64,000 nucleotides of DNA from Mactromeris polynyma (taxonomy: Eukaryota > Mollusca > Bivalvia > Venerida > Mactridae): positions 37,536,762 through 37,600,761 of the forward strand of contig JASFXZ010000003.1 of assembly GCA_032209605.1 (NCBI GenBank), read 5' to 3'. Both the position numbers and the translations under genes were made by a program. Positions 1-64,000 of the stretch are shown here, piece after piece (within the stretch, counting starts at the first letter, position 1; each line of letters opens with the position of its first letter). Under the pieces are notes generated by a model. That model had not been told where the DNA came from, searched no databases, and saw only the letters and a program-made list of their open reading frames with translations.

Positions 1-399
1 CCGTCTGTACTAATATGTAGAATCTTGTGTTACAAATCATGTTGCGATATTTGCGTAATTATCCGCAAACACCAGCTATACATTTAGAATTTTTTACCGA
101 AAGCTTAAAGCAATTATGGTAGCCATCATGTTCAATTTCATATCAAAAGCATATATCTTGACTTAATACCGGCAGTAATATATGAGAAATATATTCTACG
201 TGTCTTCGAACTTCCATTGACCCCCAACTTGTTCCGTTTAATCAGTCTATTCAGTTCACTGTCTTATAACTAATGTGATCTAAGTCTTACAGGGCTTATC
301 GTAGTTTCCTCAGATAAAGTTGATAGCCAATAAACATCGAATGGTACATCACATGAATAAAAATATTACTATGTATATAACATTGGTAAAAATAGTTGC
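1..399. other. No gene recognised
   Basis: AT-rich sequence with no identifiable feature; the R1 repeat starts near 400. Confidence 0.5.
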
Positions 400-665
400 T
401 ACAGGGAAGGCCACATACATAAGACAGTGCCCCATACAGACCTCCGGGAAACATCAATCCACAAAACATAAGGCACTTAAGGAGGTCAAAGGGTACACAT
501 GTTAATGAACAGAGGCACAAAGAATGGCCGGGAGACCACAAGGAATAACTAGGAGAATCAAAGTGGACAGTGAAGAAAGGGGGAGGGGGGATTAATGGAT
601 GGAAAATATCACAGGGAAAGTCAAGACAGCTGGCAACAATAGGCCGAAACTGGGCAGAAAAGAAC
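400..665 (-). repeat. Dispersed repeat R1, diverged copy
   Basis: This is a member of a family of about 300-430 bp that recurs across the window. Its hallmarks, read on this strand, are 'agggaaggccacatacataag', 'acataaggcactt', 'ggccgggagaccacaaggaa', and 'gtcaagacagctggcaac'. The same marks occur at 2800-3060, inside both inverted arms of the array, and as several plus-oriented monomers in block C. It has no coding capacity I can recognise. Confidence 0.7.
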
Positions 666-1139
666 ATGAACACTATAGGGGGAATGGAAATATAACATAC
701 ATTTTAAACACGAAAAGAAATTACCATACAGCGAATTACAGCCTATATTCATGTCATAATTAATTTTATTCGCAAGTTATTTGTAGTGTAATATAGTTAT
801 AGTTCGTATGAGAAGTTTTGACTGAAATGCAAACAATATAAAGTGTAAAGATATCTCAGTTCTTCGAGTTTGACAGTAATATTGTTAACCTGAGGAAAAT
901 ACTATCATCCAAGGCGCAGTCGATGGTGATATTTATTCTCCGACGGTTGACAATATTTATGTCCAACAAAAAGCTATGAGGTATTTATTTTATCATATCA
1001 AAACAAAATAAGTTAATAATATTTATGTTATACATATCTTTGCAGGTAACATTCGGTTTGTCAGTTATCACGTGATTTGTTATCGGCCAATCAAAGCGGT
1101 TAAATGAATAATGACTAATAATGCGGTATTTAAATAAAC

Positions 1140-1430
1140 AAAAAATATCTTGAAAAAAGATGGTCGGCACAATTTGAAGTTTAAGATTTATTGTGCAGCG
1201 TAAAACCATGCCGAGATGTTACGATTGCTGGTAACTGCAGATATATTCTCCGAAATTCAGTGGATTTCGGTAAGGTAACTAACCCTTTATCGAAGGATTA
1301 ACCATCCGCGTCAATGCTACAAACGTTGTTCGGTTGAAGAGAAATTGCCTTGGTGGGTTAATGTAAGATTTGATTGGTGTACTCAACACTGATATATAAA
1401 TAGCAAAACCATGTTAGTAGGGCTGCGCCG
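1140..1430 (+). repeat. Dispersed repeat R2, copy 1
   Basis: This is a sequence of about 280 bp found three times (also 52865-53175 and 57960-58235). The shared blocks are 'atggtcggcacaatttgaag', 'tgccgagatgttacgattgc', 'tcaccgaaattcagtgg', 'ggttgaagagaaattg', and a final 'agcaaaaccatgttagta'. The copies are clearly diverged. No terminal inverted repeats or tRNA boxes are evident, so its class is unknown. Confidence 0.75.
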
Positions 1431-2603
1431 AAAAACTATCACATGTAGACAATATAGCAGTACAACTCAAAGCTATGCTTTATTTATATATTGTTCCCAA
1501 GCAACACTCACTTAGACACTTAGACAGTTCGTCAAATGTACAAAAGTACAAGTGAACGGAACTTCAACCAAATGATGACACCCAATACAAAGTGTTCATG
1601 ATTAACCTTTTGGGACAGTCCATTGTAAACGATTCAGTTTTATCTCTATATTATATCTGCTTATACATTCTGTAAATATTGATTTCAATATCAATAATGT
1701 GTTCACATTTTACTGTGCTTTCTAAACTACAAGTATCTAAAATAGAATGATGAGACAAATAACTTTAAAAGGCCTGTAATACGATTATATGGTGATACTC
1801 TTTGAGGAAAACATTACACTGGTGAATACGCATGTCTTTCATCATTATTTCACTCTATATAATGTGTTCCATAAAAGTGCAATTAACATGAAGTTTGCAC
1901 AAAGTATAATGCATATAAAGTTCAACGTAAATGGCATCAGGAAGTGCTTTTATCCCAATGGAACACTATCTGATATTTGTGTTTCCGTTCATCACGTGTG
2001 ATTTTTAAATTAACTGTTTAATCAGATTAAGCGCAAAATGCCGTGCGCGTAAAAGTACTCGCATCTGCTTTGCTCTGAAACAAACACGATGTTTTATGCA
2101 TCATCTGGCATCACAATAACAGATGTACATTCGAGATGTATCATCTTATAAATAACAAATACTCCAACAATTGCATACATATTCATTTCTCCGGGGATGT
2201 ATTTTAAACATTTATGTGATATGTACACGCGTATTATGATGCGCCTATTCCATAAACTCACATAAATAATGCAACAGACGAATATAGATCGCAACACATA
2301 TATGAGAGATCTAATGGGATTATGTGACTTTGGTCGACGCCACTGAGCTTTCTAATGATATTTAACAACGAACAAATGTTGTCAATATTTCAAATTTTCC
2401 GTCGCATGTTTAAGTTAACATCATTATTTTCCCTGGAAACACTGAATATACACTTATTTAATAATTTGGAGTCATTTGAAAAATTGTTCCATTAAAATGT
2501 ATTGTGTACTAGAACTTAAAGCAGGTCTCGTATGTTGTTAAATCAAACTGAAGTTAGTTGGCTATTTGCAGAATTATCTTTGGGAATATCTTAGATTGTT
2601 ATT
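1431..2603. other. No gene recognised
   Basis: AT-rich sequence. The short frames at 1789-2001 and 2094-2297 have no recognisable motif. Confidence 0.5.
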
Positions 2604-2676
2604 ATCTCGCTCTCTCCCTCTCTTCCCCCTCTTCCCTCTCTCTCCCTCTCTCTCCCTCTCTCTCCCACTCTCTCAC
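2604..2676. repeat. CT-rich microsatellite
   Basis: About 70 bp of (tctc/ccctctct)n with interruptions. Confidence 0.9.
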
Positions 2677-2799
2677 TATGTAACTTGCATATTTTTGTCA
2701 TATTTCAAATACAACAATATTATTACGACGGCAGATGCTTAAGTTCGTCGACAAAGATACAAAACAGTTTTATAAAATGTTGGAAGACAAAGAATAAGT

Positions 2800-3060
2800 T
2801 GCTACAGGGAACACCACATAAGACAGTGCCTCTCCACACAGACCTCTGGAAAAACGACAATCCATAAACATAAGGCACTTGAGGAGGTTTAATGGTACAT
2901 ACGTAAGGGAACAGAGGCGCAAGGAACGGCATGGCCGACCATTATGAATAACTAGGAATAACAAAGAGGACAAAGAGTGAAGATGGGAAATTATAGGATG
3001 GAAATAATCACAGGACAAGTAGAGACAGCTGACATCAATAGGGAAATTGAATTTACAATA
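2800..3060 (-). repeat. Dispersed repeat R1, diverged copy
   Basis: The copy has the same order of motifs as the one near 400-665: gttgctacagggaacaccac, acataaggcacttgagg, catggccgaccattatgaa, and a final 'agacagctgacatcaatag'. Open frames here on both strands are by-products of the repeat. Confidence 0.7.
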
Positions 3061-3632
3061 AAGACAAATAGAAATATACAGATATATTAAGCAAACTGAA
3101 ACCAAAATACGACTACACCCAATGATTAAGGTATTCCACCCATAATGTACATTTCTCAAAAGGCAAATGAAACTTGAATTAATTCAATCTGTACTATAAT
3201 GCGGATAAAAAATAATAATTCATAAATCTTTACCGTTCTTAAAATGCATACAGCATTCAAGAAAGGGGCAAATTTCCTTTCAAAATTAAAATATTTTTAA
3301 TAGCAGACGACCAAAACTAAATTGATGTATCAATGGGGGGGGGGTCATATTGTCTGTAATAAAAATGTATTACATTATCTAACACAGAATATATCAAACA
3401 TTTAGATACTTTTTCCGTCCGGTTATGTACAGCGAAAGTTTCATTTTCAACAGAATGACGTGCACATTTCTCTGAGAAATATTATCACTTCAATAACTAA
3501 GTTAAGATAAGTCGATAGTAAACACGACCATACCCACTTTCCATTACAGGTAAAGTAGCTTACCGTCATTATCATGCCTATTATCTTCATAATTAGTATT
3601 ACATTTTGGTGACATATCGCTCAAAGTAGACA
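3061..3632. other. No gene recognised
   Basis: AT-rich sequence with a G9 run near 3336. Confidence 0.5.
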
Positions 3633-3712
3633 GTAGCGATAGCTCAATTGGTAGAGCTTCTGACTGGTAACTTCGACCATAAGATAGGATGTGAGTCCGA
3701 GACACATTTCTG
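3633..3712 (+). repeat. tRNA-like sequence, likely SINE head or tRNA pseudogene
   Basis: A strong A box, TAGCTCAATTGGTAGAGC, sits at tRNA spacing, followed by an anticodon-loop-like CTGGTAA. The B-box region (tgagtccgagac) is degenerate, and the anticodon and acceptor stems do not pair well. That argues against a functional tRNA and for a tRNA-derived SINE or pseudogene. Confidence 0.55.
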
Positions 3713-4342
3713 CCTCCCATTTTTATGGACAATATAATTTTTTATACTTTACTCAGTGCTTGCAATTACTTGTTGTTTGTCGTTTCTGTCTGTTTATTTT
3801 TGTTTTTTGTTACCGTCTAATTGCTTTGTCGTTAAACCAAACGTGTTTAATGATGGCTATAGCGTCGTCGCTTAAATGTTCATTTGAAATACTTACGTTT
3901 TTCGAAGTAGCAAATATCAACTTTGTTCCCTATACTGTGAGTGTGTAGCGATAAATGTACATGTAAATCTACTGCACGATATCGTGCACTTTAAAAATCA
4001 TGAAACCATATCATTATTAGTTAATAGCTTATAAATACACATGCTATACAATGTTTTTAATTAATGATATTCGAGCGGACTTATCGTGGTATACTTATAG
4101 CGCTTTAGTAACACTGTCATATATATTTCGTGGTATTTGGTATATATTGTAAACATCTGTCCCACCTTTAAAATATCAAATTTCGAGTCTGTGCTTATCA
4201 CACGAGCTTTTTTGTTAATCCCGCCGGTATGTGGACGCGTTTAATTTTGTTACTCATCAAATAAGGTAACCCTAAAGCGCGAACATCTTGCAAACTTAAA
4301 CGAACTTCCCCATTATACGGTAAAAAAGTTAAAAGATAGTGT
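3713..4342. other. Upstream region of the copine-like gene
   Basis: AT-rich, with no unambiguous TATA or initiator element. A palindromic 'cgatatcg' lies near 3978. The promoter should lie here or further upstream if a non-coding exon exists. Confidence 0.35.
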
Positions 4343-4568
4343 ATGGCATATCGACGTGAAAGGACGAATGATAAGATGAGTGATTCGGAAGGCTTCAGTG
4401 TTGACTGTGTTGACGGAAGAAACGGTGACGGTTCTGTGCTAGTGTCTACGGGGATGGCGTTGAATGCGGAAAGACATGACAATGTTATATTGGATCACTT
4501 TTCAACATTGGACGAAGTTCGAGATGCTATTATGAAACAAGGTCTTGAAACATGCAACCTGATTTTCG
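4343..4568 (+). CDS. Copine-like gene exon 1
   Basis: This exon encodes residues 1-75 plus the first base of a Gly codon. It covers a short acidic N-terminus and the helix [11 protein letters not shown]...GLETCNLIF that leads into the first beta strand of the vWA domain. It ends at the donor gtatgt. The phase-1 junction joins exactly to exon 2 to give the strand LIFGIDYT. A minus-strand open frame over the same bases is a shadow. Confidence 0.8.
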
Positions 4569-7500
4569 GTATGTTAAACTTTGTGTCGGATTTTTGGATA
4601 TTGCGCAGATGATTTTGTATAAAAATTGGTAACGTTATAGATATTTGTAGAAACTGTTGAAAACTGTTACTGTATATATATATATTAATCTTTTGTAAGT
4701 TTTCAATGACCCGTAAATATTATATTTACCATGAGTTAAGTACAATAAACAATACGCAGTCATGTATTTCAGAGTCGTTTATGAACCTTTAAATTCGCCT
4801 GTGATATTTTAGTGCATAGTGTGAGGGTAAACTTCGTATTTGATGAATATAGATAGTTAGATAAATTTATTGCAAAATTGCCCATGAGCGAACATGCAAA
4901 TATTAACATAGTTATAAATAAATACTTTCGATCAATGTACACATGAGAATATTATAAAAGCACATAAATTACCAAACAACAAAATGTGTACTAGTTAACA
5001 GAGGGTAATCAAGTTTGGTTGGATATGTAGTACGGAGAAAAGTGTTTTTTCTAGTTGTTTTGTCTCCTTGTTTTAGTTATATTTAGGATGCATATAAAAA
5101 TGATGAATATGTAATGTATATGGAAGTCGTGATAAAACTACTGAAATATAATTTAAGATAATATCCTATTTAGTTGAAAATTGATACTACTAAATAGGTT
5201 ATTATCTTAAATTATATTTCAGTAGTATTATCACGATTAGGGCCTCCGCTGCCGTTCGCCAAAGTCATCATATGCGAAAGATTTGCGAATTTGGCGACAA
5301 AAAAATGCATTTGGCGAAAGTGATGGGCGAATGTTTTTTTTTCAATAAATTTCAACGATATAAGTGGTTTTAAGCGGCCGAGGCCGGGTCTCAACTTCTG
5401 TGTATAGTGGGTTCACGTATTAAGTGTAAAAATCGATAACCACTCTATTCTAGGTTACGACCGCGTAGTACGAATGTGCGCTGTACGAATGTGTCATGCT
5501 CGATAACCAACTTTATTGGGGATTAAAGGGTATTAAAACGATGACATCTGGAGTGAACGACAGTATACAAATCTTAAACATGTGCCCTTTGAAGTGCACC
5601 GAAAATAAAACTATTTCACATGTTTTATTATGCGAGAACAATGATGAACCGATTGGTTTGGTGACAATGTTGTTGATCAATCACTACGACACTAGTCCGA
5701 TGGTAAGTGATACAATAACTTCAATTGCTTTGTTTGGCAAGTGATCTTGGTGTGTTGAAAATTACTCGGACCGTGATTTATTCTAGTGTAATATACATAA
5801 ATGATAAGTCAACGGCTAACAATTGTCATGTGTCATAAATAAGGGGCTTTTATGTTGATAAAATTCGTTTCTGGCTGCAATGCATTGAAGAAAGATTCAG
5901 TTAAGAAACATTCCACAACATCAAGGGGTATTATTTATAATATTTTAATTTATGATCCTTGAATTGCTTCAATTTATTTGTTCTGTGTTTCTCTCGTAGA
6001 TATTGTTTATCATTCAGCTGTCAATAGCAAAACTAAATTAATGTTCATTGAAATTTACAAAATATGTTTGATAAATATTTTTGATAACATTCTTTTAAAA
6101 TAGCATTATTTGCATGCTTTTCACATGGGCTGCATCATGTTGCCATTTTTGTTGTTTATAATAAAAAAGAACAAATGTAATGTATCGTGTGCTGTATATT
6201 TTCAGACGACAAGGATGCTGCTGATGTTGCCAGATTGTATATACAAGTATGTCGAGAGAATTCCTTGGCAGAGAATGAACTGGCCATTTACTGACTGTTA
6301 ACAGAAATAGAATTTGAAAATGATGTGTATTGTTTTAACGTCATGAATGAAATATAAGTGTTGTTTTACATCATATTTACATTTCTGTCTAAATTGACCT
6401 CTTTATATCATAAAGGAACGGTTCTGGCTCTGGTGGCTCAAAGTGGGTCAGAAGTGGCTCCAACTTTTTTCAATTGGCTAAAGTCATGGCTACATATATA
6501 AAAAGGCCAGGGTCACTAGATTAAACAGTGGGTCTGTATTTTTCGAGGTTGTAATTTAATATTGCCCTTTACAATATTTAAATCGGCCTTGAAAACAGGC
6601 CTTAAATTTTATAAGTCATTCACAGTTCACGTATATGGGAGTAAAAGCCTGCCCTGTGTTCAGTTACGGCTAACAGTCGCTCACGATTTGTTTTCTATCT
6701 CTGGCCCACCGTATCACATTGACTGCACACGGGGAACCAAATTGTAAAACGTTACGAAAAGTGAACCGCAAATACATTTACTGAACGCAGGGCAGATATA
6801 GTAATGTAAACAAGTTTATTACAAATCGGCAACGGAAGAATGTTCATTTTTATATTGATGTGATCAAACTTGCACTGTTATCTGGGTTGTCTTATATCGA
6901 CATTCTCTCTCAAATATATATATATTATGCCGTAAAATATGATAAAAGTGCACACAACAAATGTTTGTAAGAGAATTGTATTGAGTAGAAAGTATTGATT
7001 TAAAATGAAATGACATCATGAGTTTGATAGACAAAACAGACTCTATATTTTGACATGTTTGTTTAAGTTATTATAACTTCATATAATGGTGTTAACATTT
7101 TTGTCATTTAGCGCAATTCCTTTGATATTAAGAAACCTACATTTATTTTCATTTAAAACTATTTAAACCATAATTTATCTGGCATAATTCTCATGTCTCA
7201 ACTTCCTTTCATCCGTATGGAGGTGCAAAGCCATGTTTGCGTAATTGTGATTAGGTGCGAACAATTTTAATTGATACTTTAATATGTTTGAAATTAAGCC
7301 ATCCTTATGGTGATCAATTGTCTAGATATTTTATTGTGTTGTTTCTTATGAAATAGATAGCTAAATATGTGTTCCATATGTCAGTTCATGGACATAAGTA
7401 TATAAAGGCATGCTTCCTTTAAAAAAAGGATAGATAATATAATATAAAGAAAGAAGCTTAGAATAAATTACTGTGTGAAACATACTTTGTGAAATACTTA

Positions 7501-10500
7501 CTTTGAGTTATAAGAAACTATTGGCAACTTCGAGCATAAAAACATTTGTGCACTGTGAACTGTTATTGTACTTATTGTTATTATTTTGGACTTGAGTGGA
7601 ATAAAAATGAATAGAACGACATCCGCCTTGCGTGCTGTTTACAGTGGTACTAGATTTAGTGAAACGACTAACGGTGAAGAAACCCGCCCCTCCAAACGCT
7701 TCGTAAAATATAGATACAAACATTAGGTACATGAAAGTCGTATATTACACTCAGGAGGTTCACCGATTCATATACAGTAAGACCTTCATAATAAGGCCAC
7801 CTTTGGGACCCTTGAAAACTGGTCTTTCCTATCGAGAGTGTCTAAATATTTAGAGTGAGTTGAGAGCAAAACAGTGAAATGGACTTGAAAGTTATGTTTT
7901 TAATTTTGAGGTGGTCTTATTATCGATGTGGTCTTTAAGTGAGATTTAACTGTACGCGTTCCTTATCCGAATGTCAATGATGTTAGTTGATTGAACTTTT
8001 AATAATTCCACAGTAAGAGTCAGATATTGATTAGTAGATTAGTTTATCTCTAAAGTTTAAGAAAAAGAATGTTCATTTTATATCCATGTGATCAATCATG
8101 TACTGTTAGTGTCGTGCATTATCTCGTATCGACGTCTCTATGTAATTTCCACATAAAAAATAAAATTAATGTATTTTGTGAACGTATAAATTGTTCACAT
8201 CTATACCAGGGATATAAATTTTGATATTATCGGTCATCAAACTATGGTCTTCCTTATTGAATTTGATGTTTACGGCGTTTTATATGTCTATCAATACTTT
8301 CACTGTACTAGACATTGCGGGCGCATACAATTCGAAATGTATATGTTGACGTGAATGTGAAGTCAATGTAATCGTGTTTGTCTGTCTTCCATTTAACTTG
8401 AACCATATATCTCTCTCACAGTTTCCATTCGGTTGTTATAACTCATGGCTGTACGTCATTACTGTAAGGTTACAAATATTTTACCCTTTAGGACAAAGAT
8501 TACCATGGATTGCACATTTAGGGAATTATTTTACTGATCTGAGAAGATCTGCCGTCTTTGAAGAGTGTTTATAGTCAGCTGTGGTTTTTCATGGGTGTCA
8601 TATGCCCATGATCTTACTGAAACAGTTTTATTCAGAATAATTACTATTGTGATGATACATATAGCTGACTCAGTCAAAACAGTAATACTATATAAATATG
8701 GAATCCTGTTAGAATATATTGTCAATATCTTACACATTAAGCATGATAAGATGTGGTTTTTCCCTACCGATGACATTTATTTGAACGAATTATTAAAACT
8801 AAGAACGCTTATCCATGACATCTGAATTCCTTCTCACCGACGTGGAACCTGTTTCTGTTTAAGACGACTGGTCGTGACAGAATTGTCTATGACAGGAGAA
8901 AAATACTTGAGATACTTACAATTATATATTCAGTACTTCAGTAAGAAACAAGAACACGATGCATTGACGAGAGGACAGTAATTGTGGTCATACAGTGTGT
9001 CATTTTAGGAAGTAGAGTCACGTTATGTCAAACGTATCTACGATTACATTTGTACAAGTGCCATGAGAACATTCAATACACAAACATGATACGAGCGACT
9101 TATAAATAAGCAAAGCGATGATACGAGTGACTTATAAATAAGCAAAGCGATGATACGAGTGACTTATAAATAAGCAAAGCGATGATACGAGTGACTTATA
9201 AATAAGCAAAGCGATGATACGAGTGCCTTATAAATAAGCAAAGCGATGATACGAGTGACTTATAAATAAGCAAAGCGATGATCAGAGTGACTTTTAAATA
9301 AGCAAAGCGATGATACGAGTGACTTATAAATAAGCAAAGCGATGATACGAGTGGCTTATAAATAAGCAAAGCGATGATACGAGTGACTTAAAAATAAGCA
9401 AAGCGATGATATGAGTGATTTATAAGTAAGCAAAGCGATGATACGAATGGCTTATAAATAAGCAAAGCGATGATATAAGTGACTTATAAATAAGCAAAGC
9501 GATGATACGAGTGACTTATAAATAAGCAAAGCGATGATATGAGTGACTTATAAGTAAGCAAAGCGATTATACGAATGGCTTATAAATAAGTAAAGCTATG
9601 AAACGAATGGCTTATAAAGAAGTAAAGCGATGAAACGAGTGACTTATAAATAAGAAAAGCGATGATACGAGTGACTTATAAATAAGCAAAGCGATGATAC
9701 GAGTGACTAATAAATAAGCAAAGCGATGATATGAGTGACTTATAAATAAGCAAAGCGATGATAAGAGTGTCTTATAAATAAGCAAAGCGATGATACGAGT
9801 GCCTTATAAATAAGCAATGCGATGAAACGAGTGACTAATAAATAAGCAAAGCGATGATACGAGTGACTTATAAATAAGCAAAGCGATGATACGAGTGACT
9901 TATAAATAAGCAAAGCGATGATACGAGTGACTTATAAATAAGCAAAGCGATGAAACGAGTGACTTATAAATAAGCAAAGCGATGATATGAGTGACTTTTA
10001 AATACCATATATATATGAGCACTTAGAAGAAATTATAAAACGACAATGCAACTTAAATGTTAGTTTTTTTTCAGGTATTGACTACACAATGAGTAATATA
10101 AGTCAAGGACAGAAGACATTTGAAGGAAGAAGCGTGCATGCTGTATCAGATCATTTCATTAATCCCTACCAGAATGTACGTCTGCTCTAACCATTAAAAC
10201 GAAATTAAACAGACATCTATGTTGTGACGGAAATAATGTTGGGTCCAACTTCTGGTTCAAGAATCGATCTATTCGTACACTTTATACATGTACATTTGTC
10301 GTACATTGTCTCATTTAACGGAGAAATGTTTGCACTTCTTGTGAAAGCAGCAAAGAATTCTTAACAGAAATCTTAACTCTAGTCAATGGTCTGATATGAT
10401 GTTCAGTCGAGTGTTGAAAACTGGACCTTTGTCGCTATTTACTGCTTAGATTTTAAAATAAACATTTAATTATTATACACGTTAATATTGCAAATGTAAT

Positions 10501-12731
10501 AAGTAAAGAGCTGTATGTGATATATATGTTTATAATATGATGCCAACAAAAATATTATAGTTTGACAAGTTGTCAAAAGGGTAATTGTATGAAACGCTAT
10601 CTATTGCGTTAATACAGATATTTTCCACGTTCCATTTTACAACAGTATCATTTTGTCGGACACGAGAATCACTAAATTCCCAGAAAACATGATCTATATA
10701 ATTATGTTGACACTACAGTTTACTTGTCCCTGCCAAATTGTCTTCACATTTTCAAGTCGATTCGGATGACTGTTGATGTTAGATGAAAAACAAATGCATT
10801 GTACAAAATTCCTTATCAGGAATGTCTACCTTTCCATGCACACTACAGAAATATTATATTCAAATATTTACACGGTGGCTGTTATTGAAGTGTTCTAGTA
10901 ATATGTTTGACAATAGGAATTCATTGACAGTATAACTAAATTACTGCTTTTCTTCCAGGTTATATGCATTCTCGGAGAAACTCTAGGGCCGTTAGATAAT
11001 GATGGTATAATTCCTGTATATGGGTTTGGTGATTCAAAAACAACAGATAAAAGTATCTTCGAGTTGAAACCCGGCTATTCTAATGTAATAATACAGGGGC
11101 ATAAATTCATATAGGCCGTGTATGCCACGGCCTGTACTTTTTCTTATAAAAATCGAAAAAATAAAATGCCCCAAACTGCAATAAGATATGTCATGTTTGA
11201 TTTTGATGTTATTGTAAGAATATTTACCAGAACGAAATATACACCAAAATGCATCTCTGACGATCTAGCTAGCCCCCTCCCCCTAAAAAATAGACGTAAA
11301 TATCAATTTCAGTTAAGCTACGTCCCTGAATAATGTATTTGAATTTGCATTAATTTTTGTAAAGTACGCATTAGTGAGATTATTTATTTAAACTTGAATC
11401 TATTTGTTTATTCAGTAATATTAAACATCGATATTTCTTTACTAGTTGTTCAATATAAATGATCTTAACTTTGAATCCGTCAGTCAATACAAAACGTTAC
11501 TTGAATCTGCCTGAAGTTTACAGCAGAACGTACCGGAATACGAACAATTGTTTCTGACTCCAATACTTGCCTATCTAAGTTCATGAGTTATATTTCTACA
11601 GGTTACATGTAAAGGATTCAAGGACGTTCTTTATGTGTATAACGAGGTAATGCCAACTATAAGACTTGGAGGACCAACAAATTTCGCCCCTTTGATTTAT
11701 AAAGCGATAGAGATAGTACAAGAAACGAAAGAAGTAGGTGAAACTTGTTTTCTGTTTGTCACAATGTAAATGCGTTTTTCAGGTTTCAATTTCCTACTGA
11801 TGATGTCGAGTCGATTTTCAAGTATCTTTGAAGCCTTCAGTAATATTAGAACTATTTACAATATATGATATGCTTTAGAACATTTATGAGTGTCGGTAAA
11901 ATTAGAGTGGGTATCAAATGCATCTTCTAAAGTTATAAAATGAATCTTATTACCGTTCTAAGTCTATATATACCGATCAAGCTTGATTACAAACAAGTAC
12001 AATACTTATATCACAGCGAAGTCGGATCACAACGCTGACGGGAATCACTAAATTGACAGCTTTCAATTAAAGCAGACGAGAATTATGCGCCTTTGAATGC
12101 TACAGACACACTTTTTATGTTACATCTTACCAGTGAAATAAAATGACGCCCCTCTCTATAATTCGCCTTTTTCATACGAATAAGACACATTTTGTTCAAT
12201 AAATCTTTAGCTATGATAATAACGGGAATTTCCTGCTTTCAGTAATATGAGAATAATTTTTCTTCTCTAACTCTTTGCATTTATTTAAAAAGTTTTGTAG
12301 TTATGGACTATCGATTTTTCAAGTTGACGCCAACATCTTTGGTCATTGCAGGAAACAATAATAGAAAGTTTTATTTGTAAACAAACAAACGTCTTACTTT
12401 AACACCCTTATCATTCTTGTTTCAGTACCACATCCTTGTGATTGTTGCTGATGGTCAAGTGTCATCTGAACAACCAACGAAGGCAGCAATAGTAGAAGCA
12501 TCAAATTATCCATTATCCATAATTGTTGTGGGCGTGGGAGATGGACCATGGGGATCTATGAAGACATTTGATGATGGACTGACAGAGAGAAAATTTGATA
12601 ACCTTCAGTTTGTAAACTTCTACGAAGTCATGAAGGATGCTGAAAACCCCGAGGCAGCATTTGCATTAAATGCACTGATGGAGATTCCAGAACAATACCG
12701 ATACATAAAACAAGCCCGCTTGATCAAATAA
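4343..12731 (+). CDS. Copine-type vWA domain protein, five exons, 296 aa
   Basis: I assembled the gene as join(4343..4568, 10075..10175, 10959..11084, 11602..11733, 12426..12731). The lengths are 226, 101, 126, 132 and 306 nt, or 297 codons including the TAA stop. All four introns are GT-AG and the frame stays open: intron 1 is phase 1 and introns 2-4 are phase 0. The product looks like the copine/RGLG type of von Willebrand A domain. It has a MIDAS-like DxTxS (D78-Y-T-M-S82), a GFGD motif at 131-134, the GGPTNF threonine (T177) and the ADG aspartate (D204). Copine-type vWA domains are thought to bind metal and partner proteins. Typical copines have two N-terminal C2 domains and plant RGLG proteins have a C-terminal RING; neither is seen here. 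The start ATG follows no in-frame upstream coding that I recognise, and Met12 is an alternative. Intron 1 is about 5.5 kb and repeat-filled. The exact subfamily is inferred. Confidence 0.85.
5127..5236. repeat. Near-perfect hairpin, 48-nt arms, 14-nt loop
   Basis: The left arm, 5127-5174, is the near-exact reverse complement of the right arm, 5189-5236. One arm starts tcgtgataaaactactg and the other ends cagtagtattatcacga. The loop is AT-rich. It looks like a small foldback element or MITE within intron 1. A GC-richer segment with repeated 'tttggcga' motifs follows it (5237-5400). Confidence 0.85.
5496..5702 (+). other. Open frame ending at a consensus splice donor
   Basis: An open frame with reasonable composition ([27 protein letters not shown]) runs to a consensus donor, ATG|gtaagt, at 5702/5703, inside intron 1 of the copine-like gene. 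It is phase 0 there. The nearest attractive acceptor (6206) needs phase 1 for its best frame, so the two do not join cleanly. I do not recognise the product. It may be a stray exon or chance. Confidence 0.2.
6206..6294 (+). other. Candidate alternative last exon in intron 1
   Basis: The segment follows a good acceptor (tgctgtatattttcag). Read in the frame left by exon 1 (phase 1), it stays open for 29 codons to a TGA and has a protein-like composition: [10 protein letters not shown]...[10 protein letters not shown]. If used, it would end the copine-like protein after its N-terminal helix, removing the metal site. It matches no family I recognise. It could also belong to another gene or be chance. 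Confidence 0.3.
7775..7952. mobile_element. pogo/Tigger-type MITE with TA target duplication
   Basis: The element begins CAGTAAGACC and ends in ACTG, flanked on both sides by TA (7773-7774 and 7953-7954). The ends form an imperfect inverted repeat containing 'aataaggccacc' on one side and 'aataagaccacc' reversed on the other. CAGT ends with TA duplications are typical of pogo-like elements. At 178 bp it has no coding capacity. It lies in intron 1 of the copine-like gene. Confidence 0.65.
9088..10004 (+). repeat. 32-bp minisatellite, about 28.7 copies, in intron 1
   Basis: This is a head-to-tail array of a 32-bp unit that begins gatacgagtgactt and continues with ataaataagcaaagcgat. Most units differ by zero to three substitutions, for example tacgag/tatgag, gtgac/atggc or aagc/aagt. 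The array spans 917 bp and stops about 70 bp before exon 2 of the copine-like gene. There are no unique spacers, so it is not CRISPR-like. Confidence 0.95.
10075..10175 (+). CDS. Copine-like gene exon 2 (MIDAS DxTxS)
   Basis: This exon follows a strong polypyrimidine tract and tcag acceptor and ends at the donor gtacgt. It encodes residues 77-109, including the MIDAS motif D-Y-T-M-S and the conserved copine stretch FEGRSVHAV...NPYQN. It begins only about 70 bp after the intronic minisatellite ends. Confidence 0.85.
10959..11084 (+). CDS. Copine-like gene exon 3 (GFGD)
   Basis: This exon encodes residues 110-151, including [13 protein letters not shown] and the [11 protein letters not shown] strand typical of the copine vWA fold. 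The acceptor is ttccag. The donor after the Ser-Asn codons is gtaata, which is weaker than the others. An exact phase-0 join to exon 4 supports it. Confidence 0.8.
11602..11733 (+). CDS. Copine-like gene exon 4 (GGPTNF)
   Basis: The exon starts after ttctacag and ends at the donor gtaggt. It encodes 44 residues (152-195), with a GF-x-x-V-L-x-x-Y helix and the [10 protein letters not shown] motif whose threonine (T177) would contact the metal site. Confidence 0.85.
12426..12731 (+). CDS. Copine-like gene exon 5, terminal
   Basis: The exon starts after tgtttcag and ends at TAA. It encodes residues 196-296: [11 protein letters not shown] (MIDAS aspartate D204), [23 protein letters not shown] and a C-terminal helix [12 protein letters not shown]. 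This is the classic copine C-terminal vWA end. No RING finger follows before the stop. Confidence 0.9.
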
Positions 12732-14744
12732 TGGTATCTCCAGTTACATATATGTGAACTAGTAATGTGTGGAAATATTTTTCGGGATAGCCGGTTTTAG
12801 TTTTGAAGGGTGGTGTTGATATTTAGTAGAACTGGGAAACCACCAGTCATGGAGCTATGCTGGACATGCTACTTGCCATAACAGAATATACCAGTAACCC
12901 AATTTAAATCTCGCAGAAAATAGTTTGACATTACTTGTACCCCGTTATTTGATTGAACTTTGTTTAAGTGAATGAACATGTATCATCGATGCCAATGTTG
13001 AATGAACATGAACATAGAACATGGAATAGAAAACAACGTATTTAAAAAAAACATGCATCAAATGAATATCAATGGATGAATTAAATTGACATTAATAAAC
13101 AAAAAAGACGACTTTCCACGGACCATATAGTCTAGGATTTGCTTAATGGTGCTTAATGCATTAACACACACATTTAGATGTAAAGAACCCGAATATTTTG
13201 TGTTACATACCTTTCTATGAGAATGTTTATTTCGAGAGCCTTTCTTCAAACATTCATTAGGAAATTGCGTTTTATCCAGGAATATTTCCTGTTATTGTGA
13301 AGACATTATTTTGATTGTCTTTAGATGACCGTAATTTTATTTTTACTCTTGTACATGCGCAGCAATTGATAAAATAAATTATATAGTGTCCATAACATTC
13401 TTTAACTATTTAGGTATAAGCGTTTGTTTTAGACTACAATCAGAATATGTGGTTGCTTGCTAGTTCTTGTTATGGACTGTGTATGTATTGTATGTTGAAT
13501 TTACATATTCAATATGTTATTATATGTCGACATAGATTATTTGTATACTGTAGTTTAGATGTGAACAGAAGTAAAACATATTTAAACAATACAGATTTGT
13601 TTATACGGTATATCAGGGTTCCAGAAGTTTTTCAAAGACACTTTTCCCGGGCTTATGGAAATATAAAATTTGACTTGTCCAACATAGGAAGCTAGTTGTC
13701 CGAGAATATCGGTAAATTTAGTAACAAACAAACATAAATAATCACATGTGTCTGTGGTTTTCTAAGGTTTGACTTACAACTGAACACTTGCTGCAAGAAA
13801 AATGTACGATTTATCTTGCATGGGTAATATAAATATATATACTGTTCGTATCTTTACCATGACCATAAACTAATAATCAAATAATCACTTACCAATGTTT
13901 TAAGATTCGTGTAAATGCCATCTACCCAACAATAGTAATGACAGATTGGTTAAACGAGCATGGGAAGACCCAAAGAAACACATGAAATATATGGTCAGGT
14001 CCCCGATGGGACACTCGTAATAATCTATAGCCTAACCCAGTCTGGAGCCAGACACCACTTCAAGCAATATCGTTAAGAGATGAGCATTCACAGTGACTTT
14101 TGTGGGACTTTAATACCAAGACAGAAATAGAGCGCAATTTTACTATCTTCATACTGCAACGTCTCAACAGAATGTGTATTTAAAGAGCAGACATGAGCAT
14201 GCAAATTTTCAAAATCAGCTGAAAATTCGACAAGGGGTCCAGAGAGCAGCTGACGCTCCTGTCTTTAAAGCATCTATGATGGCTTAATTTGTCCCAAAAA
14301 CGGTCCTCGCGAACAGAATTCGGAATTTCATGGAATCTGCTACTCTTTAAAATCAGACTTGTCCGGGACTAACTTCAGCTCAATTGTAGATAGCCCGATT
14401 CAGCATTAGACTAGTCTGGACGTCGAGCTGGTGGATTTTTAGAATATGAAAGATATGCTTGGGATGATTAGTTTTTATATACGTACAGATTTGTGGTAAC
14501 AACTTGTCGCACACATCATGCATGTTAGCACACCGTAAAACATCAGATTACGTAGCTCGAATAAGCTATGTACTCATATGATCGTAAAATCAACAAAATA
14601 CTTTATCAATGACTTTTATTGTAAAGTTAAATATCTTTTATTCCCATACACGCATATCCGCTGTCTCTGAAAATTTAACCATGCATTACACTTTGAATGC
14701 CTCGTAGAACAAACGTTCGTTTTTAACGAATCAAGAATATCCTC
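12732..14744. other. 3' flank of the copine-like gene, no further gene recognised
   Basis: Contains the candidate polyadenylation signals. The segment 13930-14340 is more GC-rich and has coding-like stretches (for example near 14110-14300) without an intact frame, possibly a decayed gene or transposon. The array begins at 14745. Confidence 0.4.
13094..13099 (+). promoter_or_regulatory. Candidate polyadenylation signal
   Basis: A canonical AATAAA lies about 360 bp after the stop codon of the copine-like gene. Another lies near 13372. In DNA this AT-rich, such hexamers arise often by chance, so the assignment is weak. Confidence 0.25.
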
Positions 14745-15404
14745 ACCAGAAATAAAACAACAGACGTAAATACGAAATACTTGAGACTCTTTATCTTGAT
14801 AGGAGATCATGAAATGGAGAATATTTTATCCGAATTGAGTATACCACGCTGCATTCAAATGTTGCCAGTCTTCTTGTGCTGCAATATGGTTTCTTAATTA
14901 TATAACACAGTCGTAAATTGATTTGAAGTAAATGAATAATTATTGGACCGTACTCTTTTACTTTATAATCGATACATGGTTTATTGTAATTGAAAAAGGA
15001 CGCCTGACAAAGTACTACAACTGTATTAGGAATGGTTTGCATTGTCCACAACAGTTTAGAAAACGATAATGATACTTCTTGTTCCTGACAAAGTGTAATA
15101 TTTTATTCTTACATATAAATATTTTATTTCCGGATTTATATGTTGCGTTTAGTGTTGAATGCACGTAAAATTAAATGTACAGTGTTCAGATTTTTAACAA
15201 CGAATGTATAATAGCGATGTGTTTTGCAGAAGCCATATTGTTCTAGGTGTAAAACGAGAGATTGGTGCAATGTGTATAATTAAAACACTCTTGTCAATGC
15301 AAATAAGTGTAAGGCAAACCATGTCGTCTTTGTGCGGGCAGTTTGACCAACGCATCCATCAACAAACTAAAGTGGATAAAGTTATGGGCACTCGATAACA
15401 TGTA

Positions 15405-15492
15405 ACTACATCATTCTAATCAATTTACTACATCATTCTAATCAATTTACTACATCATTATAATCAATTTACTACATCATTCTAATCAATTT
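15405..15492 (+). repeat. 22-bp tandem repeat, 4 units (copy 1)
   Basis: Exactly four 22-bp units of the form actacatcattctaat plus caattt. The corresponding array in copy 2 has five units and in copy 3 four. An inverted single unit (ttgattagaatgatgt) lies at the outer edge of the internal inverted repeat near 17395-17410. Confidence 0.95.
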
Positions 15493-15759
15493 AAGTAACT
15501 TGAAATTATATCACGATACCATGAGCACAAAATGTAACACAAATCTACCGCATGGAATTAAATAGTAATACATTTCATGTGGCGATTTCTGAAAGTTAAC
15601 ATTTAATCAAACCAACAGCGCATTCCATATCCGATATAGTAGGGGATGTTTCGGTGCCTCCAGATACCCAAATACCACTAAATATATTATAACAGACTAT
15701 TGTAATTGCTAGTATCGTTGCAAAACGACAGCTTTTATTATCAAATAATGCATAAAATA

Positions 15760-15910
15760 TTGCCTCACGAAAAGCTTTCTAGGAAATTAATAAACAAAGT
15801 GTATAAACGAACCAAAATATACCAAAAATAATTCGATCCCGTTCAATATTGAGTTTTACGGTTTCTAACGGGCGCGCTAGTAGAAAATCCAAAATATTCT
15901 TCCCGTCAAC
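15760..15910 (+). repeat. Internal inverted repeat of block A, left arm
   Basis: This stretch (aaagctttctaggaaatt ... gtagaaaatccaaaatatt) is repeated in reverse complement at 17270-17400, about 1.35 kb away. The two enclose the SINE, the C-run element and the truncated second SINE. The left arm also occurs in copies 2 and 3. The right arm occurs only in copies 1 and 2. Confidence 0.8.
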
Positions 15911-16064
15911 TGGTAATTACAAACCACCATTAGGAGCATTCGTCATTATCGTTTTTTCTTATCGGATTAAAGCAGCTACATGATCGCCTAATAAACAATG
16001 TGTTAATTTCAATTATATTATTGCTTTATATCAAAAACCATTGAAATTTACATTGCAAATCAAT

Positions 16065-16332
16065 TTGATTGTTTTAATCGGGGTAAACGTGATTCATTTA
16101 ACAAGTTTTCGGTTAAATACCGCGGAAAGTTGACCCCTAACCAGATTGGCTGGAATTTATGTACAATGTACAACCAGTACTAACTTGTGTTTCCACAAGC
16201 AGCTGACAACTTCCCCAACGTGAATCAGAGGTGAAGGACAAATGACCGTAGCCGCTGCACAGACCGGGAATCGAACCAGTACCTACCGGATATCAGCCTA
16301 GCTCTAGCCAATGACCGAACCAGACGGACTGA
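16065..16332 (-). mobile_element. tRNA-derived SINE, copy in block A1
   Basis: Read on the minus strand, the tRNA-like head has an A-box-like GGTTCGGTCATTGGCTAG and a B box TGGTTCGATTCCC. The body follows: 'cacctctgattcacgttgg', 'gtcagctgcttgtgg', 'tactggttgtaca'. It ends near 'taaccgaaaacttg'. The head and body layout fits tRNA-derived SINEs of molluscs. It is shared by all three block A copies and so predates the duplication. Confidence 0.75.
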
Positions 16333-16865
16333 TATATTGTGAATCAGAGGATATAGAAGAGACATACATATTTCGTCATATTCATTTTGTATCATAAAAC
16401 AAGTTCTTAAGCTCGACGAGACAGTCCCAGCTAAACTACACCACGGATATAATTTAGAGAATGTTTGTGTAAGGGAAACCAGATGATATATTTGCTTCTA
16501 AATAAGACGAGACTATTGTTTTGCGACACATCTATCTGTGTCTGAGGCTTAATGTAAAACACAGCGGATCAACCTTTCACGATTCTAATTTCCGATATCG
16601 CATTTTGAGCGATTGTTTTATAAATTGCGAATAAATGCTTTCGCAATCCTTTCTTATTTTGTCGCGTTGGTAAGACAAAACAATCAATCGAGAAAATACT
16701 AAATCGATCCTAAATACAAACAATGCTGGTATCGTCGTTTGCACGGTAGATATAACATTGTACGGGATTATGCAAGTATTCTCCTTAATGTTGATATGAA
16801 TACATAACTATAATTAATATGTTTGTCTCAATCACTGCTCATGGATTGATTGATGACTTTATTAT

Positions 16866-17097
16866 GCCCCCCCCCCCCTTCGAAGAAGACATGGCATATT
16901 GGTTTGCACATGTCGCGGTATGTCCGTCGGTCCGTAACCTTTTCGTTTCCGATCAATAACTCAAGAAACCCTTAACCTATTATCTTCAAACTTGGTCCAC
17001 ACATTCACATTGGGTAACAGAGGAACCCTAATTATTTTGGGGTCACGGGGTCATGGTCACCGGGGGCATATCGTTTTACAAACATCTCTTGTTTGAA
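16866..17097 (+). repeat. C-run / cttcgaagaag element, copy A1
   Basis: This is an element of about 230 bp that begins with a C homopolymer and 'cttcgaagaagacatgg'. It contains 'tgtccgtcggtccg', 'ataactcaagaa' and 'ggggtcacggggtcatggtca', and ends 'acaaacatctcttgttt'. I recognise it as a very common bivalve genomic repeat. Its transposon class is not clear from sequence alone. Confidence 0.75.
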
Positions 17098-17105
17098 CTT
17101 TAATG

Positions 17106-17269
17106 GTGCTTTTAAATCACAAAGACAGACATGATCATGCAGTTAGTGTGGGCATAAACAGACACCACCGACCTTCCGTAATCCTGATGGCTAAATTCCT
17201 CATATACAAATTTTATATCCAGAGTAGATTTCGAACCTGCAGGGGTGAGGGGCAAGTATTTGAATTCAG
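17106..17269 (-). mobile_element. Second SINE, head-truncated (copy A1)
   Basis: Same body as the element at 42083-42290. The 5' head is replaced at 17269/17270 by the right arm of the internal inverted repeat. Confidence 0.65.
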
Positions 17270-17410
17270 AATATTTTGGATTTTCTACTAGCGCCCGATA
17301 GAAACCGAAAAACTCAATATTGAACGTGATCGAATTATTTTTGGTATATTTTGGTTCGGTTATACACTTGTGTATTAATTTCCTAGAAAGCTTTTGATTA
17401 GAATGATGTG
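17270..17410 (-). repeat. Internal inverted repeat of block A, right arm
   Basis: This is the reverse complement of 15760-15910, starting abruptly with aatattttggattttctac inside a truncated SINE. It continues into an inverted unit of the 22-bp repeat (ttgattagaatgatgt), which skips the roughly 270 bp that separate these parts on the left side. A counterpart exists at 28590-28730. Confidence 0.8.
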
Positions 17411-17575
17411 GTATTGTAGTTATCCCAGTGGTGTATGGGATTCACGTGTGACGTTCAATGAACCGAAGTGGTATTGTTGTTATCCCAGTGGTGTATGGGA
17501 TTCAAGTTTGACGTTCAATGAACCGAAGTGGTATTGAACTTATCCAAGTAGTGTATGGGATTTGCGAATGTTGTA
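17408..17575 (+). repeat. 60-bp tandem repeat, about 2.8 units (copy 1)
   Basis: Three successive units start gtggtattg and contain 'ttatcccagtggtgtatggg' and 'gacgttcaatgaaccgaa'. The third unit decays after 'gtatgggattt'. Confidence 0.9.
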
Positions 17576-17605
17576 TTCGTTGATTACTTGCCTTGCAATT
17601 CAACT

Positions 17606-19540
17606 TTGACAGGATGGTACTCATAAAATGTAAGTGTTGTGTGCATATGAATGTTGCAAATTAAGTTTTTCTTTTATTCAGAACAGAATACAAAATGATG
17701 AAATGCATGATCAACTACTTAAGTCCTTTGATAACATATGAATACAGTTACCTACCATTTTTGCTTCTCATAATGGGTGAGAAATAAATTTTAAAGTAAA
17801 ATAATTTGCTTATTATCATAAATTAATTTCTATCAAAATTCTCAACTCAACTCAACATGTTTATTGTGTTAAAGGCCTCCGGCCCATGCACAAACAATAT
17901 ATACACAATATGGTGACAAAATACATTGATAATACAACTGTACAAACATATCAATTTTCCGTACATGATACATATTCATTTCTTTTTTTGAATGCAAAAT
18001 ACAAAAACATGGCTAAATTCCTCAAGGTTGACTCATCCTTTTTTGCCATAAGGACATAAAAGTTTTGTAAAATTGGTACATTAGAAAAAATTTCATTGAT
18101 ATAAATTTCACGGATATCACTGTACAAGGGGCATACTAATAAGAAATGAGGTTCATCTTCCACTACCCCTTCACAATAAACACAAAATCTATAATCTCTA
18201 GGTATATTAAAATGGCGTCCCTTTTCAACCATTAAATTATGAGATGAACATCGAAACGAAGACAAACATCGTCGAAATTTGTGAATATTGATCGCAGATA
18301 AGTAATTTTCTATACCGAAATTTGTTTTAAAATTGCTATAAAATAATAATTTATTACTATTTGAACAGTTATTTCTCCAATCCTGTATATATTGATCCTT
18401 GAGCCTATTGACATACTGTAGTAAAAATAATGGAGGATTAGTCACAAAATGCATGTCAAGACAGCTGGCAACAATAGGCCAAAGGGGGTGGGGGATTAAA
18501 CACGAACGCTATATATCAAAAGAAAAAAATGCGATGTATACATACTTGAGAAATTTGATATTACTCGGAGTTATTCTTCATTGCTTGGATGTCGGATCAG
18601 TATAGTGTGTCTAAAATTGTGAAATGATCAAGTAATCCACGTCTACAGACGTCACAGGGGAGTATTGCAATCTTGACGAAAACACAATTTGGTAACGAAT
18701 AAAAGCCCTGGTAGGTTACAGGGATTTATTTTATGTTATTTTACTGTTAAATCGATTTAATTCCCCAATATTTTTACTGTCATTTTCAAGGCTATAAACT
18801 GCTCGCTGTATGTAATCTCCTTATCCCTTTCGGCCTAATATTGCTGAATTGCTTGACTTGTTCCGTGATGTGTTCCATCATTTAATACCCCCCTACCCCT
18901 TTGTTGTTCCCCCTAAGTTTTCCTTAGATGATCCTTATGGTCGGCCAGACTTTGCATTGCCCTCGCAATCACATACATGTTTAACCTTGCACATCCTCAG
19001 TGCCAAATGTTTTGTAGACTGTATCGTTCGGGGTTCTGTGTGGGGAGTCATTGTCTTATGCATATGGCTTTCCCCGCAACTCTGTAATATCCGTTTAATG
19101 TTACCGGAAAAGAATATTTGACACGTTATGATCAGTTCTTAAAGAAGATCCGCTGCATTATGATGTTAGGCACATTCCCGTCTGAGAACCTCTGAGTCAC
19201 CGTAACAGCGGTGCTAACTTAAGTAATACGGATGCACGTCCGCTGAGGAACATGATACAACTCAAACTTCAATAGGTAGTCACTCATATAAAACATAATT
19301 ATACTATGTAGGTTCAACGTAACAAAATAGTAATACCAACTCGTTGGTCAGATTGTTACATGTCGCAATTCCCAGTCGCACAGTTTTGTATGCTTACAAT
19401 CCAATCGTTTATCACAAATGTCTTATAACAACTATAATGACACCTTCTATAAATGTAACCAACCACTGTCCGATGTACGATAAAGAAGAGTATTCTGTGT
19501 TGACAAGCGTTCTTTTCGGTTGAACATTATAGGATTAAAC
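17606..19540 (+). repeat. Long inverted arm, left (copy 1)
   Basis: Apart from the inserted LINE tail, this arm matches the reverse complement of 21583-22865 and, more completely, of 35228-36577. Its inner edge is 'gttgaacattataggattaaac'. It contains a plus-oriented R1 monomer (about 18760-19085) and a G-rich run 'aaagggggtgggggatt'. With the LINE removed, the arm is about 1.3 kb. Confidence 0.85.
17840..18446 (-). mobile_element. 5'-truncated LINE tail inserted in copy 1 arm
   Basis: This insertion of about 610 bp is absent from the matching arm of copy 2. On the minus strand it encodes the C-terminal 160 or so residues of a non-LTR retrotransposon polyprotein (17951-18454): a basic helix region, then FCVYCEGVVEDEPHFLLVCP, a Cys/His pattern typical of the zinc-binding tail of reverse transcriptases. 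The 3' end is a short (gttga)n-type tail, read as ctcaactcaactcaac on the plus strand. Flanking 'caaaat/cacaaaat' looks like a short target duplication. The open frame is intact over this tail, suggesting recent insertion. Confidence 0.8.
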
Positions 19541-19653
19541 TAAGTGTTGTTGTAAAACAAAATAATATTGACTGTGCAACAACATCATGGTATTTTTGTT
19601 ATGTTAATAACTTATTTATGTTCTATATATTGTCACTGAATTACCTCCCTTTA

Positions 19654-19860
19654 TGAAAAAGTTCAGGTTTTTTAAATATTGCAATTATTTGTTGAAGAAA
19701 AACGTACTGAAGCGATTTCGAATAGGATTTTATAATTCAGATGAATTGTAAATGATCATATTTTGATATCAAGTTCAGGTTTTTTAACTATTGTAATCAT
19801 TTTTTTTAGATAAACGTGTTGAAGCAATTTCGAATAGGATTTTATAATATTTTGATATAA
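19654..19860 (+). repeat. Tandem duplication of about 100 bp, copy 1 core only
   Basis: The block 'aagttcaggttttttaa ... gaagc(a/g)atttcgaatagg ... attttataat' occurs twice in copy 1. In copy 2 (30376-30485) it occurs once. Confidence 0.8.
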
Positions 19861-20016
19861 AACAATTTTGTAACAAGTCTTATATTTTGCTTACTGATTC
19901 GTACATATACAATGGAAATGACATACTTCAATTATTGGTAGAACACCTTAAGATGTGTTATATTATAAAACAGCATTATAGACAGAAAACATATCTTGGT
20001 AATATATATCAAAAAA

Positions 20017-20040
20017 TGACGTCATCAACAAATGACGTCA
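20017..20040. promoter_or_regulatory. Pair of CRE-like TGACGTCA palindromes (copy 1)
   Basis: Two perfect 8-bp TGACGTCA sites lie at 20017-20024 and 20033-20040, 16 bp apart start to start. TGACGTCA is the CREB/ATF consensus. The pair is kept in copy 2. There is no adjacent gene, so function is inferred only from the motif. Confidence 0.35.
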
Positions 20041-20924
20041 TAATTAAGAAAGGCCTAACTGAAAGATATGCCCCAATGATATGACCAAATGTACGCAATG
20101 CGAAGATAAGATAATGGCCGATTAATAGAAAATAAAAATGATCAACCCAACTAATACTTTGACATATATAGACACACACTGGACAGCACAAAATGAACCA
20201 AGGAAAACACCAACGTAAACCCGAAACATCATAGACTCCACAACACAACACAATCCCAAAGGGCTTTTACATTGTATATTACGCAAGGAAGCATTTTCAT
20301 TTCTTTTAAGTAGGTATTGACCTTTGATGTGAATGAGTCAATGTCTAAGAAGAAATGTAAAATTGTTTTATATCCAGCCAATTTAGTAACTGTGTCTATT
20401 TAATGTATACAGTGGCAATATAACACGATAGAAATGAAACACATTGATTAATTTATCTCGCATTTACAGTAGTACAATGTACACTTAGATCAGACATCAG
20501 ACCAATTAACATTAATGCATAGAAATAAGTTTATTATTTCCTTTCCGTGATATGTTAACTGTAAATAAAACAGTAGACGTACATACGAAATACGTGAAAC
20601 CGTATATTTTAATAGGAGAACATCACGTATTGCTATTTATTCAAAATGACTATAGTACAATTAAATGTCTGGATTTCTGTACTGTCCTACAGTGTCGTAA
20701 TAATTATTAAAATTGATTTAATTTAAAAGAATATTTCGATTACTTGACGTCCCTCCATTTTTGGCAAATCAATACACTTGAGTTTCGAGCATAAACTCGT
20801 ACATTGAAACCGGATAAAGTACTTCAATTCCGCTTCATTCACAGTGAATTATTTTTATCGTTATATACAGTTTTCTGTAATTGTTAGAATAATTCCAAAT
20901 CCAGCAAATCCCTGTATTCTGATT

Positions 20925-21035
20925 GGCTAATCGGAGGCGTTCACACATGCACGAACGTCCAAATGTCATTGTATTGATGACGTAACTTAGCTGATCAAAG
21001 GCGTTTACACACAAGTATGAACGTCCTAATTTCAC
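20925..21035 (+). repeat. Core motif repeats related to the hairpin ends
   Basis: Two diverged copies of a motif, 'ggcgttcacacatgcacgaacg' shortened here to its halves ggcgttcacac and atgcacgaacgtcc, are each preceded by 'ctgattggctaatc'- or 'gctgatcaaa'-like bases. The same motif, inverted, forms the arms of the hairpin at 21484-21590. Copy 2 has counterparts at 34070-34200. Confidence 0.6.
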
Positions 21036-21483
21036 TAACGAACTACTTTCGACCTAAATCTGAGGTAAACAATATGAGCAAGTTGGGTACAATATTTTCT
21101 CAAGCAATTTGAATACACATATAGTGTATTGCTTTGCAAATTCACAACATATTTTAGAAAACAAGTTTAGATCGAGGTAGTATTAGTAACATCGACATGT
21201 TTATATAGCGCGACCTTGAACTACATTACTAGCCTACTGTTTACACGGAATAAATGATTGGTGTGGAATAATAACTGTTACGCAGAGATGTTATTACATT
21301 TAAGGCAATATCAAATATGGCTCCTGTTATGGTCTGTAAATTATGTTCACGTGTTGTGTTGGCTGTTCAACTATTTTTGTGAGTATCTATCCGCGCATTC
21401 AGTTGACACTGCGTGAGGTCAAGATGTGTATTGACGAAAAAACATCATTGGGGTCGTTTCAAAGTACTATTTGGAATTATAAA

Positions 21484-21590
21484 AATTAAACGACCATTTT
21501 TTGGCGTTCATGCATGTGTAAACGCCGATCAGAACGCAAACATTGAATAACGCCCTTCCATCATGAACGCCAACAAATGGTCGTTTAATT
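21484..21590. repeat. Core hairpin at inner edge of right arm (copy 1)
   Basis: Inverted halves start 'attaaacgaccatttt' and end 'aatggtcgtttaat', each followed inward by ggcgttcat and gaacgcc motifs. It is about 107 bp. The copy 2 version is 146 bp, so copy 1 has lost about 39 bp of stem. Confidence 0.75.
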
Positions 21591-22865
21591 CTATAATGTT
21601 CAACAGAAAAGAACGCTTGTCAACACAAAATACGCTTCTTTATTGTACATCGGTCAGAGGTTTGTTACCTTTATAGAAAGTGTCATAATAGTGGTTATAA
21701 GATATTTGTGACAAACGATTGGATTGTAAGCATACAAAACTGTGCGACTGGGAATTGCGACATGTTACAATATAACCTACGAGTTGGTCTTACTATTTGT
21801 TTACGTTGAAACTACATAGTATATGTTTGATATGAGTGACTACTAGTACCTTCTGAAGTTTGAGTTGTATCATGTTCCTCAGCGGACGTGCATCCGTACT
21901 ACTTACGTTAGCTCCGCTGTTACGGTGACTCAGAGATTCTCAGACGGTTATGTGTCTAACATCATAATCCAGCGGATCTGCGTTAAGAACTGATCATAAC
22001 TTTTCAAATATTTTTTTCTTTTCCGGTAACATTAAACGGATATTACAGAGTTCCGGGGAAAGCCGTATGCACAAGACAATGACTCCCCACACATAACTCC
22101 GAACAATACAGTCTACAAAACATTTGGCACTGAGGATGTGCAAGGTTAAACATGTACGTGATTGCGGGGGCAAGGCAAAGTCTGGCCGACCATAAGGAAC
22201 AACTAAGGAAACTTAGGGGGAACAACAAGGGGGGGTTATTAAATGATGGAATATATCACGGAACAAGTCAAGCAATTCAGCAATATTAGGCCGAAAGGGG
22301 TAAGGAGATAACATACAGCGAGCGGTTTACAGCCTTGGAAATGTCAGTAAAGATATTGGGGGGTTAAATCGATTTAACAGTAAAATATTATACAATAAAT
22401 CACTGTTACCTACCAGGGCTTTAATTCGTTACAAACTTTTGTTTTCGTCAAGATTACAATATTCCCCTGTGACGTCTGTAGACGTGGATTACTTGATCAT
22501 TTCACAATTTTAGACACACTATACTGATCCGACATCCAAGCAATGAAGGACAACTCCGAGTAATATCAAAGTTCTCAAGTATGTGTGCATCGCTTTTGTT
22601 TCTTTCACGTGATATAGCGTTCGTGTTTAATCCCCCACCCCCTTTTGCCTACTGTTGCCAACTGTCTTGACTTACATTTTGATAGAAATTAATTTATGAT
22701 AATGAGCAAATTATTTTACTTTATAATTTATTTCTCACCCATTATTAGAAGCAAAAATGGTAGGTAACTGTATGCATATGTTATCAAAGGACTCAAGTAT
22801 ATTCATAAATAAGAACAGAAATGCAATTATTTTGCATTTCATCATTTTGTATTCTGTTCTGAATA
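21583..22865 (-). repeat. Long inverted arm, right (copy 1)
   Basis: This is the inverted partner of 17606-19540. It begins after the core hairpin ('gtttaattctataatgttcaac') and ends at 'tattctgttctgaataa', where about 80 bp of the arm is deleted relative to copy 2. Confidence 0.85.
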
Positions 22866-22894
22866 ATTGTTTAATTGTTTTATATGTATTTTTA

Positions 22895-24420
22895 CTGACA
22901 GTTTAAAGACTGCAAATAGCTGTATAGTTATATTTTCTATATGTGTTTTAGATGTATGTTAAATTTCCTTTTCACCATGTGCACTTCTTTCAGTTGTAAA
23001 AGTGTTCATGTTATTTTCTCCCCTTTTTGCCAGCTGTCTTTACTTTTCCTGTGACGTATTCCATCCATTAAATCCCTCTGTTTGTTCTCATTACTTCTCC
23101 TTAGTTGTTATTTATGTCTTATACATGTATGTTACGTTCCCTTTAGTAAATAATTCTCTCTTAAATCATTAAGCTATTATATGATAAAGTACAGGATTTT
23201 GCCCGTATGTATATACTGGTTGATGAATGTTTCGTATTTTTTTCTTTCTTGTCATAAAAATAGTTTAAACACACAAGTAGATTTGTGTTTTGTATTTATA
23301 TATTTGTATACTTCTCAGATAGTACAGTATTGGTGCAGGACTTTGTAATTTGCATTCTAACCCACACAATTATAGATAAGTAACCATGTTGACGCTAATT
23401 TCTGTCTATGTTTTAGATGAAAGTAAAATGTCCTTTCCTGACATGTGCAGTTATATGTCATTGTGTACGTAATGGTTAATTGATTTTAGTTACTGCCTAC
23501 TAAGTCCATGTATGTGTATATGTTGGAATCAATGACCATCTAGCGGTTAAGTGTGAGGTAAGCTAGCTGTTAAATCGATTTAAACCCCCAGCATTATTAC
23601 TGACAGTTCCAAGGCTGTAAAGGTTATTATTCTACTAGTATTTATGTTTTAAATGTATGTTAAGAGTCCCTTTCCCGATGTTCTGTTCTTTAACTTGACC
23701 ATTCCCTGCACACCTGTTCATATAAATGTTTACCAAAGCACACCCCTCATCAGTGTCTAATGTTGTGTAGACTGTTGTTTTCCCGGGGCTCTCTGTGAGT
23801 AGGCATTGGTTTGTTGATGTGGCATTCCCTGTAACAACTTAATCTCTCTTTGATATAATATTCGTGTCCCCCTTTTTCGGTTGAGGCCACATTCTTAGCT
23901 TGTCCTATTGGTTATATTCCATCCATTCCATCCCATTTCCGCTCTATTGCCCCCTTAAAATATCAATGGTTATTTCAATAGTCACCTAGACAATTCCTTA
24001 CTTCCAATTCTCATATAGCTATTTGCCTTTACACCCTATTTGTTCGTAGGCTGGTGTTTTCCTATGCTTTAAGTAGGGAGGTATTGTCTTGTGTATGTGA
24101 CGTTCCCTGTTAGAATATAATCTTTCCTAAATATGACATTCAAAATTGGAAGTGGCTTATTGTCACGAACATAATTTATTATAATGGACGAGAAATGACT
24201 ACTTTACCCACGTACAAACAACACATTAACAATCTTAACAATAAGACCCCGTTTTGTTCTGGAGAGTCGGTCGTAGTTATAAGGTGTTCTGATCACCATG
24301 TCAAAGCGTGGAAGAACATTTGTAAACGTGTCCATGGAAATACGGTCTGTGTGGGGAGCCATTGTCTTATATATGAGGCATTCCCTGTAACAACTTAATC
24401 TCCCTTTAGTAATTAGTTGG
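22895..24420 (+). repeat. Block C: run of diverged R1 monomers (copy 1)
   Basis: At least four plus-oriented partial monomers of the R1 family follow one another. Marks are 'tactgacagttt(cc)aaggctg', 'gacgtattccatccatt', 'ctccttagttgttatt', 'gttttgtagactgt' and 'ggcattccctgtaacaactt' (about 22895-23160, 23560-23860, 23870-24120, 24330-24400). The open frame at 24195-24398 is kept in copy 2 (38014-38226) but its end lies inside the repeat. Confidence 0.65.
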
Positions 24421-26040
24421 GTTTAATTTCGAGGTTGTGTTGATGACGTTTTACTGTACTAATTAACATAATAGTACAGTATTAACTTTTGCACGATCTT
24501 AGACATGTAGCAATGCCTTCTTGTACTCGCAAACTTGCTCTCCGATATCTTGAATACTCAAAATTCTTTAAAGGCATTGTATTTCATATAGAAATTTCAT
24601 TAAACAAAAACATTAACGAGAATGTGATGACTGGTTCTTTTGTGAATAAAGTAATGACTAGTTTACCAGTTTATAATAATTAACAAAGAGACAAAACAAA
24701 TGTTGTAGCGTACTTGTTGCTCCAAAATTAAATATCCAGAGATGGTATTGATTTAAATAAAGTCGAGTTGACCGTCTAGACAGGATTCCCAATCAATAAT
24801 TCGTGAGAAAAACAAGTTGCCATTTTATTATAAAGCATCTGCGGGGGATTTCGTTTTAGTATAAACACGAACTCGCACGCTCCGCAATAACTTTCATTGA
24901 AAGTTAACTGCTTTCATGGAAGGCAAGTGTTTTGTTTGATGTAGCGAGTTTCCCAGATAATTAAACACTGTATATTGCTGTAGGTCAAATCAATCAGATC
25001 ACTCCTGAAGTGATGTGCATTCAATTAAGGGACTTTATCAGTTATTGGTGCAAACAATACCATATTCTAATGTGTTCATTTCTTATTAACGATATTTTTG
25101 CATAATATATCAAACAGCCATGTTAGAAATTATTGTTGAGCAAATCATGACGTATTAGTCATAAACAATATTTAAAGTCAATTATTGAAAGTTATTTCTA
25201 AAATATAATGAAAACAATGGTACTTAACGCCAATGTGTTTTTCATAGAAATGGCGCATATATGCTGTACTATACAGCCTACGCCGTTATTTCTAAACCCA
25301 AATTATCATTTTTTGTTAAAACTTCGTAATTACAAACAAAGATTGTTTTGTAAATGTGTTGATATATCAAATATTATGATACGATTCACATTGTTTAACA
25401 TCGCATCAAACTTCAAGTATGATATGGTTTGGCTTCGCACCATAGTCGTTTCAGTTTTCTCTATGATATTCGAGGAGGAAAACTTTAGAAAAAGAAATAT
25501 ATCTTGTCAAATGTGTTAAATGTTATACAACTGTGACGCTTGTTGCGTGTATGTGGTTGTGTGTACCCTGAAATCAAAGTAGACATGTGCAATTATTATT
25601 TATAGTGCCTCGTATCTTATCTTTATTTAGGAGGTATACACGAGAAAAAGGGGTAAATATATTCTCTATATTCCTATAGGCGTTTTTGTTTAATTCAGTG
25701 TCAGTTCTTTTGTTTTATGCGGTAACTTGGTGCAGCTCTGTGAACTTTGTGAACGTTTTATATTCCTGTGCTACAACTTCCAGGTATCGATCAAACTTTT
25801 TCAGTTTTGTTTACTTATTCAAGATGTTGTGAAATTCTCAAAAGAACTTAAATAGCATTAATTGATTTAAAAATTTGTATTCAGCTAATCAGGCCATTCT
25901 ACGGTATTTAATGAATAAAGAGTCTTCGTGCAGAAAGAAATTCCACCAATTCATTGCAACTGTTGTCATTTACCATAGTATAATGCATGCTTGGGTCAGA
26001 AATTCCGCCAATAATGCTTTGAAATATTCCCCAATCTAAT
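24421..26040. other. Block C distal part, no gene recognised (copy 1)
   Basis: This is AT-rich sequence without a recognisable domain. Copy 2 has a counterpart at 38240-39745. The open frame at 25208-25519 is broken in copy 2, so it is unlikely to be coding. Confidence 0.5.
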
Positions 26041-26722
26041 ATGTGAAATAGAAATAAAACAACAGACGTAAATACGAAATACTTGAGACTCTTAATCTTG
26101 ATAGGAGATCATGAAATGGAGAACATTTTATCCGAATTGAGTATAACACGCTGCATTCAAATGTTGCCAGTATTCTTGTGCTGCAATATGGTTTCTTAAG
26201 TATGTAACAGAGTCGTAAATTGATTTGAAGTAAATGAATAATTATTGGACCGTACTCTATTACTTTATAATCGATACATGGTTTATTGTAATTGAAAAAG
26301 GACGCCTGACAAAGTACTACAACTGAACAACTGTATTAGGAATGGTTTGCATTGTCCACAACATTTTAGAAAACGATAATGATACTTCTTGTTCCTGACA
26401 AAGTGTGATATTCTATTCTTACATATAAATATTTAATTTCCGAATTTATATGTTGCGTTTCGTGTTGAATGCACATAAAAGACAATCATTTAATGTACAG
26501 TGTTCAGATTTTTAACAACGAGTGTACAATAGCGATGTGTTTTGTAGAAGCCATGTTGTTCTAGGTGTAAAACGAGAGATTGGTGCAATGTGTATAATTT
26601 AAACATTCTTGTCAATGCAACTAATGGTAAGGCAGACCATGACGTCTTTGTGCGGGCAGTTTGACAAATGCATCCATCAACAAACTAAAGTGGATAAAGT
26701 TATGGGCACTCGGTAACATGTA

Positions 26723-26832
26723 ATTACATCATTCTAATCAATTTACTACATCATTCTAATCAATTTACTACATCATTCTAATCAATTTACTACATCATTC
26801 TAATCAATTTACTACATCATTCTAATCAATTT
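26723..26832 (+). repeat. 22-bp tandem repeat, 5 units (copy 2)
   Basis: This is the same repeat as at 15405 with one unit more. It shows unit-number change since the duplication. Confidence 0.95.
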
Positions 26833-27401
26833 AAGTAACTTGAAATTATATCACGATACCATGAGCACAAAATGTAACACAAATCTACCGCATGGAATTA
26901 AATAGTAATAAATTTCATGTGGCGATTTCTGAAAGTTAACATTTAATCAAACCAACAGCGCATTCCATATCCGATATAGTAGGGGATGTTTCGGTGCCCC
27001 CAGATACCCAAATACCACTAATATATTATAACAGACTATTGTAATTGCTAGTATCGTTGCAAAACGACAGCTTTTATTATCAAATAATGCATAAAATATT
27101 GCCTCACGAAAAGCTTTCTAGGAAACTAATACACAAGCGTATAACCGAACCAAAAATACTAAAAATAATTCGATCACGTTCAAAATTGAGTTTTACGGTT
27201 TTTATCGAGCGCGCTAGTAGAAAATCCAAAATATTCTTCCCGTCAACTGGTAATTACAAACCTCCGTTAGGAGCATTCATCATTATCTTTTTTTCTTATC
27301 GGATTAAAGCAGCTACATGATTGTCTAATAAACAATGTGTTAACTTCAATTATATTATTGCTTTTTATCAAAAACCATTGAAATTTACATTGCAAATCAA
27401 T

Positions 27402-27670
27402 TTGATTGTTTTAAACGGGTAAGACGCCATTCATTTACCAAGTTTTCGGTTAAAAACCGCGGTCAGTTGACCCACCAACCAGAGAGGCTGGAATTTATGT
27501 ACAACCAGTACTAACTTGTTTTTCCACAAGCAGCTGACAACTTCCCCAACGTGAATCAGAGGTGAAGGACAAATGACCGTAGCCGCTGCACGAACTGGGA
27601 ATCGAACCCGTACCTACCGGATAACAGCCTAGCACTAGCCAATGACCGAACCAGGCGGACTGATATATTG
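27402..27670 (-). mobile_element. tRNA-derived SINE, copy in block A2
   Basis: This is the counterpart of the element at 16065-16332. The B box reads cgggttcgattccc on the minus strand, closer to the pol III consensus than in copy 1. Confidence 0.75.
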
Positions 27671-28183
27671 TGAATCAGAGGATATAGAAGAGACATACAT
27701 ATTTCGTCATAATTATGTATTTTGATTCATTAAAACGAGACAGTCCCAGCTATATAACAACACGGATATAACTTAGAGAATGTTTGTGTAAGGGAAACCA
27801 GATGATATATTTGCTTCTAAATAAGACGAGACTATTGTTTTGCGACACATCTATCTGTGTCTGAGGCTTAATGTAAAACACAGCGGATCAACATTTCACG
27901 ATTCTAATTTCCGATATCGCATTTTGAGCGATTGTTTTATAAATTGCGAATAAATGCTTTCGCAATCCTTTCTTATTTTGTCGCGTTGGTAAGACAAAAC
28001 AATCAATCGAGAAAATACCAAATCGATCCTAAATACAAACAATGCTGGTATCGTCGTTTGCACGGTAGATATAACATTGTACGGGATTATGCAAGTATTC
28101 TCCTTAATGTTGATATGAATACATAACTATAATTAATATGTTTGTCTCAATCACTGCTCATGGATTGATTGATGACTTTATTT

Positions 28184-28416
28184 GCTCCCCCCCCCCCTTC
28201 TAAGAAGACATGGCATATTGGTTTGCACATGTCGCGGTATGTCCGTCGGTCCGTTACCTTTTCGTTTCCGATCAATAACTCAAGAACCCCTTAACCTATT
28301 ATCTTCAAACTTGGTCCACACATTCACATTGGGTAACAGAGGAACCCTAATTATGTTGGGGTCACGGGGTCATGGTCACCGGGGGGCATATTGTTTTACA
28401 AACATCTCTTGTTTGA
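28184..28416 (+). repeat. C-run / cttcgaagaag element, copy A2
   Basis: This is the counterpart of 16866-17097. The palindromic start is changed to 'cttctaagaagacatgg'. Confidence 0.75.
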
Positions 28417-28425
28417 ACTTTAATG

Positions 28426-28589
28426 GTGCTTTTAAATCACAAAGACAGACATGATCATGCAGTTAGTGTGGGCATAAACAGACACCACCGACCTTCCGTA
28501 ATCCAGATGGATAAATTCTTCATATACAAATTTTATATCCAGAGTAGATTTCGAACCTGCAGCGGTGAGGTGCAAGTATTTGAATTCAG
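28426..28589 (-). mobile_element. Second SINE, head-truncated (copy A2)
   Basis: Truncated at the same base as copy A1, so the truncation preceded the copy 1/copy 2 duplication. Confidence 0.65.
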
Positions 28590-28730
28590 AATATTTTGGA
28601 TTTTCTACTAGCGCCCGATAGAAACCGAAAAACTCAATATTGAACGTGATCGAATTATTTTTGTTACATTTTGTTCGGTTATACACTTTGTTTATTAAAT
28701 TCCTAGAAAGCTTTTGATTAGAATGATGTA

Positions 28731-28900
28731 GGTATTGTAGTTATCCCAGTGGTGTACGGGATTCACGTGTGACGTTCAATGAACCGAAGTGGTATTGTTG
28801 TTATCCCAGTGGTGTATGGGATTCACGTGTGACGTTCAATGAACCGAAGTGGTTTTGTAGTTATCCAAGTAGTGTATGGGATTTGCGAATGTTGTATTCG
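28731..28900 (+). repeat. 60-bp tandem repeat, about 2.8 units (copy 2)
   Basis: This is the counterpart of 17408-17575, with the same unit number. Confidence 0.9.
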
Positions 28901-28926
28901 TGGATTACTTGCCTTGCAATTCAACT

Positions 28927-30255
28927 TTGACAGGATGGTACTCATAAAATGTAAGTGTTGTGTGCATATAAATGTTGCAAATTAAGTTTTTCTTTTATTC
29001 AGAACAGAATACAAAATGATGAAATGCATGATCAACTACTTAAGTCCTTTGATAACATATGAATACAGTTACCTACCATTTTTGCTTCTCATAATGGGTG
29101 AGAAATAAATTTTAAAGTAAAATAATTTGCTTATTATCATAAATTAATTTCTATCAAAATGCAAGTCAAGACAGCTGGCAACAATAGGCCAAAGGGGGTG
29201 GGGGATTAAACACGAACGCTATATATCAAAAGAAAAAATGCGATGTATACATACTTGAGAAATTTGATATTACTCGGAGTTATTCTTCATTGCTTGGATG
29301 TCGGATCAGTATAGTGTGTCTAAAATTGTGAAATGATCAAGTAATCCACGTCTACAGACGTCACAGGGGAGTATTGCAATCTTGACGAAAACACAATTTG
29401 CTAACGAATTAAAGCCCTGGTAGGTTACAGGGATTTATTTTATGTTATTTTACTGTTAAATCGATTTAATCCCCTAATATTTTTACTGACATTTTCAAGG
29501 CTGTAAACTGCTCGCTGTATGTAATCTCCTTATCCCTTTCGGCCTAATATTGCTGAATTGCTTGACTTGTTCCGTGATGTATTCCATCATTTAATACCCC
29601 CCCCCCCCCTTTGTTGTTCCCCCTAAGTTTTCCTTAGATGATCCTTATGGTCGGCCAGACTTTGCCTTGCCCTCGCAATCACATACATGTTTAACCTTGC
29701 ACATCCTCAGTGCCAAATGTTTTGTAGACTGTATCGTTCGGGGTTCTGTGTGGGCAGTCATTGTCTTATGCATATGGCTTTCCCCGCAACTCTGTAATAT
29801 CCGTTTAATGTTACCGGAAAATAAATAAATATTTGACACGTTATGATCAGTTCTTAAAGCAGATCCGCTGCATTATGATGTTAGACACATTCCCGTCTGA
29901 GAATCTCTGAGTCACCGTAACAGCGGTGCTAACTTAAGTAATACGGATGCACGTCCTCTGAGGAACATGATACAACTCAAACTTCAGTAGGTAGTCACTC
30001 ATATAAAACATTGTATTATACTATGTAGGTTCAACGTTAAAAATAGTAAGACCTACTCGTAGGTCAGATTGTTGCATGTCGCAATTCCCAGTCGCACAGT
30101 TTTGTATGCTTACAATCCAATCGTTTATCACAAATGTCTTATAACAACTATAATGACACCTTCTATAAATGTAACCAACCACTGTCCGATGTACGATAAA
30201 GAAGAGTATTCTGTGTTGACACGCGTTCTTTTCTGTTGAACATTATAGGATTAAA
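28927..30255 (+). repeat. Long inverted arm, left (copy 2)
   Basis: This is colinear with the copy 1 left arm and uninterrupted by the LINE tail. It shows the empty target site 'tctatcaaaatgcaagtc' near 29151-29165. Confidence 0.85.
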
Positions 30256-30632
30256 CTAAGTGTTGTTGTAAAACAAAATAATATTGACTGTGCAACAACA
30301 TCATGGTATTTTTGTTCTGTTAATAACTTATTTATGTTCTATATATTGTCACTGAATTACCTCCCTTTATGAAAAAGTTCAGGTTTTTTAAATATTGCAA
30401 TTATTTGTTGTAGAAAAACGTATTGAAGCGATTTCGAATAGGATTTTATAATTCAGATGAATTGTAAATGATCATATTTTGGTAACAAGTCTTATATTTT
30501 GCTTACTGATTCGTACATATACAATGGAAATGACATACTTCAATTATTGGTAGAACACCTTATTAAAGATGTGTTATATTATAAAACAGCATTATAGACA
30601 GAAAACATATCTTGGTAATATATATCAAAAAA

Positions 30633-30656
30633 TGACGTCATCAACAAATGACGTCA
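30633..30656. promoter_or_regulatory. Pair of CRE-like TGACGTCA palindromes (copy 2)
   Basis: This is the counterpart of 20017-20040, with identical spacing. Confidence 0.35.
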
Positions 30657-31358
30657 TAATTAAGAAAAGGCCTAACTGAAAGATATTCCCCAATGATATG
30701 ACCAAATGTACGCAATGCGAAGATAAGATGACGGCCGATTAATAAAAAATAAAAATGATCAAACCAACTAATACTTTGACATATATAGACACACACTGGA
30801 CAGCACAAAATGAACCAAGGAAAACACCAACGTAAACCCGAAACATCATAGACTCCACAACACAACACAATCCCAAAGGGCTTTTACATTGTATATTACG
30901 CAAGGAAGCATTTTCATTTCTTTTAAGTAGGTATTGACCTTTGATGTGAATGAGTCAATGTCTAAGAAGAAATGTAAAATTGTTTTATATCCAGCCAATT
31001 TAGTAACTGTGTCTATTTAATGTATACAGTGGCAATATAACACGATAGAAATGAAACACATTGATTAATTTATCTCGCATTTACAGTAGTACAATGTACA
31101 CTTAGATCAGACATCAGACCAATTAACATTAATGCATAGAAATAAGTTTATTATTTCCTTTCCGTGATATGTTAACTGTAAATAAAACAGTAGACGTAAA
31201 TACGAAATACGTGAAACCGTATATTTTAATAGGAGAACATCACGTATTGCTATTTATTCCAAATGACTATAGTACAATTAAATGTCTGGATTTCTGTACT
31301 GTCCTACAGTGTCGTAATGATTATTAAAATTGATTTAATTTAAAAGAATATTTCGATT

Positions 31359-33905
31359 CTCTCTATCTATAGGTTACATCGGCTCAGTCACACTTGACTA
31401 TTACGTGATGGGTGGTTACTGGTCAGAAGAAAGAGAAATAGTAGCAAGATTGAAAATAGCTTGACAGATAAAAGGAAGAAAAAGAATAGACTTTCCCAGC
31501 TGCTTTTTCGCCTTTCTCCCCCCAAGCCTCTTCGGTTATGGTAGCCATGGCCGACACAGCCCCGGGGATCATCAGTGGTTTACTTACAGCTGGGACCCTA
31601 CACTTAAATAGAGAGTTTGGACAGCCCCCGCTTAAAGGATACTAAGTCGGAGGCCTCTGCGATGGATGCAGGCAGGTTGTTCCATAATGTTATAGATCTA
31701 GGGAAGAAGGAGTTATTGTAGTATGCTGTAGATGTAGATATAGGCCTGTACTTCAGAGAGTGTGAAGCTCGAGTATTTGACTTGGTTGGTGTTAATAACT
31801 GGTCTGCTGGGATGTCCACTACGTCGTTGACTATCTTGAAGAACATGGTCAGTTGGGCCTTGGTTCTTCGGGCTTCCAATGATTCCCAGTCCAATTGGTC
31901 GAGCATAGATGTGACGCTGCTGGTGTTGTGGTAGCGGTTGGTGGCGTACCTTGCAGCTCTTCTTTGCACCATTTCTAACTTGTGGATCTGTGTTTTGTTG
32001 TAGGGTTTCCATATTGTTGAGCAGTATTCGAGGTGAGGTCGTACAAGGGTATTATAGGCATTGCTCTTGACAGATTTATTTGAAATTCGGAGGTTGCGTC
32101 TGAGAAAGCCTAAAGTACTGTTTACCTTTTTGGTGATTTTATCTATATGATTATTCCAGGAGAGATTTTCTGTTAGGTGGACTCCCAGATACTTGGTGAC
32201 AGTGTCTACTTCTAAGATATGTCCTTTCAGGGTGTAGTTGAATATAGTCGGTTTTCTTTTTCTGTTGACCCGTAGAATACTGCATTTTTCCGGATGAAAT
32301 GACATGCCCCACTTCTTTTCCCATGCTGCAAGGTTTTTGAGGTCATTTTGTAGGATGTTGGAGTCTTCTAATGTGTTAATTTGACGATACACAATACAGT
32401 CATCAGCAAATAGTCTTTTTTTTAGGAGACATGTTGAGGAAGGTCATTGATGAACGCCAGGAACAGAATGGGACCGAGGACACTGCCTTGTGGTACACCG
32501 CTGATGACAGACTCTGGTTCTGAGTTAGCACCATCAACCACAACTCTCTGGGTCCTGTTAGAAAGGAAGGCTTTGATCCAGACTAAAGTGCTGCCTCTTA
32601 CGCCATAATGGTCAAGCTTTGCTCGTAGGTTAACAACTGTGTCTCACAGCTTCGTCTTTTTCTGAACCCATGCTGGCTGTCTGTTAGAATGTCATGGTTA
32701 TCAAAATGATTCATCATCCTGCTTACTATAACATGCTCTAGGAGTTTGCAGCAGATACATGTGAGGGAGACAGGTCTATAGTTGCTGGCCTTGAAACGTT
32801 CACCCTTTTTGAAGATGGCGGATACATTTGCAGTTCTCCAGACCTCTGGGATGTCACCGTTTGCTAGACACTTCCTGTAAATAATGCAGAGGAAAGGGGA
32901 ACACTGGTCAGCTAGTTCTTTCAGGAGTCTTGCTGGAATCATGTCAGGCCCTGTCGCTTTCTGGGGGTTGAGCTGATTTAGGAGCTTTAGAATTCCTGTT
33001 GTCTCCACTTCGATGTCAGGCATTGGTGGGAATGGTTAACCCCCTGGCTGTGGTAAAGATGATGTATCCTCACATGTAAAAACTGATTTGTACTGTTGGT
33101 TAAGGATGTTAGCTTTATCTACTGGGTCGTTGAATAGTCTGCCCTTGTCTTTCAGAGGAGAAATGCCACAATTGTCTTTCTTCAGCGATTTGATGTAGTT
33201 CCAGAAGCGTTTCTGTTTGCTTGGTCTCTGGTCTGGGTCATCAACAGGATCTTCTATGAGTCCTTCAATACATTTCCAATATTCTTGTCTCTCTTTTGGG
33301 TTTTACTGCGAGCTTTTTCATATGTACTTCTATCACATAATTTACCGGAGGATTTCTGTTACTGTATAGTTTCTTTAATCTTCTAAGGTTTGATTTCACC
33401 AGTTTATTTACCCATGGTTTGTTGGTCTTATTTCCAGAGACTAGTTTTGATGGTACATGTTTATTCATGAGGTTCATGAGTTTCTCTTCAAATGTTTTCC
33501 ATGTACTATTGACGTCCATGTGCTGGGTGGTGTTTGAGAAGTCTTCAAAATACTGATCGAGTTCATCTTTCATCTTCATGAAGTCTGCTTTTTTGTATAA
33601 ATAAACTTTTCTTGCTGGCTTTTTCAGTTTCATGGGGCGCAGGCTGGACTCTATGAAGACAGCGTCATGGTCACCTATGCCAGGGAGAACTTCACATTTG
33701 TTGACGAGAGAGATGTTGTTGGTGAAAAATAGATCTAGTATATTGCTGGTATAAGTTGTTGTTCTTGTAGGGGAAATAACTATCTGTTCTAGGAAATGGT
33801 CTCGAGTTACATCAATTAGTTGTTGGCATTGTCTTGTTTGCACTGCACTGGGTTTTGGGCATTCGTTGGACCAGTCAATGTCTGGTAAGTTAAAATCCCC
33901 TCCAA
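31359..33905 (-). mobile_element. 5'-truncated CR1/jockey-like LINE inserted in copy 2 core
   Basis: The insertion interrupts sequence that is continuous at 20730-20760 in copy 1. On the minus strand it runs from inside the endonuclease (GGDFNLPDIDW at its very start) through RT to a 3' region of about 240 bp with no poly-A. At the 5' junction, the LINE's 'tggaggg' matches the genomic 'tggaggg' of the empty site, so the join shows microhomology. About 12 bp of target appears lost on the other side. The clade is inferred from motif style. Confidence 0.85.
31604..33905 (-). pseudogene. LINE endonuclease-reverse transcriptase, broken
   Basis: Order on the minus strand: endonuclease C-terminal half (about 33905-33265; GDFNLPD, LDLFFTN, GIGDHDAVF), linker, RT N-terminal part (33023-32598; NPQKATGPDMIP, IFKKGER, NYRPVSL, SQHGFRKRRSCE), then VPQGSVLGPILF, FADD at 32399-32410 and thumb/C-terminal region (32392-31604; KYLGVHL, RPHLEYC, LEMVQRRAARY). 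Defects visible: frameshifts between the open pieces, one at an A run just before FADD (about 32411-32425); and an internal deletion near 32617 that joins LLTYE directly to KLDHYG and removes RT motif A with its catalytic aspartate. The element cannot be active. Confidence 0.85.
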
Positions 33906-34363
33906 GCCATTTTTGGCAAATCAATACACTTAAGTTTCGAGCAAAAATCGTACATAGAAACCGGATAAAGTACTTCAATTCCGCTTCATTCACAGTGAAT
34001 TATTTTTATCGTTATATACAGTTTTCCGTAATTGTTAGAATAATTCCAAATTCAGCAAATCCCTGCATTCTGATTGGCTAATCGGAGGCGTTCACACATG
34101 CATGAACTTCCAAATGTCATTGTATTGATGACGTAACTTAATTCTGCATTCTGATTCGCTAATCAAAGGCGTCTACACAAGTATGAACGTCCTAATTTCA
34201 CTGACGAACTACTTTCGACCTAAATCTGAGGTAAACCATATGAGCAAATTGGGTACAATATTTTCATAAGCAATTTGAATACACATATAGTGTATTTATT
34301 TGCAAATTCACAACATATTTAAAAAAAAAACATGTTTAGATCGAGGTATTATTAGTAACATCG

Positions 34364-34787
34364 TTATTTATGGAAAAAAAGACTCATGACAGACAATTTA
34401 ATTAAGAGACGGAGTGGTCCAGAATTCTAAAAAATTCCATTTCATTCCTCCTACTCCTAGTCCTACTTTGTAGATTCAGAATCCGTCCGTTCAATAATGA
34501 AGATATTGCGAGCGGCAGCACGTGAAATTTGTTGTTGGTATGATTTCTATTACATTACGTAATTTAGCTAGCATTTAATCTAGTCTTAGTCATCTGATTT
34601 CGCGACCATTTCTTTCAGTTTCACAAAACGTGTTATAAACAGCATAATTATAGTATTCTCTTAGAATCACGTCTTCCATAGTTATACGAAATCCGGTATG
34701 TTTACAAGTTTATCTATCCTAGTTTCTGCTTGAAAGCTCCCTTCAGCGACGTTTTAACGTGAGAATTTCATCCGATGCGCGCTCATC
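34364..34787. mobile_element. Unidentified insertion of about 424 bp in copy 2 core
   Basis: Copy 1 reads 'gtaacatcgacatgtttat' without a break (about 21186-21205). Copy 2 has 424 extra bases between 'aacatcg' and 'cgacatg', flanked by catcg/catccg. It has no long open frame, and no clear inverted ends. It contains 'attacattacgtaattt'. Class unknown. Confidence 0.65.
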
Positions 34788-35087
34788 CGACATGTTTATC
34801 TAGCGCAACCTTGAACTGCATTACTAGCCTACTGTTTACACGGAACTAATGATTGGCGTGGAATAATAACTGATACGCAGAAATGTTATTACATTTAATT
34901 TAATATCAAATATGGCTCCTGTTATGGTCTGAAAATTATTTTCACGCGTTGTTTTGGCTGTTCAACTCGGTACTATTTTTGTGTGTATCTATCCGCGCAT
35001 TCAGTTGACACCGCGTGAGGTCAAGATGTGTATTGACGAAAAAACGTCGTTGGGGTCGTTTGAAAGTACTATTTGGAATTATAAGGA

Positions 35088-35234
35088 TTAAACGACCAAT
35101 TTGTGGCGCTAATGCAGGTGTAAACGCCGATTAGTCCGCACGTATTTGGCATAAAGCCCTTCCGGGCTTTATTCAATGTGTGCTTTCCGATCGGCGTTAA
35201 CACATGCATGAACGCCAATAAATGGTCGTTTAAT
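35088..35234. repeat. Core hairpin at inner edge of right arm (copy 2)
   Basis: This is the longer form of 21484-21590. Its arms pair through 'ggattaaacgacca', 'gtgtaaacgccgat' and an inner 'aaagcccttccgggcttt' palindrome. It sits exactly where the right long arm begins. Confidence 0.8.
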
Positions 35235-36577
35235 CCTATAATGTTCAACAGAAAAGAACGCTTGTCAACACAGAATACTCTTTTTTATAGTACATTGGAC
35301 AGTGGTTGGTTACATTTATAGAAGGTGTCATTATAGTGGTTATAAGATATTTGTGATAAACGATTGGATTGTAAGCATACAAAACTGTGCGACTGGGAAT
35401 TGCGACATGTAACAATCTGACCTACGAGTAGTAGTATTTTTAACGTTGAACCTACATAGTATAATTATGTTTTATATGAGTGACTACCTACTGAAGTTTG
35501 AGTTGTATCATGTTCCTCAGCGGACGTACATCCGTATTACTTAAGTTAGCACCGCTGTTACGGTGACTCAGAGATTCTCAGACGGGAATGTGTCTAACAT
35601 CATAATGCAGTGGATCTGCTTTAAGAACTGATCATAACGTGTCAAATATTTATTTCTTTTCCGGTAACATTAAACGGATATTACAGAGTTGCGAGGAAAG
35701 CCATATACATAAGACAATGACTCCCCACACAGAACCCGGAACGATAAGTCTACAAAACATTTGGCACTGAGGATGTGCCAGGTTAAACATGTATGTGATT
35801 GCGGGGGCAAGGCAAAGTCTGGCCGACCATAAGGAACATCTAAGGAAAACTTAAGGGGAACAACAAGGGGGGGGGGGTATTAAATGATGGAATACATCAC
35901 GGAACAAGTCAAGCAATTCAGCAATATTAGGCCGAAAGGGGTAAGGAGATAACATACAGCGAGCGGTTTACAGCCTTGAAAATGTCAGTAAAGATATTGG
36001 GGGGTTAAATCGATTTAACAGTAAAATATTATACAATAAATCACTGTTAACTACCAGGGCTTTAATTCGTTACAAACTTGTGTTTTCGTCAAGATTGCAA
36101 TACTCCCCTGTGACGTCTGTAGACGTGGATTACTTGATCATTTCACAATTTTAGACACACTATACTGATCTGACATCCAAGCAATGAAGAACAACTCCGA
36201 GTAATATCAAATTTCTCAAGTATGTGTGCATCGCTTTTGTTTCTTTCACGTGATATAGCGTTCGTGTTTAATCCCCCACCCCCTTTTGCCTATTGTTGCC
36301 AACTGTCTTGACTTACATTTTGATAGAAATTAATTTATGATAATGAGCAAATTATTTTACTTTATAATTTATTTCTCACCCATTATTAGAAGCAAAAATG
36401 GTAGGTAACTGTATGCATATGTTATCAAAGGACTCAAGTATATTCATAAATAAGAACAGAAATGCAATTATTTTGCATTTCATCATTTTGTATTCTGTTC
36501 GGAATAAAACAAAAACTTAATTTGCAATATTCGTATGCACACAACACTTTCATTTTATGAGTACCATCCTGTTAAAG
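35228..36577 (-). repeat. Long inverted arm, right (copy 2)
   Basis: This is the fullest right arm. It reaches 'gagtaccatcctgttaaag', the inverse of the left arm's outer end (tttgacaggatggtactc). It carries a minus-oriented R1 monomer with a long G run near 35870. Confidence 0.85.
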
Positions 36578-36604
36578 TATTTTTCTCGTTTAATTGTTTT
36601 AAAT

Positions 36605-38240
36605 GTATTTTTACTGACAGTTTAAAGACTGCAAATAGCTGTATGGTTATTATTTCTATATGTGTTTAAGATGTATTAAATTTCCCTTTCACCATGTGTG
36701 CTTCTTTCACTTGTAAAAGTGTTCATGTTATTTTCTCCCCCTTTTGCCAGCTGCTTTACTTTTCATGTGACGTATTCCATCCATTCAATCCCCCTGTTTG
36801 TTCTCATTACTTCTCCTTAGTTGTTATTTATGTCTTATGTATGTAACGTTCCCTTTAGTAACTAATTCTCTCATAAATCATTAAGCTATTATATGATAAA
36901 GTACAGGATTTTGCTCGCATGTATGTACTGGTTGATTAGTGATGATTGTTTCGCATTTGTTTCTTTCTTGTCATAAAAAAAGTTTAAACGCACAAGTAGA
37001 TTTGTGTTTTGTATTCATATATTTGTATACTGCTCAGATAGTACAGTATCGGTACAGGACTTTGTAATTTGCATTCTAACCCACATAATTATAGATAAGT
37101 AACCATGACGCTAATTTCTGTCTATGTTTTAGATGAAAGTAAAATGTCCTTTCCTGACATGTGCAGTTATATGTCAATGTGTACGTAATGGTTAATTGAT
37201 TTTAGTTACTGCCTACTAAGTCAATGTATGAGTATATGTTGGAATCAATGACCATGTAGCGGTTAAGTGTGAGGTAAGCTAGCTGTTAAATCGATTTAAA
37301 CCCCCAGCATTATTACTGACAGTTCCAAGGCTGTAAATCGTTGTATGGTTATTATTCTATTTATGTTTTAAATGTATGTTAAGTTCCCCTTTCCCGATGT
37401 TCAGTTTTTTTTACTTGATAGAATAGTCATGTTCATCCCCCCTTTCGGCCTATTATTACGGACTTTCATGACTTGTTCTGTGCTGTATTCTATTCATCAA
37501 TATTTGCCCGTTTGTAACCTCGGCCAGACCATTCCCTGCACCCCTGTTCATATAAATAATTACCATAGCACCTCCCTCATCAGTGTCTAATGTTTTGTAG
37601 ACTGTTGTTTTCCCGGGGCTCTCTGTGAGTAGGCATTGGTTTGTTGATGTGGCATTCCCTGTAACAACTTAATCTCTCTTTGATATAATATTCATGTCCC
37701 CCTTTTTCGGCCGTGGCCACATTCTTAGCTTGTCCTATTGGTTATATTCCGTCAATTCCATCCCATTTCCGCCTTATTGTCCCCTTAAAATATCAATGGC
37801 TATTTCAATAGTCACTCAGACAATTCCTTACTTCCAATTCCCATATAGCTATTTGCCTTTACACCCTATTTTTTCGTAGGCTGGTGTTTTCCTATGCTTT
37901 AAGTAGGGAGGCATTGTCTTGTGTATGTGACGTTCCCTGTTAGAATTTAATCTTTCCTAAATATGACGTTCAAAATTGGAAGTAGCTTATTGTCACGAAC
38001 ATAATTTATTAAAATGGACGAAATGACTACTTTACCCACGTGCAAACAACACATTAACAATCTTAACAATAAGACCCCGTTTTGTTCTGGAGAGTCGGTC
38101 GTAGTTATAAGGTGTTCTGATCACCATGTCAAAGCGTGGAAGAACATTTGTAAACGTGTCCATGGAAATACGGTCTGTGTGGGGAGCCATTGTCTTATAT
38201 ATGAGGCATTCCCTGTAACAACTTAATCTCCCATTAGTAA
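36605..38240 (+). repeat. Block C: run of diverged R1 monomers (copy 2)
   Basis: This is colinear with 22895-24420 and slightly longer in the second monomer (about 37310-37670). There, an R1 portion missing in copy 1 is retained ('cccccctttcggcctatt'). Confidence 0.65.
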
Positions 38241-40412
38241 TTAGTTGGGTTTAATTTCGAGGTTGTGTTGATGACGTTTTACTGTACTAATTAACATAAT
38301 AGTACAGTATTAACTTTGAAATTCGCACGATCTTAGTAATGTAGTAATGCCTTCTTGTACTCGCAAACTTGCTCTCCGATATTATGAATACTCAAAATTC
38401 TTTAAAGGCATTGTATTTCATATAGAAATTTCATTAAACATTAACGAGAATGTGATGACTGGTTTCTATGTGAATAAAGTAATTAATAGTTTACCAGTTT
38501 TATAATAATTAACAAAGAGACAAAAAAATGTTGTAGCGTACTTGTTGCTCCAAAATTAAATATCCAGATTTGGTATTGATTAAAATAAAGTCGATTTGAC
38601 CGTCTAGACAAGGATTCCCAATCAATAATTCGTGAGAAAAACAAGTTGCCATTTTATAATACAGCATCTGCGAACTCGCACGCTCCGCAATAACTTTCTT
38701 TGAAAGTTAAATGCTTTCATGGAAGGCAAGTGTTTTGTTTGATGTAGCGAGTTTCCCAGATAATTAAACACTGCATATTGCTGTAGGTAAAATCAATCAG
38801 ATCACTCCTGAAGTGATGTGCATTCAATTAAGGGACTTTATCAGTTACTGGTGCAAACAATACCATATTCTAATGTGTTCATTTCTTATTAACGATATTT
38901 TTGCATAATATATCAAACAGCCATGTTAGAAATTATTTTTGTGCAAATCATGACGTATTAGTCATAAACAATATTTAAAGTCAATTATTAGAGTTATTTC
39001 TAAAATATAATGAAAATAATGGTACTTAACGCCAATGTGTTTTTCATAGAAATAACACATATATGCTGTATTATACAGCCTACGCCGTTATTTCTAAACC
39101 CAAATTATCATTTTTTGTTAAAACTTTGTAGCAAATTACAAACAAAGATTGTTTTGTAAATATGTTGATATATCAAATATTATGATACGATTCACATTGT
39201 TTAACATCGCATCAAACTTGAGTATGATATGGTTTGGCTTCGCACCATAGTCGTTTCAGTTTGCTCTATGATATTCGAGTAGGTAAACTTTAGAAAAAGA
39301 AATATATCTTGTCAAATGTGTGAAATGTTTTACAACTGTGACGCTTGTTGCATTTATGTGGTTGTGTGCACCCTGAAATCAAAGTAGACATGTGCAATTA
39401 TTATTTATAGTACCTCGTATCTTATCTTTTATTTAGAAGGTACACACGAGAAATAGGGGTAAATATATTCTCTATATTCCTATTGGCGTTTTTGTTTAAT
39501 TCAGGGTCAGTTCTTTTGTTTTATGCGGTAATTTGATGCAGCTCTGTGAACTTTGTGAAAGTTTTATATTCCTGTGCTACAACTTCCAGGTATCGATCAA
39601 ACTTATTTAGTTTTGTTTACTTATTCAAGATGTTGTGAAATTCTCAAAAGAACGTAAATAGCATTAATTGATTTAAAAATGCATGCTTGGGTCAGAAATT
39701 CCGCCAATAATGCTTTGAAATATGTTTATTATTCCCCAATCTAATATGTGAAATAGAAATAAAACGTAAATACGAAATACTTGAAACTCTTTACCTTGAT
39801 AGGAGATCATGAAATAGAGAACATTTTATTTGAATTGAGTATACCACGCTGCATTCAAATGTTGCCAGTATTCTTGTGCTGCAATATGGTTTCTTAATTA
39901 TGTAACACAGTCGTAAATTGATTTGAAGTAAATGAATAATTATTGGACCGTACTCTTTTACTTTATAATCGATACATGGTTTATTGTAATTGAAAAAGGA
40001 CGCCTGACAAAGTACTACAACTGTATTAGGAATGGTTTGCATTGTCCACAACATTTTAGAAAACGATAATGATACTTCTTGTTCCTGACAAAGTGTGATA
40101 TTCTATTCTTACATATAAATATTTAATTTCCGGATTTATATGTTGCGTTTCGTGTTGAATGCACATAAAAGACAATCATTTAATGTACAGTGTTCAGATT
40201 TTTAACAACGAGTGTACAATAGCGATGTGTTTTGTAGAAGCCATGTTGTTCTAGGTGTAAAACGAGAGATTGGTGCAATGTGTATAATTAAAACACTCTT
40301 GTCAATGCAAATAACGGTAAGGCAGACCATGACGTCTTTGTGCGGGCAGTATGACAAATGTATCCATCAACAAACTAAAGTGGATAAAGTTATGGGCACT
40401 CGATAACATGTA

Positions 40413-40500
40413 ATTACATCATTCTAATCAATTTACTACAGCATTCTAATCAATTTACTACATCATTCTAATCAATTTACTACATCATTCTAATCAATTT
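40413..40500 (+). repeat. 22-bp tandem repeat, 4 units (copy 3)
   Basis: This is the same repeat as at 15405. One unit has a T-to-G change (acagcattc). Confidence 0.95.
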
Positions 40501-41069
40501 AAGTAACTTGAAATTATATCACGATACCATGAGCACAAAATGTAACAAATATCTACCGCATGGAATTAAATAGTAATAAATTTCATGTGTCGATTTCTGA
40601 AAGTTAACATTAAATCAAACCAACAGCGCATTCCATATCCGATATAGTAGGGGATGTATCGGTGCCTCCAGATACCCAAATACCACTAATATATTATAAC
40701 AGACTATTGTAATTGCTAGTATCGTTGCAAAACGACAGTTTTTATTATCAGCAATGCATAAAATATTGCCTCACGAAAAGCTTTCTAGGAAATTAATACA
40801 CAAGTGTATAACCGAACCAAAAAATACCAAAAATAATTCGATCACGTTCAAAATTGAGTTTAACGGTTTTTATCGAGCGCGCTAGTAGAAAATCCAAAAT
40901 ATTCTTCCCGTCAACTGGTAATTACAAACCTCCGTTAGGAGCATTCATCATTATCTTTTTTTCTTATCGGATTAAAGCAGCTACATGATTGTCTAATAAA
41001 CAATGTGTTAACTTCAATTTTATTATTGCTTTTTATCAAAAACCATTGAAATTTACATTGCAAATCAAT

Positions 41070-41335
41070 TTGGTTGTTTTAATCGGGTAAGACGCCATTC
41101 ATTTACCAAGTTTTCGGTTAAAAACCGCGGTCAGTTGACCCACCAACCAGAGTGGCTGGAATTTATGTACAACCAGTACTAACTTGTTTTTCCACAAGCA
41201 GCTGACAACTTCTCCAACGTGAATCAGAGGACAAATGACCGTAGCCGCTGCACAGACTGGGAATCGAACCCGTACCTACCGGATAACAGCCTAGCACTAG
41301 CCAATGACCGAACCAGGCGGACTGATATATTGTGA
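41070..41335 (-). mobile_element. tRNA-derived SINE, copy in block A3
   Basis: This is the counterpart of 16065-16332. It has a small internal deletion (gaatcagaggacaaatg) removing about 8 bp relative to the other two copies. Confidence 0.75.
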
Positions 41336-41844
41336 ATCAGAGGATATAGAAGAGACATACATATTTAGTCATATTCATTTTGATTCATAAAAACGAGACA
41401 GTCCCAGCTAAACTACACCACGGATATAATTTAGAGAATGTGTGTGTAAGGGAAACCAGATGATATATTTGCTTCTAAATAAGACGAGACTATTGTTTTG
41501 CGACACATCTATCTGTGTCTGAGGCTTAATGTAAAACACAGCGGATCAACATTTCACGATTCGAATTTCCGATATCGCATGTTGAGTGATTGTTTTATAA
41601 ATTGCGTATAAATGCTTTCGCAATCCTTTCTTATTGTGTCGCGCTGGTAAGACAAAAACAATCAATCGAGAAAATACTAAAGCGATCCTAAATACAAACA
41701 ATGCTGGTATCGTCGTTTGCACGGTAGATATAACATTGTACGGGATTATGCAAGTATTCTCCTTAATGTTGATATGAATACATAACTATAATTAATATGT
41801 TTGTCTTAATCACTGCTCATGGATTGATTGATGAGTTTATTATG

Positions 41845-42076
41845 CCCCCCCCCCCCTTCGAAGAAGACATGGCATATTGTTTTGCACATGTTGGTCGGTA
41901 TGTCCGTCGGTCCGTAACCTTTTCGTTTCCGATCAATAACTCAAGAACCCCTTAACCTATCTTTCTCAAACTGTGTCCACACATTCACATTGGGTAGCAG
42001 AGGAACCCTAATTATTTTGGGGTCACGGGGTCAAGGTCAACGGGGGCATAATGTTTTACAAACATCTCTTGTTTGA
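41845..42076 (+). repeat. C-run / cttcgaagaag element, copy A3
   Basis: This is the counterpart of 16866-17097. It differs with 'atgttggtcggtatgtccg' and 'ggtcaaggtcaacggggg', which are closer to what I recall of the common form. Confidence 0.75.
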
Positions 42077-42082
42077 ACTTTA

Positions 42083-42290
42083 TTGGGGGCTTTTAAATCA
42101 CAAAGACAGACATGATCATGCAGTTAGTGTGGGCATAAACAGACACCACCGACCTTCCATAATCCAGATGGATAAATTTCTCATATACACATTCTATATC
42201 CCGAGTAGATTTCGAGCCTGCAGCGGTGAGGGGCAAGTATTTAAATTCAGCGACCATAGTCTCTCGGTTACAGCTAGCCTGTTGAATTAC
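42083..42290 (-). mobile_element. Second SINE with head retained (copy A3)
   Basis: The minus strand reads a head 'gctagctgtaaccgagaga', 'atggtcgctgaatttaa', a B-box-like 'caggctcgaaatc', then the body 'atggaaggtcggtggt' and 'cccacactaactgcatga'. The body resembles a mollusc SINE. Only this copy keeps the head; the counterparts at 17106-17269 and 28426-28589 are cut at the same base. Confidence 0.65.
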
Positions 42291-42549
42291 AAACGATGCA
42301 TTCATGTATACACATCCGCGTGTTAGTCTAGGGTATGGGTTAAATCAATAAAACCCAATAACACTCTTTATGATCAACATTTTGTATGACACACACACCA
42401 GGATACGTATTTTATGCATTTAAATTGTTTGCATTTCTAAACTATTTGTGCTATCAAATAATAAGAAAATATAGTCTGTATGTAGCATGCGTTCAGTAAA
42501 AATATAGTTTAGTGTTTCTACTTTGGCGGCTATTAAAGATATGCCCTCT

Positions 42550-43240
42550 TCAAAAATTCTAAATATTATTGACCGTTTTTTTACCTTAACCTTGTACTTT
42601 CTGCAAGATTAACATGTGTTGTTTCTCTAAAAATGAATAAATTTATAAAAAATCTTTGTCTTTTTTGGTCATATTTCAAACAAGAAGCAAAAGCTATCTG
42701 ATTGTTTTGCATACCAGACTCTATTTCTGAGATAATGGCGGTGGAATCGGCATGTAACAACAGAAAGGGTTTTATCGTATACATTCCAATACCTCGAACA
42801 TTATGAAATACAAAATACTCTTCAATATCGTTTAAATAAATTGAAAATAAGAACGGACAAACAGTAACATAGTCCTATGCCGAGCATTTTTGAAAATTCA
42901 TTGCATTTTCAAGCACATACTTCTTATTCTTATTACAGTCGTGAGTTTACGTCTTACATCCATATTTAGTAATTTCAGCCACAAAGTATTTCTATCCACA
43001 CTATCAAAGCTTTGCTATAACGATAAAACAACAATATATTTTTACTTGAATGTATCACTTTAGTTATTATGTCATACAGTACAAAGATTGTATCTTTGGT
43101 GCTCATACCGCGTTCAGAAATATGATTTCGCGATAATTTAACGGATCATTTATATTTCATGTTTTGTGTAGACGTGTGATATCCTTCGATAAATATGAAC
43201 CAACTTACCTTGAAGGGCTGTCAAGCGATTATTAACGTTC
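42550..43240 (-). pseudogene. LINE reverse transcriptase remnant
   Basis: On the minus strand, frame-shifted pieces of an RT can be followed: an 'NDPLNYR' start near 43150, 'MSTKDTIFVLYDIITK', a motif-A-like SKA..DSVDRNTLWLKLLN near 42950-43020, 'IYLNDIEEYF', and a motif-C position reading LLLHADSTAII at 42734-42760. There the usual Y-A-D-D aspartate pair is changed to H-A-D-S. Stops and frameshifts interrupt it throughout. It lies just outside the array's right edge. Confidence 0.65.
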
Positions 43241-46200
43241 AAATATGCAAATGACATTCTACATTTAACAGCAGAGTTAGGCAAAAATATTCAAAGCTCC
43301 TTCAACACTTGAATCTTTAACCATACTTTCTAATATATGATGACACATTGTCATTATACCGGAAATATGATACTTTCTTTATCGCCAATATCAACTCAGA
43401 CTTCGTGAATACGTTAATACAGGGAGACAGAGACTGACAAGGAGCATATATAACACCGAGGAATTGTATTTCGTTCATAATGTCGAATATAATTAGATCC
43501 AATATAATTGAAATGCTTTTGTATTTGTGATATATGGAGACAGAATTATACATACAGATAAAGCATGAACGTGAGGCAAAATGATGAATGAAATGGCATA
43601 GGAAATCAACATCGCTATTGAAATTGAATACCAATGGTAAATATACTTTCCAAGAGTTTGTATTGTTAAAAGTTAGAAAGCGAAGTACAAGGAAGGTCAT
43701 AGTTGCATAAACAAGGCTTCCCAACATAGACCCTTAGATCAAGAATGGAGAGGGTGATGAAATAAAACCAAAAGCAAGACAAAGCAGAAGTAGGAACAGA
43801 ACAAGTAAGGGGATAGTATAGCATTATTCACAAACATTTTAAGACTATAACGAAGACGGAGACTTCATTTAATCTAAATGAATACAATATTGTCGAAAAC
43901 ACTTTGTGTTACCATCTGTACACTTTCGCCAAGTTTTATTAAAATCTATATTGTTAGAACAACGTAGGAGCATAACAAAAATTAATATTAATAGTACTCA
44001 AGACTTTCCTTTAATCGATATGATTTCTATTTCTTCTCGAAAGTTAAACGAACCAATTTATTCTTATGTTTAAATAATTCATTCATGTTGGTGTGATATA
44101 CCTTGTATTCGGTATGGCATAAATTACATTGGTTGAAAGAAATACTCAGCATTAGGGCTTAAGTTATTGCATATGTTTTTTATCTCGTGAAAATTGGAAT
44201 GGTTTATAACGCAGAAGCCAAATCATTTTAAATTAATGTGACATTTAGTTTTGTATGATCTCGTCAAGGAATGTAATGTCAAATGCAGTGTGGAATTACG
44301 CGAACATTTGATGCTTCTCATAGATTCCAAGTAATGGATTGCTGTGAACTTAAGAAAGGATTGTAACGGGGTAAAAACACTTATGCAATGCTTGGGGAGA
44401 AACGATGTATGTTGCGATATTTACAGTCATTATCATATCTTGTAGTTAGTAGCTACATATCGTATTAGATCAAACATGAAAAGTATCATTTTATTTCATT
44501 TTTACTACCAGGATGATGACCTAAGCAAATAAAGTTACATAGTAACGATCTTAAACATATTTGTATTTCTTTCCTTTTATATGTATCCTCGAAACACTTG
44601 GTTTGTTTTTAAGTTCATCAACTTTTCAACTTACACGTGATATTCACTGGCATTATAAGATATAACACCAAAATAAGATGTTTTCTTTTCGATATTGCTG
44701 GTACATATAGCTAGGTTTCTATTTTAAGGTGTTATAAATCCTAATAGCATCAAATACATGTGTACTATCTGATAAATAAAGTAGGGACAATCTTGTAAAG
44801 ATTTTATAAATTACTATGTTAAATCGCATTTGTTTCTCGTGAACTTGGTATCTTGGTCTCGTAAACCATGAAACTCATATATTATATTGGAACAAGCATT
44901 TTTACAGCTTTCTTTACATCGGGAATTTAAATTTATTTGATTAGTTTATTATACGGTGAATGAATGTATACCAGATATTACGGGGAGGAAATGGGCTCGT
45001 AAACAAAATTTGATCATTTTTCTACATTCAATGCAGTATTATGCTAAATAATTACATATTAATGATGCTAATAAATAAACGAACATTGGAAACAATTGCT
45101 ACATAAAACAACATAGAAAGGACGGTAAATGCAACATCACTCTGTTTTCATTCTGCAGTGAGATAAAAGGAACGAAGCATCCAGTGAAATAGGGATACAG
45201 TGTAAGTATATACGTAAGCTATTTGCATAGGAGAAAATATCCAGTATTAACAATACCTATTTCTGTTCATATTTCATTGTAAAGGCTATTTGAATTGCTG
45301 ACTAATTTTTTTCCCATGCAGTGATTGAACACATTGAACTACCATACTTTTTCAACAGGAGTATAGTAATGCAATGCAGTAGCTTGACCTAATCAATTAC
45401 CTTGGAATACCAACAGATTCTTCCACGGGCGACTGACAACATCCCAACACGAGGAGTACAAATGCGTTTATCTTCTACAAGATTACAGAGAGAATATACG
45501 TCCCACGCGGGTTCCACCACAGACCTGCAAATAGACAGTAAAGTCTCTGTGGACTTGGTTAAGCGGACAGGCTCAATAAAATAACTACTTTAAAACAGAT
45601 TTTTACTTGACTTTCTTAATATGGTCTGTTCAAAGTCGCCGACTCTTTATGTGTTATAAACAGGAAAAGGAAAGACTCTCGAATGCTGATATATTGTAAA
45701 AAAACAAGAGTTGATTTGCTTAGTAGATATACATGTTAGTATAACAACAACAGCAAAATTCCTGTAACAACAAAATGAAACAATAGAGACACGGGTCTAG
45801 AGAAAGAAAATGTTTAAATCCTTTTAGGTCCTACGACAAGACTTGCAAACTCAAGAACTTAAGTCAACTTGCAGACATATTTCGTAACACATAAAATTAA
45901 TGTAGTTTCATTTAAGCAAGAAACATCTGCAAAGTTATGTATGTAGTGAGTTTCTTGAACTGCATTTAAACGACAGTGGCTTTCATTGCTTCTCGTTTCC
46001 AAACGCAGCTAAACGTGGCGGCAAAAACGTGACACTATGACTGGGGCATAAGTACTCAAAAATGTTTGCTACGCTTTTCGTTATAACTATGATACGCATT
46101 ATTTAAATAAAATCGCGGACCATTTCTAAAAATAGCCGTTGTCACGATGACGTCACCGTCACAAATTTGTGATTTACAACAAAGACAACGTACCACATAT

Positions 46201-46420
46201 CTACAGCTTTTATCATTTACATATCCTCTCTCAGGTCTTGTATAATCATACAAATCCATTTATAATGACTGTCGTAATGCATAAACATGGTTTTCGTTAA
46301 GTCGTGGGGTGGAGACAGTCAAATAGGAAATATATATAATCTTCACAGCAGAACATAATCTCTAGTGACAGTAGTGTCCACACTTCGTACGCTTTGCACA
46401 CTAAACAATTGCACAACACT
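43241..46420. other. No gene recognised
   Basis: AT-rich intergenic DNA. The 136-codon minus-strand frame at 43317-43727 has no recognised motif and could be decayed LINE sequence. The short frames at 45402-45584 and 46056-46259 (the latter with CLCCKSQIC) match nothing I know. Confidence 0.5.
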
Positions 46421-47480
46421 CTGTCTGTCCTGGAGGCGAGAATAAGCTACAAACACAACGGCTGTCATCATCTTCGTCATCAAAATTTGATTCTGATGTA
46501 CTGCTATCAATGTCTTTAAAAAATCGAGCCTTCAACATGCATGTGCTTGACAACCACTACTCGATGGTTGTATAGAGACTTTGGCTTCTGCATTTTTGGT
46601 ATTTTCACAGACGGTAGATTCTTTCTTGTACATTCATACTCAGCTGTAAAATACTTTCCTCCAAATCTTTAAACTGAAGATTTTATTAGGGTCGTTTCAA
46701 TCATTTTCTGTGACAGAAAGTCCTGCATGGTAGAGGATGTTTCATCCAATAGACTCCGTTTCTTGGGGAATGACTTGACTGAAAGTAACAGATCCTCTGG
46801 GTGATTTTGTATAGTCGGCGCTGTCTCATTGGCGTCAAGTTATTGCTTTATGTATGTGGCGTTCTCTGTAACAACTTAATCGTTCTTTCTAATATATCAT
46901 CAGTATTTAACGTTTTGACCATCGTGATTCTGACATCTCATTTGCAGAATTGGGTGCAGAACCTTTCAAATGATCATCGTTTCTCAGCTTTTCCTCAAAT
47001 ACATAAATGTATGTATAGCCGTTCCAGCAGTATTCATACATGCAATTCGTTTTGTAGTTGTGTAATTTGAGGTTGCCACTGCTTAGATTTTTCCTGATGA
47101 TTGCCGGCTAATTGAAGGCATGTGTTCCGATTGAAGACCAATTTCGTCTATATTGTAAACCAGGTGAGTCTTCGTCTAGATGCCCGTGTAGATGATAATA
47201 CAATGGGCCCCATCTTTTCAGAAAAAGCATAGTGTCACTTATCACTCAGTGTCTTTCCCTGTTCAAGTTTTTCAAGTTGTATTGCCATTTCGGTTGCTTG
47301 AACATTCAACTGATATATTTAGCAAGTTCTTCCAGATAAGACACCAAAGAGACCCTTCATTAGGTGAGAACAGGGATGGTTTTCCACACGACGATTTCAC
47401 ATTAACCTTGCTGATAACCCGTTCTATCAGAGGTTGTGTAGGCATTCCAATAAGTCATGCAGTTCTGTCTGATTTCTTTC
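46420..47480 (-). pseudogene. pogo/Tigger-like transposase remnant
   Basis: The minus strand keeps, in shifting frames, several marks of a DDE_1 (pogo/jerky/Tigger) transposase: LFFLKRWGP, YNIDEIGLQSEHM (first catalytic D in the NxDExGLQ motif) at about 47110-47170, TTKRIACMNTAGTAI after it, LKGSAPNSANEM-SESRW near 46925, and an acidic, cysteine-bearing end DEDDDSRCVC near 46450-46480. Stops, frameshifts and an inserted R1 piece (46830-46890) break it. A Tc1-like element has inserted beside it at 47493. Confidence 0.7.
46830..46890 (+). repeat. R1 end fragment
   Basis: A short piece bearing 'tgctttatgtatgtggcgtt' and 'ctctgtaacaactta', the terminal motif of the R1 family, lies within the pogo-like pseudogene. 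Confidence 0.6.
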
Positions 47481-47492
47481 TTAACAGCATTG

Positions 47493-48530
47493 TAAGTATA
47501 CTAGCGGAAAAAAGAAACTGTGCATGTGTAAAATGTTCATATATCCTTCAAGTTTATAAATTAAAGCTTGAAACTTTACACAGGTAAGTTGTGTATCCCT
47601 CTCGGTCATTTACACTGGCCAGTGCATGAGTTGCACGGGTAGTTTGCCTGTCAGACTAACGTCTTCTTGTTCACGTTTTTTTCGTGCAGCAGTCAATTGC
47701 AAACACGTTTGTCGCCTAAACCTGTGTTAAAACATAGTGTTGTTACATATAAGACACAAAACCAGGATAATTTTGAAAAACGTCGTTGAAACGCCATGCC
47801 AAGGTTGAATGAAACTGACAGATGCCGCGCCGTAGGCATGATTGAAGCTGGTGTACGTCATACTGACGTTGCCAGACAATTTGGCGTTCACCGAAATACT
47901 GTAGACGCCTTGTGGAGACGGTACCAACAGTTTGGGGCAACAAGAGACTGGCCTCGATCAGGACGTCCACGCGTAACGTCTATTCGCCAGGATACGTACA
48001 TCCGGGGGGTTCATCTCCGTGACCAACTCAGAACTGCTTCTTTGACGGCTAGAAGTATTCCTGGCCTTAGAAGAATCAGTCCCCGAACGGTACGTAATCG
48101 ATTGCGTGAACGAGGCATACGTCCACGGCGTCCTGCCATACGTCCTGTTCTGCAGCAACGTCATCGTGTAGCACGTTTTGCCTGGTGTAGAAGACACATA
48201 CACGTCACGCAACAGGACTGGGCACGTATTCTTTTCACGGATGAGTCCAGGTTCCATCTCGACAGCAGCGACGGCCGTTCTATAGTGTACCGTCGTGTTG
48301 GTGAACGTTTCCATGACAGTTGTGTGATTGAACGACGTCCATTCGGCGGAGGTAGTGTCATGGTGTGGGGTGGCATCTCATCCCGTGGTAGAACAGCACT
48401 TGTGGTTGTAGACGGCACACTTACAGGCATCAGATATCGTGACGAAATCATACGGCCTCACGTCCTTCCATTTGTGCAGCAACGTTACGCCACGCTGCAA
48501 CAGGATAACGCTCGACCCAGAACAATGTGA
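47493..48530 (+). mobile_element. Tc1-like element, 3' part missing
   Basis: The 5' end is a TA followed by 'agtatactagcggaaaaaag', which looks like a Tc1/mariner terminal repeat, about 300 bp upstream of the transposase start. The 3' terminal repeat is not found; the element stops where a small MITE begins at 48530. Its GC content is visibly higher than that of its surroundings. Confidence 0.65.
47796..48530 (+). pseudogene. Tc1-like transposase, C-terminally truncated
   Basis: The frame is 244 codons against roughly 340 in the family. It has an N-terminal helix-turn-helix pair (about residues 1-110) with a linker SGRPR at 55-59, then the catalytic core: TDESRF with the first aspartate D149, GGGSVMVWGGIS at 184-195, and the second aspartate D237 in QQDNARP. 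The sequence then ends in four codons and a stop, exactly where the MITE begins. The third acidic residue and the C-terminus are missing, so it is inactive. The remaining 244 codons have no frameshift. Antisense frames here are shadows. Confidence 0.9.
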
Positions 48531-48718
48531 ATGTGCTGCCATGTAATAGTAATTCTCTACTGTATTGATTAAATAGTTTCTTTGGGCGTGCCTGAAAAGT
48601 CGTAGATATTGCTTAAAGGAAAAGGTAATAACGTTTATTGATTAATGAATATTATTGAAACAAATGGTAATACACTTTAATATTGTTATATATATGTATA
48701 TATACATGGCAGCACATT
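48530..48718. mobile_element. MITE with perfect 16-bp terminal inverted repeats
   Basis: The ends AATGTGCTGCCATGTA (48530-48545) and TACATGGCAGCACATT (48703-48718) are exact reverse complements around about 157 bp of AT-rich, non-coding DNA. It lies at the truncation point of the Tc1-like transposase. No clear target duplication is seen, because the sequence to its right is not the rest of the transposase. Confidence 0.8.
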
Positions 48719-48768
48719 TGGCGAAACAAATATTATATTCTCTATTTCAGTAATTAATGTTATTTGTC

Positions 48769-49842
48769 TCAACACAAAGAGAGACAAAGCACAAAGGGAG
48801 ACATAACACGACGAAAGACAAAGCACAGAGAGAGACACAACACAAAGGGAGACACAACAAAAAGGAGACACAGCACAAAGGGAGACACAACACAAAGGGA
48901 GACACAGCACACAGGGAGACACAGCACAAAGGGAGACACAACAAAGGGGAGACACAACAAAAGGGAGACACAACACAAATGGAGACACAACAAAAGGGAG
49001 ACACAACAAAAGGGAGACACAGCACAAAGGGAGACACAACAAAGGGGAGACACGACAAAAGGGAGACACAACCAAAGGGAGACACAACACAGAGGGAGAC
49101 ACATCACAGAGGGAGACACATCACAAAGGGAGACACAACAAAAGGGAGACACAGCACAAAGGGACACACAACAAAGGGGAGACACAACAAAAGGGAGACA
49201 CAACGCAAATGGAGACACAACAAAAGGGAGACACAACACAGAGGGAGACACATCACAAAGGGAGACACAACACAAAGGGAGACACAGCACAAAGGGAGAC
49301 ACAACAAAAGGGAGACACAACACAAATGGAGACACAACAAAAGGGAGACACAACAAAAGGGAGACACAGCACAAAGGGAGACACAACAAAGGGGAGACAC
49401 AACAAAAGGGAGACACAACACAAATGGAGACACAACAAACGGGAGACACAACACAGAGGGAGACACAACACAAAGGGAGACACAACAAAAGGGAGACACA
49501 GCACAAAGGGAGACACAACAAAGGGGAGACACAACAAAAGGGAGACACAACACAAATGGAGACACAACAAAAGGGAGACACGACACAGAGGGAGACACAT
49601 CACAAAGGGAGACACAACACAAAGGGAGACACAGCACAAAGGGAGACACAACAAAAGGGAGACACAACACAAAAGGAGACACAACACAAAAGGAGACAAA
49701 TCACAAAGGGAGACATAACACAAAGAAAGACAAAGCACAGAGAGAGACATAACACAAAGGGAGACACAGCGCAAAGGGAGATACAACACAAAGGGAGGCA
49801 CAATACAAAGGGAGGCACAATACAAAGGGTAGAAACAACATA
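48769..49842 (+). repeat. 16/17-bp minisatellite with higher-order structure
   Basis: About 1.07 kb of head-to-tail units built on 'gggagacacaacaaaa' or 'gggagacacaacacaaa', with variants (cagcac, catcac, caaatgg, cagaggg). Variant types recur in the same order, e.g. aacaaaa-agcac-aacaaagg-aacaaaa-aacacaaatgg, which gives a higher-order repeat of about 5-8 units. Because the unit has no stop in most frames, several frames over 190 codons arise on both strands (a hydrophilic KGDTTQRET type and a Cys/Leu-rich antisense). These are artefacts. Confidence 0.95.
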
Positions 49843-49849
49843 AAGGGAA

Positions 49850-52800
49850 AAACACAGCTCTATGAACAACAAATAATGAACAAAATATTAAATAATGAGA
49901 ATCTGAAATAATTAAATAGTTAACATGTAATATTACTCCACCATCGAACTTCAATTTCGTTAAGCGAATGTTATTACTGGCACATAATTCTCCTACCAGT
50001 AATTAAATACGTGGTTGCTGTCAGGCAATGTTGAGTGTCAGATTTGTTTTACTGAATCCCCCTTGTATAAACATAGGATTCGTCTATGTTTCCAATTATG
50101 TGTTTCCTCAAAACATGACTTTATTTATACATAAGAAATCTGTCAAATCACTGAATGGTTATCAAAATTCAATGGTGAGTGCCAAAATGTGATGTTGAAC
50201 TAAGTAACAACCCCTTCCGTCTAGCATTTTCATCTTTGCATCAACTTTAAGCTGCATGATATTTCTATGCTCAGATGGCTGTATGGTAGTATCAAAGAAC
50301 CAAATTTGCAGTTAATTTTTACAAATAGACATTCTGAATGTAAACATAAATCAAAATAGGGATTTTCTGTGACCTTAATCATTTATCGTTTTGATTACGA
50401 ACATGGTATGGTATTAGGTATCATTAAATCAAAAATAAACTCTGTCATACGTTTTAATTGAAGAAAACGTGGCATTCAAGCCTAGAGTTTTTTCAGCGTC
50501 GTCAGCGATTATTCGAAGAAACTCGGGAGTAAAATGTCCTATTTATTTCAAATGTCCGTCACATTCAACGAATTATAAATATATTTCGTCTGCAAAGGTG
50601 CCATACCTTGCAAAATTTGTAAAAACATATTTTTAGTTATTTACATAAACTAAGTCATAAAAATGTTATGACACACATCACTGAAGTAATCAAGTTCTAA
50701 CCACTATGCTGATATTAAGATGAATCTAAGGGGTAATATTCTATCAAATGCATCATGTGCATCCATTTGTAAGCGAATATAATCGAAATAGATCTTATGT
50801 AAATATTAGTAAAGAAGTATCATGCTCAAACTTTCATTATGAAAGCAGTTGTACAAATAAATGACTGCATACAGACCGACTGACAATAGCAAGTTAAACA
50901 ATGCGCTAAGCAAAACTGTTAATTACACTGATTGATTGATTATTCTTTCTGGGAAATGAAGGAAGACAACAGAACAATACTTGTTCAATAAACATTATGA
51001 AATAATTGATTAGCAGATTCGTCTACATTTCAAGACACATTAAAGTGTTTTAAGCAAATGTTATAGGAACAACTATCATACTATAGAGTCTTATTATACC
51101 TTTTATAAATGTCAGTTAATTTATTTGTATTTGAACAGTTCAATTATATCAATATATTAAACACTCTTTCTTCGAACAGAAATACGATTGAAAGTTTTTA
51201 GAGCATCAAATTAAAGTCATATTAGTTAAACTATCAATAAACATTTACAATCAGCTATTTTACAAGTTTAGTCTTTTAATAATATGGTAAAACAGATATT
51301 GTCAATCGGTTATACATTGCAATGGTTCTTCTTAGAGATGTTTGAGACAATGTAACAATACTGCTGGATGAAGCCAATTCAAACATTTTATGTTCAGATG
51401 AAAATAAGAACTTGATCTCTGATCAAGATACAACAGTTTCACTATGGTTAAGTGTTAATGAACGGATACTTTGGTATAATGATGTCATTTATTATACATG
51501 CAGTGGACAATCAAATACGTATATTTTCCAGAAATACATTATTATATCAACTTTTCAATAAACCATGCATACGACAATCTAGTTTCATTGCTATCAAGGT
51601 TATACTCCAGTATACTGTCGAGTAGGCGGTATAAGGGAGAAATCAATATGTACACAGTATATTAGATCCCAACAACATGTCAAGTAAACTGAGTATGTTT
51701 GCGTAGGTAGCGTGTGATTTAGATCTTCATCGAACAATTATATCGTATTTAGTGCATGCGCGTGCTCTTGCATTTTACTTTGTTCACAGATCACAAAATC
51801 ACCTTGTTGCTTTACCGTCAGTTCCGATTGGTGTGAGTTACTATATGGATAAAGCACGTTATATCACATTGCAGGGAACGAATAATACTTGATCGCAGCC
51901 CAGACGTATGAAATCAAACAGGAAGCTGACTCGTCATGCGCTATCGAACATATAGAGTTTACCCTACGTTATCACGACATTGAATTTGGTTTGACAAAGT
52001 TGCTTGTAATGTAACAAATCACTGTTTCAAGCATGTTCAGTATATTGGTGTCTATGATAACCGAAGTCATCTGTTATATAATTTAATATCCTTTGATGTG
52101 ACAAGTGCTTGATCATTCATTTATCATGGGAGTTACTGTACGTTACAATCGCGATTCCACAAATGGCGATATAAATAAAGCAAATCGTAATTGTAGCTCT
52201 ACACACATGTTCGTCTAACGCTCCAAAAATGCCGGTGGTCATTTATCAAAATATGGGGTCAGTGACCTGATTTTTGCAATGGAATGGAATAAAAAAAACA
52301 GTTCCCATGTACAATTTAGTTTAATACAAATTTCAAAACCGTAAACGTCGAAATAAAATTGTAATAGGTACTTGACGATGGGCGTACATTGACTATTCAA
52401 CTACAAACAAAACTGTCTTTTTTTTAAACAAATATTTCAAGATTTGAATTCTAGCTCGGACTAGTTATTGTTTCATTCGAAATTTGTTATAGTAAAGTAA
52501 TGTTTACAGGACACAATTCGACAAACAAGTTCGTATTTTGTTGAAATACACACTGATTTAACTAATGCATGAATATGACCGATGTGCAAAAACTAAACTA
52601 GTCTTATTATACAAAGTGACAGATAAATGACACCGGGAACAAAAATAAATGACCCAGACATTATGAAAAACAAATTAGTGGAATAAACGATTAATAAAAT
52701 AAGTACCAAATGCCTCATAGCATTGAAAAGTTTGCGACAAGCAAATATCGCACTTACCATAAACCCTCAATAATAAGACCATCATTTTGTTCTGGAGAAA

Positions 52801-52864
52801 GTAGTTCCTGGCTGTGAGATGGTTTACGTTAACATAACATTGAGTAAACTTTCGTAAACAAGAA
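49850..52864. other. No gene recognised
   Basis: AT-rich intergenic sequence without recognisable coding, repeats or structural RNA. Confidence 0.5.
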
Positions 52865-53175
52865 ATATCGTGAAGAAACGATGGTCGGCGCAATTTGAAG
52901 GTTAACATTTGTTGTGCGACACAAAAAATGCCTAGATGTAACGATTGCTGGTTACTCAAGATCAAAAATGGATTTCGGTAAATTCACCGAAATTCAATGG
53001 ATTTCGGTAAGGTAGCTTACCCCTTTATTATCGTAAAGGTAACCAATCCGCGTCAATGTTACAAAAGTTGATCGGTTGAAGAGAAGTTGGTTCAGTGGCT
53101 AACGTGATATTTCATTCGTTTAAACAACACTGGTATGCAAATAGCAAAGGCATGTTAATACGGCTGCAAAAAAAC
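52865..53175 (+). repeat. Dispersed repeat R2, copy 2
   Basis: This is the second member of the family at 1140-1430, in the same orientation. It contains a local duplication of 'atggatttcggtaa' and the block 'ccaatccgcgtcaatgttac'. It ends with 'agcaaaggcatgttaatac'. Confidence 0.75.
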
Positions 53176-53721
53176 TGTGCGGCAAAAGACAACAATGAAG
53201 TAGCGAAGAAAAACGACAAGAACTCCGATCAATGAAGATTTGAAATCGAAATTAGTTAATTATACAGGAAAGGGAAAATAATTACTCTAATTAAATTAAA
53301 ATTAACAAAAAATGACAACAACCGAAACATCAGACAACTCGGAAAGACAATGAAAAAATGAAATCAAAATAACGTCAAGAACATCTGAGTTTGATATCAA
53401 AATGAAAAAAACTAAATGGATACAGTGATTATGGCACAGTAAATTAAAAGGGGAAAATGTCCACAAATAACTAAATGAATCAAGACAGTTCAAACATTTC
53501 AGGTTGCTTTTTCTTCTTGTAATGAAGGTCAAGAATGTTCTTTGAAGGTCATCCTCGGATAAACAATGTAGCACACGTGTCTCTAAAAGCGGTCATCTAA
53601 TCTGTATTATATCCTTCATTTTTTGTTTATTCATTTATTAAAGCATTTTATAACATAACATACGGTGTAGAGTAACAACACCGAAGTATTATTTTCGATA
53701 TTTCACAAGTGAAATAACAAC

Positions 53722-53830
53722 TCACGTGCGAGTGACGGTCACAGTAGAACAAGCGTGATGTTTTGCTTTATCAGGTCACTTGGTCACATGACTTTTATCT
53801 CACGTCACATGACCACGTGACTAGCCGGAC
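53722..53830. promoter_or_regulatory. Cluster of CACGTG/CACATG E-box-like sites
   Basis: Within about 110 bp there are ctCACGTGcg, ggtCACATGac, gtCACATGac and acCACGTGac, plus 'ggtcac' repeats and tcacgtcac. The cluster is denser than its AT-rich surroundings predict and resembles binding sites of bHLH-zip factors. It follows a small palindrome, tatttcacaagtgaaata, so it may instead be part of a repeat. No gene start was found next to it. Confidence 0.35.
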
Positions 53831-54602
53831 TATTTTTGGTAAAGTATCGCGATGTTATCTTTTTCCGGACTTACTAAAACAATGGATTTTCAATTGAATC
53901 CTACCACAATTTGTTTGTATAATGCATACAATAAAATGTTGATTTCCCCAAAAGTGTTCTGTTTTCATTCAAACAATGCTTAATCTTATCCGTTTCTCAG
54001 TCTGCATTTTGACCCGAATGTAAGTGCTTACTGGAACACGTAGTAAACAACGTAGTCAAACAAATTGTCGGCTGTTTACACCATTGGAACAAAATCATGT
54101 CGGACATTTGAGTCTGTCTGCGTTTGAACTCGTCAGGGATGACCGTGCGGTCGAGTTTCTCACGAAAATAACGTATTGATCAGTACCAATAGCAGTACGT
54201 ACCTCACCCATCTTCTCAATTTTAGAGTCCCGGTTTCATCCATTTGTGCCGAAAATTCCTTTGCAATCGTAAATGACACTGAGACTGAATCCACATATGT
54301 TTCCTTGTTTTCTTTTGCAGCTTTAAATGTCCAAATATTCATGAAATAAATGTAAATATCACTTCTTTTTCACGTGTTCTGTGGCACTTGACATTTCTCA
54401 TCATTTCTAAAAACCATGGGAAATTGCCTATGAACTAATTGTAATGTTTAATTTTTGACTCTTACTTAATTGTTGCAAATTGGTAGATTTTATTGATTTA
54501 TGTTCATCAGATGTTTGCAAACACAGATAAATTCATATTGCCACTGAAAATGTGTCAGACTCATGGGAACTATTTCTCTCGGCGTAAGGTGCTAACCACA
54601 CT

Positions 54603-54658
54603 TATATTCAATACGTCACAAGATGTTCAATACGTCACAAAATTAAATACGTCACAAT
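54603..54658 (+). repeat. Triple aatacgtcacaa repeat
   Basis: Three copies of 'aatacgtcacaa' lie within about 50 bp, with spacings of about 19 bp. Confidence 0.7.
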
Positions 54659-54724
54659 TTAGAGGATGTTATTTAAAATTAAAGGTGTTTCCCCTTACTT
54701 AACACAAGAAGTGACAGGATAAAT

Positions 54725-54867
54725 AGAATAATAGGTTAGTGACGTGGAATGAGAAAGTTTATCAGGCTCGGCTCCGGTAGTTAACGGGTTCGCCTTCGGC
54801 TCACCCGATAAATTCCTCCGCCTTGCCTGATAAACTTTCTCATTCCACGTCACTAACCTATTATTCT
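54725..54867. mobile_element. Foldback/MITE with perfect 43-bp inverted arms
   Basis: The left arm 54725-54767 (starts agaataataggttagtgacg) is the exact reverse complement of 54825-54867. The 57-bp loop is GC-rich for this window (cggctccggtag ... cgggttcgccttcggctc). A perfect 43-bp stem implies recent insertion or active homogenisation. Target duplication is not clear. Confidence 0.85.
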
Positions 54868-55871
54868 CTGTACCTTTAACTAACGCTTGAAACGTCGTTA
54901 TTTAAGTTTCATGATGCAGTAAATGCACACATTGTTATTCGCCTGTAATTTTACGAGAATTCCCTACGTCATATTAATTAACTGATGTTTTAATTGCATG
55001 TTTCCTTTGGAACTTGACATTTGAAGAATGACTAAAGTTTGCATAGAATAGAGTAGGATCTATATAACTCACGTAAGCCGTTCTTGACAATGCATCAATA
55101 TTCCATTTTGCTTAATTTCAAAAGATTTTCACAGCGTCAGATTTTTCAAACAAACCTTTGAGAATTGAGTTTCAAGAATTGCAATCAGTAGAAATAATGC
55201 TGAGAATGTTTAAAGTTTCACAATATTGTCGCATTGGATTAAATTTGTTGTATACCTAGACAGCCATTAATGTAATGTGGTGCTCCAAGAGAGTATACAA
55301 TGAATGAGATAGACAGCTTATTTTATACCAAACATAGCAAAAGGCAGTATTAGTTCCCTAGAGACTTCGGTTTTACTCGTATACACAAAACAATTAAAAT
55401 ATCAATGTGGTTGCAACATTAGAGAAAATAGCTTTACATATAAACTTATAAGGCAATGTCTTTTTCAAATCATATAGACATTGCATTGCATTGACGCCAG
55501 AAACAAAATATATGTCAGCAGAAAACATCCACACGACCGCTTGTTAACATCAAAGGTGTATGTTGCAATAACATCATGATAGGTGGTAGTATGGTATGGA
55601 CACTTTCTGTTGAATCTGCAATACATCATCTTGTTTTTACCTCTCACTGAGCGTCAATGGGTCTAAAATTAAACCTGGTAAAACATTTAATTTAATTGAT
55701 ATTTCTTTTTTGTGACATGTATATATGTATTAATAAACTCCCGCTTAAGTCCATAACAAACCCCCAGATATTGTGACCCACGTTTTGGACTAAAATAAAC
55801 GTGTCCTTAGTGTCACAATTCTGGAATCAGCAATCCCATTGTTATTCCCTATCTCAAGAAGATAAATCCAC
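54868..55871. other. No gene recognised
   Basis: AT-rich sequence; no domain or repeat recognised. Confidence 0.5.
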
Positions 55872-56060
55872 TTCTAAATAAGACGAGACTACTGTTTTGC
55901 GACACATCTATCTGTGTCTGAGGCTTAATGTAAAACACAGCGGATCAACATTTCACGATGGCAATTTCCGATATCGCATTTTGAGTGATTGTTACATAAA
56001 TTGCGTAGTAATGCTATATGGCAATCTATTCTCATTTTGTCGAGTTGTTGGAAAGACCAA
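55872..56060 (+). repeat. Orphan fragment of block A
   Basis: This stretch matches block A at about 16497-16670 ('cttctaaataagacgagact', 'tctgtgtctgaggcttaatg', 'aatttccgatatcgcatttt'). It is more diverged than the array copies are from one another and lies about 13.6 kb outside the array in the same orientation. Confidence 0.8.
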
Positions 56061-56075
56061 AAAAATAACGGGGAA

Positions 56076-56420
56076 AATAGTCAGTCATTGTCACAGAGAC
56101 ATTATACTGACATGTATACGCAGCATCTTGAATGAATAGAGGTACACGGGATTTAATCAGGTCTTGAAAACTAAACAATACTTTGTTCGATAGCTCACAG
56201 CACTTGAATAATAAATATTATAGCTTACTGCAATCACTATCAGCAAATGTGTCCAGCAGCTTTTCAGTAGAAAGTATGATTGTAATATAGTACTGACGAG
56301 TTAGCCTTTGTAATCAGTATAAAGCTAATGGGAGTAAACCCCAAATAAGGCAATACAAAATATGGTAAACATGGCATCAAAAGTTAGAAATAATTTTGTT
56401 ATTTCAAGGTGTTAAATATG
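56076..56420 (+). repeat. Direct repeats, first copies
   Basis: Two segments here recur downstream. 56076-56180 (agtcagtcattgtcacag ... aatcaggtcttgaaaac) recurs at 56580-56690. 56185-56420 (ttcgatagctcacagcactt ... atggcatcaaaagttag) recurs at 57670-57905. Divergence is moderate by eye. Confidence 0.75.
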
Positions 56421-56460
56421 AATTAAAGATATGCTTATGAAAAGAAATATACGAAATTAT

Positions 56461-56570
56461 AAATGATTCAACACATGCAAGTACATTGTATAGTGTTCAT
56501 CAGGATGTCACGTTTTAAACCTCATTTAAATGTAAGAAATATAGAACAATGTTTACTAAACGACCAAATA
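56461..56570 (+). repeat. LINE C-terminal fragment, short copy
   Basis: Matches 58247-58360 ('tcaacacatgcaagt', 'cctcatttaaatgt', 'agaaatatagaacaatg'), which encodes part of a LINE C-terminal region. Too decayed to read as protein. Confidence 0.55.
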
Positions 56571-56579
56571 AGTTAACGG

Positions 56580-56690
56580 AAAAAATAGTTAGTCATTGAC
56601 ACAGAATGGTTTATACTGACTTGTGAACGCCGCATCTTGAATGATTAGAGGGACATAGGATGTAATCAGGTCTTGAATACTAAACTATAC
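56580..56690 (+). repeat. Direct repeat, second copy
   Basis: Partner of 56076-56180; 'cgcatcttgaatgattagag' against 'agcatcttgaatgaatagag'. Confidence 0.75.
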
Positions 56691-57324
56691 ATGAAGAACA
56701 TTTCATAGATTTGTAACATGTTTCCCTCTGTCAGTATTGCGTATGAAACCTTGCATTCGAAAGTATTCTATTTAGTATACATTAATTGTTTCTATATAGA
56801 TCTACCGATATGTTGATCAGGTATATCTTCAACTCCCCGGTCACTGTCTTGTTCTAGTTTCTGCTGTACGTATATAAGTACGACGTAATGAATAACATTA
56901 AGTTATGTAATGCAGTGCTGACTTAACTGTTTATATATTCGTATATTTGTTTTATGTGTCTAGTGCTTTAAAATGCTTAAACATTTTATAAATTGATTTT
57001 ATTGACGTGTTGCTTAAGTTCTCTGTGGTAGCGTAGGGTGCAATGCTATGTTTTACTGCGCTAACGAATGTGGATGTTGAAACATTTGTCATGTTCGTGA
57101 GAGAAACATTTGGTACAGAATCAATTGTATAGTGCTCAACTTCCGACTTTAATTGTGTACATATACTGAGTATTTTATTCATGTGTTATACGCACAGAGA
57201 TAAAGATCGAAATAGGAAATCACTCAGGTATATGAATTGATATGCCAGATTTCTTTTAAAAGAAACATTGATTTCCTTTAGATTCTCTTTTACTTGTATA
57301 TCCAATAATGCTAATAGATTACTT

Positions 57325-57380
57325 CATTGTCTTATGTATGGTGCGTTCCCTGTAGCAACGTATTCTCTCTATTTTCGGAA
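57325..57380 (+). repeat. R1 end fragment
   Basis: Carries 'cattgtcttatgtatggtgc' and 'gttccctgtagcaac', the terminal R1 motif, inside the open frame 57268-57693. That frame is therefore probably not a gene. Confidence 0.55.
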
Positions 57381-57669
57381 CATGAATCTTAACCGTAAGC
57401 CACCAATAGCACGAGAACATTTGTTTCTATGTTACTTGATGAATCCTATAACAAAATTTACTATTCACCACATCAATAAAATAAAGATTGTCTTGGAAAT
57501 TCTTCTAGGCATCGCCCATACTTTTATTCTATGTTGTAATATTTGCATTTATTCCACTGGACATAGGAACAGACCAGCCACTTCATATAGAGAGAATCTT
57601 CTCTACGTAACGCCTAAGTGCTCTGAAACGATGACTGTGATTTGGCAGGTTTTAATAAAACATCGAATT

Positions 57670-57905
57670 GTTTCGATAGCTCAGAGCACTTGAATCATAC
57701 ATTTTATAGCTTACTGCAATCAAAACCAATACAATTATTCAGCAGCGTTTAAGTAGAAAGTGTGTTAAACAGTACTGGCGAGATAACCCTTGTGACCTGT
57801 ATATAGCAAATAGGATAAAACGCCAAACATGGTATTAAACAATATGGTAAACATGGCATCAAAAGTTAAAACGAATTTTGTTATTTCAAGGTGTAAAATA
57901 TGGCA
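57670..57905 (+). repeat. Direct repeat, second copy
   Basis: Partner of 56185-56420, about 1.49 kb downstream, with small indels. Confidence 0.75.
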
Positions 57906-57959
57906 TATCATTCGTATTGGTCTGTTTTCACAAATACTTTATGATGTGATTATGAAACA

Positions 57960-58235
57960 AGAAATATCCTTAAAAATTATTGGCGAAATCTGACGGTTAA
58001 GATGTTTTATGCAACATAAACGATGCCGAGATGTCACTCTGGCCTCAATTCACCGAAATTCAGTAGTAACATACCCTTAATCGAAAGGTTAACCAATTCA
58101 TGTCAAGGTTACAAAATGTTTCGGTTGAAGAGAAATTGTCTTAGTGGTTAACGGTTAACGCAAGATTCGATTGGTTTACACAACACTGATATGCATTTAG
58201 CAAAACCATGTTAGTACAGCTACGCCGAAAGAAAT
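57960..58235 (+). repeat. Dispersed repeat R2, copy 3
   Basis: This is the third member of the family at 1140-1430, same orientation. Its end, 'agcaaaaccatgttagtaca', runs directly into the LINE C-terminal fragment at 58235-58592. At the 1140 copy the following sequence is different. Confidence 0.75.
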
Positions 58236-58592
58236 TAACCCAAGTTGTAAATGAGTCAACACATGCAAGTGCATATTGTTTCTTAGGAACATCTGGTTTT
58301 AAGCCTTATTTAAATGTTAGTTATGTAAAGAAATATAGAACAATGGTGACCAAACTTATAATGTTCAGTCATCGATTAGAAATTGAAAATGGAAGGTACT
58401 AGACCTAGTAAAATGCCGAAAAACGAAAGAAAATGTAAAACTAACAATTCATTTGAAGATGAGTTTCGTTTTATTAGAGAACCCAATATGCCAACATTTC
58501 TTAAATTTCAAACGTCCGAAAACGAAAAGGATCATGTTATTAAAAATATATCATTTGTAATAACGAGTCTGTACTCGATTAATGTAACAATT
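58235..58592 (+). pseudogene. LINE reverse-transcriptase C-terminal remnant
   Basis: Two overlapping frames (58208-58402 and 58383-58595) together read like the C-terminal tail of a non-LTR retrotransposon: KKYRTMVTKLIMFSHRLEIE-NGRY, then PKNERKCK and EDEFRFI, then a short leucine/asparagine-rich end. The frameshift falls near 58395, and the spacing between the Cys and His ligands is damaged. Its upstream edge abuts repeat R2. Confidence 0.55.
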
Positions 58593-58599
58593 TAAAAAC

Positions 58600-60570
58600 T
58601 TTTATCTGGTGTTAGTATTGTTTTTTTCTGGGTCTTGCACACAGTCGTATTATATTTATTTTTATAATATCATATAATATCACTGCCATATTAGATGATT
58701 TGTCACTACCTGAAATAGAATATAATGTTTTAAACCTATCATTTACACGACAAACTGTACTTGAATCGAGTGGACTGCATGTATCTGGCGCGATCAGGGA
58801 TGGCTACTCAATAAACGACGCCTCAACTCGCAGATCACCCCCGGAAGGTCCACATTTTACTAGAACAGAAACGGGAGCAATAGCATTTCTATTCAGTTTG
58901 TACAAATTAGACATACAGACTGTAGAAAAGAACATTTATATTTAAAAAAGCAAAAATAAACGTATGCTTCATATATATTCACATGTCACGACAAACAACT
59001 ACAAAGTATAATAACTCTGATGACACCGTATTTTATATGCCCCAGTCAGAAAGCATTATGTATATCTCTCACGAACAGTGCCAAGAATTTACCCTACATA
59101 CATCGAATCATTGGTTGTTGTTTTGCAAGGGAAATGTCTGGTTTAAAGTGTATTTTATAATTAAGGTTCTCGACAATTTCTATCGCTTCTGGCAAAATCA
59201 CTTTTTCAAAAGAGAGTACAAAGGTTTGCATAGTCTAATAACATGATCACAGCAGTTTGAAATATCTATGAAATAAATGGAAACTGGAGCTTTGAGGTGG
59301 AAATTAAACGATATGAACATCACATCTCTAGAAATTGAAAGACAAATATGGCGTCAGTTTTATTCTCATATTCATTTTCATTGCCTTCATTTACATTTTG
59401 AGTAATAAAGTAGATTACCAAACAGAGTAACAGATATAGCCTAAAATACTTAGTCAGTGAAAAGCATCGAGTCACCGTGATGCGGTTCTAAAATCTTGAG
59501 GAAGTTCATATTTTTATTATCTATTTACTTGTAAGATGCATTTTCAAGATTCTAATAATAAATCGATTATAAAGAAATATCGTTATCTGCACTGGTCATA
59601 TATCTCCAACACATCAGGTGTTTTGTTTATGATACGTTTCATAGTTAGCTTTATACTTCACAATATTTTATCCAACGTTATTTTTTCCGAGAGAGGAGAG
59701 TGCTGATACGATATGTTTACTGTTATTCATCACTCAAACTATACTCCATTCCATTTGTTAGTAGGCCTATCGACTATGTCTACCTACCTCTGCTTGATTT
59801 CGTCCATTTAGCAAGCATAGTATATTCCTTGTAGAAGTTTGTCTGTAAGCTTTTGGCTCGTGTATTGGTTTCTGTCATGGTCTTGTGTAACTATAAACCA
59901 TTGTCAGTTATGTATATATATAACATGTCTTGAACACTATACAAGTCGGCACATAATGTATTTAAACGTGTAAAGTGCCAGTAATGTCGATTGAATGCAA
60001 GTGAAATTACAAAGCATGTGCGTGACGTCACAACAAAAAAAGCGTGACGTAGTTGCGTTCAAATGTTGTTGACATTATTAAATATTTATTTTGTACGAGT
60101 ATGACATTTGATATAATGGAAAATTATTGTCTTGTAAATTTGAATATGATCTCTGGTATAATCGTGTCTTGTGGCTGTTTGAAAATAAAAATATTGTCGG
60201 AACTACTTCCTGTGCCGTCAGCTTCAGTTTACCACCAAAGACCGAATTACACACGTCATATCGTCTTGTATATAGGAGGTCAATGGAATGTTTTGACGAA
60301 AATCAGTTGATTCTTATCTACTGTTATGTCATAAATTGAATCTTACATTTGAATTTTCTTTATTGAATTTATTAAACTCGTCATCTGAAACCGATAAAAA
60401 CTTGGCAAAGCCGCGTTTTTGCCGTTTTAGAAGTCTCGTTTAATAATTTCAATAAAAATGACCACTCATTTGTGATCCTCTATATAACTAAATATGATAT
60501 TTTTAAAGTGGGCAATGCTCTTAGTTCAAATGATCCTATATATATATATATTCAGAAAATTGAGATAAAT
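58600..60570. other. No gene recognised
   Basis: Open frames at 58700-58945 and 58983-59246 have ordinary composition but no motif I recognise. The rest is AT-rich. Confidence 0.45.
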
Positions 60571-60574
60571 GTTT

Positions 60575-60720
60575 CACCGCCTCAATAGCTCAGTTGGTAG
60601 AGTGTCCGCTTTGAGTGGGGGAGATCGTGGGTTCGGTCCCTCGCCGCGTCATATCTGTTAGTGGATACCTTGTTTGTCGCACAGTTAATCATATGCGACG
60701 TTAAAGAAAGCTTATCTTTA
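60575..60720 (+). mobile_element. tRNA-derived SINE
   Basis: The tRNA-like head has an exact A box TAGCTCAGTTGGTAGAG and a good B box GGTTCGGTCCC at tRNA spacing. The anticodon, T and acceptor stems pair poorly, so it is not a working tRNA. It is followed by a short body ending 'atgcgacgttaaagaaagc', typical of SINE tails in molluscs. Confidence 0.65.
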
Positions 60721-63700
60721 TGTTTAATTCTTGTGGGATGTTTCAGCTTGTACTATAAACAGTACCGTGTGTTAACATTCAGAACCCATATGTATGTACA
60801 AGTGTCATGTTATTAGGCAACACTGTTTGTTATTATGTTATCCAGAATAAGGGTACCCGCGCTTTCCTTTAGTTTCATAATTTGTTTATAGAGAATTGTG
60901 ACACTGAATATTAAGATAACGCTAGACGTTTTCTGTAAAACAATTACATTTGCTTTACAACCGGTCCAAAATGTCCTCGTTCATTTCTGGGTGCATGCCA
61001 ATCTGATAAACTAAGCATTTTCCGTCAAAATGTTACTGGTGCGTCCATAAGATTTAACATACATTGTGAATAAATCGATATAGTTATATACACATATACG
61101 ACTAATACTGGTTTGATTAATTATAAGGTGTTTATTGTTCGTATTTCCATGGTTATAGGAATGAGCTTTTTATGAACTCATGAACTTGAACGCCGATATA
61201 TGATATGATGCAGTTTGTTTACGGAGTATAGATATAGAGGCTTACATAAGTAGAAACTAAGGTTGGTACTGGACATCATCAACAAGTGTGTACGAGGCGT
61301 TTCTATGAGATGTATAGGGCATTTTCTGCAATGTTTTCAATGTGAGTATATGATATGTAGTCCACGGTACCTGCATGAAGCACAGGTTTGTCATTAACGG
61401 GCGCAAGTATAGTCTCTCTTTAAAGAGAACACTTTTTGGAGGTAAATTGGAATGAATATGATAGAATGCGTACTTTACCGAAAACGGAGGCTGCTTTGAA
61501 AAGTTTATGGAAAACTAGTCAAACATGTGCGTACGGTCGACCGCATATCGATCCGTAAACAATGAAACAATTTGCATTAATACTGAATCCAGGTCCTAAA
61601 TAAACATAGGGTCGTGTCGCTGTCCTTGCTAGTGACGTAGAACAACATAAGTAACATTGCATTACCCCTATCTAAATTTTACAACACAATTTATCACATA
61701 CTCGTGCATATTTCTGCGATGCCATAAAATCATATGGCACAGTGTGCATATAATAGGCCTATGCAAAAGAGCGGAAACCCTGAACAAAATCGCTAAGCCA
61801 TTTGTTTACATTTAACAAAATGATAAAAATATCCACATCGCATACTTTTGATGCGTCAAATAAGTATGACCATTAACACTGCATCAAAAACAAAAATAAA
61901 TATGATACCATTTACGGCTAACGTGCAGGTTATTGCAAATCCTGTAAAATTACCTCAACAGTCCTGTCCAGTTCAGCAAATTTATTCTATCACAAACGGT
62001 TTTTTGTTTCAGAAAATACCAACACATTATTACTTTCAACAACAAAATATTTATTTTTATTGCAGATTGCTCAAAGCTAGACCAATAAAAAAGAGCTAGA
62101 TTCTGCATACTTGATAGCGATTTCTTTCAGATAGATGGAACGGATTCACTAAACGCGTGTATACTGACAGACGTCAGAAACTTGTTTATGTGATGACTTC
62201 ATTCAAAGTATTTAGCAAGACCATTGTGAGATAAAGGGTTTTTAGCAAGGGACTCGTCAGAGCCAATTGCTATAGTAGGCGAAATCCGTGGACACTCATC
62301 GGATTGGTCATCCCAAGTATTTCATTCTGAACTGCAAAAGGCTATACATACTCCTGGAGAAAGTAGTCTCTGTCTAACAAAAAATAGCGGTAAGCATTTG
62401 CGATATCAGCAATAAAACGGATTTGAGCTGACTTCACTTGCGCAAAAGAAAGAACCCCAAAGAAACTTGCTGATCAAATATTGCAAATTACAGAAATGTC
62501 TGCCTACGCCGCAGCCGTATCACGCTTGAAGTGCACTGAAAACAAGCTAGCCGACGATAGTTTAAGATAATGTACAGTAGGCAGAGGACGATAGCAGTAG
62601 GCAGAGATACGTATACAAGAAAACGGTCCAAATAAAATATATCAAACGAACAATTATACGTATTCCGTTGAATATCGACGATTTACGGAAACATACTTTT
62701 TGTTTTATTGTCACCCTGTCTGTAATTCGGTCGATTGGTTGTTCTGTCCAATATACAACATAATTATTTAGCTTGTGTAGCACCTTATTCTCTCTCTTTT
62801 TTAACTACTTCTTCAGTTTTCAAGGGATTACAATGCAGTGTGCTAATACAAGTACCATGATACATGATCTGTACATGTGAAATACATAAATTTGCTATAT
62901 GCATCCATCAAAATATTTTAGAATTCTGTCCCTTTGAACTGAAGTCTCGTTTTAGAACACATCTAGCAAAATACTTATGTTGTCTATGGATTGCATTGAA
63001 ACTTGGCATATAATCAACATTAATCCACTGTTTACTTCTTCTCAATCCATCCTTCTGACTGTCTTAACCAATACTGTGTATACAATCTTGTGTGTTTAAC
63101 TCCTATACTATTTTATTTACTGACATAACAAAGTGTTCTTGATAGACTATTGTGATAAGTAAAATATATGTCAAAGTGACGTCTGTGATCTGCAGTTAGC
63201 CCCTTGCTGTCAGCATTTTCGTTGCTTTAATTCTTTATATGTTCGCAGTTACGCCTTATTTTAGCGAATTGTCAGATAATTAGATCTAATAAGCTAGAAA
63301 AGTATTAAATATTTAAAGATTTGTGAACATTTTTTAGAAATAATGAATTTGTCAATGGGACTACTATTTCGGCTCTTTAAGTCAATAACCTAATTACTTT
63401 ACGTCATTGGTGTTTATATAAGCGAGATAAAGTTGCCATGTGTGTTTCTGCCTTATTATGTAGGATATGTGATACATAGAATATTAGATGTGTGTTGTTT
63501 AGCATTGAATTTATTGGATTTTATTCAACTCGTTCAATAAATACAACACTAACAAAACACTTATTTTATATTCTCTATCTATTGTGCGACATTCTTTATT
63601 ATATTTGCTATCCAATTATCACTTAGCCAGTTTATGGAATAATAAATTAGTATAGGACATAAAATTAGCACTAGTGCATGAAGAGCCTGTATAAATGACT

Positions 63701-64000
63701 TTATTATCTTCACATAGGAATAACATGAATTGCACATGAATAAGTCAGACATGACACATGAACATCACATAGAAATAAATGAGTTACATGATCAAATAGA
63801 TAACGATGGTTCAGGTACATTAATTATGATAATAAAAAGACGATCGTTTTATGGTTTTATGCTTGATATATCGCTACACGGTCGAAGTTATGCTGACACT
63901 AGCAACAGTAACAACACTAGCAGCATTATTGTTAGAACCGCGACTATTTGTAGGTAGAAATGATAGTGTTGGTATTGATATTATTATTATAACTGCTACT
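60721..64000. other. No gene recognised
   Basis: AT-rich sequence with scattered short frames (61848-62099, 62562-62783, 63730-63957), none with a recognised domain. Confidence 0.45.

What the first reader, a model, noticed from the sequence alone, without database searches (positions are those of the whole stretch)
14745..42250. Tandem array of a composite unit built around long inverted arms
By eye, 14745-26040 and 26041-39745 are colinear over their whole length, and 39746-42250 is a third partial copy. Each full unit holds two inverted arms of about 1.3 kb around a 2-kb core. No transposase, integrase or polymerase gene is visible in the core, so the unit is not an obvious autonomous element. 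It could be a large non-autonomous foldback element, or a segmental duplication of repeats.
Basis: seen in the sequence. Interest (0 to 1): 0.75.

Follow-up and report, generated by a model that had tools for sequence, protein, structure and literature searches.

The report
Tandem duplication with old inverted repeat
A stretch of animal DNA, probably from a clam-like mollusc, holds two full copies and one partial copy of an 11-kb block in a row, each full copy with an old mirror-image repeat inside; it looks like ordinary duplication of repeat-rich DNA, not a newly found mobile element.

Summary
The repeats are real: U1 14748-26040, U2 26041-39745 and U3 39746-42250 are direct copies (95-96% identical by substitution); U1 and U2 each hold inverted arms of about 1.33 kb. 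Corrections: the core is 2 kb in U1 only; in U2 it is 5 kb and holds a broken LINE with endonuclease and reverse-transcriptase remains. The arms (92-93% alike in their outer part) are older than the unit duplication, and the inner part of arm B2 is A-like where B1 is not (diagnostic sites 35:10 against 2:32, 0 of 20000 permutations), which points to gene conversion between inverted arms. No target duplication was found at the ends of the U2 inverted repeat. The host genome search did not complete (8 calls), so dispersed copies are untested. Best reading: a tandem segmental duplication, probably in a bivalve, of a block with an old inverted repeat, later hit by retroelements. A decayed foldback-like element inside is possible.

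The parts
14748..26040 (+).
26041..39745 (+). Copy U2, longer through private insertions
39746..42250 (+). Partial copy U3; stops within 2 bp of the inner edge of the small right inverted repeat (equivalent of 17269)
17603..19540 (+). Arm A1 of the large inverted repeat, interrupted by the U1-only insertion
17834..18445 (-). U1-only 0.6-kb insertion in arm A1, read as a LINE 3' fragment: open frame with 3 database relatives (one named, Mactra antiquata), TTGAG-repeat end; possible 6-bp target duplication that is not significant alone (39 of 300 random end pairs as good)
   Evidence: sequence
19541..21582 (.). Core of the inverted repeat in U1, 2.04 kb; no stop-to-stop frame of 95 aa or more in it
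21583..22866 (-). Arm B1; outer 78 bp missing relative to B2
28924..30256 (+). Arm A2, complete (1333 bp)
30257..35227 (.). Core of the inverted repeat in U2, 4.97 kb with insertions
31359..33906 (-). U2-only broken LINE (endonuclease and reverse-transcriptase remains in separate frames); no target duplication better than random (208 of 300)
34362..34787 (.). U2-only 426-bp insertion, unidentified
35078..35242 (.). Imperfect palindrome (MITE-like) at the inner end of arm B2; folds as DNA with z -10.2, 0 of 200 shuffles as good
35228..36578 (-). Arm B2, complete; inner part A-like (mosaic)
15770..15900 (+). Small inverted repeat, left arm in U1 (U2 27109-27237, U3 40776-40905)
17268..17395 (-). 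Small inverted repeat, right arm in U1 (U2 28588-28715; absent from U3)
20510..20623 (+). Short repeat in the core that recurs across the U2|U3 line (39705-39810), in part at the U1|U2 line (26039-26112), and from 14750 on in U1

Best explanation
This is a tandem segmental duplication in repeat-rich DNA of an animal, probably a bivalve mollusc. An older inverted duplication (two 1.33-kb arms around a roughly 2-kb core) already sat in the locus. Later a block of about 11 kb was duplicated in tandem, so that two full copies and one cut-off copy remain. After that the copies went separate ways: a LINE-type fragment entered arm A1 of the first copy, a LINE entered the core of the second, small deletions accumulated, and about half a kilobase of the inner part of arm B2 was overwritten from an A arm by gene conversion between inverted arms. 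Shown by alignment: copies, arms, private insertions, age order, mosaic arm. Inferred: unequal exchange or a replication-based event as the cause of the tandem copies, and gene conversion as the cause of the mosaic. No encoded function is proposed.
For: Unit to unit 10044 of 10461 aligned bases identical (96.0%), and 96.0, 95.1 and 96.2% in the part that all three copies share. Arm A to arm B 92.1-93.4% in the outer part, while A1-A2 and B1-B2 there are 98.1 and 98.0%, so the arms predate the units. Private insertions in one copy and none in the other, one with LINE domains and one with a relative in the clam Mactra. Mosaic: 35 arm-diagnostic and 10 B1-only sites outside alignment column 849, 2 and 32 inside; 0 of 20000 permutations reach this. 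No target duplication at the U2 inverted-repeat ends: 395 of 400 random end pairs score as well or better. The window is rich in other repeats, some of them weak relatives of arm pieces (394-667, 2791-3042, 23567-24408).
Against: The outer arm ends are sharp in the alignment and begin alike (ACTTTRACAGG), as a transposon's would. Old target duplications may have decayed. Dispersed copies were not tested. The donor of the conversion is not settled: A2 is favoured over A1 by 10 to 4 sites counted by hand from the site list, and sites that changed only in A1 would look the same. Two arm-diagnostic sites (columns 1319, 1329) lie inside the supposed tract, so it is patchy or shorter. The permutation treats sites as independent.
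Confidence: 0.72

Rival explanations
1. The inverted repeat (5.3 kb in U1, 7.7 kb in U2) is a decayed non-autonomous foldback-like DNA transposon with 1.33-kb terminal inverted repeats; it inserted once and was then carried along in a segmental duplication.
For: Long arms with sharp outer ends and a core in U1 without a frame of 95 aa or more; sizes like Tetris of Drosophila virilis, whose repeats reach 1,735 bp around a middle domain without apparent coding capacity (PMC4079207, passages).
Against: No target duplication of 4-12 bp within 10 bp of the U2 ends better than random; Tetris has 8-10 bp. No tandem array within the arms. No second copy of the whole inverted repeat outside the array in 64 kb.
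Confidence: 0.18
2. Part of the array is an assembly effect: two diverged haplotypes of a heterozygous animal laid end to end.
For: 96% identity with copy-specific insertions is also what diverged alleles might show (that expectation is recalled, not tested).
Against: Three copies all differ from each other by 4-5%, and a diploid has two alleles; no N in the window; the stretch across the join between units occurs twice (25982-28589 with 39678-42250). So at least one tandem copy should be real.
Confidence: 0.1
3. The B2 mosaic is not conversion of B2 but replacement of B1's inner part by a diverged arm from elsewhere.
For: B1 carries the private differences in the inner part.
Against: B1's inner identity to the A arms (92.1-92.6%) is the same as its outer identity (92.1-92.7%), as for a copy that was never overwritten.
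Confidence: 0.1

Closest known systems
Tandem segmental duplication with nested transposable elements
   Same: Direct copies in a row, fairly even divergence, copy-specific insertions and deletions
   Different: Nothing tested here sets it apart, except that the block carries a large inverted repeat
Palindromes with arm-to-arm gene conversion (mammalian X and Y palindromes; PMC8981503 and PMC3723533, start of abstract in the search listing only)
   Same: Local homogenisation between inverted arms
   Different: Arms here are 92-95% alike over their length, not over 99%; the sign is a patch in one of two units; no gene recognised in the arms; chromosome unknown
Foldback elements (Tetris of Drosophila virilis; PMC4079207, passages)
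   Same: Kilobase inverted repeats, non-coding middle in U1
   Different: No target duplication found, no tandem array in the arms, no dispersed copy seen in the window
Satellite-like repeats carried by Helentron elements in the Pacific oyster (PMC7492417, search listing only)
   Same: Probably also a bivalve, with short tandem runs in the unit (22 bp and 60 bp)
   Different: The 11-kb unit is far longer; Helitron ends were not looked for

Membership tests
Foldback transposon | Long terminal inverted repeats | tested here: met
   1.33-kb arms; that they are the ends of an element is not shown
Foldback transposon | Target site duplication, 8-10 bp in Tetris | tested here: not met
   U2 ends only (B1 lacks its outer end): best score reached by 395 of 400 random end pairs (offset up to 10) and by 279 of 400 (offset up to 2); an old one could have decayed
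Foldback transposon | Internal tandem repeats in the inverted repeats | tested here: not met
   none of the 14 rows lies inside the arms; the 22-bp and 60-bp runs lie outside them
Foldback transposon | Dispersed copies with the same ends | tested here: inconclusive
   None outside the array in the 64-kb window; host genome search did not complete
Tandem segmental duplication | Adjacent direct copies of long non-satellite sequence | tested here: met
Tandem segmental duplication | Copies diverge independently (private insertions) | tested here: met
Tandem segmental duplication | Present in the chromosome, not only in the assembly | not testable with these tools
   no reads on hand; no N in the window
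Converting palindrome | Arm tracts more alike than their history predicts | tested here: met
   change point at column 849, 0 of 20000 permutations; two sites inside the tract go against a single unbroken tract

The most novel reading that the evidence does not exclude
The inverted repeat is an undescribed family of large non-autonomous foldback-like element in molluscs, with 1.33-kb ends starting ACTTTRACAGG, whose arms promote both tandem duplication of their neighbourhood and gene conversion between inverted copies.
Probability: 0.12. Interest if true: 0.4.

Novelty: new member of a known kind. Interest (0 to 1): 0.22.

Why it matters
As it stands it matters little beyond the locus: it is a clear small example of how repeat-rich animal DNA is built up (inverted duplication, then tandem duplication, then retroelement insertion and arm-to-arm conversion), with an order of events that can be read from one sequence. 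It is also a caution that the boundaries of a tandem unit seen by eye need not be the duplication junctions.

Tried and rejected

Viral contigs were scanned for two patterns from the arms as a long shot: 0 matches each. Rfam at gathering score: 0. ARAGORN with the bacterial code: 0 tRNAs.

Target duplications: none at the ends of the U2 inverted repeat; the one of the U1 insertion (6 of 6 bases) is not significant alone (39 of 300 random end pairs); those of the U2 LINE and the 426-bp insertion are no better than random (208 and 204 of 300). So that these pieces are insertions rests on their absence from the other copy and, for two, on their protein relatives.

A templated-insertion (MMBIR) origin for the small inverted repeat at 17268 was considered because U3 breaks off there. 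Its left-right identity (87.7-93.9%, gaps counted) overlaps with that among the left arms (92.6-97.3%) and of the right arms (94.8%, with some flank), so it cannot be dated against the duplication, and I do not claim it.

Pfam for the arm frame 18816-19121 and for frames at 296-703 and 2770-3183: nothing above a cut-off. Frames given to Pfam: 10 of the 38 listed, plus 4 overlapping ones.

Papers: 'mollusc' with 'long terminal inverted repeats', 'non-autonomous' and 'transposon' gave 0 papers; the listings (haplotypic duplication, templated insertion, bivalve segmental duplication) were seen as listings only and not used further. The library is open-access papers only, so nothing is claimed about what is in print.

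Full report
What was checked. The window was compared with itself by BLAST, the copies were aligned, and the four arms were aligned and scored. The window contains only A, C, G and T; G+C in 2-kb steps runs from 0.31 to 0.45.

The array. U1 (14748-26040), U2 (26041-39745) and U3 (39746-42250) are direct copies. Substitution identity U1/U2 is 10044 of 10461 (96.0%) over the alignment; in the stretch that all three share it is 2395/2494, 2364/2486 and 2399/2494 for U1-U2, U1-U3 and U2-U3. In 5 triplet-shuffled windows the best non-self match was 38.3 bits, one giving none, against 4849 bits for the best real pair.

Phase. At U2|U3 the sequence left of the line still matches the core just left of 20562 (score 18.5, 0 of 2000 shuffles as good), at U1|U2 weakly so (8.5, 14 of 2000), at the left edge of U1 not beyond chance (3.5, 258 of 2000). 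So 26041 and 39746 are probably ordinary internal sequence, and the array is cut at 14748 on the left. On the right it ends at 42250, within 2 bp of the inner edge of a small inverted repeat (right arm 17268-17395 in U1, 28588-28715 in U2). Which of the two array edges is original cannot be told from this window.

The inverted repeat. In U2 the arms are complete, 28924-30256 and 35228-36578; in U1 arm A (17603-19540) is interrupted by 0.6 kb and arm B (21583-22866) lacks its outer 78 bp. The outer ends of A1, A2 and B2 read ACTTTRACAGG, and likeness stops there in the alignment. No direct repeat flanks the U2 ends beyond chance.

Private insertions. U1 alone has 611 bp (17834-18444) with a minus-strand open frame; of 9 candidates 3 database proteins match it, one of them named, a hypothetical protein of the clam Mactra antiquata (48% identity, 95% coverage, which sees only proteins of similar length). 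Pfam and NCBIfam give nothing above cut-off. I read it as a LINE 3' fragment from the TTGAG-repeat end in the sequence; this is an inference. U2 alone has 31359-33906 with Exo_endo_phos_2 (39.8 bits, cut-off 27.4) and two RVT_1 pieces (27.6 and 29.3 bits, cut-off 29.6) in separate minus-strand frames, so a broken LINE. Among the 120 listed of 2433 matches the organism names are Dreissena, Mya and Mercenaria (bivalves), Nucella (a gastropod) and symbiont MAGs of Candidatus Thiodiazotropha, which I take to be contamination from their clam hosts (recalled knowledge). U2 alone also has 426 bp at 34362-34787.

Order of events. In the outer part of the arms A1-A2 and B1-B2 are 98.1 and 98.0% alike and A-B pairs 92.1-93.4%; so the inverted duplication is older than the tandem one. 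In the inner part B2 is 96.9% like A2 and 96.2% like A1 but only 92.1% like B1. Among 79 sites that either separate both A from both B arms (37) or set B1 alone apart (42), the best split, at column 849, gives 35:10 outside and 2:32 inside; none of 20000 permutations reached this. The simplest account is gene conversion of B2 from an A arm after the tandem duplication. Against a single clean tract: two arm-diagnostic sites near the inner end. The donor is weakly A2 (10 to 4 sites, counted by hand from the list).

Host. That the host is a mollusc, probably a bivalve, therefore rests mainly on the LINE and insertion relatives. The species is unknown.

Mobile element or not. The features of foldback elements were taken from the Tetris paper (PMC4079207, passages): long inverted repeats, internal tandem repeats, non-coding middle, 8-10 bp target duplications. 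Two of these were tested and not met here, and dispersal could not be tested. I therefore do not file it as a foldback element, while allowing that an old one could look like this.

Conclusion. The arm mosaic is the most informative detail.

Noticed in passing
12381-12731 (+): Exon with a copine / RGLG-like vWA domain (Pfam Copine E 2.7e-34), the only host-gene piece recognised among the 10 of 38 frames of 95 aa or more given to Pfam there.
   Followed up: partly
47796-48530 (+): Tc1/mariner-type transposase piece (HTH_Tnp_Tc3_2 E 7.5e-10), about 240 bp from the 48770-49848 array.
   Followed up: partly
48770-49848: Array of about 65 copies of a 17-bp unit with a higher-order period of 347 bp and strong AT skew (0.49 over 48001-50000).
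   Followed up: no
9086-10004: Array of about 29 copies of a 32-bp unit.
   Followed up: no
394-744, 2791-3042, 23567-24408, 37283-38230, 46842-46888, 57325-57370: Old dispersed repeat family (matches of 67-89%) that also makes up part of the large arms; frames of 135 and 137 aa lie over it at 296-703 and 2770-3183, without a Pfam match.
   Followed up: partly
16481-16698 and 55857-56079: A 220-bp piece of the unit recurs outside the array at 84% identity.
   Followed up: no
5127-5236, 54710-54881, 60359-60456: Short self-complementary palindromes (75-89%), MITE-like.
   Followed up: no
42581-42874 (-): By eye a degraded reverse-transcriptase piece in the right flank of the array; no Pfam or NCBIfam match.
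   Followed up: partly
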